From: a virus
Reading direction: 5' to 3' (one strand)
DNA length: 45,646 nt
IMG/VR virus record: IMGVR_UViG_3300040960_001618
Span: 1-45,646 of that record
Positions within the stretch are counted from its first letter, which is position 1, and every line of letters begins with the position of its first letter. Of the stretch, positions 1 to 45,646 are shown piece by piece. The translations under genes and the position numbers were made by a program. The notes beneath the pieces were generated by a model. The model did not search any database and had not been told where the DNA came from. It saw only the letters and a list, made by a program, of their open reading frames with translations.

Positions 1-252
1 TGTATAGCAATTGGTGTTGTATCAACAGATCCTGCTGTAATGATGAATAGTGATGCAGAAGGACAATACATTGGTCTAAAAGGACGATTGCCTGTAAGAG
101 TAATTGGACCAGTTGCAAAAGGCGATACTGTATATGTTGACGACAATGGTTGTGCAAGTACAGCAATTAATGGAGGTTCAGTTGTTGGCATTGCATTAGA
201 GAGCAACTTTGACGAGGGTGAAAAACTAGTAGAATGTGTTCTAAAGGTATAA
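1..252 (+). CDS. Phage virion protein, C-terminal end (partial at window edge)
   Basis: The reading frame is open from the first base and stops at 252, so this is the last 83 residues of a gene that begins outside the window; an internal ATG at 40 is not the real start. The visible segment has the pattern MNSDAEGQYIGLKGRLPVRV followed by VIGPVAKGD and a turn-rich beta segment. This C-terminal beta-barrel style (GRVP.KV.GPV.KGD) is, as I recall, common at the ends of T4-like marine phage structural and tail-fibre proteins. It lies 9 nt upstream of the next structural gene on the same strand, consistent with a virion gene block. The name is inferred from this tail only. Confidence 0.6.
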   Translation, partial: CIAIGVVSTDPAVMMNSDAEGQYIGLKGRLPVRVIGPVAKGDTVYVDDNGCASTAINGGSVVGIALESNFDEGEKLVECVLKV

Positions 253-261
253 GGGATCGTC

Positions 262-3120
262 ATGGCAGAAATTACAGCAGCACGAATTAACAATCTGCAA
301 TCTAGAATAGAGCTAGTATTAGGTAACGGATCGGGTCAAACAGGATATGGTCAAACATTAGAAAGCACTCAAGTGCTACCTGGAGACATTATTGACGCAG
401 ATCATGTTAATGCTTTATATGCAGATATTATTAAAGCTAGAATACACCAAGTTGGTCCTAGCCACCCTAGTGTTACAAGTGTTGCAGAACTTCTAGAAAA
501 CCAAAACGTTGTTGCTGACGAAACTTCTTTTATTGTAAACAATAGTGGTTTAGTATCATCTGATCCAGACGGTACTAAGAAAGGAATTTCAGATTTTGAA
601 GATCTAATGAGTTTAGTAGAAATAGACAAGGTTTCAATTGATCCTAGTCAAGCAGGACTTGTAACAGCAGCTACATCTACTAGAACAAGTACATGGAACG
701 GATTAATATATCACGAGTTTATTGTAACATTTTTTAGTGCAGATGCTAGAAGACATTTTTTTAATACAGGTGGCCAAATAAGATTGGATCCCTCCAATAC
801 AAATGCTTCTACACCAAAAGGATTAGATTGGGCAGCATTAACAAATGAAATTGGTATTATATCTTTTGATGCAAACGGAACTAGTGCAAGTTCAGGTTCC
901 GGCGCAGCTATAGGAAATTTTGACTTAACTACTACTTACCAAACAGTGTATAGTAAAATTGGTTCTGGATCATACAGTGGAATATATGCTGGAAATACAT
1001 TTCAATTAAAAGCTAGAGCAATTAGCGGAACCCAAATTTCTTTTAGAGCAGAATTTAACGATGTTGTAACTGACAACCTTATAGATAATAATGTCGATGG
1101 CACACTAAGAAGTGTAGTAAGTTTATATAGAGCAACAGGTGAAGTAAGCGTACCTGCTCCTGGTGTATTTACAAGTGTAGATTTAACAGGATCTACACCT
1201 GGATCAGGACCTAGGTACATACTTACACCTAGTGTCTCTGCTGTAAATGAAGGATCACCGTTTACAGTTACATTAAGTACATTTAATGTTGCTTCAGGAA
1301 CAAACGTACCATATACAATTTCAGGCGTAACAGCAGACGATTTATTATCAGGTTCACTAACTGGAACATTTGTATTAAATGGAGCAGGAATTGCAGTTGC
1401 TACGTTCTCTGTACTTGCTGACGAAGCTACAGAAGGTATAGAGTTCTTTGACATTGCACTTGATAATAATCAAGCAACCGCAAGGGTTACAGTTAATGAT
1501 ACAAGCACAGAGCCAACTGAAGCTACATATGTCCTAAGTCCTAGTTCTGTGAGTATTAATGAGGGCGGAACTATTAGTTTTACGCTTACAACAACAAATA
1601 TTACCAATGGCACACAAGTACCATTTACAATCAGTGGCATAGAAAGAGAAGATCTAGCAGACGGCACATACGACTGGGACGATTGGTATGACGAATTTAG
1701 ACAAGTATACTGGGATGGTTTTACAAAAGCTGAAGTATTGCTTACAAAAGACATAGTGTTACCTTATTATACATCTAATAACGAATATTCAACATCATTA
1801 GGTACTAGATATGGATTATTTAGAAATCCAGGTGCAGCAGGTATTGCGTATTGGGTAAACGACATATTAAGTTTAGGTCAAGCAGAAGCTACATTTAGAA
1901 ATAACTTTTTCTATGCAGCTAGCCTAAATACAATTCCATTAGAATATTTAGATTATTCTGGAGGGGAATCGGACGCTACTAGGTCATTAACTAATAGTAA
2001 AGACTTTATTGCTGGAACAGACGCAGGTGTTGCTATTGATAGAGGCACACCAGGCGGAAGTATTTCTGCAGAACTAACTGATTACTTTACAGTTTATAGT
2101 AATACAGCAGTTAAAAACTACAATGTTGTAGCTGACTATTTAACAGAAGGTAATCAAACAATGACTGTAGCACTTGATAACGGAAAAGCTACAGCAAGTA
2201 TTACAGTAAATGATACAAGTATAGACGAAACAACGCCAGAAGCACCTATTGCAGTACCTGTTATAAACAGCTTTGCGTGGAACAGATCACCTGCATATTG
2301 GGGAGATCCAGTGTTTACATCATGGGACGTATCTAATGCTGATTCGATAAATGTTTCTATTTCAGGATTAGGCATTGCATCAACTACAGATAGTACAAAT
2401 GCTACAGGTAGTAGTAATGTAATTGTACTAGAAGAAGCAGACGGAACAGGAAACCTTGTTGCTACACTTACTGCTACTAACGACGGCGGCAGCGTTTCTG
2501 CAACAACAGAAATTCCAGTTAGCGCACCACTACCGACAATTTCAGCATTCTATTCAGATCCATTAAGCGAAGTTGAAATAGGCGATCCTCTAAGACTAGT
2601 TTATGCAACTTCAAATGCAATCACAGCTTCAATTACAACTGATTTTGGTGTTAATTATAGCTCACTTGATTTACCAAGTGGAACTACTGGTGCAACTGTT
2701 TTTGACGGCACAAATTACGGCGGCCTAGGAACTAAAACAGCAACATTGTCAATTAGTAATGCGTCAAATGATACGTTAGAGCAAACTATAACATTTAACG
2801 TTGTAAATACTGTAGAGCCTGTAAGTCCGTCTTGGTTAGTAGCCCCTGAATGGGCAGGATTATTTGAAACTGTAGCATTTGGCACTACCGGAAGAGGCTT
2901 CCTGCAAGCAACAGGCGACATTGACTCAGTTGAATATACAGTAACTAAACCAGATGCAACTACAGAAACAGATGTAGTAGATTATACACCTGGTGATAAT
3001 TACTATACACCTAACATTAGTTTCTCACAACAAGGTGCGTATACTATTTCAATGACAGTATCAGGAAGCGGCGGCTCGTTAACAGCCTCTGATACAGTAA
3101 CAGTGTTACCGCCAGCTTAA
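262..3120 (+). CDS. Large multidomain virion/adhesin protein with Calx-beta-like and Ig-like domains
   Basis: 952 residues with no signal peptide or membrane segment, rich in Thr/Ser/Asn/Gly as phage fibres and adhesins are. In order: an N-terminal module (~1-65, ARINNLQSRIELVLG...YGQTL...IHQVG) shared with the next gene; a domain with FFNTGGQIRLD near 165 that is also shared; a Calx-beta-like repeat (~319-414, ending VTVNDTS); a second Calx-beta-like repeat (~423-652, ending ITVNDTS) interrupted at ~469-599 by a DUF4214-like module; then three Ig/PKD-like domains to the end. ATG at 262 follows the weak purine stretch AAGGGATCGTC. Likely a virion-associated adhesion or fibre protein. Receptor binding is inference; the domain assignments are by eye. 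Confidence 0.75.
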   Translation: MAEITAARINNLQSRIELVLGNGSGQTGYGQTLESTQVLPGDIIDADHVNALYADIIKARIHQVGPSHPSVTSVAELLENQNVVADETSFIVNNSGLVSSDPDGTKKGISDFEDLMSLVEIDKVSIDPSQAGLVTAATSTRTSTWNGLIYHEFIVTFFSADARRHFFNTGGQIRLDPSNTNASTPKGLDWAALTNEIGIISFDANGTSASSGSGAAIGNFDLTTTYQTVYSKIGSGSYSGIYAGNTFQLKARAISGTQISFRAEFNDVVTDNLIDNNVDGTLRSVVSLYRATGEVSVPAPGVFTSVDLTGSTPGSGPRYILTPSVSAVNEGSPFTVTLSTFNVASGTNVPYTISGVTADDLLSGSLTGTFVLNGAGIAVATFSVLADEATEGIEFFDIALDNNQATARVTVNDTSTEPTEATYVLSPSSVSINEGGTISFTLTTTNITNGTQVPFTISGIEREDLADGTYDWDDWYDEFRQVYWDGFTKAEVLLTKDIVLPYYTSNNEYSTSLGTRYGLFRNPGAAGIAYWVNDILSLGQAEATFRNNFFYAASLNTIPLEYLDYSGGESDATRSLTNSKDFIAGTDAGVAIDRGTPGGSISAELTDYFTVYSNTAVKNYNVVADYLTEGNQTMTVALDNGKATASITVNDTSIDETTPEAPIAVPVINSFAWNRSPAYWGDPVFTSWDVSNADSINVSISGLGIASTTDSTNATGSSNVIVLEEADGTGNLVATLTATNDGGSVSATTEIPVSAPLPTISAFYSDPLSEVEIGDPLRLVYATSNAITASITTDFGVNYSSLDLPSGTTGATVFDGTNYGGLGTKTATLSISNASNDTLEQTITFNVVNTVEPVSPSWLVAPEWAGLFETVAFGTTGRGFLQATGDIDSVEYTVTKPDATTETDVVDYTPGDNYYTPNISFSQQGAYTISMTVSGSGGSLTASDTVTVLPPA
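1666..2058 (+). repeat. Inserted DUF4214-like protein module, copy 1
   Basis: This segment encodes ~131 residues starting TYDWDDWYDEF and ending DRGTPGG, with GLFRNPGAAGIAYWVND in the middle. It interrupts the second Calx-beta-like repeat: SGIEREDLADG before it and the SISAEL...ITVND continuation after it line up with the uninterrupted first repeat. A homologous segment occurs at 3249-3620 in a different host domain. The AGIAYWVND core resembles DUF4214 domains (G..YWV..L); that name is by eye. Confidence 0.75.
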
Positions 3121-3140
3121 TGAATGAATACTTAATAGAA

Positions 3141-3148
3141 AATAAATA
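3141..3148 (+). promoter_or_regulatory. Candidate T4-type late promoter (AATAAATA)
   Basis: The octamer AATAAATA lies in the 47-nt gap before the second structural gene and matches the NATAAATA late-promoter form described for T4-like cyanophages (T4 itself uses TATAAATA). An AAGGAGA ribosome-binding site follows at 3154-3160. A single 8-mer in AT-rich DNA is weak alone, but the same motif recurs in other intergenic gaps of this window. Confidence 0.5.
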
Positions 3149-3167
3149 GTAATAAGGAGAAATAAAA

Positions 3168-4475
3168 TTGCCTGTTACTATTAATGCGTCTAGATTTAAT
3201 GACTTATATTCTCAAGTAGAACAAATTCTTGGACCCGCTACTTCTGCAACTTATGACTGGGATAGCTGGTACGATGAATACAAAACTACATACTGGAGCG
3301 GCGCTGCAAAATCAACTGTTCTTGCTTATAAAGATTTTGTGTTAAATTTATACGAGAGTAATGATGCTTTTAGTACAAGCCTAGGCACTAGATACGGATT
3401 GTTTAGAAAAGCAAAGGCATTGGGTGTAGCATATTGGGTAAATGATTTAACTAATGGCGTTGCTAGTCAAACACTGATAAACAACTTTTTCTATTCTGCA
3501 AGTCTCAGTACATTTGTCCAATCAGACGGCCAAACAGATGCTCAACGATCATTAACTTCTAGTAAAAGTTTTTTATATTCTGGAGTAGGAACTGTAGTAT
3601 CAGATAGAGGCGTTGCTGGGTATGGTTACGGACAAACGCTATTAAGTTCTCCTGTTATTGCTGATACAGATATTATCGAAGATAACGAATATATCGACTT
3701 ATACAAAGACATTGTAAGAATAGATGCGCACCAGAACGGATCGTCTATTACAATAGATCCTTTTGTTGTAGGCGACTATGCCACAAACTTAGCATCAACA
3801 GACAAAGTAGAAGAAGTATACATAGCAGGACTAGAATCTAAAGTGGCATCTTTAGAAACAACTAGATTTAATATTGATATAGGAGCGCAAGCAAATATTG
3901 TACCTTTATATCTTTCAAATGGTACTACTCAATTATCAAGTTCAAGAAGCTTAGTGTGGAGAACAACTGTTAGTCATATTTTTACTGTAGATTTTGGTAG
4001 CGAAACTAGTTTAGATAGTTTTTTTAATGCAGGCGGACAAGTGCGTTGCGCACTATCTATAGCTTATACAGGATCACAGATAAAAACAAAAAATTGGCAA
4101 ACTTTGTTAAGTACGCTTGGTCAAATTGCTATAAGCATCGATAAAGTAACAGATAGTACAGGATTAACAACGACAAAAGGTTACGAAGATTTAAGTACTT
4201 CGTATACAAGAATTTATACTAGTGGTAGTGCTGTGTCATATAGTAATAATAGAGTTGTAATAGATGCTCTTAAAGTTAATTCACAAAAAATTCAAATCAA
4301 ATTATCATGCCAAGATGCGCATAGTGAAGTAATTGACGAATACGTTCAAGGCACACTTTCTAGTTCTATGTTCTTAGCTGTTCCTAGCGGAAGCATCTTA
4401 ATAAATGGTGAAACAATTGATACTGTTGTCTATGACGAATCTAGCATCATTGGTGCAACAACTTCTAATTTCTAA
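3168..4475 (+). CDS. Virion structural/adhesin protein, paralogue of the preceding gene
   Basis: 435 residues. The start is a TTG preceded by AAGGAGA 7 nt upstream; the next in-frame residues (PVTINASRFNDLYSQVEQILG) align with the N-terminal module of the upstream protein, which supports this start. After LGPATSA a ~124-residue DUF4214-like module (TYDWDSWYDEY...DRGVAG) is inserted, then the host domain resumes with YGYGQTLLSS. The C-terminal half carries FFNAGGQVRCAL near residue 284-295 and aligns with residues ~110-300 of the neighbour. It lacks the Calx-beta and Ig-like domains. Likely a fibre or baseplate-associated structural protein; the exact virion location cannot be read from sequence. 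Confidence 0.75.
   Translation: MPVTINASRFNDLYSQVEQILGPATSATYDWDSWYDEYKTTYWSGAAKSTVLAYKDFVLNLYESNDAFSTSLGTRYGLFRKAKALGVAYWVNDLTNGVASQTLINNFFYSASLSTFVQSDGQTDAQRSLTSSKSFLYSGVGTVVSDRGVAGYGYGQTLLSSPVIADTDIIEDNEYIDLYKDIVRIDAHQNGSSITIDPFVVGDYATNLASTDKVEEVYIAGLESKVASLETTRFNIDIGAQANIVPLYLSNGTTQLSSSRSLVWRTTVSHIFTVDFGSETSLDSFFNAGGQVRCALSIAYTGSQIKTKNWQTLLSTLGQIAISIDKVTDSTGLTTTKGYEDLSTSYTRIYTSGSAVSYSNNRVVIDALKVNSQKIQIKLSCQDAHSEVIDEYVQGTLSSSMFLAVPSGSILINGETIDTVVYDESSIIGATTSNF
3249..3620 (+). repeat. Inserted DUF4214-like protein module, copy 2
   Basis: This segment encodes ~124 residues from TYDWDSWYDEY to DRGVAG and is clearly homologous to 1666-2058 (shared STSLGTRYGLFR, AYWVND, NNFFY.ASL, DRG). Here it splits the N-terminal module of the structural protein between LGPATSA and YGYGQTL, a place where the neighbouring paralogue has no insert (LGNGSGQTGYGQTL). 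The boundaries are therefore well defined in both copies. Confidence 0.75.
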
Positions 4476-4487
4476 GCCAGACTTTCC

Positions 4488-4516
4488 TTGACAAACTAAA
4501 AAAAGTGTTATATACT
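4488..4516 (+). promoter_or_regulatory. Consensus sigma70-type promoter at the head of the accessory cassette
   Basis: TTGACA at 4488-4493 and TATACT at 4511-4516 are separated by exactly 17 nt. The element sits in the 70-nt gap after the structural genes and just before the first gene of the long plus-strand operon. It matches the bacterial housekeeping (sigma70) consensus at 11 of 12 positions, which in T4-like phages usually marks early transcription by unmodified host polymerase. Confidence 0.8.
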
Positions 4517-4545
4517 ATAAGTTAAAGTATAGTAGGAGTATCTCT

Positions 4546-4899
4546 ATGGACGAAAGACTTAAAAAAGCTCTTGATTTTAGCAACTACATGGTTACTTTTA
4601 ATAATCAAAAAAGATTATTAAAAGAAACGTACAATCAAGATCTTTTATATTATCATAATGGCGCTCAATTCACAGTAACTAGAGAATTAATTAATTTTTG
4701 TTACACTCTGTTATCAACAGATAATACTGAAGTTGTTTTAGTTGATGATAACGGAATACCTGTTCAAATTACAGATTTAGATGACTTCCATTCTAATATT
4801 ATAGATGTTTACTTTACAGCATCTAATGAATATTATAACAAATTTATGAATTTAAAAAAGCAAAGATCGGTACCTAATTTAGTTGACGCAAATGAGTAA
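4546..4899 (+). CDS. Hypothetical protein, first gene of the accessory operon
   Basis: 117 residues, not recognised. ATG at 4546 has a TAGGAG ribosome-binding site 7 nt upstream and lies about 30 nt downstream of a consensus sigma70 promoter, so it should be among the first genes of the region transcribed. The sequence is mixed alpha/beta and polar, with a DDNGIPVQITDLDDF stretch near residue 75-90; no signal peptide or catalytic motif is visible. The last 8 nt overlap the next glycosyltransferase gene in an ATGAGTAA junction. It resembles small hypothetical proteins of marine myoviruses in style only. Confidence 0.7.
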   Translation: MDERLKKALDFSNYMVTFNNQKRLLKETYNQDLLYYHNGAQFTVTRELINFCYTLLSTDNTEVVLVDDNGIPVQITDLDDFHSNIIDVYFTASNEYYNKFMNLKKQRSVPNLVDANE

Positions 4900-5740
4900 A
4901 GGTGTATTAGTAATTGCTAGAAACAACAATAACATTGACTATGTAAAACAAGCAGTGTTTCTAGCCAAACGAGTAAAAAAATATCTAAATCTACCTACAT
5001 CAATTATTACAGACAATGTTGCGTATTTAGAAAAAGCGTTTGATAAGAATATTTTTGATAAAATTATAAAAGTTGATTACGAACACAAATCAAACTCAAG
5101 AAACTTTTATGATGGCGGACTTGCATCAAAAACTGACACTTTTAAAAATTCGTCAAGATCGTCTGCATATGATTTATCGCCTTATGACGAAACTCTTTTA
5201 TTAGATAGTGATTTTGTAATCAATAATGATTTGTTTTTAAATTGTTTTGATAGCGATCAAGACTTACTATTGTATAAAAAATCTTACGAACTAAGCGGAA
5301 CAAGAAATCAAAAAGAGTTTGAGTTTATAAGCGATAGTGGATGTGAGTTTTACTGGGCAACCTGTGTATTTTTTAGAAAAACAGACGACAATAAATTGTT
5401 TTTTGATTTAATAAAACATATACAAGAAGAATGGAATCATTATAGAAGAGTATATCAAATACAATCAAACTTATTTAGAAACGACTTTGCTTTTAGTATT
5501 GCATTGCATATTTTAAATGGTTTTAACAAAGGTAGCTTTTGTGGAGAGATGCCTGGTAAATTGCTTTACATTACAGATCAAGACATATTGTGGAATATGA
5601 ACGACGAAAATATGCTGTTTTTAGTTGCTAAAAAAGATTATTTAGGCGAATATTATGCAATTAATACCAAAGATATGAATATGCATGTAATGAATAAGTT
5701 TAGTTTATCTAGAATAATAGATGAGGTAGATTATGAGTAA
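4892..5740 (+). CDS. GT-A-fold glycosyltransferase-like protein
   Basis: 282 residues starting at ATG 4892 (MSKGVLVIARNN). I prefer this over an in-frame TTG 9 nt upstream because ATGAGTAA, in which the upstream stop and this start overlap by 8 nt, recurs at the next gene. The protein begins with a short beta strand, then ITDN, and has YDETLLLDSDFVI near residue 95-108: the DxD-type metal/nucleotide-sugar signature of GT-A enzymes such as GT8-like families. The next gene has the same layout (YDETIVLDTDMLVL), so the two are paralogues. It probably transfers a sugar from a nucleotide donor in the cytoplasm; acceptor and donor are unknown. Confidence 0.7.
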   Translation: MSKGVLVIARNNNNIDYVKQAVFLAKRVKKYLNLPTSIITDNVAYLEKAFDKNIFDKIIKVDYEHKSNSRNFYDGGLASKTDTFKNSSRSSAYDLSPYDETLLLDSDFVINNDLFLNCFDSDQDLLLYKKSYELSGTRNQKEFEFISDSGCEFYWATCVFFRKTDDNKLFFDLIKHIQEEWNHYRRVYQIQSNLFRNDFAFSIALHILNGFNKGSFCGEMPGKLLYITDQDILWNMNDENMLFLVAKKDYLGEYYAINTKDMNMHVMNKFSLSRIIDEVDYE

Positions 5741-6572
5741 AGGATTTTTAGTACTTGCACAAAATTCAAAGTCTGGCAATTATGTAATGCAAGCATGTTT
5801 GTTAGCAATGAGTTTACGAGCTAATAATAATTATAAAATTAGTTTAGTTACTGACAATGATGTTCCTGAGCAATATGTAGATCTTTTTGATAAAGTTATT
5901 CCTATACCATTCGGCGACGATGCAGAAGATAAAGAATGGAAGATAGAAAATAGGTGGAAATTATTCCACGCAACTCCTTATGACGAAACAATAGTTTTAG
6001 ACACTGATATGCTAGTGTTAGAAAACATAGACAATTGGTGGAAATTTTTAAACAATTACAATGTATATTATACTAGTAATGTTTATGATTATAGAGGTAA
6101 TATTGCTGATACATCTTATTATAGAAAAGCGTTTATAGAAAATAATCTTCCAAATCTTTTTTCTGGATTTCATTATTTTAAGAAAAACGATTTTGCAATG
6201 AACTTTTATAAAGAATTAGAAACAGTAGTAAAAGATTATGGTAAATTTTATTCAACTGTTGTAAAAAAATCTACACCTAGTTTTCCTAGTATGGATGTAT
6301 GTGCTGCTATTGCTGCTGTTAATTTAGATTGTGTAGATCAAATAACTAATCCATTTGTAAAAAATCCTACATTTGTACATATGAAGCCATATTGTCAAGG
6401 TTGGGATAATGTTACAAAAAGCTGGTTAGATAAGGTTGGTTGCTATATAAATCCTAACTGCCAAATAAAAATAGGAAACTATTTTCAAACAGGTATATTA
6501 CACTATACTGAAAATGAATTTATAGAAAAAACGCCTGTATTAGAACGTTACAAGGTATTACTAAATGTCTAA
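5733..6572 (+). CDS. GT-A-fold glycosyltransferase-like protein, paralogue of the preceding gene
   Basis: 279 residues; ATG at 5733 overlaps the previous stop by 8 nt (ATGAGTAA). It begins MSKGFLVLAQNSKSGNYVMQA, has SLVTDNDVP near residue 37, and YDETIVLDTDMLVLENID near 85-102 carrying the DTD signature expected for Mn2+/nucleotide-sugar binding in GT-A enzymes. A later PTFVHMKPYCQGW segment could form part of the acceptor side. Length and fold cues match GT8-like cytoplasmic glycosyltransferases. Two such genes in tandem suggest two successive sugar additions or two acceptor types; this is inference. Confidence 0.7.
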   Translation: MSKGFLVLAQNSKSGNYVMQACLLAMSLRANNNYKISLVTDNDVPEQYVDLFDKVIPIPFGDDAEDKEWKIENRWKLFHATPYDETIVLDTDMLVLENIDNWWKFLNNYNVYYTSNVYDYRGNIADTSYYRKAFIENNLPNLFSGFHYFKKNDFAMNFYKELETVVKDYGKFYSTVVKKSTPSFPSMDVCAAIAAVNLDCVDQITNPFVKNPTFVHMKPYCQGWDNVTKSWLDKVGCYINPNCQIKIGNYFQTGILHYTENEFIEKTPVLERYKVLLNV

Positions 6573-7905
6573 TCTAAAAGAATTACTAAAAAGTATAAAA
6601 GTACAACAAGCTGAACAAAACGAAAGCTATGTTTCTTACGATAAAAAAGACCATAAAATTTATAAAATTACAAATCGTCGTCCACTAGAAACAGAATATG
6701 AGGTAGTTGCAGTTTCAACAGACACAGTAAAACCTATTTTAGAAGGTTCTAAAAGTGTTTCTGACTTTACTGTTGTATATGATTTTGCTTCAAAGCAAGT
6801 AGTTGTAAAAGAATTAAATTATGAAGATCATTATAATTCTGCAGGATCTTTTATACACGAATTTACTAGAACTAGTGTATCTAAAGATAGTCACACAAAC
6901 TTTGATAAAATTTATGATGGCGCAATTATCGATATATGGATTAAACAAGATTCGTACCAAAAAAATCAACTTGTATACTATCAAGGAAATATTTACAAAT
7001 TATTAGAAACTAATAAAGAAAATGAAGATTTTAATTTTAATTGTGCTTCATTATTTGTAGAAGATGTAAAACTTACAACAGCGTCTACAACAGATCATAC
7101 AGTATCCTTAGAAGTTAATAAACCTATTTTTGAAGGAGTACATGTAGACGTTTGGTATAAAGAATTAGAGCATGTAACTGGACAACATGTATTCTATAAA
7201 GGAATAATTTATAAATTTATTAAAGACCAAAAAAGTAACACTAACTTTAAAAAAGAAAATTGCAAAGTTATTCTTGAAGATGTAATTTTATACAACGACG
7301 AAAATAAAATACTAAAATTTCAAGATGTTACTAAAATAGGCGAAAAGTTTTTAGACTATAATAAACTGTATATGCGAGATTTACACGAGATTGCACATAA
7401 CAGAGAGTTTGGAGAAATTTTCTTTTATTCAGGAAATAATTTAATTGAAGTTAAAGACGATGAAATTAGTGTAATCAATTTAACAAGCAGTGACATTTAT
7501 TCAGTTGATAAAGATTTTCTAAATATAGAAAATGTAGAAAATTTAAAGAATGGTTCAAAAGTTTTAATAGGTAAAGAATTATACAAGTATAGTATAGACA
7601 AAACATTTGATTTAGTAATTAGACAAAATAATAAATTAAAACGCTGGGAATTTATGTTAAATCCGTATACTAAAAAGTTCTTAAAATTATCTGGTTATTC
7701 TACCGATGACGTAGTATATTTTAGTGTAACAGAAAAATATGATCCAAACATATTATATAAATCTATTACTATAAATGTACAAGAATTAATTAATAATAAA
7801 GAATGTTATGTTCCATTTGATAACAATTGGAATCCTACAGATTGCGAGACAAGTGTTTACACAACAAAATATTTTGAAAATTATGGACATGAGGTAATTG
7901 ACTAA
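6565..7905 (+). CDS. Hypothetical protein with two CBM5/12-like repeats
   Basis: 446 residues, not recognised as a whole. ATG at 6565 overlaps the upstream stop by 8 nt (ATGTCTAA). Two internal repeats resemble the aromatic pattern of small carbohydrate-binding modules (CBM5/12): DIWIKQDSYQKNQLVYYQG (near residue 119-137) and DVWYKELEHVTGQHVFYKG (near 196-214), each followed by an IYK segment and ending FVEDV or ILEDV. There is no signal peptide or transmembrane helix. Placed among glycosyltransferase genes and one gene cluster away from the fibres, it could be a sugar-binding structural or scaffold protein. The stop directly abuts the next ATG. Confidence 0.65.
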   Translation: MSNLKELLKSIKVQQAEQNESYVSYDKKDHKIYKITNRRPLETEYEVVAVSTDTVKPILEGSKSVSDFTVVYDFASKQVVVKELNYEDHYNSAGSFIHEFTRTSVSKDSHTNFDKIYDGAIIDIWIKQDSYQKNQLVYYQGNIYKLLETNKENEDFNFNCASLFVEDVKLTTASTTDHTVSLEVNKPIFEGVHVDVWYKELEHVTGQHVFYKGIIYKFIKDQKSNTNFKKENCKVILEDVILYNDENKILKFQDVTKIGEKFLDYNKLYMRDLHEIAHNREFGEIFFYSGNNLIEVKDDEISVINLTSSDIYSVDKDFLNIENVENLKNGSKVLIGKELYKYSIDKTFDLVIRQNNKLKRWEFMLNPYTKKFLKLSGYSTDDVVYFSVTEKYDPNILYKSITINVQELINNKECYVPFDNNWNPTDCETSVYTTKYFENYGHEVID

Positions 7906-8823
7906 ATGAGTAAGTTTAAGCCGATAGATTATGATATAATATATCTTTCATATGACGAACCAAACGCAGAAAAAAACTATGCAGATCTTTGTAGCAAGGT
8001 TCCTTGGGCAAAACGTGTTCACGGTGTAAAAGGGTCAGATGAAGCACACAAAGCCTGTGCAAGATTAAGCGAGACAGATCGTTTTATTACAATTGACGGC
8101 GACAACATAATAGACGAAAATTTTTTAAATCAAGAAATTGATTTTGATGAACACGAAGATTTAACAAGTTGTGTAATTAGCTGGGCAGGAAAAAATGTAG
8201 TTAATGGATTAATGTACGGTAACGGAGGGATCAAGTGCTGGCCCAAAGACTTTGTACTACGTATGCGCACTCATGAAAATGCAGATCCAAAAAATGCACA
8301 TGCGCAAGTAGATTTTTGCTGGGATGTTAGATACATTCAACAAAATAGTTGTTTTTCGGATGTATATAACAATGCTACTCCGCACCAAGCATGGAGAGCA
8401 GGATTTAGAGAAGGAGTCAAGATGGCTCTCGATCGTGGTGTAAAAGTAACTGTAGAAGAGTTCCACAAAAATCATTGGAAAAATTTACATCGTCTTTACG
8501 TTTGGTTGATGGTAGGTGCTGACGTAGAAAATGGTCTATGGGCTATATACGGTGCTCGTGAAGGATTATGGCGGACTATGTGTACAGATTGGGATTATGT
8601 AAATGTTCGTGATTTTGATTATTTAAATGAACACTGGGATGAGTTAATAGAAACTGTAACAGAAGAAAATTTAGAAAATGAAATAGAACTTTTAGGAGAT
8701 ATACTTATTGAAAAATTAGAAATTCCTATATCTACTATTCCATTAAATGGGTCTCAAAGTAAATTTTTTAAAGCAGTCTATACTAATCCAAATAGATTAG
8801 ATCAAATTATTGATATAGAATAA
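7906..8823 (+). CDS. Glycosyltransferase-like protein (paralogue of the gene at 17888)
   Basis: 305 residues beginning ATG directly after the upstream TAA. The first 120 residues (YDIIYLSYDEPNAEKNY, AKRVHGVKG, ITIDGDN, VNGLMYGNGGIKCWP) align closely with the 224-residue product at 17888 (FISYQEPNADENF, AKRVHGVKG, WVVDADALIV, INDLVYGYGGIK). DGDN/DADA sits where GT-A enzymes carry their DxD, so a nucleotide-sugar transferase is the best guess. A C-terminal extension of ~80 residues is absent from the paralogue. Known family members occur as annotated glycosyltransferases in marine myoviruses as I recall; function is inferred. Confidence 0.65.
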   Translation: MSKFKPIDYDIIYLSYDEPNAEKNYADLCSKVPWAKRVHGVKGSDEAHKACARLSETDRFITIDGDNIIDENFLNQEIDFDEHEDLTSCVISWAGKNVVNGLMYGNGGIKCWPKDFVLRMRTHENADPKNAHAQVDFCWDVRYIQQNSCFSDVYNNATPHQAWRAGFREGVKMALDRGVKVTVEEFHKNHWKNLHRLYVWLMVGADVENGLWAIYGAREGLWRTMCTDWDYVNVRDFDYLNEHWDELIETVTEENLENEIELLGDILIEKLEIPISTIPLNGSQSKFFKAVYTNPNRLDQIIDIE

Positions 8824-8833
8824 AGGAGCACTC

Positions 8834-10237
8834 TTGTCAAAAAGCTCGTATAACTCTAACGCAGAAATTGCAAGAGAAAAGCTTAATAATATAAGTTGTT
8901 CAATGTGTCTTGCTAAGTGGACACAAGTAACAATGCATCTACATAATGGACATACGCATAGCTGTCATCATCCTGCTCCACATTTTGTTCCTTTAGATGA
9001 GCTAAAAAGAAATCCTCACGCATTGCATAATTCAATTTACAAAATTAAACAACGCAAAAAAATGTTAGCAGGTGAACAGCCGGAAGAGTGCAATTACTGT
9101 TGGAATATTGAAAACTTAAACCAAGGTCATCTAAGTGATAGACATTACAAGAGCGGCGAAGATTGGAATGAAGGCCAATTAGAAAAAATACAACTTAATC
9201 CTTTAGATGAAAAGTTTTTGCCTACATATGTAGAAGTTAGTTTTAATAATACTTGCAATTTTGCTTGCATGTATTGTAGCCCCCAAATCTCTAGTAAATG
9301 GATGGAAGACGTTAAACAGTGTGGAGGTTACGATATAGGAGACTACGAAGTACATAATTTAGATTACATGAAATCTAAAAATCTTATACCTATACTTGCA
9401 AGGGAAGAGAATCCTTACATTGATGCATTTTGGAAAATTTGGCCTGAGCTTTATACAAACTTAAAAGTATTTCGTATTACAGGTGGCGAACCGCTGTTAA
9501 GTAAACATACTTGGCGTATATTAGAATACATACAAGAAAATCCTAATCCTAATCTTGTCTTAGGCATTAATACTAATCTTGGAGTACAAGATGTGTTTAT
9601 AGATAGACTTATAGAAATTGCAAATGATCTAATACTTAATAATAAAATTAAAAATTTTGATTTATATACAAGTGTTGAAAGTTTTGGTGAACAAGCAGAA
9701 TACATACGTGACGGAATGGAGTTTGATAGATTTTTAGTTAATCTGAATAGAGTTACAACAGAAATACCTATGTTAGATTGGAAAGCTAAAACAATCATTA
9801 TGGCAACATACAATCTATTAAGTATTCCAAATTTTAGAAAATTGTTAGAATGGCTTTTAGAATGGAGAAAGATAAATGGTTCTAATACTTGGAAAAAACT
9901 TTGGTTAGATATTAGTTATCTAACTTATCCTGATTGGCAAACAGTTGCACTTGCAGGTGAAAATGAATTACGTATTATGGAAGAAGATTTAACATTTATG
10001 TTATCTAATAAGGAACAATTAATTGGGCACTACGGCTTCCAAGATACAGAAATTGAAAAAATGCGACGAGCAATTGATTTTGTTAAATCTAATTTAGATA
10101 AAGATAAGTCGAGAGAAATGAAACAGTTTTATAAATTTTTTAGTGCATATGATTTTAGAAGACAAAAAGATTTTTTAAGTACATTCCCTAATTTTACAAA
10201 ATTCTATTATCAGTGCAAGGAGTTAGCAGATGGATAA
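8834..10237 (+). CDS. N-twitch-type radical SAM protein (copy 1)
   Basis: 467 residues. The start is TTG at 8834, preceded by AAAGGAG; no ATG lies nearby in frame. The N-terminal ~105 residues hold an auxiliary Fe-S (twitch/SPASM-like) domain: CSMC, SCHH, a stretch ALHNSIYKIKQRKKML and ECNYCW. The radical SAM core follows with CNFACMYC (Cys141, 145, 148) that binds the [4Fe-4S] cluster cleaving S-adenosylmethionine, and TGGEP at ~216-220 for SAM binding. This matches the class of twitch-domain-containing radical SAM proteins with the auxiliary domain N-terminal. Substrate unknown. Paralogue at 12766. Its downstream partner at 10230 is also duplicated (14196), so the two-gene set seems to be the functional unit. 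Confidence 0.88.
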   Translation: MSKSSYNSNAEIAREKLNNISCSMCLAKWTQVTMHLHNGHTHSCHHPAPHFVPLDELKRNPHALHNSIYKIKQRKKMLAGEQPEECNYCWNIENLNQGHLSDRHYKSGEDWNEGQLEKIQLNPLDEKFLPTYVEVSFNNTCNFACMYCSPQISSKWMEDVKQCGGYDIGDYEVHNLDYMKSKNLIPILAREENPYIDAFWKIWPELYTNLKVFRITGGEPLLSKHTWRILEYIQENPNPNLVLGINTNLGVQDVFIDRLIEIANDLILNNKIKNFDLYTSVESFGEQAEYIRDGMEFDRFLVNLNRVTTEIPMLDWKAKTIIMATYNLLSIPNFRKLLEWLLEWRKINGSNTWKKLWLDISYLTYPDWQTVALAGENELRIMEEDLTFMLSNKEQLIGHYGFQDTEIEKMRRAIDFVKSNLDKDKSREMKQFYKFFSAYDFRRQKDFLSTFPNFTKFYYQCKELADG

Positions 10238-11495
10238 AGTTTTAGTTTGGGCAAGACAAGATTTAACAGAAGCTAAATGGAAAAGAACTGATTTTAATGA
10301 ACCATTATATTGGTTTCATAGTGGACTTAAAAAAGAACATCTTGAAGGATTTCATGCACATGTTGATCCTTACATTTCATTAGGAGCAACAAGATTTCCT
10401 GCAACAAGTGTGTATCAACCAGTAACTAGTTTAAAGCAAGTTAAAAATAAAAAATATTATTATCCTGTGCCATTTCAGCCTCATCCAAATTTAGCAAAAA
10501 CTTGGAAAGAAATTGCATATATTGAACCTGAGCATTTAAAAAAAATTAAAAAAGGAATGTGTAAAATTTTAATTCTTAATGTAATGGAAGGTTGGAGTTT
10601 CAATACACATTTTAAAAATATAATCGATGTCTTTATTGAAAAATATAATTTAAATTATCATAATTTTGTTATTTGTAGTGGAAATATGTTAACACCTGAC
10701 TTTAATACTAAATCAGTTTATTATAATTGGTGGGAACAACATATGCGTAATGACAGAGCACTTTTTGACTATGCATCTATGTATCGAGTATTACAACCGT
10801 ATGAACGTAATAGAAAACATAAATTTATTTGTTTAAATAGGCGCCCCCACGCCCATAGATTATTGTTGTCAGAATTTTTATATACAAATAACTATCATAA
10901 TGATGGTATATTAACTTGTTGTAAAGAAACTGATAATGGCAATACTATTTATTACGAAACATCTTTAAAGAGTTGTCAAGAGTATTATCCAAATATATGG
11001 AAAAATTTTAACGTAGATTTTTTAGATAAATTGCCTTTAGTATATAAAGATGGAATAAATGCGGCAGATGATAATCCTACTGTAGATACCAAACCTGACA
11101 AATTTTACAATAGTTGGTTACATATTGTTACTGAAACATATGCTCACAACGGACAAAGTTTTTTTAGTGAAAAAATATTTAAACCTATAATTTATTGGCA
11201 ACCTTTTATTTTACTCGGTGCTTATAATGATTTAAAAAATTTTAGAAGTTTAGGATATAAAACTTTTGATGGGATAATAGATGAAAGTTACGATGATGTT
11301 TTTGATAATGCAGAACGATTACAAACTGTATTTAAAGAAATAAGTAGGATTATTTCTATGGATAATACTGAATTAAAAAAGTTATATAGTGATTGTCATG
11401 AAATTTTAACACATAATTTTTATCATTGGATGTATAGACAAAATAATATACATGCTGATCTTAGGAAAGATCTGTTGGAGGCACTATATGGCTAG
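10230..11495 (+). CDS. Putative glycosyltransferase-like protein paired with radical SAM protein (copy 1)
   Basis: 421 residues; ATG at 10230 overlaps the upstream stop by 8 nt (ATGGATAA). The C-terminal third carries SEKIFKPIIYWQPFILLG followed by a LRxLG-type turn and GIIDESYDD, shared with the product at 14196 (LTEKIMNAMLNYKPVIMLG, FDESYDT). The EKI....YKP.I.LG pattern resembles the donor-binding end of exostosin/GT10-like glycosyltransferases (EK...PL....P...G). KHKFICLNRRPHAHR near residue 205 is another conserved-looking segment. No signal peptide. Catalysis is unproven. Order after a twitch radical SAM gene is kept in both copies. Confidence 0.6.
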   Translation: MDKVLVWARQDLTEAKWKRTDFNEPLYWFHSGLKKEHLEGFHAHVDPYISLGATRFPATSVYQPVTSLKQVKNKKYYYPVPFQPHPNLAKTWKEIAYIEPEHLKKIKKGMCKILILNVMEGWSFNTHFKNIIDVFIEKYNLNYHNFVICSGNMLTPDFNTKSVYYNWWEQHMRNDRALFDYASMYRVLQPYERNRKHKFICLNRRPHAHRLLLSEFLYTNNYHNDGILTCCKETDNGNTIYYETSLKSCQEYYPNIWKNFNVDFLDKLPLVYKDGINAADDNPTVDTKPDKFYNSWLHIVTETYAHNGQSFFSEKIFKPIIYWQPFILLGAYNDLKNFRSLGYKTFDGIIDESYDDVFDNAERLQTVFKEISRIISMDNTELKKLYSDCHEILTHNFYHWMYRQNNIHADLRKDLLEALYG

Positions 11496-12126
11496 GTTAT
11501 TTGCCTTTGGGTGTAGTTATACATATGGTCATGGACTTGTAGATTGTATAGTAGGAAAGAACGAAGCAGGTCCTGAACCGAGTAAATTAGTATATGTTAA
11601 TTTGATTGCTGATTATTTGAATATAAAAGAAGTAAAAAATTGCGCTTATCCTGGAAAAAGTAATAAATGGATTTTAAGTGCATTAGAAACATATTTAGAT
11701 TTAATAAAACCTGATGACACAGTTATATTACAATGGAGTTTTATGGAACGAGATTGTATATTAGGCAATGAATTTAGAAAAAATTATATCAAATCTACGG
11801 ATCTTGGGCCTTGGAAAAAAGACTATGTATCAACTACGTATTATAAAATGTTTTATAGTTCATACAACAATGAAAAAACCACTAGCTGGTACATAAATTA
11901 TGCAGACTTCTTACTCAAACATAACAATATAACTAAAGTGTTACATACTGCACCTCCAGGTGGCGAAGATATTAAAAAAAATATTATATGCAAGGAAAAT
12001 TATTGGAATACGTGTTTAGCTGATCATACTATTGATTATGCACAAGATAAAAATCATCCAGGTCCAAAAACACACCAATTATTTGCAAAATTAATGTTAG
12101 AAAAATTTCCATGGTTGAAAGAGTAA
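11488..12126 (+). CDS. SGNH/GDSL-hydrolase-like protein (copy 1)
   Basis: 212 residues from ATG 11488, which has GGAGG upstream and overlaps the previous stop by 8 nt; an upstream in-frame ATG at 11452 would lie well inside the preceding gene and is less likely. The protein opens with RLFAFGCSYTYGHGL, the block I nucleophile motif of SGNH hydrolases, has GKSNK (block III Asn region) near residue 52, and ends NHPGPKTHQLF with the catalytic-type His of block V. Family members are esterases or acetyl-transferring/deacetylating enzymes acting on glycans or lipids. Two relatives occur at 12134 and 34016 (minus strand). Likely acts on acyl groups of the glycan built by neighbouring genes; inferred. 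Confidence 0.7.
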   Translation: MARLFAFGCSYTYGHGLVDCIVGKNEAGPEPSKLVYVNLIADYLNIKEVKNCAYPGKSNKWILSALETYLDLIKPDDTVILQWSFMERDCILGNEFRKNYIKSTDLGPWKKDYVSTTYYKMFYSSYNNEKTTSWYINYADFLLKHNNITKVLHTAPPGGEDIKKNIICKENYWNTCLADHTIDYAQDKNHPGPKTHQLFAKLMLEKFPWLKE

Positions 12127-12133
12127 CAATTAA

Positions 12134-12781
12134 ATGAATAGAATAATTACTTTTGGTTGTAGTTTTACATACGGTCATGGACTTAGAGATTGTATTAATG
12201 AAAATTTAGGTCCAGGAAAATATCCTAGTATGTTTTCTTGGCCTAACTTAATTGCAAAAAAGTTAAACAAAGAAATTGTAAATATGGCTCACTGTGGTGC
12301 AAGTAACAAACAAATTGCACACTTAGTAGATAATTTTCAATTTCATGAAACAGATATTTGTTTGATACAATGGACATTGATAAACAGATATACTATTTTT
12401 TTCCAAGACAACACTATACAACAAATAACCCCTAACTCAAAAACACAAAAGGCAAAAAATTATTACAAAATGATGATGAATTTATATAACGTATATGATA
12501 AATCTATCGATATTAGATTATTATTAAACGGAATAAATTACAAATTAAAAAATAAAAACATTAAAACTATTAATTTTTCTCCTATAACAGTTAGAGATAA
12601 ATTTGATAACGATCAAAAATTATTTGAAAATTTAGTTAAATTTGATTTTTCTGTAGATAAAAACAATATAGGATTTTTACCATATGTAGACGTTGGATTA
12701 GATAATTGGCACCCGGGTCCTAAAGCACATAAACAATTTGCAGAATATATACTAGAGGAATATCCTTGGCTAAAAGACTAG
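12134..12781 (+). CDS. SGNH/GDSL-hydrolase-like protein (copy 2)
   Basis: 215 residues, tandem paralogue of the gene at 11488. It starts MNRIITFGCSFTYGHGLRDC with the same GCS.TYGHGL..C signature, has HCGASNKQI near residue 54-62 and ends DNWHPGPKAHKQFAEYIL, so both the Ser nucleophile and the block V His are present. The middle is divergent and rich in Asn/Lys. Only 7 nt separate it from the previous stop and it overlaps the next radical SAM gene by 16 nt. Substrate unknown; carbohydrate or lipid ester cleavage or transfer is the family-level expectation. Confidence 0.7.
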   Translation: MNRIITFGCSFTYGHGLRDCINENLGPGKYPSMFSWPNLIAKKLNKEIVNMAHCGASNKQIAHLVDNFQFHETDICLIQWTLINRYTIFFQDNTIQQITPNSKTQKAKNYYKMMMNLYNVYDKSIDIRLLLNGINYKLKNKNIKTINFSPITVRDKFDNDQKLFENLVKFDFSVDKNNIGFLPYVDVGLDNWHPGPKAHKQFAEYILEEYPWLKD

Positions 12782-14211
12782 AAGAAACAGATCCGCAAGC
12801 AGCAGCGTTAGAAGTGATTCCTTTACTTAATGAGATATCACCTAGTATGTGTATGGCTAAATGGTTGTGGTCTAGTATCCATTTAACAACAGGATTAACT
12901 AATAGTTGTTTTTTGCCTCCATTGCATAAAATAGATGCAGACGAAGTTGAAGAAAATTTTAAAGCACTGCACAATACAGCACAAAAGAAAAAAGAACGTG
13001 CTGCAATGTTATGCGGTGATAAGCCAGAAGGTTGTTCAACATGCTGGAAGGTTGAAGCAATGCAAGGTGATCATCTCAGTGATAGATTTTATCGTTCATC
13101 AGAACCTTGGGCACAAGATGGCTGGGATGATGTAATTGCTAAAGGAGCCGACGGAGATATCGAACCACGATATTTAGAAGTAAATTTTAATCATGCTTGT
13201 AATCTAGCATGCTCATACTGCTCTCCGCATCTAAGTTCTAAATGGGCAGAAGATATAGAACAAAACGGCCCATACCCTACACTAGTACCGCACAACAGTA
13301 TTGACTACTTTAAGCAAACAGGACAATATCCAATTCCTGTTAGAGAATACAATCCTTATGTAGAAGCATTTTGGAAATGGTGGCCTGAATTATATCCTAA
13401 ACTAAAACACTTTCGTATGACAGGCGGCGAACCGTTACTTGACAAGAATACATTTCGTGTGTTAGATTATGTAGTAGACAACGGACGTCCTGATCTTGAT
13501 ATGAGTATCACCTCAAATGCAAGTGTGCCTGAGAAAAATTGGAATCGTTTTGTAGATACAGTAAGTTTTATTACAGAATACAATAAACTAAATTCATTCA
13601 GATTGTACGTAAGTGTAGATGGATGGGGAGAACAAGCAGAGTACATGCGTGATGGTTTAGACTTTGATCGTTTATGGAACAACGTAAACAACTATCTATC
13701 AAAGACACACAACGGTCTAGTAACGTTTATTGTTACGTTTAATATGTTGAGCTTGCCTAGCATTAAACGCTTGCTAGAGGGCATATATGCGCTACAAAAG
13801 GCCCATAATGTGCGTAAAGTACGCAGAGACGAAACTACAGGCAAATTAACATACTACGGCAATCATCGTGTGTTTGTAGATACTCCTGCACTACATCATC
13901 CTGCATGGCAAAGTTTAAAACTTGCTCCGCAAGAATATTGGCATTATGCAGAAGAAGCATTAGAGTTTATGAAAGCTCATCCTGATGGACAACGAGAAAC
14001 ACGTTGGACAGGGTTTAAACCACACCAAATTGCTAGATTTGAACGCTCAATAGAATTTATGAAAGAAGGATTTGCTGCAGAACAAGAACGTACAGCAGCA
14101 CAGCAAAACTTTGTTAGATTTTTTACAGAATACGACAAACGCCGCAACATAAGTTTTGAAAAAGCATTTCCTGAATTTAACGGATTAAAAGAAAAATGGA
14201 ACAAAGATTAA
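12766..14211 (+). CDS. N-twitch-type radical SAM protein (copy 2)
   Basis: 481 residues. Start TTG at 12766 with GAGGAA upstream; it overlaps the preceding gene by 16 nt. The N-terminal domain repeats the twitch pattern seen at 8834: SMCMAKWLWSSIHL, SCFLPP, ALHNTAQKKKERAAML, GCSTCW. The core motif CNLACSYC gives Cys145, 149 and 152; RMTGGEPLLDKN follows. Alignment with the 8834 product runs end to end, including CSPHLSSKW, EYMRDGLDFDRL and AFPEFNGL. The codon usage looks less A/T-skewed than that of the 10-12 kb genes, hinting at separate origin, but this is by eye. Reaction unknown. Confidence 0.88.
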   Translation: MAKRLEETDPQAAALEVIPLLNEISPSMCMAKWLWSSIHLTTGLTNSCFLPPLHKIDADEVEENFKALHNTAQKKKERAAMLCGDKPEGCSTCWKVEAMQGDHLSDRFYRSSEPWAQDGWDDVIAKGADGDIEPRYLEVNFNHACNLACSYCSPHLSSKWAEDIEQNGPYPTLVPHNSIDYFKQTGQYPIPVREYNPYVEAFWKWWPELYPKLKHFRMTGGEPLLDKNTFRVLDYVVDNGRPDLDMSITSNASVPEKNWNRFVDTVSFITEYNKLNSFRLYVSVDGWGEQAEYMRDGLDFDRLWNNVNNYLSKTHNGLVTFIVTFNMLSLPSIKRLLEGIYALQKAHNVRKVRRDETTGKLTYYGNHRVFVDTPALHHPAWQSLKLAPQEYWHYAEEALEFMKAHPDGQRETRWTGFKPHQIARFERSIEFMKEGFAAEQERTAAQQNFVRFFTEYDKRRNISFEKAFPEFNGLKEKWNKD

Positions 14212-15452
14212 CTAGTCCTAATGATACAGGTCTTTATAGTAATATATCCCTTGGAAATATTTGGTTTCCAAATCTAAAAACTCAACTACAACAAGGTTGG
14301 GCCGAAGTTTGGAAAGATTTACAACAAACATATTTTAAAAATGTAGGAAATCCTTATGCTGTATATTTCAGTGTTGACAGAATCAAATGGTTAGAATCTA
14401 GCAATGCTATAATATCTGATAGAAACAGAGAAATATGTAATAAAAAAGGATTAAAGTTTTATCTGTGGGAACCGTTGTCAACATACGACACAAGAGTAGA
14501 CAAAGATGGCATCTACACTAGTTGGAGCAACACAGATGCAGAACATATTAGAGCTAGAGAACTAGACAGTATTCAGCAGTATGTACAAAACAATGGGCTA
14601 ACAAAAGTAGAAGTATACAGTCCTAGTTACAACAGCAAAAAATATTTTCAAACACACTATCCAGAACTTGAAATTGACTGTACGCCTGTAGGATGGATAT
14701 ATCCTGCTACAATAAATGTTGATGAACAAGAAGGCGTACACGATGGTAATTTAATTACTAAAAAGTTTTGGTGTGGCAATTGGCGTTATGCCAGTCATAG
14801 ACATTGTGTAGCAAGCTACCTAACAGAAACCGCAGACAGTTATAATCTTAGTTGGTTATACAACAGTAACGAAAAGGTATTGCTAGATAATGCTTACTCA
14901 GAAAACTTACCGTGTGTTGATGTATTACGCAATGGAGCAAACAAACTAGCTGAACTTGCACCCTTGAGTATGGACATTCCTGTAAAAGAAAAATTAAACA
15001 TAGATGATTACATTGATATTCATATAGACACAAATCCTAAAGATTCGTATGCAGAATGTTTTTGTGCTATTGTCAATGAAACACGTTACGCAGAACCAAC
15101 AGGTCTCTTGACAGAAAAGATAATGAATGCTATGCTTAACTATAAGCCTGTAATAATGCTAGGACCTCCAGGTAATTTAGAATACATGAGAGCCTGGGGA
15201 TTTATGACATTTAGCGATTGGTTTGACGAAAGTTATGATACAGAACAGGATCATAGTAAACGTATGAAAAAAGTATTTGAACTAATTGACTGGATTAATT
15301 CAAAAAGTATAGACGACTTAAAAGATATGTATGCAGACATGGCATATGTTTTAATTCATAACAAAACATGGATAGAAGAACTACAAGAACGTCTACTAGA
15401 AGCACCTATTACTAAAAACAAAATATACAAGAGAATACGATATGCTAATTAA
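14196..15452 (+). CDS. Putative glycosyltransferase-like protein paired with radical SAM protein (copy 2)
   Basis: 418 residues; ATG at 14196 overlaps the radical SAM gene by 16 nt. Its last third (LTEKIMNAMLNYKPVIMLG, then EYMRAWGFMTF and FDESYDTEQDHSKRM) aligns with the same region of the 10230 product, while the N-terminal halves have diverged strongly. No transmembrane or export signal. As for copy 1, the EKI..KP.I.LG end looks like a nucleotide-sugar-binding half of a GT-B or exostosin/GT10-like enzyme, but I see no diagnostic catalytic residue. The gene overlaps the following acyltransferase by 11 nt. Confidence 0.6.
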   Translation: MEQRLTSPNDTGLYSNISLGNIWFPNLKTQLQQGWAEVWKDLQQTYFKNVGNPYAVYFSVDRIKWLESSNAIISDRNREICNKKGLKFYLWEPLSTYDTRVDKDGIYTSWSNTDAEHIRARELDSIQQYVQNNGLTKVEVYSPSYNSKKYFQTHYPELEIDCTPVGWIYPATINVDEQEGVHDGNLITKKFWCGNWRYASHRHCVASYLTETADSYNLSWLYNSNEKVLLDNAYSENLPCVDVLRNGANKLAELAPLSMDIPVKEKLNIDDYIDIHIDTNPKDSYAECFCAIVNETRYAEPTGLLTEKIMNAMLNYKPVIMLGPPGNLEYMRAWGFMTFSDWFDESYDTEQDHSKRMKKVFELIDWINSKSIDDLKDMYADMAYVLIHNKTWIEELQERLLEAPITKNKIYKRIRYAN

Positions 15453-16044
15453 AAATGAAAAGCCTCTTAAAATTATTGGATACGAACAAAGCATACTCAC
15501 ACAGGACAGTATGTTCTATGGTAAGAACTTTGTTAATGAAGATTGCAGTATCATGAGTCCTCAAGAGTTTAAGCAATTGCAAAACAAAGATGACTTTCAG
15601 TACTTTATAGGATTTGCATTAGATTTACAAGAACGTGCGCAAACAGTAGATTTGCTAGACGAATACGACTGCGATTGTGTAACATATATTCATGACACTG
15701 CTGTTATACATGAAGGCGCAGTTATTGGAAAAGGGTCATGTGTTGCTAACTTTAGTACAGTTATGCAAGGTGCTGTAGTGGGCAAACACTGCTTTATTGA
15801 AACATATTGTTTGATTAGTCACGATGTTACTGTGGGTGACAATTGTATGTTCCACAGTGGTTCAATGATTGCTGGTAAAACAAACATAGGCAAGAATTGT
15901 ATGTTTAATTTTAAAAGTGGTGCAATAAACAAAATAGATGTATGTGATAATGTTACCCTAGGTGCATTTTCTAACCTAACTAAAAGTGTTGATACCGCAG
16001 GAATATATGTAGGATCCCCTGCTAGATTGTTAAAGGCAATGTAA
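15442..16044 (+). CDS. NeuD/PglD-like sugar O/N-acyltransferase (hexapeptide repeat)
   Basis: 200 residues. The last ~110 residues form the left-handed beta-helix pattern of hexapeptide transferases: IHDTAVIHEGAVIGKGS, VMQGAVVGKHCFIE, SHDVTVGDNCMFHSGSMI, and finally GIYVGSPARLLK. The N-terminal ~85 residues take the place of the NeuD/PglD nucleotide-sugar-binding domain but lack a clear GGGGH motif. LISHDVTVGD carries the His expected to act as base in this family. It would acylate an amino sugar using acetyl-CoA or a related donor. It sits directly before a DegT-like PLP gene and a nucleotide-sugar dehydrogenase, which together look like part of an acylamino-uronic-acid pathway. Confidence 0.78.
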   Translation: MLIKNEKPLKIIGYEQSILTQDSMFYGKNFVNEDCSIMSPQEFKQLQNKDDFQYFIGFALDLQERAQTVDLLDEYDCDCVTYIHDTAVIHEGAVIGKGSCVANFSTVMQGAVVGKHCFIETYCLISHDVTVGDNCMFHSGSMIAGKTNIGKNCMFNFKSGAINKIDVCDNVTLGAFSNLTKSVDTAGIYVGSPARLLKAM

Positions 16045-16640
16045 TGAGTTTTGATGTTGTAGAACAATTTGAACATGAAGTAGCAAACTTTTTTGGCGCA
16101 CCTTATGCTGTAGCAACAGACAGTTGTACACATGCTATAGAATTATGTTTGCGTTATAAGAATATAAAACATACAGCTTGTCCAAAAAACACATACCTAA
16201 GTGTTCCAATGACACTAGAAAAATTAAATATTGGTTGGCATTTTATAGGCGAAGAATGGTATGAATACTATCAATTTCCAAACACTCGTATAATTGATGC
16301 AGCAGTTTTATGGAGAGAGAAAAGTTACATATCAGGCACTTTTATGTGTTTAAGTTTTCAATTTAAAAAACATCTAGGTCTAGGTAGAGGCGGAATAATT
16401 TTATGTGACAGTGCGTTAGATCGTGCAGAGCTAATAAAAATGAGTTATGACGGTAGACACAGAAATACACCTTGGGCAGAACAACAAGTATACCAAATGG
16501 GTTATCACTATTATATGACGCCTGAAACGGCTCAACTAGGCATAGATAGAATTAAAAACGCAATAGTATCAAAACCTAAAAAATGGTCATACAAAGATTA
16601 TCCTGATCTGTCTACAATGCCTGTGTTTAGCAATAAATAA
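16044..16640 (+). CDS. Miniature DegT/DnrJ/EryC1-like PLP-dependent protein
   Basis: 198 residues; the start overlaps the previous stop by 1 nt (TAATG). The first half reads like a sugar aminotransferase of the DegT family: VANFFGAPYAVATDSCTHAI for the PLP phosphate-binding region and FQFKKHLGLGRGGIILCD for the Schiff-base lysine segment, with Lys109 aligned to the family K..(5)GGG spacing. Typical DegT enzymes are 360-400 residues; the C-terminal domain and part of the large domain are missing here, although the frame is intact and ends just before an intergenic promoter. It may be a minimal enzyme, may need a partner, or may be a remnant. Presumed role is amination of a keto-sugar. Confidence 0.65.
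   Translation: MSFDVVEQFEHEVANFFGAPYAVATDSCTHAIELCLRYKNIKHTACPKNTYLSVPMTLEKLNIGWHFIGEEWYEYYQFPNTRIIDAAVLWREKSYISGTFMCLSFQFKKHLGLGRGGIILCDSALDRAELIKMSYDGRHRNTPWAEQQVYQMGYHYYMTPETAQLGIDRIKNAIVSKPKKWSYKDYPDLSTMPVFSNK
16632..16639 (+). promoter_or_regulatory. Candidate T4-type late promoter (AATAAATA) before the dehydrogenase
   Basis: AATAAATA lies in the 25-nt gap between the DegT-like gene and the dehydrogenase gene, one of very few intergenic gaps in the 28-kb operon. It is followed by a TAGGAG ribosome-binding site (16653-16658). It matches the NATAAATA late motif of T4-like marine phages and overlaps an 18-nt perfect palindrome. Confidence 0.55.
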
Positions 16641-16654
16641 TATACGTATATTAT
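16637..16654. repeat. 18-nt perfect palindrome at the dehydrogenase promoter
   Basis: The sequence ATAATATACGTATATTAT is identical to its own reverse complement, centred on ACGT (16644-16647). It starts inside the candidate late promoter and ends within the sequence just before the ribosome-binding site. It could be an operator for a dimeric regulator or simply an AT-rich coincidence. Confidence 0.7.
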
Positions 16655-16665
16655 AGGAGTAAGAA

Positions 16666-17895
16666 ATGAATATCGGTTTTATCGGTGTAGGTAAACTTGG
16701 CATGCCATGTGCAGAAGCTATTGTACAAAAAGGCCATAATGTGTCTGGATACGATATTGCACCTAGAACAAGTGACTTTGTAACAGTAGTTGACACAATT
16801 GAAGATGTTGTAAAAGATCGAGATATTGTGTTTGTTGCTGTTCCAACGCCGCACGATACAGATTATGATGGCAGAGCTCCTACAGCACATTTAGAACCTA
16901 AAGACTTTGGATATGGCATTGTTCAACATGTTATAGAAGAAGCAAACAAGCATATGAACAAAGATCAGTTGCTTGTTCTTATTAGTACAGTGTTACCTGG
17001 TACAACACGCAGAGAGTTTGTACAGCTAGTTACTAACACACGTTTTGTATACAATCCTTATTTAATTGCTATGGGCAGTGTAGCATGGGATATGGTAAAT
17101 CCAGAAATGGTAATGATTGGCACAGAAGATGGAAGCAAAACAGGCGATGCAAAACAGCTTGTAGACTTTTATAAAACCGTAATGGAAAACGATCCTCGCT
17201 ATGTAATTGGTACATGGGACGAGTGTGAATGTATTAAAGTATTCTACAATACATTTATTAGTGCTAAAATTGGACTAGTGAATATGATACAAGACGTTGC
17301 AGAACGTCAAGGAAACATTAATGTTGATGTTGTAACAGATGCACTAGCACAAAGTACTATGCGTATTATGGGCCCGCAGTATATGAAAGCAGGAATGGGA
17401 GATGGTGGCGCATGCCATCCACGTGATAACATTGCACTACGCTACATGGCACAAGAACTAGGACTAGGTTACGACTTGTTTGACAGTATAATGCATGCTA
17501 GAGAAATACAAGCAGAAAATCTTGCACTTAAACTAGTAGAACAAGCAAACGAACATAACTTGCCTATTTACATTCACGGTAAAGCATATAAGCCAGGTGT
17601 AGAATACTGTGATGGTAGTTATAGTTTACTAGTCGGACACTACTGTGAAGCACATGGCTTTGCTCCTACGTATATTGATCCATTAACTGGAGACAATAAC
17701 GAACCAAACGGGCCTTGTGTAATGTTATTAGCTCATAGTGCTAGTACAACTTACAAGTATATGAAAGAGGAAGGCGATGACACTGACACACTTTATTGTG
17801 TTGTACCTGCAGGCAGTGTAGTTGTAGATCCTTGGCGCAGTTTTGTATCTAACGTAAGCAAAGTTATCTATTACGGCAACACAAGAAATGTATGA
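16666..17895 (+). CDS. UDP-glucose/GDP-mannose-dehydrogenase-family nucleotide-sugar dehydrogenase
   Basis: 409 residues from ATG 16666 with TAGGAG upstream. The N-terminal Rossmann domain has GFIGVGKLGMP (GxGxxG) and GYDIAP; VPTPHDTD and STVLPGTTR match conserved family blocks. The central segment GGACHPRDN holds the catalytic cysteine, Cys250, that forms the thiohemiacetal, and YIHGKAYKPG matches the C-terminal substrate-binding block. The enzyme class oxidises C6 of an NDP-sugar twice with NAD+ to give an NDP-uronic acid. Compared with most members (420-460 residues) it is slightly short but complete. Beside NeuD-like and DegT-like genes it fits acidic amino-sugar synthesis for a surface glycan. 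Substrate (glucose or N-acetylmannosamine type) is not resolved. Confidence 0.88.
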   Translation: MNIGFIGVGKLGMPCAEAIVQKGHNVSGYDIAPRTSDFVTVVDTIEDVVKDRDIVFVAVPTPHDTDYDGRAPTAHLEPKDFGYGIVQHVIEEANKHMNKDQLLVLISTVLPGTTRREFVQLVTNTRFVYNPYLIAMGSVAWDMVNPEMVMIGTEDGSKTGDAKQLVDFYKTVMENDPRYVIGTWDECECIKVFYNTFISAKIGLVNMIQDVAERQGNINVDVVTDALAQSTMRIMGPQYMKAGMGDGGACHPRDNIALRYMAQELGLGYDLFDSIMHAREIQAENLALKLVEQANEHNLPIYIHGKAYKPGVEYCDGSYSLLVGHYCEAHGFAPTYIDPLTGDNNEPNGPCVMLLAHSASTTYKYMKEEGDDTDTLYCVVPAGSVVVDPWRSFVSNVSKVIYYGNTRNV

Positions 17896-18562
17896 CATTG
17901 TTTTTATATCATATCAAGAACCAAACGCAGATGAAAATTTTAAAAAATTAAAACAACAGTTTCCTATGGCAAAACGTGTACACGGTGTTAAAGGTATACA
18001 TCAGGCACATATTGACGCAGCTAAAAAATGTTTTACTAAAATGTTTTGGGTAGTTGATGCAGATGCGTTGATTGTAGATGACTTTAATTTTGACTACGAA
18101 GTAGACGAATACGATCTAGAAACTGTTCACGTATGGCGCAGTAAAAATCCTATTAATGACTTAGTATATGGATATGGTGGAATAAAATTACTTCCTCGTA
18201 GATTAACTATTAATATGGATACTAGTAAGCCTGATATGACTACTAGCATCAGTTCAAAATTTAAAGCAGTTCACAAAGTTGCAAACGTAACAGCATTTAA
18301 TACTGACCCATTTAATACCTGGAAAAGTGCATTTCGTGAATGTGCTAAACTTAGTAGTAAAATAATTGATAGGCAGAAAAATGACGAAACAGAAAAAAGA
18401 CTTGAAACGTGGTGTACAGTTGGAGAAGACAGACCTTACGGTTCCTATGCTCTTGCCGGTGCTAGGGCTGGCCGTGAGTTTGGCCTTTCTAATCGCGATG
18501 ATCTTAAGTTAATAAATGATTTTGATTGGCTAAAGGAGTGTTTTAATGAGCAATACAGTTAA
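17888..18562 (+). CDS. Glycosyltransferase-like protein (short paralogue of the gene at 7906)
   Basis: 224 residues; ATG at 17888 overlaps the upstream stop by 8 nt (ATGTATGA). Shared blocks with the 7906 product are YQEPNADENF, AKRVHGVKG, VVDADALIV (DxD position), INDLVYGYGGIKLLP, TAFNTDPFNTWKSAFRE and GARAGREFG. It ends ~80 residues before its longer relative. The blocks around the DxD and the GGIK loop suggest a GT-A fold that uses a nucleotide sugar. It directly follows the NDP-sugar dehydrogenase, which would supply an acidic donor; that link is positional inference. Confidence 0.65.
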   Translation: MYDIVFISYQEPNADENFKKLKQQFPMAKRVHGVKGIHQAHIDAAKKCFTKMFWVVDADALIVDDFNFDYEVDEYDLETVHVWRSKNPINDLVYGYGGIKLLPRRLTINMDTSKPDMTTSISSKFKAVHKVANVTAFNTDPFNTWKSAFRECAKLSSKIIDRQKNDETEKRLETWCTVGEDRPYGSYALAGARAGREFGLSNRDDLKLINDFDWLKECFNEQYS

Positions 18563-19229
18563 TCTTTTAAATGGATTAGAGTATCTTTATCCTAATAATA
18601 ATACTATTAGTCAAATGAAAAGAACATTAAATAAATTTCCTAAATGCGAATCTGCGTTGGTCGATGCTTATAGTTTAGGACAATTAAAAAGCAAAGAATG
18701 GCTAGTAGAAAATCTTCCAGATAATTTAGGGACAGTTTTTATATGCGCAGGTTGGTACGGCACATTAGCTAGTATGATGTTTGAACGTGCTAGAGATAAG
18801 TTTGATAAAATTCGTAGTTTTGATATAGATGAAATGTGTGCTCCTATAGCAGATACTATAAATCGACCTTGGGTAATAGACGGTTGGCAATTTAAAGCAT
18901 CGACAGCTAATATAAACGAATTAGATTATCCAACTGAATATGTTACCTTTCGTTCTAATGGAACTTCGCAAAATCTTGTAGACATGCCCAATACTATAAT
19001 TAACACTAGCTGTGAGCACATAAAAGATTTTAATTTATGGTATGAAAAAATACCTGTAGGCACATGTGTTTTATTACAAACTAATAATTATTTTGATTTG
19101 CCTGAACATATTAATTGTTGTATAGACTTAGATGATTTTGCACGAATGACACCGATGGAAAACGTGTTCTATCAAGGAGAACTTAACTTATCTAAATATA
19201 AAAGATTTATGAGGATAGGTATAAAATGA
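18546..19229 (+). CDS. Class I SAM-dependent methyltransferase-like protein
   Basis: 227 residues, ATG at 18546 with AAAGGAG upstream and a 17-nt overlap with the previous gene. TVFICAGWYGTLASMMFE near residue 61-78 fits the glycine-rich motif I strand-loop-helix, IRSFDIDEM near 87-95 the acidic motif II, and NTSCEHIKDF near 156-165 a motif IV/post-motif segment. This layout is that of a Rossmann-fold methyltransferase using S-adenosylmethionine. The target could be a sugar, a small molecule or a base; the neighbours favour a glycan or the product of the radical SAM genes that follow. It overlaps the next radical SAM gene by 4 nt. Confidence 0.65.
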   Translation: MSNTVNLLNGLEYLYPNNNTISQMKRTLNKFPKCESALVDAYSLGQLKSKEWLVENLPDNLGTVFICAGWYGTLASMMFERARDKFDKIRSFDIDEMCAPIADTINRPWVIDGWQFKASTANINELDYPTEYVTFRSNGTSQNLVDMPNTIINTSCEHIKDFNLWYEKIPVGTCVLLQTNNYFDLPEHINCCIDLDDFARMTPMENVFYQGELNLSKYKRFMRIGIK

Positions 19230-20212
19230 CAGTGTTAGTTTTAACAAATAAACGTGTGTTAAAAAAAACTAACTTGCGTGATATAAAAAAAAGAAATATA
19301 AAGTTTAAAAATTGGTTTTGTCCAATTGCAAAAAATGCTGTGTCATTCAGTGTAGATGGAAATGCTATGTCGGGTGTCTGTGGTAATTTAAGGATATCTA
19401 CAGACACATCTCCTTGGTGGACAAAATTTGATGAAATAAAAAATTTATTACATAATGCAAGTAATAATTGTAGGATTTCGATTTGTTCTTGCGGAAGCGA
19501 TTTGTTAGCATATAAATCCATTGATCAAGAAACATATGATTTATTTGTCGAGAAAGCTAATAGCGTTCGAGATTATAGTACTTTACCTAGTTTAACAAAA
19601 AAAGATGAAGTAATTGCACTAGGAGGAGCCAACAAAAATTTAGATTTTACTTTGACATTAGACTATACAAAAAGATGTAACTATGATTGTATATACTGTA
19701 GTCCGTTTGTTCATAATAATTATGGTAACTTTTTAAGTTTAGAAAAAATAAAAAAATTATTTGAGTGTTTGGAATTTAAATCTATGTCAAATTACAAACT
19801 TAATCTAATAATAACTGGTGGCGAACCTACACTTAGTAAAGAATTGATAGAATTAGTTGATTTATGTTATGAATACAGGTTTAGTCATATCACTATCAAT
19901 AGTAACGGAACTGCTCCGTCTGCACTATATGAAAAATTATTAGAAAAAAACGTATTTTTTATTATAACATTACATGAAGAATTTGCAAACAAAAAACTTA
20001 TTGAAAAAGTTTACACAATTTATAAAGAGAACTACTCTATGGTACAAGTAGATATGTTAGGAGATGACAAAAATAATAGAATTTTTTGGAATTTAGTAAA
20101 AAGTGTTTTTGGATTAGATTTTGATTCGATTAAAAAACAACATATTTATTACAATAAACGCATTGTAAACTCAATAGAAAAAATCAAACTACTCAAGGCT
20201 AGACAATTATGA
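19226..20212 (+). CDS. Radical SAM protein with N-terminal Cys-rich auxiliary domain
   Basis: 328 residues; ATG at 19226 overlaps the upstream stop (ATGA). Residues ~28-100 form a small Cys domain (KNWFCPIAK, SVDGNAMSGVCGN, CSCGSD) homologous to the N-terminus of the 21354 product and to the stand-alone 95-residue protein at 22959. The radical SAM core has CNYDCIYC (Cys151, 155, 158) and ITGGEPTLSKE, followed by HITINSNGT. The core is short (~190 residues), so this is a partial-barrel-type member. The auxiliary domain probably holds a second Fe-S cluster or binds substrate. Reaction unknown; it starts a run of four adjacent radical SAM genes. Confidence 0.85.
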   Translation: MTVLVLTNKRVLKKTNLRDIKKRNIKFKNWFCPIAKNAVSFSVDGNAMSGVCGNLRISTDTSPWWTKFDEIKNLLHNASNNCRISICSCGSDLLAYKSIDQETYDLFVEKANSVRDYSTLPSLTKKDEVIALGGANKNLDFTLTLDYTKRCNYDCIYCSPFVHNNYGNFLSLEKIKKLFECLEFKSMSNYKLNLIITGGEPTLSKELIELVDLCYEYRFSHITINSNGTAPSALYEKLLEKNVFFIITLHEEFANKKLIEKVYTIYKENYSMVQVDMLGDDKNNRIFWNLVKSVFGLDFDSIKKQHIYYNKRIVNSIEKIKLLKARQL

Positions 20213-21354
20213 AACAAAATTATTGCGGATATGTAGAAAAAGGCGCAAGAATAAAAATATACGATATAAACAACGAAACTTATGCATATATAAAACCTTG
20301 CTGTCATATTACACACGAACTTGAACCTTCTGAGTTTAGCAAACCTGTAAAAGTAGAATCTATTAAAGACATTATGAATCTAGCACCGTTACAATATTAT
20401 AGAGATTACTTTGCTAATAATGATGACTTACATCCTGCGTGTATAGGTTGTAAAAACTATGAAACAAAAGGTATTAAAAGTCCTAGAGATAAGATCAATA
20501 GTATTAACTATTCAGAGTACGATATTAATAAATTAGATGTAGTGTTAGGTAACAGTTGTAATCTTGCATGTCCGTTTTGTACTAGTTATGCAAGTAGTTT
20601 AATTGATAAACTTTCTAATAAATTAGATGACGACAATAGGCCAAAGTCTTGGATACCTTTAACTAATTCTTTTAGTGCAGGTTCAACTAGAACAGCAGAT
20701 GTTATTGCTGAAATACTACAACATTACAAAGTTCATACTCTTAAACTAATTGGCGGAGAACCCTTTTTAAAAGAAAATTGGGATAAGATTGCAGATGTTA
20801 TTGATAAAGATTATTGTAGAGATTTACACTTAGAAGTTACTACAAACGGAACTATTCTTAATGAAGAAATATTTTCTCGTCTAAGTAAAACTAAAAGCGC
20901 ACATTTACGCATTAGTGTAGACAGTATCGATTCTAACTATGAGTTTATACGCTGGCCACACAAATGGAGTAAGATGCACAAAAATTTAGAATACTTGCGA
21001 AATAATAAATTTGATAATATTCATATCAGCGTGTCGAACTTAGTTAACATATTTAATTTTGAGTTTTTGCCAGAAATTGAAGAATACTTTTGGGAAGTAA
21101 AAGATGTAGTAGGTTACAGTTGCGAAATCAAACCTAGTACACATTTAATGAATTATCAAAACTTACCAAAGCATATAATAGAAGATGTGCGTTCTCGGAT
21201 TAAATCGTCAGGACTAAAGAAAACACTAGTACCTGGAAACAATAATTATACAACCGAACAATTAAAGAAAGAATTTACTGTATTACTAGCACAGCGTAAT
21301 ATGAAAGCTGAAGATGTAATTGGTCCACTAACTAGGCAACACTTTGGATTATAA
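20209..21354 (+). CDS. N-twitch-like radical SAM protein
   Basis: 381 residues; ATGA overlap with the previous gene. The N-terminal ~95 residues contain IKPCCHI and ACIGCKNYE, matching the auxiliary-cluster cysteines of twitch-type proteins. The core has CNLACPFC (Cys117, 121, 124), KLIGGEPFLKEN and LEVTTNGT. It is more like the 8834 and 12766 proteins in architecture than its immediate neighbours, but its sequence is clearly divergent from both. Its stop and the next start share one base. As with the others, the substrate cannot be predicted; candidates are a peptide, nucleotide or sugar. Confidence 0.85.
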   Translation: MKQNYCGYVEKGARIKIYDINNETYAYIKPCCHITHELEPSEFSKPVKVESIKDIMNLAPLQYYRDYFANNDDLHPACIGCKNYETKGIKSPRDKINSINYSEYDINKLDVVLGNSCNLACPFCTSYASSLIDKLSNKLDDDNRPKSWIPLTNSFSAGSTRTADVIAEILQHYKVHTLKLIGGEPFLKENWDKIADVIDKDYCRDLHLEVTTNGTILNEEIFSRLSKTKSAHLRISVDSIDSNYEFIRWPHKWSKMHKNLEYLRNNKFDNIHISVSNLVNIFNFEFLPEIEEYFWEVKDVVGYSCEIKPSTHLMNYQNLPKHIIEDVRSRIKSSGLKKTLVPGNNNYTTEQLKKEFTVLLAQRNMKAEDVIGPLTRQHFGL

Positions 21355-22298
21355 TGTTATTAGTAAAAACAATTAACGACGATATACAATCGACTACATT
21401 AGCAGATGCTAAAACAACTTTTAATAGTTTTAAAGGTTGGAAATGTTCTGCAGGATTTGATTTTCTATGGATAAACAGTGCAGGCGATGTATACGGTAAT
21501 GTTTGCCGTCATAGCGGAAAATACGGAAATGTGTTTACTGATATAGTTTTGCCAACAGAACCTATGCTATGTCCTGCAGAAAAGTGTTATTGTGCAAGTG
21601 ATATTAACATATCCAAAGCAAAAAATACTTTAGTAGATTTTAAAGTAATAAACAATGCACCGTTATACGATAATGCAGATATAATTGCTATAGGTTCAAA
21701 CGAACGATATTTTTCAATAAATTGGAATATTGGAAAACGTTGTAATTACGATTGTAGTTATTGCCCTAGTAGTGTACATGATAACAACAGTCCACACATG
21801 CAGTTTACTGATTTTAAAAATGCTTTTGATAGCATTTATAAACAAGTAAATCTAGACAATATAAAAATAACATTTACAGGCGGCGAACCTACAATTAATC
21901 CTGCTTATAAAAACATAGTCGATTATTGTTTATCTCATAACAATGTTAGTGTATTTACAAATACTAACGGAACAACAAATAAAAAGCAATTATTAGATTA
22001 TACTAATGCTGGTGGAATATATTTAAGCATACACTCTGAATATACACAATTAGATAAGTTATACGCAAAAATAGAATATGTTGCAAGTAATAAGATAGAC
22101 ACTGCACACTTAGTAATAAAGGTAATGCTGCCATTAGACTTTGATGAAACATATATAAATTTTGTAAACAAATGTAAAAAACTTGATAAAGAATGTGTAT
22201 TTGTTAATGTAGAACCTTTGGTAGATAAGTCAAATAGCAATAAAATTTATCCGTATACAGATAAACAATTAAAGTATATTAGGACACTAGAATGGTAG
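21354..22298 (+). CDS. Radical SAM protein with N-terminal Cys-rich auxiliary domain
   Basis: 314 residues. Residues ~20-85 carry GWKCSAGFDFLWINSAGD, then NVCRHSG, LPTEPMLCPAEKCYCASD: the same Cys pattern as the separate protein at 22959 (GWDCGIGLESLEITADG, GTCKVGG, CTVSKCTCVAD). The core has CNYDCSYC (Cys130, 134, 137) and FTGGEPTINPA. A 22-nt identical stretch at the CxxxCxxC region (21721-21742) is shared with the next gene (22356-22377), so the two cores are recent paralogues. It overlaps the next gene by 7 nt. Confidence 0.87.
   Translation: MLLVKTINDDIQSTTLADAKTTFNSFKGWKCSAGFDFLWINSAGDVYGNVCRHSGKYGNVFTDIVLPTEPMLCPAEKCYCASDINISKAKNTLVDFKVINNAPLYDNADIIAIGSNERYFSINWNIGKRCNYDCSYCPSSVHDNNSPHMQFTDFKNAFDSIYKQVNLDNIKITFTGGEPTINPAYKNIVDYCLSHNNVSVFTNTNGTTNKKQLLDYTNAGGIYLSIHSEYTQLDKLYAKIEYVASNKIDTAHLVIKVMLPLDFDETYINFVNKCKKLDKECVFVNVEPLVDKSNSNKIYPYTDKQLKYIRTLEW
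21721..21742 (+). repeat. 22-nt direct repeat in radical SAM genes, copy 1
   Basis: The 22 bases up to and into the first Cys codon of CxxxCxxC in the 21354 gene are identical to 22356-22377 in the 22292 gene, and the next ~25 bases differ only at a few positions. This marks a recent duplication of the radical SAM core. Confidence 0.85.
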
Positions 22299-22969
22299 AT
22301 TATAAAGATATAATTGCAATGGAGTCTACAAGAGATAAAGACTACTATTATGTACATTGGAATATTGGAAAACGTTGCAATTATGATTGCATTTATTGTC
22401 CTGACAAACTTCACGACCTTACTAGTCCTCATAGAGATTTAGACAGTTTAAAATCTATTGCTGACAAAATAGAACTTAATAGTCCTAGAGAACGTGTGCG
22501 CATTTGGTTCACAGGAGGAGAGCCCACAGTTAATCCTGCTTTTATGGATTTGTGTAAGCATCTTAAAACTAAAAATGGATGGTTCGTGGGACTTAATACT
22601 AACGGTAGCAGAACTGCTGATTACTTTAAAGAACTTATAAATCAAATAGACATTATTCAATTTAGCAGCCATTTTGAGTACTTAAAGTTTGATGAATTTA
22701 CTCACAAGTTAGTAGAAACGCATAAAGAAGCAAATAAGTTTCCGTACAAGCATGTAAGTTTAAATCTTATGATGGAACCAGAATTTTGGGACACCGCAGT
22801 TAAACTAGTAAAATTTTGTGAAGAGCATGGTATTATATACTATATGAAACGTATACGTAAAAAATGGGACGGTGAAAGATACGATCCTGTATATACAGAA
22901 GAACAGTTACGTTTTTTAAACGATAGTACATTTAGGTACGCACAATTGGAGAATGTAGATGAGGCCTGA
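22292..22969 (+). CDS. Compact radical SAM protein lacking the auxiliary domain
   Basis: 225 residues, start ATG 22292 overlapping the upstream stop by 7 nt. The core starts almost at once: CNYDCIYC gives Cys29, 33 and 36, and FTGGEPTVNPA follows near residue 74. It is close to the C-terminal two thirds of the 21354 product but has no N-terminal auxiliary domain; a homologue of that domain is encoded as a separate small gene immediately downstream (22959), overlapping by 11 nt. The two products may therefore act as a split two-subunit version of the neighbouring one-chain enzymes. Confidence 0.87.
   Translation: MVDYKDIIAMESTRDKDYYYVHWNIGKRCNYDCIYCPDKLHDLTSPHRDLDSLKSIADKIELNSPRERVRIWFTGGEPTVNPAFMDLCKHLKTKNGWFVGLNTNGSRTADYFKELINQIDIIQFSSHFEYLKFDEFTHKLVETHKEANKFPYKHVSLNLMMEPEFWDTAVKLVKFCEEHGIIYYMKRIRKKWDGERYDPVYTEEQLRFLNDSTFRYAQLENVDEA
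22356..22377 (+). repeat. 22-nt direct repeat in radical SAM genes, copy 2
   Basis: Identical to 21721-21742, at the same place in the radical SAM fold (WNIGKRC followed by NYDC). The two copies are 635 bases apart, one gene length, as expected for tandem duplication. Confidence 0.85.
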
Positions 22970-23246
22970 TTTAAAAGTTTATACACAAACAGAAAGTGCA
23001 GAGGTATGGGCTAATGACTTAGTTAAAGCAGATGCTGTTAATTTTGAAGGTTGGGATTGCGGCATAGGACTAGAAAGTTTAGAAATTACAGCAGACGGAA
23101 CATTGTATAGAGGTACTTGCAAAGTTGGAGGTCCAATCGGACACGTTGATGACGAAGTATGGAACTTGCCAAAAGAGTTTATTACTTGTACAGTATCTAA
23201 ATGTACTTGCGTAGCTGATTTAAAAAGTACACGAAAAAAGAAATGA
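22959..23246 (+). CDS. Stand-alone Cys-rich auxiliary-domain protein of radical SAM partner
   Basis: 95 residues; ATG at 22959 overlaps the radical SAM gene by 11 nt, so translation is probably coupled. The sequence shows GWDCGIGLESLEITADG, GTCKVGGPIGHVDDE, LPKEFITC and CTCVAD, which aligns with the N-terminal domain of the 21354 product and less closely with that of 19226. Four to five conserved cysteines suggest an extra Fe-S cluster or a zinc site, as SPASM-type domains have. It ends in a basic KSTRKKK tail. Predicted to work with the 22292 radical SAM core. Confidence 0.78.
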   Translation: MRPDLKVYTQTESAEVWANDLVKADAVNFEGWDCGIGLESLEITADGTLYRGTCKVGGPIGHVDDEVWNLPKEFITCTVSKCTCVADLKSTRKKK

Positions 23247-24067
23247 AACTTTTAAAATTAACATTTGAAAGACATACTATTAGTATAAGACTAAATGACA
23301 ACGATTTTATTAATCGTTGGTTAACTGACCTTCAACAATATATAGATAATAAAAATTATAGTTACCAAATTACACTAAACGGATTTGTAGGCAAAGATAG
23401 TTTTAAACAACTAAGACTTATAATACAAGAAATTAACAAAGCATACTCTCAATCTATTCCTTATTTGTATACAGAAAAGTTTGAGTTTACAATACAAGAA
23501 TTAAGTGACTTGCATTACATTTACGAACAACTGGCTGTAAATCCTCTATATAAATCTATAATAGGACTATTAGACAAGTTTAATGACTGTATACATCATG
23601 CAGAAGAAGCAGCAATTAAAAATCAAACAGCAGCACCACGAGTGCGTTTTAGAGTCGTAGATTCAAAAACTAGAGTTCCTAATTTTCCAAAAGTTCCGTT
23701 TAAAAAAGAAGATTACAAACTGTATGATCCGTATATTGAACCTTATGTAGTTTACTTAAATTATAATGCACTCGGCGAAGATTTTCTAAAAACATTTAAA
23801 AGTGGAAGGCCTGCTAGTACAGCAGTGCCCCTATCTAAATATAGTCCAAGTTTCTTTTTTGTGCTACAGTCAGATTATGTTGAAAAACAACATAGAGAAA
23901 TAACTAATTGTATACAATGGATGCAAAACAGCAATATAGACGTTACAGATCCTGTAAATTCACTAGGACATATTCCATTAGGTCGATTACACAAAGTTTA
24001 CCCAGAGGATTTTCTAAAAGTAATTCTACAACGAGAATTAACTAAAGTTGAAATAGAGGAATTATGA
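23243..24067 (+). CDS. Unknown protein paired with PP-loop ATPase (copy 1)
   Basis: 274 residues, not recognised; ATGA overlaps on both sides tie it to its neighbours. It is a distant paralogue of the 297-residue product at 25808: both have a mid-protein H.AE region (CIHHAEEAAI against VIIHRAENFYGG), a VYLNYNALGEDF or VYINYCEVGKPL segment, YSPSFFF or YSPDFTAYF, and LGHIPLGRLHK or IGNIPVAMIET near the end. No catalytic motif is visible. Each copy is followed directly by a PP-loop ATPase gene, so this protein is probably its partner or supplies the substrate-binding half. Confidence 0.65.
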   Translation: MKLLKLTFERHTISIRLNDNDFINRWLTDLQQYIDNKNYSYQITLNGFVGKDSFKQLRLIIQEINKAYSQSIPYLYTEKFEFTIQELSDLHYIYEQLAVNPLYKSIIGLLDKFNDCIHHAEEAAIKNQTAAPRVRFRVVDSKTRVPNFPKVPFKKEDYKLYDPYIEPYVVYLNYNALGEDFLKTFKSGRPASTAVPLSKYSPSFFFVLQSDYVEKQHREITNCIQWMQNSNIDVTDPVNSLGHIPLGRLHKVYPEDFLKVILQRELTKVEIEEL

Positions 24068-24714
24068 TGGCAGACATAGTTGAAACACATAATTTATGTG
24101 GTGTAGAATTTAACATATACAAAGGACCTAATGCTATTAGTGTTAGCGGCGGCGCTGATAGTGCCATACTATTATACTTCTTACTAAAGCACTCAAAAGA
24201 CCGTGTACACATTTTCACACTTGCAGACGGTACAAAACAAATCACAGGCGCAAAAGCAGCAGTAAATGTAGTTTATAGATGTGCGCAATTAACAGGTAAT
24301 TATAATTTTGAACATCATATAGACTATTCTCCCGATTATATAGATACATATGTTGAACGTTTGCCGTTTGAATATCTAGATAAAAAAGAGTTTAATGTGT
24401 TGTACGCCGGTATTACAAATGTTCCTCCGATAGAAGAACGTAAAACTTTTTATGGTGACTTTTATGAAGATACTAGAAATCCAGATATTGAAAAGGAAGT
24501 ATTTAGATATGGATTTAGCTACATTCCGTGGACAAACTATGATAAAAAGAAAATAGCAGAAATATATAAAGAATATGATTTGTTGGAAACACTATTTCCA
24601 GTTACACGAAGCTGTGAATGGAATGAACATGTAGTAGGCGAGGATCCCGGAATGGAACACTGCGGAAACTGTTGGTGGTGTCATGAAAGAAAATGGGCTT
24701 TTGGAAGATTATGA
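24064..24714 (+). CDS. PP-loop ATPase with QueC-like C-terminal Cys cluster (copy 1)
   Basis: 216 residues. AISVSGGADSAILLYF holds the SGGxDS pyrophosphatase loop (Ser28-Ser33) of the N-type ATP pyrophosphatase superfamily, which activates a carbonyl or carboxyl by adenylation. The C-terminus SCEWNEH...HCGNCWWCHERKWAF has the SC...CGxCxxC..R pattern of the zinc site in QueC (7-cyano-7-deazaguanine synthase). It could thus be a QueC relative or a different amidating/thiolating enzyme; motif LSGGLDSTT of true QueC differs. ATGA overlaps tie it to the upstream unknown protein and the downstream radical SAM gene. PAPS-reductase naming, often used for such phage genes, is less convincing. Confidence 0.72.
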   Translation: MMADIVETHNLCGVEFNIYKGPNAISVSGGADSAILLYFLLKHSKDRVHIFTLADGTKQITGAKAAVNVVYRCAQLTGNYNFEHHIDYSPDYIDTYVERLPFEYLDKKEFNVLYAGITNVPPIEERKTFYGDFYEDTRNPDIEKEVFRYGFSYIPWTNYDKKKIAEIYKEYDLLETLFPVTRSCEWNEHVVGEDPGMEHCGNCWWCHERKWAFGRL

Positions 24715-25811
24715 TAATTGGAATATACAAAGATTTACCTGAATATTTACATATTGAGCCTACTAAACGTTGTAATGCAGCATGCCCGCAATGCCCTCGC
24801 ACTATAGGAGCATCTTTACAAACTTATCCTAACATACCAGAAACAGAGATTACACCCAACAATCTTAAAAAAATGTTGTCTGACGATTTTTTTAATAATA
24901 TAAAAAAAGTTTTAATAAATGGTAATTATGGAGATATTGTAATGCATAGATCTCCTAAAGAATTTATACAAACTTTTTTAGACAAACATTTGCATATACA
25001 AATTAATACAAATGGCGGCGCATTGTCAACTGGTTTTTGGAGTTGGTTAGGCAAACAACCAAATGTTATCGTAGAGTTTGCACTAGATGGACTAGAAGAT
25101 ACTCATCATTTGTACAGAAGAAACACACGCTTTGACATTGTAATAAAAAATGCAAAAGCTTACATAAAAGCAGGCGGCTATGCCCGTTGGATAATGAATG
25201 TGTTTGGTAATAACGAACATCAGGTAGATGCTTGTAAACAAATGAGTAAAGATTTGGGCTTTGCAGAATTTTATTCAAACGACAGTGTTAGATTTTACAA
25301 AGAATATGATGCACTAGTTGATAAAAACTTTGACGAAGTTGCTATACTATATCCTACAGAATTTGTAAAAAATAATAAAAATTTAGATAAAGAAGATAGA
25401 TCTAAGCAGTGGTATGAAAAAATATATAAATTTGTAAATCAAGAATTTGATGTTTTACAAGATGATAGATCAAAATCTTATATTAATGGTCCTGAAATTG
25501 TAGATTGCAAAGTTACACAAGGATTAGAGAGCATTTATATAAGTGGCGATAGTAGATTATGGCCGTGCTGCTGGATGGAAATTGATTACAATGAAAAGAC
25601 TTTAAATAATAATTATTCTTCTTTTGTAGATTTATTTTTTAAGACACTTAATAAAGAAAAAGATTTTAATTTGCTATCTAAACACACTGCAACAGATGTA
25701 GTTAATGCAGGACTTTTGACTACTATAGAAAACTCCTGGTCGTCTAAATGTATTGACATATGCAAACGTACTTGCGCAAGTAAAGAACTTAGAGAAGACT
25801 ATACACGATGA
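24711..25811 (+). CDS. Radical SAM protein with C-terminal SPASM-like domain
   Basis: 366 residues from ATG 24711, chosen over an in-frame ATG 18 nt upstream because it gives the 4-nt ATGA overlap seen at neighbouring genes and has GGAAG upstream. CNAACPQC near the N-terminus gives Cys21, 25 and 28; LINGNYGD replaces the GGEP motif. The C-terminal region has DCKVTQGLESIYISGDSRL, WPCCWME and CIDICKRTCASKE, the Cys spread of a SPASM auxiliary-cluster domain. Such enzymes modify peptides or small molecules. Unlike the other six radical SAM genes here, its extra cluster domain is C-terminal. It lies exactly between the two copies of the unknown/PP-loop pair. Confidence 0.88.
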   Translation: MIIGIYKDLPEYLHIEPTKRCNAACPQCPRTIGASLQTYPNIPETEITPNNLKKMLSDDFFNNIKKVLINGNYGDIVMHRSPKEFIQTFLDKHLHIQINTNGGALSTGFWSWLGKQPNVIVEFALDGLEDTHHLYRRNTRFDIVIKNAKAYIKAGGYARWIMNVFGNNEHQVDACKQMSKDLGFAEFYSNDSVRFYKEYDALVDKNFDEVAILYPTEFVKNNKNLDKEDRSKQWYEKIYKFVNQEFDVLQDDRSKSYINGPEIVDCKVTQGLESIYISGDSRLWPCCWMEIDYNEKTLNNNYSSFVDLFFKTLNKEKDFNLLSKHTATDVVNAGLLTTIENSWSSKCIDICKRTCASKELREDYTR

Positions 25812-26701
25812 GATTTCAAATAGTATTTTTAAATAGTGACCTAGATGAGTATGCATTAAATTATAAAGTATACAATACACCCATTGCGGTTAAATGGTAT
25901 AATGCACTATGCGAACAAGTATTAGAAAAAGATAAAACAGCTAAAGAACCTGATAGACTTTATAATTTTCCAAATGATGTATGGAACGAAGAAAAAATAG
26001 TAAGTGAACTAAACAAGTGTATTGATATTATTAATACAGAAAAAACAGTTATTAAACATGATGCATTTGTAGGCATGCCTCAAGAACAGCTAAATCATTT
26101 ACATCATTATTTTGAAAAACTTAGAGGAGAATCTGGTAATCCTGCAGAGTACTATGTAAATGCTAACGATAAACAGAAATTAGCACTAGAGAGGTATAAT
26201 GTTATTATACATAGGGCAGAGAATTTTTACGGCGGGCATAGAATATCTACAGGATATTTTCCTAGAATAGTTGTAACATTTAATAAACGGAAAAAGAAAC
26301 TTTTAGATGACAATGATTTTAAACATTTTACGTTGCATCGTAAATTTGGAGAAGTTTATATTAATTATTGTGAAGTAGGAAAACCGTTATACGATGTGTA
26401 CAAAGACGAAGATGATATTGTAGGAGAAGATAATATACGTCCGTTAAAATGGTATAGTCCAGACTTTACAGCATACTTCCATGATAGACCTGTCGAAAGT
26501 GTAGAAAAGTTTTTACAAGGTATGGATGCATGGTGGGATCAAAACAATAATTATTTAACTGCACTAGGTTTTACAAAAGGAGATCCTAAAAACGCAATAG
26601 GAAATATACCTGTAGCAATGATAGAAACAAATAAAACAGCAGAAGAAATAGTAATAAAATTATGCGAGTATAACACAATAGATAGGGTAGAACTAATATG
26701 A
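25808..26701 (+). CDS. Unknown protein paired with PP-loop ATPase (copy 2)
   Basis: 297 residues, not recognised; ATGA overlaps upstream and downstream. It shares the segment order of the 23243 product: a helical N-terminal half with QLNHLHHYFEKL (against DLHYIYEQL), VIIHRAENFYGG, a beta segment VYINYCEVGKPLYDVYKDED, YSPDFTAYF, and IGNIPVAMIET. WYSPDFTAYFHDRP and WDQNNNYL have several His/Asp that could bind metal, but this is not a known motif. Its retained pairing with a PP-loop gene suggests a two-subunit enzyme. Confidence 0.65.
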   Translation: MRFQIVFLNSDLDEYALNYKVYNTPIAVKWYNALCEQVLEKDKTAKEPDRLYNFPNDVWNEEKIVSELNKCIDIINTEKTVIKHDAFVGMPQEQLNHLHHYFEKLRGESGNPAEYYVNANDKQKLALERYNVIIHRAENFYGGHRISTGYFPRIVVTFNKRKKKLLDDNDFKHFTLHRKFGEVYINYCEVGKPLYDVYKDEDDIVGEDNIRPLKWYSPDFTAYFHDRPVESVEKFLQGMDAWWDQNNNYLTALGFTKGDPKNAIGNIPVAMIETNKTAEEIVIKLCEYNTIDRVELI

Positions 26702-27435
26702 ATGGATTATTTTATTTTAACGACAACTGGAAGCGGATAGGTGTAAAATTATCTGGTGGCGCAGATAGTACAATAATGTATTATGCAATATGTAATTACT
26801 ATAAAGATAGAGATGATGTAGAAATATATCCAATGACTCTAGATACAAAATTCAAACCTTGGTACAGCAAAGGTGCTAAACGTATTATAAAAAAAGTAAC
26901 AGAGCTGACAGGTAAAGCACCTGCAAAGCATATAGTAAAATACTCAAAAAAACATCGCAATAGACAAACAGTTCAATATTATATTACAGAACAACGTGAA
27001 TTAATAAGAGAAAGCCAAACACTTTATAATTTTGATGCAATTTATAATGGATTAACTAGTAATCCTCTTGAAGAAAATATACTAAATGCTGTAAAAGAAT
27101 ATTACGCAGATAATGCAGAAACATATGAAATTGCAAAGAGTCACATTGTAAAAAGAGATTTTGATAGAGATATAGGAAAAAACAAGTATGGACAAAATAT
27201 AATAGACGCAAAACATTTTATTAATATAAGACCGTTTGTACACGGTGACAAAAAACTTATATATGATGCATATAAATATTATGACAGATTAGACGATCTA
27301 TACCCGTTGTCTTACAGTTGCGAAACTAGATGGCAAGAACACAAAACTAAAACTCTGTCTGAACATGCATGGGAACATTGTGGATATTGTTTTTTTTGTG
27401 CTGAACGTATATATGCATTTGGAAAATTAAAATGA
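26698..27435 (+). CDS. PP-loop ATPase with QueC-like C-terminal Cys cluster (copy 2)
   Basis: 245 residues; ATGA overlap upstream and downstream. GVKLSGGADSTIMYY carries the PP-loop (Ser19-Ser24), and the end reads SCETRWQEH...HCGYCFFCAERIYAFGKLK, the same SC...HCGxCxxC..R..AFG cluster as copy 1. A longer middle (about 30 residues more than copy 1) includes a Lys/Arg-rich helical stretch. The PP-loop family adenylates its substrate with ATP, releasing pyrophosphate. The two copies are clearly paralogous but diverged, so they probably handle different substrates or successive steps. Confidence 0.72.
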   Translation: MNGLFYFNDNWKRIGVKLSGGADSTIMYYAICNYYKDRDDVEIYPMTLDTKFKPWYSKGAKRIIKKVTELTGKAPAKHIVKYSKKHRNRQTVQYYITEQRELIRESQTLYNFDAIYNGLTSNPLEENILNAVKEYYADNAETYEIAKSHIVKRDFDRDIGKNKYGQNIIDAKHFINIRPFVHGDKKLIYDAYKYYDRLDDLYPLSYSCETRWQEHKTKTLSEHAWEHCGYCFFCAERIYAFGKLK

Positions 27436-28001
27436 ATTTTAAAGCATTAGAGCTTCCTTATTACGATGTAAAAAGTGTATTAGATAATATGCTTAAAGAT
27501 AAAATTGTGCATTGGACAGATTTAAATCAAATTTGTATCAACACTGTAGCAGGCGAAGAAGATAATTTTTTATATGGCGCAGGAAGTTTGTTTTATGATT
27601 GGTCTAACGGTAAAGAAGTTTATGACGAAAAAGGTCACATGCGCCATGTACCAGCAGAAAGAGAAACACCGTTAAAAGAAGCAGATTTTACAGTTTTGTG
27701 TACTGTGTTTAAAAATACTGTGTTTGAAGATCTTTATAATGTACTAAAAGAAAATTATAATGTAGGCAGAGTGCGGCTAATGAAAAGTCCTCCTAAAACT
27801 TGTTTAAGTTGGCATGTAGATGACACTAAACGCATACACTATCCTATAGTTACGCAAGAAGGCTGTTTTATGTTAATAGAAGATGAAGTAAAACATTTGC
27901 CTCAGCACACTTGGTGGTTAACTAATACATTAGTAAAGCACACAGCACTAAACGCAAGTTTAGAAGATCGTGTACACCTTGTAGCCACATTGCTCGATTA
28001 A
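27432..28001 (+). CDS. Aspartyl/asparaginyl beta-hydroxylase-like 2OG-Fe(II) oxygenase
   Basis: 189 residues. CLSWHVDDTKRIHYPI supplies the HxD iron ligands and VKHTALNASLEDRVHLV the distal His and 2-oxoglutarate-binding Arg, in the arrangement of the Asp/Asn beta-hydroxylase cupin family. These enzymes hydroxylate a C-H bond using O2, Fe(II) and 2-oxoglutarate. It is the first of a run of such genes in this part of the operon and overlaps the PP-loop gene by 4 nt. The substrate could be the product made upstream; unproven. Confidence 0.72.
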   Translation: MNFKALELPYYDVKSVLDNMLKDKIVHWTDLNQICINTVAGEEDNFLYGAGSLFYDWSNGKEVYDEKGHMRHVPAERETPLKEADFTVLCTVFKNTVFEDLYNVLKENYNVGRVRLMKSPPKTCLSWHVDDTKRIHYPIVTQEGCFMLIEDEVKHLPQHTWWLTNTLVKHTALNASLEDRVHLVATLLD

Positions 28002-28014
28002 AAAATACCTTATC

Positions 28015-28022
28015 TATAAATA
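28015..28022 (+). promoter_or_regulatory. Candidate T4-type late promoter (TATAAATA)
   Basis: An exact TATAAATA lies in the 32-nt gap between the genes ending at 28001 and starting at 28034. It equals the T4 late promoter consensus. Transcription from it would start only a few bases before the ATG at 28034, giving a nearly leaderless message for the first gene and normal leaders for the genes downstream. Confidence 0.6.
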
Positions 28023-28033
28023 TTTCTATAATT

Positions 28034-28474
28034 ATGACTTTTGAGACCTTTAAAACCCAATTTCTAGAATGGGTACAAGACAAAATAGAACCCACTAGAG
28101 GAAATGGATATCCTATATGTCCATTTGCACGTAAAGCACGATTGCAAGACCGTATACAGTTTATAAATGCTCCTAGAGGTATATACGGAGAGTTTTTAGA
28201 ATTTGATGAAGAAAACTACGATATAGGTATTGCATGGTTAGGAGAGTTTACTTCTGGAATAGAAGATGAGTTAGAGGATTTAAGAAAACTGAACCCACAT
28301 TTACTATACTTTTTAAGTACACCACAAAGTGGTCATTTTGTTAAAAATTTTACAAACTGTGTTCTAATACAAAAAAAAGACGATATCGAAATAAAAAGAC
28401 AAGTACTTTTAGATACAACGTATTATGATGACTGGCCTAAAGATTATTATAAAGAAATTATGAACAATGAGTAA
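28034..28474 (+). CDS. Hypothetical protein
   Basis: 146 residues, not recognised. ATG at 28034 has no clear ribosome-binding site, which fits the very short leader predicted from the TATAAATA box at 28015. The protein has PTRGNGYPICPFARKARLQD near residue 20-39, an acidic middle (GIEDELEDLRKLNPH) and a Tyr/Asp/Lys-rich end. No membrane segment or known catalytic motif is apparent. It overlaps the next oxygenase gene by 8 nt (ATGAGTAA), so it probably belongs with the 2OG oxygenase/amidinotransferase set. Confidence 0.65.
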   Translation: MTFETFKTQFLEWVQDKIEPTRGNGYPICPFARKARLQDRIQFINAPRGIYGEFLEFDEENYDIGIAWLGEFTSGIEDELEDLRKLNPHLLYFLSTPQSGHFVKNFTNCVLIQKKDDIEIKRQVLLDTTYYDDWPKDYYKEIMNNE

Positions 28475-29096
28475 TGTACAGCAACTTTTTAGTATACCTG
28501 TTTATAAAAAGAATTTACAAGGTATAGATGTGTCAAGTTTTAGATCACGGGTACTTGAACTATTAAACATTGATAGTTACGGCGATCATATAAGTGTTGT
28601 AGGTATGAACGATGCTAGTACTATAAACACATATGGTATAGAACGTCACATGCAAAATTGGGAAGAAACTAATCAGCTAGTTAACGCTATTAATCCTTGT
28701 ATTGCAGAGTATTGGAAAGAGCTAAATTATCATCCTAATATTAAACCTTATATACAAGAAATGTGGGCTACCATTAGTAGAAAAGATGGTTATGTTCCTA
28801 GTCATTTTCATGGACCAACACCTATTACAGCAGTTTACTATCTTGATAAAACAGAAGGTTCGGGAGACTTAATTATACAGCATCCTTTAGAAGCACTATT
28901 AGGATCACAACCTATTAATTTTCCTTTTGATGAATTTGAACAAAGAATGAAAATACAGCAAGGAGACTTGATAATGTTTCCTGGCTATATACGACACAAA
29001 ACAGAGCGCAATGTATCAGACGATATTAGAATAAGCATAGGAATGAATGTAGCCTCTCGCGGAGAATATGTTGCATCACAGTGGAACCAGGTATGA
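28467..29096 (+). CDS. 2OG-Fe(II) oxygenase (Oxy_5-type fold)
   Basis: 209 residues. LFSIPVYKKNL at the start, SHFHGPTPITAVYYLDK in the centre and LIMFPGYIRHKTERN followed by RISIGMNV near the end match the putative 2OG-Fe(II) oxygenase family often encoded by marine T4-like phages (H.H....S.VYYL, FP....H.V.P, RiSi.fN). The iron ligands would be His of SHFH plus the distal His; the Arg binds 2-oxoglutarate. The start overlaps the upstream stop by 8 nt. Confidence 0.82.
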   Translation: MSNVQQLFSIPVYKKNLQGIDVSSFRSRVLELLNIDSYGDHISVVGMNDASTINTYGIERHMQNWEETNQLVNAINPCIAEYWKELNYHPNIKPYIQEMWATISRKDGYVPSHFHGPTPITAVYYLDKTEGSGDLIIQHPLEALLGSQPINFPFDEFEQRMKIQQGDLIMFPGYIRHKTERNVSDDIRISIGMNVASRGEYVASQWNQV

Positions 29097-30115
29097 TTTG
29101 GACAGAATGGGATAAACTAAAAGAAGTTATAGTAGGATCTACATACGATTTAGATTCGTTAAATCAATTTAACGATAACGAATTTGTAGATGGCATGGGC
29201 AAAATATTAGAAGAGACTGAACAAGACTTTTCTAAACTTGCAGGAATATTTGAACAACATGGTGTGAAAGTACATAGACCTAGGAAACTTCCTTTACTAA
29301 AAGAAAATACAAGAACATGGAATTCTAAGTTTCCTTATCCTGCTATATGTCCTAGAGATTTTCATGTAGTATACGGAAATACTATTCTCGGAACTATTGG
29401 CGGAGATTGTAATAGGTATACTGAAAGTGATTACTTTCTAGATATAATGCTTGAAAAATTTAAAGAAGGGCGTAACTATATAAGTATGCCTAAACCGTTA
29501 CTACAAAGCGACTACAAAGAGTATGAACAACTAGAAGGCCAGATTCTATGGCATGCAGCAAACATTATTAAATGCGGCGACACGCTGTTACACACACAAC
29601 CTTATGCGCCTGGACAGCACGGCAGGGGAACACAAGCAGGACTAGACTGGATTAAGCGCAATATTGGTTACGATGTTAAATGGGCAGAAATACCAAGAAC
29701 AGGACATGCAGATGGTAAGATTGCTCTTATTAAGCCAGGATTATTGTTTTGCTGGGATCCTAGTGCAATACCAGAAGAATTAAAAAGTTGGGATTACATT
29801 AAACTAGAGCGTAAGCCACTACCTGATTATTTTAATGATATTAAAATTCAACACTTTTATAAAGATAAAGTTACAAATTGGTTAGATCATTGGATTGGTT
29901 ATGTTGATGAAACTGTGTTTGATATTAACGTAGTAAGTATAGATGCTAACACTGTGATAACTAACGGCTACGATTCTGAAGTAGAACGTAAACTTAAAAA
30001 ACACGGTGTCGATATGATCCCATTTGATTTTAGACATAAGTACTTTTGGGATAGCGGTTTACATTGTGTAACACTAGACCTTACTAGAGAAGGCGAAAGA
30101 GAGTCTTATGTATAA
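29093..30115 (+). CDS. Amidinotransferase (glycine/inosamine amidinotransferase family)
   Basis: 340 residues from ATG 29093, which overlaps the upstream stop by 4 nt; an in-frame GTG at 29081 is possible but less likely. Conserved blocks: CPRDFHVVYGN (R-D motif), GGDCNRY, PRTGHADGKIALI (GHxDG with the catalytic His), and SGLHCVTLDL at the end with the nucleophilic Cys. This matches enzymes that move an amidino group from arginine to an amine, through a Cys-amidino intermediate. Phage homologues occur in marine myoviruses as I recall. Next to oxygenases and PLP-type genes it may install a guanidino group in a small metabolite or sugar. Confidence 0.85.
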   Translation: MIWTEWDKLKEVIVGSTYDLDSLNQFNDNEFVDGMGKILEETEQDFSKLAGIFEQHGVKVHRPRKLPLLKENTRTWNSKFPYPAICPRDFHVVYGNTILGTIGGDCNRYTESDYFLDIMLEKFKEGRNYISMPKPLLQSDYKEYEQLEGQILWHAANIIKCGDTLLHTQPYAPGQHGRGTQAGLDWIKRNIGYDVKWAEIPRTGHADGKIALIKPGLLFCWDPSAIPEELKSWDYIKLERKPLPDYFNDIKIQHFYKDKVTNWLDHWIGYVDETVFDINVVSIDANTVITNGYDSEVERKLKKHGVDMIPFDFRHKYFWDSGLHCVTLDLTREGERESYV

Positions 30116-30827
30116 CATTGTAATGAATACACCTGAAGCACTCGTCGTAGATGATTTCTTACCTCAAGATGTTTGGGATAAAATTTGGAATCAAGTACAA
30201 GTAGACAAATGGAGTCAAACAGGGGCTGACGATAAATTTTGGCACTATACTGATGGCGCAAATTACAAGAACAATAAACGTTGGTTAACCAAAGGTCCTT
30301 TTAATGATAACAGTGATTTATGGTTTAAACACTTTACAAAATTTCTTGATACATGTCCTGAAGCACAACCTTTCGCTAAAGATTATATAGAAATTGCAAT
30401 GCGGTGTCATGCATATCCTGTAGGTAGTAAAAATCCATGGCATAATGATTTAGGATTTACTACCTACACATATTATTTGCATAGGCATTGGCAAATAAAT
30501 TGGGATAGCACACTTTTAATATTGCCATTAGGTAGTATAGATTATCAACAAGTTTTACCTTTAGAAGATGGTACTGTTCATCATGATTGTTATACAGATA
30601 CTAATAGTCCTATGGAAATGTTTCAACAAGGAAAAAAATATCAGCCTATAATTGATTACGGTCTAGGTACATTTGTTTCTCCTAAACCTAATAGATTAAT
30701 TTTAATCAATAAAAAAGTTGTACACGGTATTACAGCAGTAGATAAAGATGCAGGCGAAAATATTCGTGTTACTCTTACAGGAATGATAATGGAGAGTGAT
30801 TGGAGAGAAACAAATGATCTATTTTAA
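30108..30827 (+). CDS. 2OG-Fe(II) oxygenase (prolyl-4-hydroxylase-like)
   Basis: 239 residues; ATG at 30108 overlaps the amidinotransferase stop by 8 nt. EALVVDDFLPQDVWDKIW is the usual opening of prolyl-hydroxylase-like phage oxygenases. NPWHNDLGFTTYTYYLHR has the HxD iron-binding pair, and VVHGITAVDKDAGENIRVTL the distal His and Arg. The insert WDSTLLILPLGSIDYQQVL is longer than typical. Predicted to hydroxylate a protein, base or small molecule; none can be named. Confidence 0.8.
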   Translation: MYNIVMNTPEALVVDDFLPQDVWDKIWNQVQVDKWSQTGADDKFWHYTDGANYKNNKRWLTKGPFNDNSDLWFKHFTKFLDTCPEAQPFAKDYIEIAMRCHAYPVGSKNPWHNDLGFTTYTYYLHRHWQINWDSTLLILPLGSIDYQQVLPLEDGTVHHDCYTDTNSPMEMFQQGKKYQPIIDYGLGTFVSPKPNRLILINKKVVHGITAVDKDAGENIRVTLTGMIMESDWRETNDLF

Positions 30828-31374
30828 AGAATTTCCTGAATTACAATGTACTTTAGAATTTGGACAAAAATATTTGTTAGATAATCTGCCTGATCCTTTT
30901 CATTCAAATGAACCACAAGTTGATAATATACTTGCTGCTAACAAAGGTTGGTTTAATATTGGCCCTTATGGTATACAGATGCATTATTGCGATAAAGATG
31001 ATTCAAGATGGGAATATTTTAAACCTATTACAGATAAACTAGCAATAGAACCTAAATATGCTGCTTTTATAAAAAGCGATGCAGGTATAGGACCAATACA
31101 TGTTGATATTGCTGAACGTGTAGGAGCACTCAATTTTCCTGTTTATGGAGAATGGGAAAAGAGTTATGTTAAATTTTGGGATAGCGAAGAAGGCAATTAT
31201 GAAGTGTGCGAACGTTGGTATCCTAGTACAACTTGCGGCGGTCTTTTTAGGGCAACAGCGTGGCATCAAGTTATAAATGAAAATCCTGGGTCTAGGATTG
31301 TAATGAGCTTTCATTGGGATGAAAGTTATAGCTTTGAATATCTATGTGATAATTTATTAAGGAAGGATTTATAA
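30814..31374 (+). CDS. Aspartyl/asparaginyl beta-hydroxylase-like 2OG oxygenase
   Basis: 186 residues from ATG 30814, which is preceded by GGAGAG; a GTG 18 nt upstream is in frame but lacks as good a site. It overlaps the upstream gene by 14 nt. GPIHVDIAERVGALNFPV supplies HxD and TAWHQVINENPGSRIVMSFHW the distal His and Arg. The order and spacing fit the Asp/Asn-beta-hydroxylase group and resemble the products at 27432 and 32724. The stop shares a base with the next start. Confidence 0.72.
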   Translation: MIYFKEFPELQCTLEFGQKYLLDNLPDPFHSNEPQVDNILAANKGWFNIGPYGIQMHYCDKDDSRWEYFKPITDKLAIEPKYAAFIKSDAGIGPIHVDIAERVGALNFPVYGEWEKSYVKFWDSEEGNYEVCERWYPSTTCGGLFRATAWHQVINENPGSRIVMSFHWDESYSFEYLCDNLLRKDL

Positions 31375-32213
31375 TGAGAATCAAATCGATTACAGATGTA
31401 ATAGTACCGTTTAGACCGCCTGAAATTCATAATGATATTATGAATTTTCCTATGCAAAAGTATTTTTATTTTGATCAAGATTGGGACGTAAGTAAACGTT
31501 TTGAAGCTATAGATGACTTCTACAACACGTTTGAATCCTGGGTTGGCATCAAACTACCAAACTTTGGAAAGTACGCTGTAAACGGTAGTACAGAAGCTAT
31601 AACACAGTGTTTAATAGCTTTATCGCATACAAATAAGAAACTTGCAATGGTTGAAAACGAATATCGTTGGTATCCTTTTATTGCAAGCAAGCATGGTATT
31701 GACATTGTATGGGTTAAAGATATTAATGATTTAACTGACGATTGCGTATTTGTAACTAGTTTGCCTTTTTGTAGAGATGGCAAAATACACGAGTTACAAC
31801 ATCAATTATTAGAAAAGTGTCATCAGGAAGAAATTGAATGCTGGCTAGATTGTGCATACTATGGTGCTAGTAAGCCTGTTGAATTTAAAATACCTAAAAG
31901 CGTAACTAATATATTTTTTAGTTTTTCTAAAAACTTTGGATTAGCTCTTAATCGTCTAGGTTTATGGTATGCCAAAGATTATATTATTGACAAAGGACTT
32001 TTAAATGATGTTGCATATTTGCCTGTTGGAAACATGGCATTAGCAGCAATGCTTATGAAAAAGTATCCTAACGATTATTTGTGGAATAATTATAGAGATG
32101 TACAATTACAATGTACAAATAATCCTACAGATTTAATTTTTATGAGTGCAAATGGAGAGTGTCTTAGTGGTAAGATGACTGAGGTTGTAAAGGAAAAATA
32201 TCAAGATTTGTAA
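31374..32213 (+). CDS. Short fold-type-I PLP aminotransferase-like protein
   Basis: 279 residues. YAVNGSTEAITQCLIAL matches the PLP phosphate-binding helix start (NGSTEA), ECWLDCAYYGA holds the Asp that contacts the pyridine nitrogen (D.AYYG), and FFSFSKNFGLALNRLGLWY carries the SxSK..(G)..RxG motif with the PLP lysine of class I/II aminotransferases. At 279 residues it is ~100 short of typical enzymes, lacking most of the C-terminal domain, though the frame is intact. It is the last gene of the plus-strand operon and runs 50 nt into the convergent minus-strand gene. Probable role: transamination or decarboxylation of an amino acid or keto compound made by the cluster. Confidence 0.75.
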   Translation: MRIKSITDVIVPFRPPEIHNDIMNFPMQKYFYFDQDWDVSKRFEAIDDFYNTFESWVGIKLPNFGKYAVNGSTEAITQCLIALSHTNKKLAMVENEYRWYPFIASKHGIDIVWVKDINDLTDDCVFVTSLPFCRDGKIHELQHQLLEKCHQEEIECWLDCAYYGASKPVEFKIPKSVTNIFFSFSKNFGLALNRLGLWYAKDYIIDKGLLNDVAYLPVGNMALAAMLMKKYPNDYLWNNYRDVQLQCTNNPTDLIFMSANGECLSGKMTEVVKEKYQDL

Positions 32214-32724
32214 ATTTAGTCCATGCTATGTTTTGCCAACACGGACTATTTTTACTTGTATCATTACAAACTAAAAATCTATCAGTTTCGTAATGCCAAG
32301 GTTCGTCTAAAAAATTAGTTGCATCCTTTGCAAATCTTTTACAAAATCTATAAGTATTAAATTCTCTGCTTATAAATGCAAAATCAAATTTATCTCTAGC
32401 AAATTCTATTTGACTTTTTAGCATAGTGAGAGTTGTTTCTGGTATACCAACTGCTGTTCCTTTTTCTCGCCATGTTGGAGTAACCATCAATCTATTTAAA
32501 ACTCTACAACCATTATTAAACATATTGCGTGTAATAACAGTACTAGCTTCGAAAGGTTGATCATACTTATAAATTATACTTACAAATAAATGATCGTCTT
32601 TATAAAAATTTTCTTTAGTATAATTTGAATTTAATTTATCCTTGTACATTCTTTCCAGTATGTATTCTACATCTGGTTTTATTTTGTAATACTCGTTTAT
32701 TGGATAATTTTTGTATGTGTACAT
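32164..32724 (-). CDS. GNAT-like acetyltransferase
   Basis: 186 residues on the minus strand, convergent with and overlapping the plus-strand operon end by 50 nt. LFVSIIYKYDQPFEASTVITRN followed by RVLNRLMVTPTWREKGTAVG resembles beta4 and the acetyl-CoA-binding motif A of GNAT enzymes (R.yV.P..R..G.G), though the final Gly pair is poor. FAFISREFNTYRFCKRFAKD matches the later N....R...K.GF segment. It would acetylate an amine from acetyl-CoA. The assignment is moderate because the pyrophosphate loop is weak. Confidence 0.55.
   Translation of the reverse strand: MYTYKNYPINEYYKIKPDVEYILERMYKDKLNSNYTKENFYKDDHLFVSIIYKYDQPFEASTVITRNMFNNGCRVLNRLMVTPTWREKGTAVGIPETTLTMLKSQIEFARDKFDFAFISREFNTYRFCKRFAKDATNFLDEPWHYETDRFLVCNDTSKNSPCWQNIAWTKFTNLDIFPLQPQSSYH
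32217..32253 (+). terminator. Likely intrinsic terminator of the long plus-strand operon
   Basis: Just after the TAA at 32211-32213, TAGTCC (32217-32222) pairs with GGACTA (32243-32248), with an inner TGTT/AACA pairing, and the hairpin is followed by TTTTT (32249-32253). It lies inside the 3' part of the convergent minus-strand gene. This has the form of a factor-independent terminator for plus-strand transcription. Confidence 0.6.
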
Positions 32725-33488
32725 TATAGGTATTGAGTGCTTGTAGAAGGGTACATATTGTAATTTTTAGCTGATTGCATCAAGTCGTTCCTAAATTTTT
32801 TATTATGCAAACCTTGTATTCTAAGATTGTATCTAGTTTCCGTGCCTTTGTTAGTAGTACCGTGCGACTTACTTTGATTACAGAATATCACAGATCCTTG
32901 CTGATATGGTAATTCAACACCATCGTGCCATGCCGTAACACCTTTGGGAAAATTTAGTTCTACTAAAAAACTGTTAAGCATGTTATATGTATTCTGTGTA
33001 TTTAAAAAATCAAAGTCTTCGTGAGGTACATCTGTATGCACAGGAACATCGCCATTTGGACCTAGTTTAGCAATTTTAATATAACTAAACTGCATATACT
33101 GTCCTATTTCTTGCTTAATCCATTCTACAGTGTTTGGCATTAATTCTGCTAGTTGTGTCCATTTATGATTACGTAAGTTTCTAAAACTTTCCATATATGT
33201 TTTAAGGTCTTGATTAGGTAAAATGCCCTGTGTTAAAATATCTTTGTAATCACCTGTACTACTAAACAATGTTACAGCTTCCCAACTTCTTTGATCATCA
33301 AAGTGCTCACCTATACCAACAGCACCTTTTTCCTGCATTTCTTTATATTGTTCAGGATCACGTTCTTCTAAAAACATATTTTCAACAGAATGTATTTCCT
33401 GCATGATTTGATCAACAGGACATTTAGCAAACATTGGTGTTATATCTACCCAACTGGTATTGCTTACATAATCAAGGTAGTTTGACAT
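32724..33488 (-). CDS. Aspartyl/asparaginyl beta-hydroxylase-like 2OG oxygenase
   Basis: 254 residues; its stop shares a base with the next start downstream (32724). DVPVHTDVPHEDFDFLNTQ carries the HxD, SFLVELNFPKGVTAW the core strands, and KSHGTTNKGTETRYNLRIQG the distal His and Arg. The N-terminal half (YLDYVSNTSWVDITPMF...) is helical and not assigned. The gene is co-oriented with a ferritin-like gene it overlaps by 17 nt, so the two may be co-translated and share iron-dependent chemistry. Confidence 0.72.
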   Translation of the reverse strand: MSNYLDYVSNTSWVDITPMFAKCPVDQIMQEIHSVENMFLEERDPEQYKEMQEKGAVGIGEHFDDQRSWEAVTLFSSTGDYKDILTQGILPNQDLKTYMESFRNLRNHKWTQLAELMPNTVEWIKQEIGQYMQFSYIKIAKLGPNGDVPVHTDVPHEDFDFLNTQNTYNMLNSFLVELNFPKGVTAWHDGVELPYQQGSVIFCNQSKSHGTTNKGTETRYNLRIQGLHNKKFRNDLMQSAKNYNMYPSTSTQYL

Positions 33489-34029
33489 GTACTTTTTCCT
33501 TTAGTTTACCGGTGAAAAGATCTTCCCAAAACTCTTGCCCAAACATACCTTTACGTCCGTATGTTTCGTTAAATGCTGTAAATATAGCTTTGTCAATATC
33601 TCGAATACGTTCGTGTGACGGAGTAATTTCTTCATTATGAAACCCAACATGTTTCATTTCGTCGTCAATAATACCTTGTGTAATTTTTTTATAAAGATCG
33701 TTGTTGCCATTACGCATGTAATAGCGGTACAAGAACAATGCACGTTTTTCTACAATCCAACTTAGCGCACTAAATTCTTCATCATTTTTAGGATAAAAAT
33801 TTCCTAGTTCTCCATAAATTGCATGTTCTATGCTTTTAGTTGTATCTTTATAATAGTTTACGTTTTGTTTGCGTAAAGCACCTTCGCACATTAACGTATG
33901 CTTTCGCTCGTCCTCAATTTGCTCTAACCATTCTTTATTGTCTGAGTCTGCATAATGTTCGGTCATATATTCAAATAACCACTTTTCGCTAACGTATGCA
34001 AAGTTCATATAGTAATCATCTGGTGTCAT
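33472..34029 (-). CDS. Ferritin-like (diiron-carboxylate) protein
   Basis: 185 residues, almost all helical. Two metal-binding half sites are visible: WLEQIEDERKHTLMCEG (E..DERKH, residues ~35-51) and GIIDDEMKHVGFH (D.DEMKH, near 125-137), with upstream acidic helices (FEYMTEHY; SWIVEKRALFLYRYY). The repeated E..H pair on helices 2 and 4 of a four-helix bundle is the mark of the ferritin-like superfamily, which includes oxygenases such as MiaE-like hydroxylases and aldehyde-type oxygenases as well as iron stores. At this size an O2-activating enzyme is as likely as iron storage. It overlaps its neighbours by 17 and 14 nt. Confidence 0.68.
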   Translation of the reverse strand: MTPDDYYMNFAYVSEKWLFEYMTEHYADSDNKEWLEQIEDERKHTLMCEGALRKQNVNYYKDTTKSIEHAIYGELGNFYPKNDEEFSALSWIVEKRALFLYRYYMRNGNNDLYKKITQGIIDDEMKHVGFHNEEITPSHERIRDIDKAIFTAFNETYGRKGMFGQEFWEDLFTGKLKEKVHVKLP

Positions 34030-34585
34030 TTTTTATCTCCTTTGCTATTAGTTCTGCAAACAATTGATGTGCTGTTGCTCCTGCATGAACACCGTCACTT
34101 CCTTTTTCATTGTTTTCTCTTATATTATCAAAGTCAATGTCGAGTATATAAGAATTATTAAAATCTAAATTATTATGCAAATCTATTTGTGATAATACAT
34201 TATATATCTTTAACTCTTTTAGATATAAATTTATATGTGACATTCGTAAGTTTATATCTAAATTAGCATCGTAATGACTAAAAAGGTGTTCGTAATATGC
34301 AGTAGACACTGCGTCATTAATCCATGGACCTATTTTTTTAGATTGAGTTTCATCTAACACACACCATCTTTCAGGATATGTCCATTGTATAACTATAGTG
34401 TCTTCTGGCATAAAATTAAAATTTATAATATTATGCCATATTTTTTTATTACTAGCACCTTCTTCTCCTAAATTTACACATTCTAAATTTAATAGTTTTG
34501 CTAGTCTACTAGGCCACGATAAAGACCTATCCGGCAAGCATTGTCCGTAAGTATGACTACATCCAAATGTAATTAGTCTATTCAT
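34016..34585 (-). CDS. SGNH/GDSL-hydrolase-like protein (copy 3)
   Basis: 189 residues, the third member of the family in this window. NRLITFGCSHTYGQCL is the block I Ser motif, EEGASNKKI the block III region, and GVHAGATAHQLFAELIA the end with the block V His (here GVHAG instead of HPGPK). Relative to the copies at 11488 and 12134 the middle is shortened. It overlaps the desaturase gene by 4 nt and the ferritin-like gene by 14 nt, and lies on the other strand from its relatives, so the family has been spread over two operons. Confidence 0.68.
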   Translation of the reverse strand: MNRLITFGCSHTYGQCLPDRSLSWPSRLAKLLNLECVNLGEEGASNKKIWHNIINFNFMPEDTIVIQWTYPERWCVLDETQSKKIGPWINDAVSTAYYEHLFSHYDANLDINLRMSHINLYLKELKIYNVLSQIDLHNNLDFNNSYILDIDFDNIRENNEKGSDGVHAGATAHQLFAELIAKEIKNDTR

Positions 34586-35328
34586 TTTATAAATATTCTT
34601 TCAATTAACCAAGCACTAGGATCTAATTCCCACCATTTATGACCATGTCTATAATCAGAAGATTTATAATGGTGATAGTTATGCCATCCTTCACCTAAAC
34701 TTAGTAAACACGCTAACGGGCTATTAACACTGTCGTCGGTTGACTCTACTACTCTATAACCTGCCCAACTATAGTGAGGTATTACTCCAATTGCAGCAGC
34801 ACCGTGGAAACTTAATACAGCAGGAAATACAAATCCCCAAACTAGTAACATAGGGTCTATTAGTATTAGTATAATATATATACCTGCAATAATTTTAAAA
34901 TAGTTGTTGTGTATGATTTTAATGTCTTTGTCTCTTAACATATCGCTTACTAATCTAGGACTAATATTTGCTTCAGGGTATAAACTACTCCAGCTACGTA
35001 AGGCTCCTATTGCTTTTGGATTTTGAATGTCTGTTTCTGTATCGCTTGTTTTATGATGATGTCTGTGCAGTGCTGCCCAACTAATTGGACTTCCGAAGCA
35101 TGCAAGTATACTTATATACTTTAAAAACTTGTCACGTAAAGGACCAGTTTCAAAACTTCTGTGAGACAAATATCTATGCATAGATATATTTGCTGCAAAA
35201 AGTCCTACAAACAAATACATTAATAATCCTAACCATAATAGTGACCAGTTATTAGTATAGTAAATGCCAATAGCTAAAACTATATGATTTAACAATGTTA
35301 ATAATTGTACTTTTGTTCCGTAATTCAT
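34582..35328 (-). CDS. Acyl-CoA/acyl-lipid fatty-acid desaturase (Delta9-like), copy 2
   Basis: 248 residues with several hydrophobic helices. The three His boxes of membrane desaturases are present: HRYLSH (near 51-56), HRHHHK (near 87-92) and HNYHH within EGWHNYHHY (near 216-220); these bind the diiron centre. The family introduces a cis double bond in an acyl chain in the membrane using O2 and reduced ferredoxin or cytochrome b5. Length is close to short bacterial desaturases. ATGA overlap with the upstream desaturase at 35325 shows a tandem pair. Confidence 0.9.
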   Translation of the reverse strand: MNYGTKVQLLTLLNHIVLAIGIYYTNNWSLLWLGLLMYLFVGLFAANISMHRYLSHRSFETGPLRDKFLKYISILACFGSPISWAALHRHHHKTSDTETDIQNPKAIGALRSWSSLYPEANISPRLVSDMLRDKDIKIIHNNYFKIIAGIYIILILIDPMLLVWGFVFPAVLSFHGAAAIGVIPHYSWAGYRVVESTDDSVNSPLACLLSLGEGWHNYHHYKSSDYRHGHKWWELDPSAWLIERIFIK

Positions 35329-36071
35329 TTTTTTATAGCTCTAATTATCCAAGCAGGTGGATCAAGTTCCCACCAACGTTCTTGATTGTTCCATGCTTTA
35401 CTGTTATGGTGATGGTTGTTGTGCCAACCTTCACCTAGTGTAATTAAGCTTGCAATCCAGCTGTTACGACTTTCATCATCTATATTATGTGTTTTGTATC
35501 CGTGCATATGAGCTATTACTATTATTGAGCTAGTGCTATGTAGTACTAATACAGCAGGTATTGCATACACATATACTATAAATAATGGATCTATTAATGC
35601 AAGCATCAAAACATATATAACATTTATGTGCAAATAATATTTGTGAGTAAGTCTATAAAATTTTATTTTTCTTAAATCTCTTGACAGCTTAGGACTAATA
35701 TGCGGAACACGCCATAACCCAAACCAAGCTCTAAACCAACCTAGATGATAAGGACTATGGACATCCGTTTCTTTTTCAGCATGACCGTGATGATGTCTAT
35801 GCAATACACTCCATGCTAGCGGACTCCCAATAGCAGTTATACATCCTATTAGTGCAAGCATATACTCAATTGGTTTATAAGTCTCAAAACTTCTATGTGA
35901 TATTAATCTATGGTATCCTATATTAATACCAAAAACTCCTATAAACCAGTATACTAATACACTCGTTCCTAAAAATGCCCATGCTGAATTTACTACACTA
36001 TAATATACACCGTATAGTGCAAGTAAGTGAGTTAAAATTTGAAGAGATCTTACAACAGTATTATGATTCAT
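35325..36071 (-). CDS. Acyl-CoA/acyl-lipid fatty-acid desaturase (Delta9-like), copy 1
   Basis: 248 residues. I place the start at the ATG ending at 36071 (MNHNTVVRSLQI), which has GGAGC upstream; a GTG at 36104 in frame would put the start upstream of the likely promoter AATAAATA. With this start both tandem proteins have the same length. His boxes: HRLISH, HRHHHGH and HNNHH in EGWHNNHHHNS. About four membrane-spanning hydrophobic segments. It would desaturate membrane acyl chains of the host during infection. The two copies are homologous along their length but clearly diverged, suggesting different positions or substrates. Confidence 0.9.
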   Translation of the reverse strand: MNHNTVVRSLQILTHLLALYGVYYSVVNSAWAFLGTSVLVYWFIGVFGINIGYHRLISHRSFETYKPIEYMLALIGCITAIGSPLAWSVLHRHHHGHAEKETDVHSPYHLGWFRAWFGLWRVPHISPKLSRDLRKIKFYRLTHKYYLHINVIYVLMLALIDPLFIVYVYAIPAVLVLHSTSSIIVIAHMHGYKTHNIDDESRNSWIASLITLGEGWHNNHHHNSKAWNNQERWWELDPPAWIIRAIKK

Positions 36072-36091
36072 AAATGCTCCGATGTGTATAT

Positions 36092-36099
36092 TATTTATT
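36092..36099 (-). promoter_or_regulatory. Candidate late promoter (AATAAATA) of the desaturase operon
   Basis: On the minus strand AATAAATA lies about 21 nt before the ATG at 36071 and is followed by AATATAC, as at the dehydrogenase promoter (16632-16639). The GGAG ribosome-binding site is correctly placed after it. It would drive the minus-strand set from the desaturases to the GNAT-like gene. Confidence 0.6.
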
Positions 36100-36130
36100 A
36101 ACACAAAGGAGCATTATTAATTATTATGGT

Positions 36131-37690
36131 TTAAATGTAACTTAGTTGTAACCAACCAGGTGTAGCATTTGATGGTCCACCGCCCGCTAGTCCTGTGTCG
36201 TCAACATATGCAAAGAAGCCTTGATTATCTTGTAAGAACACAATCATACCTGCTGCTGGTGATGTTATTGCAGCATCTCGTGCTGTTGCATCTGCAAAAG
36301 AACCAGGTGCTATTGAATTCGAAGCTTTAATATCTCCATTAACATCGAGTTTAGTACTAGGATCATCTTTACCTACACCAAAATTACCTTCCCAAGTAAT
36401 AGTAAAGTTGTTGTCTGAAGTAGGATTACCAGCACCGTCAATAGTACCCATGCTAATTTTTGTTTTTAGATATGGATCTGTACCGTTTTGCTGTGCTGTT
36501 GACGTAATGTAAGATCCAGTACTTTGAAAGTCGCCTGCGTTTTTGTCTACAGTATCAAAATATATTGTACCAATGTCTGTTTGTAATGCATCTGCAACCT
36601 GTGCTTGTCTAAATATTCTTATACCTACGTCTTCGGTTTCTGAAGAAATAAATTCAATGTCTTTTACATCACCCGAAAATGGATCAGTTAAACTAGCTGT
36701 AATTATAGAAGCATTAATGTCATCAGCTGTTAGTAACGGTGTATTAACATTACCTGTTAGGCCATCAACTACTGTTAAACTGTCATCTGTAAATACACTA
36801 CCAATTAATTGGCCTGTTAGTGTTGCTGTATCATGGTTAAGAATGATGTTTAACTCTGGACCTACAACAGTACCTCTTAAAGGCCCATCTACGCTACCAA
36901 TGAATACTGGCGAAGCCCCACCTTGAATAATTGTTTGTCCGTTTTCGCCTCTTTTTAATTCACCTGTAAAGTTATCTAAAACTGTATGTGTATTAGTAGG
37001 ATCTCTAACATCTACAAGAGCAGCTTTACTAAATTCGTCGATGATTAAATTACCTAGACCGTCGTATAATGTACCGTAAACATCACCTTCTAGTGTACCT
37101 CTTAGTGTATTTGTTACTGGATCAACTAGAATTGTACTATCGTTGCCTACTAAAGTAAGCCTATGAGATTGAGATTTGCTTAGAATATAATCAGCATAAT
37201 CTTTAATATCTACATTTTTCCATGTGTTACCGTCGTGTGTTAAAACGTCTCCGTATTTAGGAGTTCTACTGTACGTAACACCATTAATTTCGTTTAGCGT
37301 AATTGCACTAATTGCATCATCTACAAGATCCGTAGATGCTAAATTTTTCCAATTGTTACCGTCATAGAAAAGTACATCTCCGTATACAGATCCTGTTAAT
37401 AATACATCTAATATATCATCAAGTTCTAACGCAGATTGAGAATTAATCCATTCTCCTGTTGTTTGGTCATACCGTATAACATCACCATCTTGTAATGCAA
37501 CAAAGTCTGTATCTAGTAAGCCTGCTAGTGTATTGGAAACTTCCCCAGAAGTAGCAATAAGAACCCCGCCTTGTGTGTTTCCATCGCCTACATATAGGGA
37601 CTTTGTATCCGTAACATAAACTAACTCACCTTCTAAAGGGGTTATTAACTGACGTTCTGCGTCTGTTCCTCTTCTTAGACGTAATGCCAT
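36131..37690 (-). CDS. Tail-fibre-like virion protein with Mtd_N-like N-terminus
   Basis: 519 residues; ATG at 37690 with AGGAG upstream. The start RLRRGTDAERQLITPLEGEL, then DTKSLYVGDGN, matches the N-terminal repeat found in many phage tail-fibre proteins (major-tropism-determinant N domain). The middle holds repeated units (YGDVLTHDGNTWKN, YGDVLFYDGNNWKN) and several GxLxG beta turns. GVGKDDPSTKLDVNGDIKAS near residue 440 is the linker that precedes C-terminal ends in many phage fibres, and the protein ends WLQLSYI. It is probably a receptor-contacting or baseplate fibre component. It is transcribed toward the desaturase operon. Confidence 0.8.
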   Translation of the reverse strand: MALRLRRGTDAERQLITPLEGELVYVTDTKSLYVGDGNTQGGVLIATSGEVSNTLAGLLDTDFVALQDGDVIRYDQTTGEWINSQSALELDDILDVLLTGSVYGDVLFYDGNNWKNLASTDLVDDAISAITLNEINGVTYSRTPKYGDVLTHDGNTWKNVDIKDYADYILSKSQSHRLTLVGNDSTILVDPVTNTLRGTLEGDVYGTLYDGLGNLIIDEFSKAALVDVRDPTNTHTVLDNFTGELKRGENGQTIIQGGASPVFIGSVDGPLRGTVVGPELNIILNHDTATLTGQLIGSVFTDDSLTVVDGLTGNVNTPLLTADDINASIITASLTDPFSGDVKDIEFISSETEDVGIRIFRQAQVADALQTDIGTIYFDTVDKNAGDFQSTGSYITSTAQQNGTDPYLKTKISMGTIDGAGNPTSDNNFTITWEGNFGVGKDDPSTKLDVNGDIKASNSIAPGSFADATARDAAITSPAAGMIVFLQDNQGFFAYVDDTGLAGGGPSNATPGWLQLSYI

Positions 37691-37719
37691 TATTTTACTC
37701 CTGATCCGTTTATTATATA

Positions 37720-37727
37720 TATTTATC
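37720..37727 (-). promoter_or_regulatory. Candidate late promoter (GATAAATA) of the tail-fibre-like gene
   Basis: GATAAATA on the minus strand lies about 29 nt before the ATG at 37690, followed by an AT-rich stretch and AGGAG. It fits NATAAATA, as expected for a late virion gene. Confidence 0.6.
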
Positions 37728-37746
37728 TAATAAGTAGATATTACCT

Positions 37747-38055
37747 TTACTTTCTTTTCTTCATAAAAGTCTTAGTTCTACTTTTAATATCAGATATCAT
37801 AGTAGGAGCGTCAATTTGAAAGTCAATTTTTTTAATGTCTTCGTTATGCTGATCAAAAAACTCTTCTAGTATTTCTTCTAAAGATGTTTCAGAATCTTCT
37901 AGAAGTTCCTGTCTGACATCTATTTCCCATATTTCACCATCGTGAAAGTAAACACTAACAAATTTAAGATATTCTATTGGAACAGCTTTTATCTCGATGT
38001 CTTTTAAAATTTCAGGCCATTGATCTACAATATGTTCAGGAAGTTTATCCGACAC
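37747..38055 (-). CDS. Hypothetical acidic protein
   Basis: 102 residues, strongly acidic in the middle (ELLEDSETSLEEILEEFFDQ) with a basic end (KSRTKTFMKKRK). Its start overlaps the upstream gene by 11 nt, so the two are probably co-translated. Proteins of this style, with a conserved-looking IKAVPIEYLKFV segment, occur among conserved hypotheticals of T4-like marine phages as I recall. No catalytic motif. Confidence 0.7.
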   Translation of the reverse strand: MSDKLPEHIVDQWPEILKDIEIKAVPIEYLKFVSVYFHDGEIWEIDVRQELLEDSETSLEEILEEFFDQHNEDIKKIDFQIDAPTMISDIKSRTKTFMKKRK

Positions 38056-38635
38056 CTTCTTTAGCCTTTGTTTTGGCTTTCTTTTTAGTAGGCACTAGCT
38101 CTTCTGCCTGTTCACGAAGTCTTTTTGCTTCTTTAAATAACGAATCTGCTTGTGATCTATATTGAGCTGCTAAATCTTCATCTGATAATACATTGTCTAT
38201 GCTGGTTGGTTCTGTGCTAGTTGTGCTTTGTTGCTGTTTAGCTGCTGGAGAATTGTCTTGTACAGCCAAATCTGCAACAGTAACTCCTTTTTGTTCAGCA
38301 ATAACTTCGTTTAGTTCTGATAATTTAATTACTGTGTTAGAGTTAGGAGTCATTTCAACATCAGCAGTTGCAACTTTAACCATTTTGCCAGTAGTATGCA
38401 ATGCAGCTAACATAATTTTACCATCTGGCATTCTAGAACGTGCCATAGCACTTGCAAGATGCTCTTCTGATTGACCTGCATCAGATTCAACTAGTTTCAT
38501 TAGTGCATCGTGTTCTTCGGCCATTAGATTTTCTGTAGTAACAACAATGCAGTTATCTGGTTCATTAGGTACTACTCTATAAGCTACTACTATTTTTCTT
38601 TTATTCTTAGCCATGCGGCCAACGTGTTTTAACAT
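38045..38635 (-). CDS. Hypothetical phage protein with Lys/Ala-rich tail
   Basis: 196 residues; the start at 38635 is supported by GGAGG 7 nt upstream, so MLKHVGRMAKNKRK is used rather than the later ATG. The first ~110 residues form a beta-rich core (KIVVAYRVVPNEPDNCIVV, GKIMLAALHTTGKMVKVATA); the rest is a low-complexity, probably coiled region (QQQSTTSTEP, AKRLREQAEELVPTKKKAKT). Not recognised. It sits in a small minus-strand operon with two other small phage-type proteins. Confidence 0.72.
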   Translation of the reverse strand: MLKHVGRMAKNKRKIVVAYRVVPNEPDNCIVVTTENLMAEEHDALMKLVESDAGQSEEHLASAMARSRMPDGKIMLAALHTTGKMVKVATADVEMTPNSNTVIKLSELNEVIAEQKGVTVADLAVQDNSPAAKQQQSTTSTEPTSIDNVLSDEDLAAQYRSQADSLFKEAKRLREQAEELVPTKKKAKTKAKEGVG

Positions 38636-38646
38636 AATTTCCTCCC

Positions 38647-38880
38647 TTAGGATGTTTGAGTCTGTTGCGTTACGGCAACTGCTCCTAAAAATTGTTCTAA
38701 TTTATTATAAGTTTGACCAACTGTAACCATTTCGTTTGGCTTAAATGCTCCACGTTGGCTAGCTACGTCAATAATACTTTTCAAAGCTTGTAGATCGTTT
38801 ACTGTCAAATCAGGTGAATTACTTTCAGTTGCTGGCGTTTCTTGAGTTGCAGTTTCTTCTACTTTAGTTTCTTCGCTCAT
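38647..38880 (-). CDS. Small hypothetical protein
   Basis: 77 residues. ATG ending at 38880 has TAGGAG upstream. The N-terminal third is acidic and disordered (MSEETKVEETATQETPATES); the rest is a likely helical pair (DLTVNDLQALKSIIDVASQR, GAFKPNEMVTVGQTYNKLE). This kind of small protein is conserved among T4-like marine phages as I recall, with unknown role. It leads the 38880-37747 set. Confidence 0.68.
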   Translation of the reverse strand: MSEETKVEETATQETPATESNSPDLTVNDLQALKSIIDVASQRGAFKPNEMVTVGQTYNKLEQFLGAVAVTQQTQTS

Positions 38881-38918
38881 ATTTTATTCTCCTATACAAT
38901 TATATATGCGCATTTTAT

Positions 38919-39197
38919 TTAGTTGTACTTTAAATGTGGACAGGCTAACATGAAATAACTAAGTTCTTTTGAATCTTCAAAAGAAACAGTCAATAATATT
39001 TTTTTAGTATTACCTGATACTTTAACATTTTTTCCAACATAAAAACGTTTTTTAAGATTTTTTTCAATCCATTTGATCAAAGAATCTTCTAAGTTATATC
39101 TTAGTGTAATGTCCACACATTCGAAATGCGGCGGCGAAAATCGAAGCTGTCTCGCCTCGAGTATTTCTAATGGTTTTAATGTTTTTTCTTTAATCAT
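38919..39197 (-). CDS. Hypothetical protein following the metallopeptidase
   Basis: 92 residues; ATGA overlap with the upstream metallopeptidase gene. Basic, with ITLRYNLEDSLIKWIEKN and KKILLTVSFEDSKELSYFML; could be a small alpha/beta fold. Not recognised. Overlap suggests translational coupling to the VWA/metallopeptidase gene. Confidence 0.68.
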   Translation of the reverse strand: MIKEKTLKPLEILEARQLRFSPPHFECVDITLRYNLEDSLIKWIEKNLKKRFYVGKNVKVSGNTKKILLTVSFEDSKELSYFMLACPHLKYN

Positions 39198-40522
39198 GCT
39201 GCTTTATCGTAATGCACGGTAGTACCAAACGGTGCCTGTAAATTTTGATCGTGGTTAGAGTGAATTAAAAAGATTGATTCGCAATAGTCAGGATCGCCCC
39301 AGCTACCCCAAGCATATCCGTCTGTGAACATAATGAACTTTTTAGGAACAATGTCGTTTTCTTTCATATATTCCCAATTACACATAAAATCAGTGCCACC
39401 ACCGCCTTTAATTTCGTAATCCATTAAGTCTTCTCCACAGTCTGCACTGTAACTTTGTTCATTGTATACAGCAGTGTCAAAGCACCAGATTTTAATATTA
39501 TAATCTTTAAATTCTTCCATGATGCCTTTTACTTCGCCTAAGAAATCAGATGCTTGCGAATTGCCAATTGAACCACTCATATCAAGAGCCAAACAAATGT
39601 CAATTGTTTCGTCAAAGTTTTGACCTGGAAGTACAGCACCTACGTGCCAACCTTTACGTGAAGGACGAGAAAAAGTAAAGTCATGCTTAATAATGCTTTG
39701 GATTTGCTGACGAAGCAGTTGGCGCCAGTTCATCTTAGGCTCAGTAAGCTCTTTGATCATACGCTGAACACCTGCAGGAACGTTACCTGCACCAGCACTT
39801 TGCGCTGCCGAAATCATATTTTCTTTAATTTCGTCACGTATTTTACGTAAGTCTTCTTTAGAATACTTTGGTTTTTTCTTGCTTACACCGTTGCCATTTA
39901 CATCTTTTTCTTCGCCAGCATCGCCGTCGGCTGCACCATCGCCTTCTTCTGGATCAAGGTGTTCGTCTAACAATTCTCCTAATTGACGTAACTGTTCTTC
40001 GTCATACTTGTTAAAGATATCTTCGTATACTTCTTCGGAAGTCCAATTATCGTATTTAAAATCTTGAAAGCAATCAACAATACTAGGTTTTTCACCAATT
40101 TTGTCTCTTACCAAAACATTGTTTACAATATAGTCTTGTGCAATGTTACTAATCATAGGATCTAAGTTACGATCCTGCCAATTTCGACGTTCTAGGTGAT
40201 CAAATACACAGTGCAAAATTTCGTGTGCAATAACAAACTCAATTTCTTTATTGTTCATAGCATTAAAGAATTGAGTGTTGTAGTAAAGATTTTTGCCATC
40301 AACGGCAGCAGTAGGACACCAATCATCGGCAGCGAGTATTTTTAATCTAGTTGCCATATTACCAAAAAATGGATGACGCAGTAACAATCCTACCCGTGCA
40401 ACAATAATGCGATCGTATACTTCAACTCGCATTACTTCGAGTGCTTCGGGAGTCATATCTGGATCAGGTTGCCAGTTTTTAAGTTTACTAGCAGTTTCTT
40501 TTGCGTTTACTAAAACAGCCAT
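39194..40522 (-). CDS. VWA-like protein with zinc-metallopeptidase domain (DUF2201-type)
   Basis: 442 residues. The N-terminal part has EFVIAHEILHCVFDHLE (HEIxH, near residues 95-105), the zinc signature of the putative metallopeptidase domain that precedes VWA-like domains. The C-terminal part has LALDMSGSIGNSQ (DxSxS MIDAS site, near 312-324), GGGTDF and FTDGYAWG, typical of VWA folds. A charged linker (EEGDGAADGDAGEEKDVNG) divides them. This matches the DUF2201_N/DUF2201 architecture. It is transcribed from a perfect sigma70 promoter (40555-40583). The MoxR ATPase upstream (40634-41722) is its usual partner: such pairs act like chaperones that load metals or remodel proteins. Role in infection is unknown. 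Confidence 0.88.
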   Translation of the reverse strand: MAVLVNAKETASKLKNWQPDPDMTPEALEVMRVEVYDRIIVARVGLLLRHPFFGNMATRLKILAADDWCPTAAVDGKNLYYNTQFFNAMNNKEIEFVIAHEILHCVFDHLERRNWQDRNLDPMISNIAQDYIVNNVLVRDKIGEKPSIVDCFQDFKYDNWTSEEVYEDIFNKYDEEQLRQLGELLDEHLDPEEGDGAADGDAGEEKDVNGNGVSKKKPKYSKEDLRKIRDEIKENMISAAQSAGAGNVPAGVQRMIKELTEPKMNWRQLLRQQIQSIIKHDFTFSRPSRKGWHVGAVLPGQNFDETIDICLALDMSGSIGNSQASDFLGEVKGIMEEFKDYNIKIWCFDTAVYNEQSYSADCGEDLMDYEIKGGGGTDFMCNWEYMKENDIVPKKFIMFTDGYAWGSWGDPDYCESIFLIHSNHDQNLQAPFGTTVHYDKAA

Positions 40523-40554
40523 CGGTGCCTCTCACTTTCTAACTTTATGTATAT

Positions 40555-40583
40555 ATTATAGCAATATTTACTCAGTTTGTCAA
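40555..40583 (-). promoter_or_regulatory. Perfect sigma70 promoter of the VWA/metallopeptidase gene
   Basis: On the minus strand TTGACA (40583-40578) and TATAAT (40560-40555) are spaced by exactly 17 nt, a full match to the bacterial housekeeping consensus. It lies between the MoxR terminator hairpin and the start at 40522, so the metallopeptidase gene can be expressed independently of the ATPase gene. Confidence 0.88.
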
Positions 40584-40586
40584 CCA

Positions 40587-40626
40587 GAAAAATAATAGCG
40601 AACGATCTCAAAAGAAACCGTTCGCT
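40587..40626 (-). terminator. Intrinsic terminator downstream of the MoxR ATPase gene
   Basis: The 8-nt arms AGCGAACG (40597-40604) and CGTTCGCT (40619-40626) form a stem with a 14-nt loop. On the minus strand the hairpin is followed by ATTATTTTT. It begins 7 nt after the ATPase stop and ends just before the -35 box of the next gene's promoter. Confidence 0.8.
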
Positions 40627-40633
40627 TTGTATC

Positions 40634-41722
40634 TTAAGCAGTCTGTGCTGCCTTAATGTATTTTCCATAACGATCATGAAACTCATCAAAACACTCAACT
40701 TCATCTGGATCAATTGGAAGTGAGTACTGAGTAAGTGCGAGCTTGATGCCCATAACAACTAGTTCAGTATCAAAGTTATCCATTGCAAAGCGTAAGAAGT
40801 TGTTAACCTTTGCATCAAACTTTTTATCATTTTTGTCTGATGCTTCTTTCAACTCATAGCAAAGGCTAACAGTTAAGGAATACATAGCACTGATTTCTTT
40901 GTTATATAGCTCTTTAACTTTGCCAGCTAAAATGTCAGTTGGATTAGGCATGTCAGCGGCAATTTTGCGATGCGCCATAAACTTAACTGCAAGACCTTCA
41001 CCTACTGCACCCGAAACTAGATCTGTAGTGGTGTTTTCGTCAATTTTATCTTCAAGTAATTCTGATACAAATGACCACGAACGAGGCGTTGCAAAAGAAC
41101 GACTAGATGATTTCGGATCAAAATCATATAGATCCTGTTTACTAAATTGCAAATAACCTACAACATCTGAATGAATGTTATTATCAACAGCCCACTCAAA
41201 CCAGTCATCAAATGATACAGTCATTTCCAAGTGGATAAAGCGATTAGCCAACGGAGCAGGCATACGATACGTGACGCCTTTATCAGCTTCGCGGTTACCT
41301 GCCGCAACAATCATAACATTGTCTGGCAATTTGTAAGTGCCAACCTTACGGTTAAGAATCAGCTGATATGCTGCCGCTTGTACAGCAGGAGCCGCTGAGT
41401 TCATTTCGTCTAGGAACAATACAATATTGTCGTATTGTGCCGCAAACTCTTCTGAAGGAAGTTCTGCAGGCGGTGCCCATTGCATTGTGCTAGTATTAGA
41501 ATCAAAGTACGGAATACCTTTAATGTCAGTAGGATCCCATAGTGACAAACGAACATCGATCAAATGTGAGTTAGGCAAACTGTTTGTAATTTGCGCAACA
41601 ATATCAGACTTACCAATGCCTGGAGGTCCCCAAAGGAAGATAGGACGTTTTTTTGTTAGTGCATGCTTAACTGATGATTTAGCAGTTTTTGGTGTAACTG
41701 TACGAGTTGCTACGGTTTCCAT
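40634..41722 (-). CDS. MoxR-type AAA+ ATPase
   Basis: 362 residues. FLWGPPGIGKSDIV is the Walker A motif (residues 32-39), VLFLDEMNSA near residue 100 is Walker B, IVAAGNREADKGV resembles sensor 1, and MPAPLANRFIHLEM holds the Arg finger region seen in MoxR/RavA-type ATPases. It hydrolyses ATP and remodels a partner protein, usually a VWA-domain protein; the next gene downstream encodes one. Own promoter is likely at 41759-41786 and a hairpin terminator follows the stop, so despite adjacency the pair has separate transcription units. Confidence 0.9.
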   Translation of the reverse strand: METVATRTVTPKTAKSSVKHALTKKRPIFLWGPPGIGKSDIVAQITNSLPNSHLIDVRLSLWDPTDIKGIPYFDSNTSTMQWAPPAELPSEEFAAQYDNIVLFLDEMNSAAPAVQAAAYQLILNRKVGTYKLPDNVMIVAAGNREADKGVTYRMPAPLANRFIHLEMTVSFDDWFEWAVDNNIHSDVVGYLQFSKQDLYDFDPKSSSRSFATPRSWSFVSELLEDKIDENTTTDLVSGAVGEGLAVKFMAHRKIAADMPNPTDILAGKVKELYNKEISAMYSLTVSLCYELKEASDKNDKKFDAKVNNFLRFAMDNFDTELVVMGIKLALTQYSLPIDPDEVECFDEFHDRYGKYIKAAQTA

Positions 41723-41758
41723 AATTTAAGCCCTTCTGTATTTGCTAAGTATGTATAT

Positions 41759-41786
41759 ATAATAGCATCACTACAGCAAAAGTCAA
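41759..41786 (-). promoter_or_regulatory. Sigma70-type promoter of the MoxR gene
   Basis: On the minus strand TTGACT (41786-41781) and TATTAT (41764-41759), 16 nt apart, lie about 37 nt before the ATG at 41722. Five of six matches in each box. Slightly weaker than the two perfect promoters nearby. Confidence 0.65.
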
Positions 41787-41795
41787 CCTTTTTCA

Positions 41796-41818
41796 TAAAA
41801 AAGATTAGCTTAATAATC
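41796..41818 (-). terminator. Weak A/T hairpin after the 41825 gene
   Basis: GATTA (minus strand, 41818-41814) pairs with TAATC (41807-41803) around a 6-nt loop, followed by TTTTTT (41802-41797). It sits directly after the stop of the oxygenase gene. The 5-bp stem is weak, so this is a candidate only. Confidence 0.4.
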
Positions 41819-41824
41819 AATAGC

Positions 41825-42319
41825 TTACAATTTTTTTCCAGTAATCTGTAAAGTATATCTAGTATTTTGTCCTAAATTTGCAGCCATATGTTCCATTTCA
41901 TGACTCCAAATGACATAATCGCCCGCTTTATAATCAATTATAGGAGTGTTATCAATCTCAAAATAATGGCCACTTTGCCAGTCTTCTAAAGCAACAATTG
42001 CTCTCCAAACTTGATTCTTTTTGCAATTAAATATTCTACAATATGTTTCAAAGTGATCTACATGTTTAGGCATAACAATACCAGACTTCATTTTGTAGAA
42101 TGTAAATCCACAATCAAATAACCCTATTTCATTTTGTACATCATTAACCCAATCGGGCATTTGATCTTGTTTAGCAAACATGTCTCCTGTAAAAGTGTTG
42201 TAAGTGTAACCTTGTCTTCGCCAATATTCTACATCTGCAGAATGTGCTTCTTTATGTGTATAATTAAATCTTTTGTATTCTTCTTTCCATTTTGGAATTA
42301 TGTGTCCTCTATTCCACAT
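41825..42319 (-). CDS. 2OG-Fe(II) oxygenase-like protein (Asp/Asn hydroxylase type)
   Basis: 164 residues. VMPKHVDHFETYCRIF supplies HxD, WRAIVALEDWQSGHYFEIDN the central strands, and SHEMEHMAANLGQNTRYTLQITG the distal His and Arg. The spacing matches the beta-hydroxylase-like proteins elsewhere in this window, and it is a sixth member of the oxygenase set. It overlaps the upstream hypothetical gene by 11 nt and lies in a minus-strand set of small phage-type genes. Confidence 0.75.
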   Translation of the reverse strand: MWNRGHIIPKWKEEYKRFNYTHKEAHSADVEYWRRQGYTYNTFTGDMFAKQDQMPDWVNDVQNEIGLFDCGFTFYKMKSGIVMPKHVDHFETYCRIFNCKKNQVWRAIVALEDWQSGHYFEIDNTPIIDYKAGDYVIWSHEMEHMAANLGQNTRYTLQITGKKL

Positions 42320-42695
42320 CTTTGCCTTGCCTTTTCATTGCTTTTATAATGCCGTATTTACGTAAATCTCCACTAAAGAGAGTTAGCTCGACAGCTTTCT
42401 TTTCATTAGTTACAGTTATACTTCTATTTGTAAGAAAATATGGACAATCAATAAATTGATCTAAAAATATAATAACTTGTGTAGTAAGTGGCATATCTTT
42501 AGGATATGGTATATCATAAACTTCTATGCCAATTTCTTGTAAAGTATTATATCCTTCTTCTGTTAAACGTAAGCCGCCTTGTGATTTATTTCTAGTATTT
42601 TGCCACCATATAGGCATGTATTGTTTTAGATTAGCATCACTAATAGCTAATCCTTTTTCTTTTAGAAAAATCTTAGTATATGCTTCCTTATTCAT
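42309..42695 (-). CDS. Hypothetical phage protein
   Basis: 128 residues, not recognised. It has YMPIWWQNTRNKSQGGLRLTEEGY near residue 26-49 and SITVTNEKKAVELTLFSGDLRKYG near 92-115. The LRLTEEGY stretch resembles the winged-helix end of some small phage proteins, but no function can be named. ATGA overlap with the preceding gene and an 11-nt overlap with the oxygenase gene indicate a single operon from the late-like promoter at 43009. Confidence 0.68.
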   Translation of the reverse strand: MNKEAYTKIFLKEKGLAISDANLKQYMPIWWQNTRNKSQGGLRLTEEGYNTLQEIGIEVYDIPYPKDMPLTTQVIIFLDQFIDCPYFLTNRSITVTNEKKAVELTLFSGDLRKYGIIKAMKRQGKDVE

Positions 42696-42979
42696 TCGTC
42701 AACTTTTTCGCCATCTGTGAGTTTTACAACAGTAAAATCATCACAATTAAACATATCGTTTAATTTTTTGGCTAGATTATGTGCATGACCTGGATTAGAA
42801 AAAGCAGTTTTTTTATACTTAGGACCAGGATAATTTGTGAGGGCATTTGAACTTTTAAGATTAAAAGCTTTATTCATATAGAATACAGCCCAAATAGCTT
42901 CAGCTTCTAGGACTTGTTCGCTTCTATATGTTTTGTTGTTTACTTTTTCTAATAATATATTTGGCTTTGGCCTACTCAT
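42692..42979 (-). CDS. Hypothetical phage protein
   Basis: 95 residues; ATG ending at 42979 has AAGGAT upstream and a NATAAATA box 30 nt before it. YRSEQVLEAEAIWAVFYMNK and NPGHAHNLAKKLNDMFNCDD suggest a small helical protein. Of the conserved-hypothetical kind found in T4-like marine phages as I recall. No catalytic motif. Confidence 0.68.
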   Translation of the reverse strand: MSRPKPNILLEKVNNKTYRSEQVLEAEAIWAVFYMNKAFNLKSSNALTNYPGPKYKKTAFSNPGHAHNLAKKLNDMFNCDDFTVVKLTDGEKVDE

Positions 42980-43008
42980 ATGCGTATCCTTTGTATAATA
43001 TACGCATA
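42979..43008. repeat. 9-nt inverted repeat around the leader of the 42979 gene
   Basis: TATGCGTAT (42979-42987) and ATACGCATA (43000-43008) are perfect reverse complements separated by 12 nt. The pair spans from directly after the late-like promoter to the start codon, so a transcript starting upstream could fold over its ribosome-binding site, or a dimeric protein could bind the DNA. Confidence 0.65.
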
Positions 43009-43016
43009 TATTTATC
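43009..43016 (-). promoter_or_regulatory. Candidate late promoter (GATAAATA)
   Basis: GATAAATA on the minus strand (43016-43009) lies in the 60-nt gap before the gene starting at 42979. It is followed by a TATGCGTAT/ATACGCATA inverted repeat. It fits the NATAAATA late motif and would drive the 42979-41825 operon. Confidence 0.6.
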
Positions 43017-43039
43017 TCTTTATAAGTTATATGAGTAGT

Positions 43040-43282
43040 TTATTCAAAACTATTGCCGCCGTCCATTGTAATATTAATAACTTCTTCGGTATTATTAGAT
43101 TTATTAATAAGTTCTTCAAGATCAGAAGTTAACCTACTCATAACAATACCTAAAGTAAATGCAAGATTTTTTGCCTGCTGAATATCTATCTTAACTTCTT
43201 TTGCTCTGCTGTTTTCAGCACTCTTTACCTGTTGAATAAACTGTTGTATAGGTATAGTGTTTAAAGGACTATTTGTTGACAC
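43040..43282 (-). CDS. Small hypothetical protein
   Basis: 80 residues; its start overlaps the upstream gene by 14 nt. PLNTIPIQQFIQQVKSAENSRAKEVKIDIQQAKNLAFTLG... indicates a long helix with heptad-like spacing, then an acidic end. Likely a small coiled-coil phage protein. Function unknown. Confidence 0.65.
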   Translation of the reverse strand: MSTNSPLNTIPIQQFIQQVKSAENSRAKEVKIDIQQAKNLAFTLGIVMSRLTSDLEELINKSNNTEEVINITMDGGNSFE

Positions 43283-43742
43283 GACTCAACTCCTGACGCA
43301 TTTCTAATTCTGTTTTAAACGGACCTTTAAAATCATAACGTTCAACAGTAATTAACTTAGGGCAAAAACTTTTAACCCAACCTTTTTCAAAACAAATTAC
43401 ATAGTAACCTGCACAATACATACTTTTAGATTTATCACTTTTAGTAAACAAGGGTAATTTTCTTTTGACATCGTACATAGAGTTATAAGGAATAACACTT
43501 GTAGGATAACCATGTACTATTTTATCTTTGTCTACAATTGATGCATTTGTTTCGTTAGTAACAAAAATCATTTCTGTACCAAATTTTTTCTTCATCTGGC
43601 GAGTATTGTCAAAGAAACAAGTTTCTGCTGTACTTGAAAACATATAGCGATCGTCATTCCAGGAAAGTGTTCCGACTCTTTGATCGTCTTCTTCAACAAT
43701 CCAAAATTTATCTTTTAATACTGATTTTGCTTTTAATGTCAT
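43269..43742 (-). CDS. Hypothetical phage protein
   Basis: 157 residues; ATGA overlap with the upstream RNase H gene. KDKFWIVEEDDQRVGTLSWN opens a beta-rich region; YCAGYYVICFEKGWVKSFCP carries two Cys. The end (YDFKGPFKTELEMRQELSR) is helical. Of the conserved-hypothetical kind that follows RNase H in T4-like marine phages as I recall, with unknown role. No recognisable active site. Confidence 0.7.
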   Translation of the reverse strand: MTLKAKSVLKDKFWIVEEDDQRVGTLSWNDDRYMFSSTAETCFFDNTRQMKKKFGTEMIFVTNETNASIVDKDKIVHGYPTSVIPYNSMYDVKRKLPLFTKSDKSKSMYCAGYYVICFEKGWVKSFCPKLITVERYDFKGPFKTELEMRQELSRVNK

Positions 43743-44722
43743 TTAGGGTATCTCGCTTGTAAAGGTTCTGCAAAAGATGCTGCTTGGTCTGCAATTCGTT
43801 GCATATCCCACTTAGCACAAAACTTCATAAGGCGCATACCAACTTGTGATATGTTCTTAGGTTCTACTTCTGCAATAGTGTTATTAATTATCTCTCTAAT
43901 TTCTGTAGGTTGTGCAGACAAATCACACAATGTAACGTTGCGATTGTAATCGTCTAGTACACGATGTTCTTCACCATTGTGATCTACCCAACGCTGTAAC
44001 ATCATATTATTCCAGTTAAAGCCTTTTGTACTTTTATCTTCAAACGCTTCTATAAGACCAACTTTGTTCTTTGTACCTTTTTTTCTAACACCTGGATATG
44101 CACTAAACACGTTGTCACTAGTGTCGCCGCGCATACATTTTTCAAATAGCAACCACTGTGGGTCAGGAGCACCTTTAGGCTCTTTAGTTTTCTTATCTAC
44201 CACAGGCTTACCTTTGTCATCAAAGTAACCTTCGTGTGTAATAGTAGTGTTACTAACACCATTGTACTGTTTTACGTTAGGCGCAATCAGTTGTGCAAAG
44301 TCGCCGTCTGTACTAATAATAACATGATTGTCGTTAGGATGATTCTGTACCCAACCTGCAATCAAATCATCTGCTTCTAGTTGCGGATGACGCATCATTG
44401 TACAGTTAGTCTTTGTACCAATGAAGTCTTTAAACTCGTCAAAGATTTCCCAAAACACAGTGTCTTCTTCTTGCTGTGCAGGAGTCATTGCATCACGGGT
44501 TTCTTGTCTGTTACGTTTATATGGCTCGTAATAGTCCTTGCGCCAACTACGTCCTTCTAAGCAGAACACAACATGATCTGCATTAAAATCTTGCCATGCT
44601 TTCTTTACACTGTTAAGCGTAATATGTAGAGCCATGCCTACTTTCGTGTCTAAATCGCCACGCACTACATGACGAGCTCTAAAGAAAGTGTTTGCTGTAT
44701 CTACTAAAATATAAGTGCTCAT
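43739..44722 (-). CDS. rnh: T4-like RNase H / 5'-3' exonuclease
   Basis: 327 residues. ILVDTANTFFRARH at the N-terminus gives the first Asp ligand, HPQLEADDLIAGW the EADD site, ISTDGDFAQLI a second metal-binding Asp pair, and MRGDTSDNVFSAYPGV the helix-hairpin-helix region: the order seen in FEN/PIN-fold 5'-3' exonucleases. In T4-like phages this enzyme removes RNA primers from Okazaki fragments and acts 5'-3' on branched DNA. Length matches T4 RNase H (305 residues). It is driven by a perfect sigma70 promoter (44756-44784), as expected for an early replication gene. Confidence 0.88.
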   Translation of the reverse strand: MSTYILVDTANTFFRARHVVRGDLDTKVGMALHITLNSVKKAWQDFNADHVVFCLEGRSWRKDYYEPYKRNRQETRDAMTPAQQEEDTVFWEIFDEFKDFIGTKTNCTMMRHPQLEADDLIAGWVQNHPNDNHVIISTDGDFAQLIAPNVKQYNGVSNTTITHEGYFDDKGKPVVDKKTKEPKGAPDPQWLLFEKCMRGDTSDNVFSAYPGVRKKGTKNKVGLIEAFEDKSTKGFNWNNMMLQRWVDHNGEEHRVLDDYNRNVTLCDLSAQPTEIREIINNTIAEVEPKNISQVGMRLMKFCAKWDMQRIADQAASFAEPLQARYPK

Positions 44723-44755
44723 TTGTCCTCACATACATAAGTCTTCATATAAACT

Positions 44756-44784
44756 ATTATATTGTCTATGTTTACTTTTGTCAA
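44756..44784 (-). promoter_or_regulatory. Perfect sigma70 promoter of the RNase H gene
   Basis: On the minus strand TTGACA (44784-44779) and TATAAT (44761-44756) are spaced by 17 nt, a perfect consensus, 34 nt before the ATG at 44722. It lies in the ~100-nt gap between the RNase H gene and the hypothetical gene ending at 44824. Confidence 0.88.
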
Positions 44785-44823
44785 GTTTAAAAACAGGAAT
44801 ATATCCAAAGAGCTTTTTAAAAA

Positions 44824-45207
44824 TCATGATACTTCGCTTTTGCCTTTTGATATAGGAACAACATTAATATAACCAGCACCTCTATCAGTACTTTGTCCTT
44901 CTGCTTCTAGCATATTGTAAACGATATCACGGAACCAACGATCTACAATTTCTTCTTCTGGATCATTGTCCACACCGTAACCATTTTCAATTAGTTGTGC
45001 AATAAAGTATTTGTTCCAGTCAAGTTCAAAGAAACCGTTGCGAACGTTATCTTCATTTACTTTAACATCTAATACACTAACCCAAGGTTCTTTACGCCTA
45101 GTAGCATATTCTTTAGGATCTTTCTTTTTAAGAAGAGCCATTTCCTGCTCTTCTAGTTCTTTTTCTTTTTTTGTAATGCCTGTTATGTCTTTTAAAAATT
45201 TTTTCAT
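44824..45207 (-). CDS. Hypothetical phage protein
   Basis: 127 residues; ATG at 45207 is preceded by AAGGAGG and overlaps the small upstream frame by 4 nt (ATGA). The first 40 residues are strongly charged and helical (EKELEEQEMALLKKKDPKEY); VSVLDVKVNEDNVRNGFFEL and VDRWFRDIVYNMLEAEGQS follow, then DRGAGYINVVPISKG. A conserved hypothetical of T4-like marine phages as I recall; no named function. Confidence 0.72.
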   Translation of the reverse strand: MKKFLKDITGITKKEKELEEQEMALLKKKDPKEYATRRKEPWVSVLDVKVNEDNVRNGFFELDWNKYFIAQLIENGYGVDNDPEEEIVDRWFRDIVYNMLEAEGQSTDRGAGYINVVPISKGKSEVS

Positions 45208-45296
45208 AACTGCCTCCTTATTTTGTCTGCCTGTTCTTCTGTAATCTTTTTACCTCGCAAAATGTCGAGATCTTCTTCACTAAGTCCCCCAGGCAT
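45204..45296 (-). CDS. Possible 30-residue small gene between queE and the 45207 gene
   Basis: From ATG at 45296 to TGA at 45204 the frame encodes 30 residues, MPGGLSEEDLDILRGKKITE followed by EQADKIRRQL. It begins 14 nt before the queE stop codon and its own stop overlaps the next ATG by 4 nt, the packing used by real genes here. No strong ribosome-binding site is seen. It could instead be a noncoding tail of the queE message. Confidence 0.45.
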   Translation of the reverse strand: MPGGLSEEDLDILRGKKITEEQADKIRRQL

Positions 45297-45646
45297 TCCC
45301 GAATAGCGATATGTGTAGTCTTGGGGTAAATCGCCATCCTCTTTCCATACACGCTTCCGCCACGTCTTTAACATTAAGGGAATATTCTTCACTGCGTCCG
45401 CCCAGCGGCATAAGATATACTGGACATTGTACCCCGGCACTCTTGTAAGCGTCCACAGCCCTGCCAACTTCGTCAAAATCATCTTGACTAGCGACAACAA
45501 ACTTAAGATAAATGTCACTACCGTTAACAGTACTATACTGATGAGCAACAACAGGCAGGATAGCAGTATCCCAAGGTTCTCCGCTAACACTAAGTTTCGG
45601 GGAACAACTCCACGTGATTGTAAATCGTTCTTGAGTGTTAAGATAC
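45280..45646 (-). CDS. queE: 7-carboxy-7-deazaguanine synthase QueE, C-terminal part (partial)
   Basis: On the minus strand a frame is open from the window edge to TAG at 45280-45282 and encodes about 121 residues. It reads WSCSPKLSVSG, LKFVVASQDDFDEV, QCPVYLMPLGG and ends RGWRFTPRLHISLFGNAWGT: the C-terminal signature of QueE (P.LMPEG, ERG.R..PRLHi.lwGn..GT). QueE is a radical SAM enzyme that forms 7-carboxy-7-deazaguanine from carboxytetrahydropterin, in the queuosine and phage 7-deazaguanine DNA-modification pathway. Its start and CxxxCxxC motif lie beyond the window. A 128-residue alternative frame on the same strand (45204-45590) is its shadow. Confidence 0.88.
   Translation of the reverse strand, partial: YLNTQERFTITWSCSPKLSVSGEPWDTAILPVVAHQYSTVNGSDIYLKFVVASQDDFDEVGRAVDAYKSAGVQCPVYLMPLGGRSEEYSLNVKDVAEACMERGWRFTPRLHISLFGNAWGT

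What the first reader, a model, noticed from the sequence alone, without database searches (positions are those of the whole stretch)
4488..32253. A 28-kb single-strand biosynthetic operon inside a T4-like phage
About 30 mostly overlapping genes run from a sigma70 promoter to a terminator hairpin. They encode seven radical SAM proteins, two PP-loop ATPases, four 2OG oxygenases, an amidinotransferase, two PLP proteins, a methyltransferase, glycosyltransferases, an acyltransferase and a nucleotide-sugar dehydrogenase. Structural and tail-fibre genes flank the region. This density of radical and oxidative chemistry is not part of core T4-like replication or assembly and looks like a dedicated pathway for a modified glycan, peptide or small molecule. 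I know single members of these families in marine phages but not this combination as a described system.
Basis: partly seen in the sequence, partly recalled or inferred. Interest (0 to 1): 0.9.

Follow-up and report, generated by a model that had tools for sequence, protein, structure and literature searches.

The report
Jumbo-phage radical-SAM decoration gene cluster
A large T4-like phage carries, beside its tail-fibre genes, a 33-gene enzyme cluster whose gene order is largely kept in related phages; it probably makes an unusual chemical decoration for a surface molecule, but what it makes is not shown.

Summary
In detail: 33 same-strand genes (4546-32213) follow a sigma70-type promoter at 4488, strong in 4 of 6 relatives. 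Seven radical-SAM genes, two PP-loop genes and an amidinotransferase (AT) are there; several glycosyltransferase, oxygenase and methyltransferase labels are weak. A relative's capsid places the phage among jumbo T4-like phages (68-72% identical to PA5oct, Phosso, Vibrio phage 2.275.O). The cluster is a mosaic. Matched genes keep window order in 8 of 8 relatives; the core g15-g16-radical SAM-X is intact in 5 of 8. The AT tail turns over, though AT+2OG travels as a pair (30 of 38 loci). X (g22, g25), an unnamed family with a predicted cyclophilin-like core, lies beside radical-SAM genes in 7 of 8 long virus records, including cultured Agrobacterium phage Atu_ph07, and on a Bdellovibrionaceae MAG contig with g05-g15-g16. 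At the same genome position Atu_ph07 and Sinorhizobium phage Phosso encode proteins ending in (CHxS)3-RSRR, RiPP-like tails. Kindred clusters are in print (pelagimyophage host-recognition cluster; Campylobacter phage radical-SAM/AT module). Best reading: a cytosolic pathway decorating a phage adhesin or surface glycan. New variant of a known kind.

The parts
262..4475 (+). fibA, fibB: large fibre-like proteins just before the cluster (label by position and mutual similarity)
   Evidence: fibA/fibB share 54% over 131 aa; no PHROG hit for fibA, weak DUF4214 on fibB; tail-fibre PHROG genes precede them in near-identical contig L067
4488..4516 (+). sigma70-type promoter TTGACA-17-TATACT
   Evidence: 11/12 or 10/12 match in 4 of 6 relatives and in near-identical L067
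4546..4899 (+). g01, small conserved protein
   Evidence: weak phrog_31673
4883..6572 (+). g02, g03: GT8-like glycosyltransferases
   Evidence: profile A8 to glycogenin E 1.5e-6 over profile positions 10-109
6565..7905 (+). g04: variable protein with conserved ends, possible adhesin/structural (inferred)
   Evidence: 188-450 aa proteins at this position in relatives; no family
7906..8823 (+). g05: conserved family shared with g15; glycosyltransferase-like by motif only
   Evidence: 39% to a Bdellovibrionaceae protein; no PDB match
8834..10237 (+). g06: N-twitch radical SAM protein
   Evidence: NF033640 307.9 bits, cut-off 170
10230..11495 (+). g07: unassigned, glycosyltransferase-like by motif only
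11452..12781 (+). g08, g09: SGNH/GDSL hydrolase-like pair
   Evidence: PF00657 on g09 E 4.5e-7; g08/g09 34%
12766..14211 (+). g10: N-twitch radical SAM protein
   Evidence: NF033640 333 bits
14196..15452 (+). g11: paralogue of g07
   Evidence: 33% over 129 aa
15442..16044 (+). g12: left-handed beta-helix acyltransferase-like
   Evidence: PF00132 E 1.2e-17
16044..16640 (+). g13: shortened DegT-type PLP protein
   Evidence: PF01041 E 1e-13, 198 aa
16666..17895 (+). g14: UDP-sugar dehydrogenase
   Evidence: PF00984/PF03721
17888..18562 (+). g15: core family, paralogue of g05
   Evidence: 34% to g05; core of the conserved order
18546..19229 (+). g16: core family, possible methyltransferase
   Evidence: 43% to a Bdellovibrionaceae protein; function weak
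19226..22969 (+). g17, g18, g19, g20: radical SAM proteins
   Evidence: PF04055 E 5e-13, 3e-19, 6e-12, 5e-15; g18 164.7 bits to NF033640, cut-off 170
22959..23246 (+). g21: Cys-rich domain; with g20 a split form of g19
   Evidence: g21 33% over 67 aa and g20 32% over 212 aa of g19
23243..24067 (+). g22: X1, second member of the X family
24064..24714 (+). g23: PP-loop protein, QueC-like, C-terminal CGxC
   Evidence: PF06508 E 8e-6; motifs
24693..25811 (+). g24: radical SAM protein, Cys-rich C-terminus
   Evidence: PF04055 E 2e-7; bacterial homologue has a weak SPASM match, E 0.035
25808..26701 (+). g25: X2, cyclophilin-like core with helical insert (predicted)
   Evidence: pLDDT 86.9; VIA Z 11.7 (rmsd 3.0, 138 aligned) to a mitoribosomal chain and 11.1 (3.3, 136) to a cyclophilin
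26698..27435 (+). g26: second PP-loop protein
   Evidence: 32% to g23; SGGADS and CGYC
27432..29096 (+). g27 Asp/Arg hydroxylase-like, g28 unknown, g29 2OG-FeII_Oxy_5
   Evidence: PF05118 E 2.8e-8, PF13759 E 4e-15
29081..30115 (+). g30: amidinotransferase
   Evidence: RD, HxDG and HC invariant in 9 sequences; PDB profile HsvA E 5e-52, StrB, SxtG, AGAT
30108..31374 (+). g31, g32: 2OG-oxygenase-like by motif
   Evidence: sequence reading; no Pfam hit; g31 matches a PHROG named DNA endonuclease V, E 2.8e-12
31374..32213 (+). g33: PLP fold-I protein, CobD/HisC-like
   Evidence: TIGR01140 E 2e-7, below cut-off
32210..32255 (.). hairpin plus T-run between convergent transcripts
   Evidence: not listed by the terminator scan
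32164..36104 (-). convergent genes r01-r06: r01 GNAT-like (my reading), r02 Asp/Arg hydroxylase, r03 weakly ferritin-like, r04 SGNH-like, r05/r06 fatty-acid desaturases
   Evidence: PF05118 on r02, PF00487 on r05; r04/g09 35%, r05/r06 40%; r03 E 0.01

Best explanation
The region is the variable locus behind the tail fibres of a jumbo T4-like phage. SHOWN: a sigma70-type promoter sequence stands before it and before its counterparts in most relatives, its proteins lack strongly hydrophobic segments, and it joins a conserved front (g02-g05) and core (g15-g16-radical SAM-X, often with PP-loop) to exchangeable modules (nucleotide-sugar genes g12-g14; guanidino/hydroxylation tail g27-g33). INFERRED: early in infection host RNA polymerase makes the enzymes; UGDH, DegT and LbH make an amino-uronic-type nucleotide sugar; the radical-SAM enzymes, with X as binding partner, and the PP-loop enzymes modify and amidate it or its carrier; amidinotransferase and 2OG oxygenases add guanidino and hydroxyl groups; the transferases attach the product to a surface structure. 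I think the phage's own adhesins (fibA, fibB, g04) slightly likelier as acceptor than the host's surface glycan. Effect: altered receptor binding or protection from competitors.
For: Window order kept in 8 of 8 relatives; core g15-g16-radical SAM-X intact in 5 of 8. X lies within 720 bp of a radical SAM in 7 of 8 records; Fisher p 3.9e-4 under uniform placement and independence, the miss included. In 490-kb Atu_ph07 all 4 radical-SAM matches lie within 6 kb of X. One Bdellovibrionaceae MAG contig carries GT2-GT2-rSAM-X-AsnB-like-...-g05-g15-g16-NTwi. No protein of g01-g33 has a 19-residue window above 1.38 on the Kyte-Doolittle scale. Sugar genes; GT8; AT. Locus shared with the rhizobial-phage CHxS clusters: the 198/199-aa protein before the fibre is 49-57% identical to those of L067, L071 and L081.
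Against: No product, acceptor or expression data. Most glycosyltransferase labels are unverified. The AT+2OG pair also occurs far from any such cluster (L021), so it need not act in this pathway. The core is broken in 3 of 8 relatives: X not found in G005, g15/g16 not seen in the G012 stretch, X on the other strand in G029/30. X occurs without a nearby radical SAM in G027 and in 8 of 14 Bdellovibrionia loci. Three of five named jumbo relatives have no radical-SAM match. No repeat-tailed substrate was found in the window. The early-type promoter fits a host-directed role at least as well. Collinearity and X proximity partly reflect shared ancestry.
Confidence: 0.5

Rival explanations
1. Host-surface glycan remodelling only: the enzymes alter the O-chain or capsule of the infected cell to block co-infection, as proposed for pelagimyophage host-recognition clusters. 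(Overlaps with the best explanation, which leaves the acceptor open.)
For: PMC7029224 passages: glycosyltransferases and radical-SAM cassettes in a fibre-linked island, read as O-chain modification. Own sigma70-type promoter. MAG counterpart with two GT2 genes.
Against: No strongly hydrophobic protein in g01-g33 and no flippase or initiating-transferase family, though host lipid carriers could serve.
Confidence: 0.35
2. Radical-SAM post-translational modification of a phage protein (RiPP-like), with X as presenter or chaperone and the sugar genes as later decorators.
For: At the same genome position Atu_ph07 and Phosso combine an X protein, radical-SAM genes and a protein ending (CHxS)3-RSRR. 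37 IMG/VR ORFs with such tails, 28 with a radical-SAM-motif ORF directly upstream. X model resembles cyclophilins.
Against: No CHxS protein in the window or the relatives held other than the two rhizobial phages. The radical-SAM proteins of the two cluster types match each other only weakly, best E 6e-4. X was found in none of the other CHxS stretches fetched, several of which are short.
Confidence: 0.25
3. A diffusible guanidino-type small molecule that acts inside or outside the infected cell.
For: AT, PLP protein and oxygenases; relatives add a second AT and an ATP-grasp ligase, between g29 and g30 in L008 and between g27 and g28 in L009, as in antimetabolite clusters (recalled).
Against: No exporter or self-resistance gene recognised; the AT tail is the least conserved part.
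Confidence: 0.12
4. Loose hitch-hiking: a hot spot collects unrelated auxiliary genes without a joint pathway.
For: High turnover of the tail; many paralogues; X genes without radical-SAM neighbours.
Against: Conserved order across relatives whose X, where held, is 25-68% identical and the same core families on a bacterial MAG contig.
Confidence: 0.12

Closest known systems
Host recognition cluster (HRC) of pelagimyophages (PMC7029224; passages seen)
   Same: Large hypervariable island with tail fibres, glycosyltransferases and exchangeable radical-SAM cassettes in a T4-like phage; UDP-glucose dehydrogenase among its LPS-related genes
   Different: The nearest capsids to relative G028 are jumbo phages such as PA5oct, Phosso and Vibrio 2.275.O; the X family, PP-loop pair and amidinotransferase did not appear in the passages seen; VrlC/gp14 borders not tested
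Radical-SAM plus amidinotransferase module of Campylobacter phages CP220/CPt10 (PMC2853527; passages seen; annotated regions of relatives F379 and WX1 read)
   Same: Cluster of five radical-SAM genes with an amidinotransferase in a T4-like phage; wholesale exchange between relatives; tail genes nearby
   Different: AT only 26-28% identical; no X at E<=0.1 in F379 or WX1; 10-12 genes
N-twitch radical SAM family NF033640
   Same: g06 and g10 are members above cut-off
   Different: Function unknown as far as I recall; g18 falls just below cut-off
Wbp/Wlb-type diamino-uronic acid pathways (recalled)
   Same: Dehydrogenase, DegT aminotransferase, LbH acyltransferase and a PP-loop enzyme together
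   Different: No 3-dehydrogenase or epimerase recognised; PP-loop protein g23 is QueC-like; radical-SAM enzymes are extra
Radical-SAM RiPP systems such as His-Xaa-Ser (recalled; models seen)
   Same: The rhizobial-phage version at this locus pairs radical SAM proteins with a repeat-tailed protein
   Different: No such substrate in the window; no NCBIfam maturase model reached its cut-off for the three CHxS-cluster radical-SAM proteins of L142 tested (the general SPASM domain did for one)

Membership tests
Pelagimyophage host recognition cluster | hypervariable island beside tail-fibre genes with glycosyltransferases and radical-SAM cassettes | tested here: met
Pelagimyophage host recognition cluster | lies between VrlC and gp14 | not tested
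   no VrlC or gp14 model was run; the downstream flank holds ATPase and exonuclease homologues
Pelagimyophage host recognition cluster | carried by a SAR11-infecting pelagimyophage | tested here: inconclusive
   the 14 best-listed capsid hits of relative G028 are jumbo phages of other hosts, 68-72%; window host unknown
CP220/CPt10 radical-SAM plus amidinotransferase module | at least five radical-SAM genes clustered with an amidinotransferase | tested here: met
   7 radical-SAM genes plus g30
CP220/CPt10 radical-SAM plus amidinotransferase module | sequence kinship of the whole module | tested here: not met
   in F379 and WX1 only the AT and some radical-SAM proteins align, 25-34%
N-twitch radical SAM (NF033640) | score over 170 bits | tested here: met
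   g06 307.9, g10 333; g18 164.7 does not pass
L-arginine amidinotransferase | conserved catalytic-type residues (RD, HxDG, HC) and profile match | tested here: met
Cyclophilin (for X) | cyclophilin beta-barrel fold | tested here: inconclusive
   VIA Z 11.1 to the best-named cyclophilin, cyclophilins fill most of the top 50, but no Foldseek hit at E<=0.001
Cyclophilin (for X) | prolyl isomerase activity | not testable with these tools
   needs an assay
Radical-SAM RiPP cluster | short or repeat-tailed precursor next to the maturase | tested here: not met
   no CHxS or HxS repeat in the window; only a 31-codon Cys-rich frame that I take as spurious. A precursor without such repeats is not excluded.

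The most novel reading that the evidence does not exclude
Jumbo T4-like phages keep a dedicated locus behind their fibre genes where radical-SAM enzymes, helped by a recurring partner protein (X, cyclophilin-like), build unusual post-translational or glycan chemistry onto receptor-binding proteins. The window cluster and the (CHxS)3-tail clusters would be two forms of one strategy: extending phage adhesins beyond the 20 amino acids.
Probability: 0.22. Interest if true: 0.9.

Novelty: new variant of a known kind. Interest (0 to 1): 0.62.

Why it matters
Radical-SAM cassettes in phage fibre regions have been noted in print, in the passages I read without a tested function. Here a conserved core and an unnamed partner family (X) are defined and traced to cultured phages and to Bdellovibrionia, so the question of what phages do with this chemistry becomes testable. 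The parallel (CHxS)3-tail proteins point to phage protein modification by radical chemistry.

Tried and rejected
DNA-level search of 4488-29000 against named phages gave nothing, as did tblastn of X2, g16 and g05. The first X model, from 5 rows, was unusable (pLDDT 39.7) and was replaced by one from 10 rows. T4 late-promoter strings (TATAAATA, CTAAATA) are not above chance. A pelagimyophage origin was considered first; the capsid comparison does not support it. PDB profile searches for g05/g15, g16 and g07/g11 gave nothing usable, the PP-loop profile only weak hits, and the ATP-grasp protein none (Pfam names it). CHxS repeats were sought in the window and the loci held and found only in the two rhizobial phages. 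Vibrio phage 2.275.O, PA5oct and XaC1 have no radical-SAM match; the first carries other genes at its ATPase region. Literature: no paper held the four CHxS strings. Searches for phage radical-SAM/amidinotransferase, host-recognition, biosynthetic-cluster, jumbo-phage and RiPP terms led to two related papers, read as passages, and an unrelated Lake Baikal passage; everything else, including six jumbo-phage papers that mention radical SAM, was seen as listings only. Absence is claimed only for those searches.

Counting rules: the order test used best BLAST labels over 45 bits, dominant strand only, adjacent repeats collapsed, in 8 relatives chosen because they held X or AT; near-identical G001-G003 and redundant G013 were left out. 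The proximity test used 8 long records; near-window records, G013 and short contigs were left out. Core and front counts are: g02, g03, a g04-position protein and g05 stand in order in 7 of 7 relatives whose sequence reaches them (not G020). AT+g31 in 30 of 38 loci: misses L020, L035, L039 and L042 end at or within the AT; L026, L027, L028 and L034 lack g31. X places in 143 genomes of that class: 13 genomes, 15 places; contexts mapped for 14 distinct loci, G114 left out; 6 of 14 have a radical SAM of these families in the stretch. CHxS: 45 matches, 37 in frame, 26 clusters at 90% identity; 36 end in R-x-R-R at the stop and 1 (L141) runs off the stretch; 28 of 37 have a radical-SAM-motif ORF directly upstream; of the 9 without, 5 had under 800 bases of upstream sequence, in L136 the ORF scored was the second of two tandem precursors or its overlap hid the neighbour (one search shows the radical SAM before the first), and L127, L141 and L166 had room and none. 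The Phosso X was assigned by position, length and by-eye likeness to that of Atu_ph07; the profile did not find it. The Atu_ph07 X has profile E 0.006; the structure hit of 300 aa from that phage was not checked to be the same protein. The conserved His/Glu/Asn residues of X hold for the 10 rows and are not evident in the two rhizobial X proteins.

Full report
What was checked. The window is a 45,646-base linear virus record. Thirty-three ORFs lie on the + strand from 4546 to 32213, named g01-g33 here, and convergent genes r01-r21 follow. Just upstream of g01 sits TTGACA-17-TATACT. The same kind of element, 11/12 or 10/12 with spacing 17, stands before g01 in 4 of 6 relatives and in near-identical L067; one relative has only 9/12 and one is unclear because of a doubtful start. 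This is better evidence than the motif alone, since promoter-like strings as a whole are no commoner than in shuffles. The hairpin at the end folds better than shuffles (z -3.6) but was not listed by the terminator scan.

Gene content. Seven proteins carry CxxxCxxC. g06 and g10 are N-twitch radical-SAM proteins over the NCBIfam cut-off and g18 is just under it; g17, g19, g20 and g24 match PF04055. g20 and g21 look like a split version of g19. g23 is a QueC-like PP-loop protein and g26 its paralogue. Each PP-loop gene follows a member of an unnamed family, X1 (g22) and X2 (g25), so an X/PP pair is duplicated around g24. g30 is an amidinotransferase: its profile matches HsvA, StrB, SxtG and AGAT, and RD, HxDG and HC are invariant in nine sequences from the window to Campylobacter phages. 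UGDH, LbH, DegT and two oxygenase families are solid. g02/g03 are GT8-like. g05/g15, g07/g11, g16, g31 and g32 are assigned by motif or weak matches only; g31's one library match is a PHROG named DNA endonuclease V.

Which phage. The window has no capsid gene. Relative G028, which shares both flanks of the cluster, has a T4-type gp23 that is 72% identical to Vibrio phage 2.275.O, 70.7% to Sinorhizobium phage Phosso and 68.5% to PA5oct, so I place the window among jumbo T4-like phages.

Conserved neighbourhood. Thirty-eight virus loci hold the AT; in 30 it is followed by g31. In most of these no other window gene matches nearby; in L021 the genes after the pair read like terminase and a DNA-binding protein (my reading, no profile run). 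Relatives L008/L010 and L009 keep g27-g33 and carry a second AT and an ATP-grasp ligase that the window lacks. Sixteen loci hold X, several near-identical. Mapping eight relatives: g02, g03, a variable g04-position protein and g05 stand in order in all 7 whose sequence reaches them; the core g15-g16-radical SAM-X is intact in 5 (G004, G020, G024, G025, G028), rearranged in G029/30, without X in G005 and without g15/g16 in the G012 stretch. Longest chains in window order: 26 of 28, 17 of 18, 11 of 11, 14 of 14, 9 of 9, 12 of 13, 8 of 10 and 6 of 8 genes; shuffles reach them with p<=5e-5 in six, 8e-4 and 0.022. This is conservation, part of it simple shared ancestry of the phages. X lies within 720 bases of a radical SAM in 7 of 8 long records, Fisher p 3.9e-4 with the miss G027 included and independence assumed.

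Beyond close relatives. A more remote phage, G012, whose X is 25% identical (profile E 7.8e-17), has g02-g03-g04-like-g05-NTwi-NTwi-...-radical SAM-X-SGNH-like-radical SAM-radical SAM (g04 and SGNH labels are my reading). In cultured Agrobacterium phage Atu_ph07 X lies with all four radical-SAM matches of a 490-kb genome. Sinorhizobium phage Phosso has the matching cluster. In both it follows a giant structural gene, a 198/199-aa protein (49-57% identical to the one before the fibres in L067, L071 and L081) and a fibre-like gene. Against generality, Vibrio phage 2.275.O, PA5oct and XaC1 have no radical-SAM match. In the class of the Bdellovibrionaceae MAG found, 13 of 143 genomes hold X. One contig of that MAG carries two GT2 genes, a g24-type radical SAM, X, an AsnB-like protein, g05, g15, g16 and an NTwi radical SAM between genes that I read as sucCD-like and ndk-like. 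In 8 of 14 such bacterial loci X stands without a radical SAM of these families in the stretch fetched.

The X protein. With ten relatives AlphaFold2 gives pLDDT 86.9. Foldseek finds no solved structure at E<=0.001; the second aligner puts a mitoribosomal chain first (Z 11.7, rmsd 3.0, 138 aligned) and then mostly cyclophilins (Z 10.1-11.1, rmsd 3.2-3.5). I read it as a cyclophilin-like barrel with a helical insert bearing conserved His, Glu and Asn residues in the ten rows aligned; the rhizobial X proteins do not evidently keep them. Ten uncharacterised phage proteins match the fold at E<=0.001, one from Atu_ph07. Function unknown.

A related discovery at the same site. The rhizobial clusters encode a 296/306-aa protein that ends CHSSCHASCHNSRSRR or CHTSCHASCHSSRSRR. 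A scan of IMG/VR for (CHxS)3-R gave 45 matches, 37 in frame; 36 end exactly as (CHxS)3-R-x-R-R and one runs off its stretch; 26 clusters at 90% identity; 28 have a radical-SAM-motif ORF directly upstream. In L142 and L136 the order is fibre-like, cupin-like, radical SAM, CHxS protein (two in tandem in L136), with further radical-SAM genes and oxygenase-like proteins in L142. No maturase model in NCBIfam passes cut-off for the three L142 enzymes tested. The window has no such protein, so this informs but does not settle its function.

Mechanism. No protein of g01-g33 has a strongly hydrophobic segment, so the chemistry is probably cytosolic. Dehydrogenase, DegT and LbH genes suggest an amino-uronic nucleotide sugar; PP-loop enzymes would amidate or adenylate a carboxylate; AT and 2OG enzymes would add guanidino and hydroxyl groups; transferases would attach the product. 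The acceptor is open: the fibre locus and the CHxS parallel favour phage adhesins; the separate sigma70-type promoter, the bacterial counterpart and the published reading of pelagimyophage islands favour host glycan. I put the general decoration pathway at 0.5, with adhesins slightly ahead.

Known or new. Radical-SAM cassettes in a fibre-linked hypervariable island are described for pelagimyophages, and an exchangeable radical-SAM/amidinotransferase module for Campylobacter phages. Not met in the searches made are the X family and its links, the duplicated X/PP pair, the conserved core with a bacterial counterpart, the travelling AT+2OG pair and the CHxS-tail clusters. I class the finding as a new variant of a known kind.

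Noticed in passing
L142:1773-11560; L136:10357-14779; L122:15998-23647; L123:15272-23015: Phage proteins ending in (CHxS)3-R-x-R-R beside radical-SAM genes: 37 in-frame IMG/VR ORFs (Atu_ph07 is one of them) plus Phosso. Looks like a phage radical-SAM peptide-tail system at the fibre locus; no paper held the strings.
   Followed up: partly
L021:10001-11801: The amidinotransferase+2OG pair sits, without radical-SAM neighbours, before genes that read like terminase and a DNA-binding protein; a self-contained two-step module of unknown use.
   Followed up: partly
window 32164-36104: Convergent oxidative gene set: Asp/Arg hydroxylase, weakly ferritin-like protein, SGNH-like hydrolase and two fatty-acid desaturases in tandem.
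   Followed up: no
L008:7783-10004; L009:6664-8924: Second amidinotransferase plus ATP-grasp ligase in relatives, between g29 and g30 (L008) or between g27 and g28 (L009); absent from the window.
   Followed up: partly
L171, L189-L192, L195, L197, L198: Eight bacterial (Bdellovibrionia-class) loci with X but no radical SAM of these families in the fetched stretch: role of X there unexplained.
   Followed up: partly
G013 (342,607 bases): A virus contig with 17 radical-SAM matches, 12 of them in two clusters at 96-106 kb and 138-147 kb.
   Followed up: no
L169: A 3.1-kb contig binned in a Halobacteroidaceae MAG carries an X whose end is the same as that of virus contig L062; probably a mis-binned phage piece.
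   Followed up: no
window 22292-23246: g20+g21 encode as two genes what g19 seems to encode as one (Cys-rich domain plus radical SAM); in L009:4982-6091 a similar Cys domain is at the C-terminus instead (my reading).
   Followed up: partly
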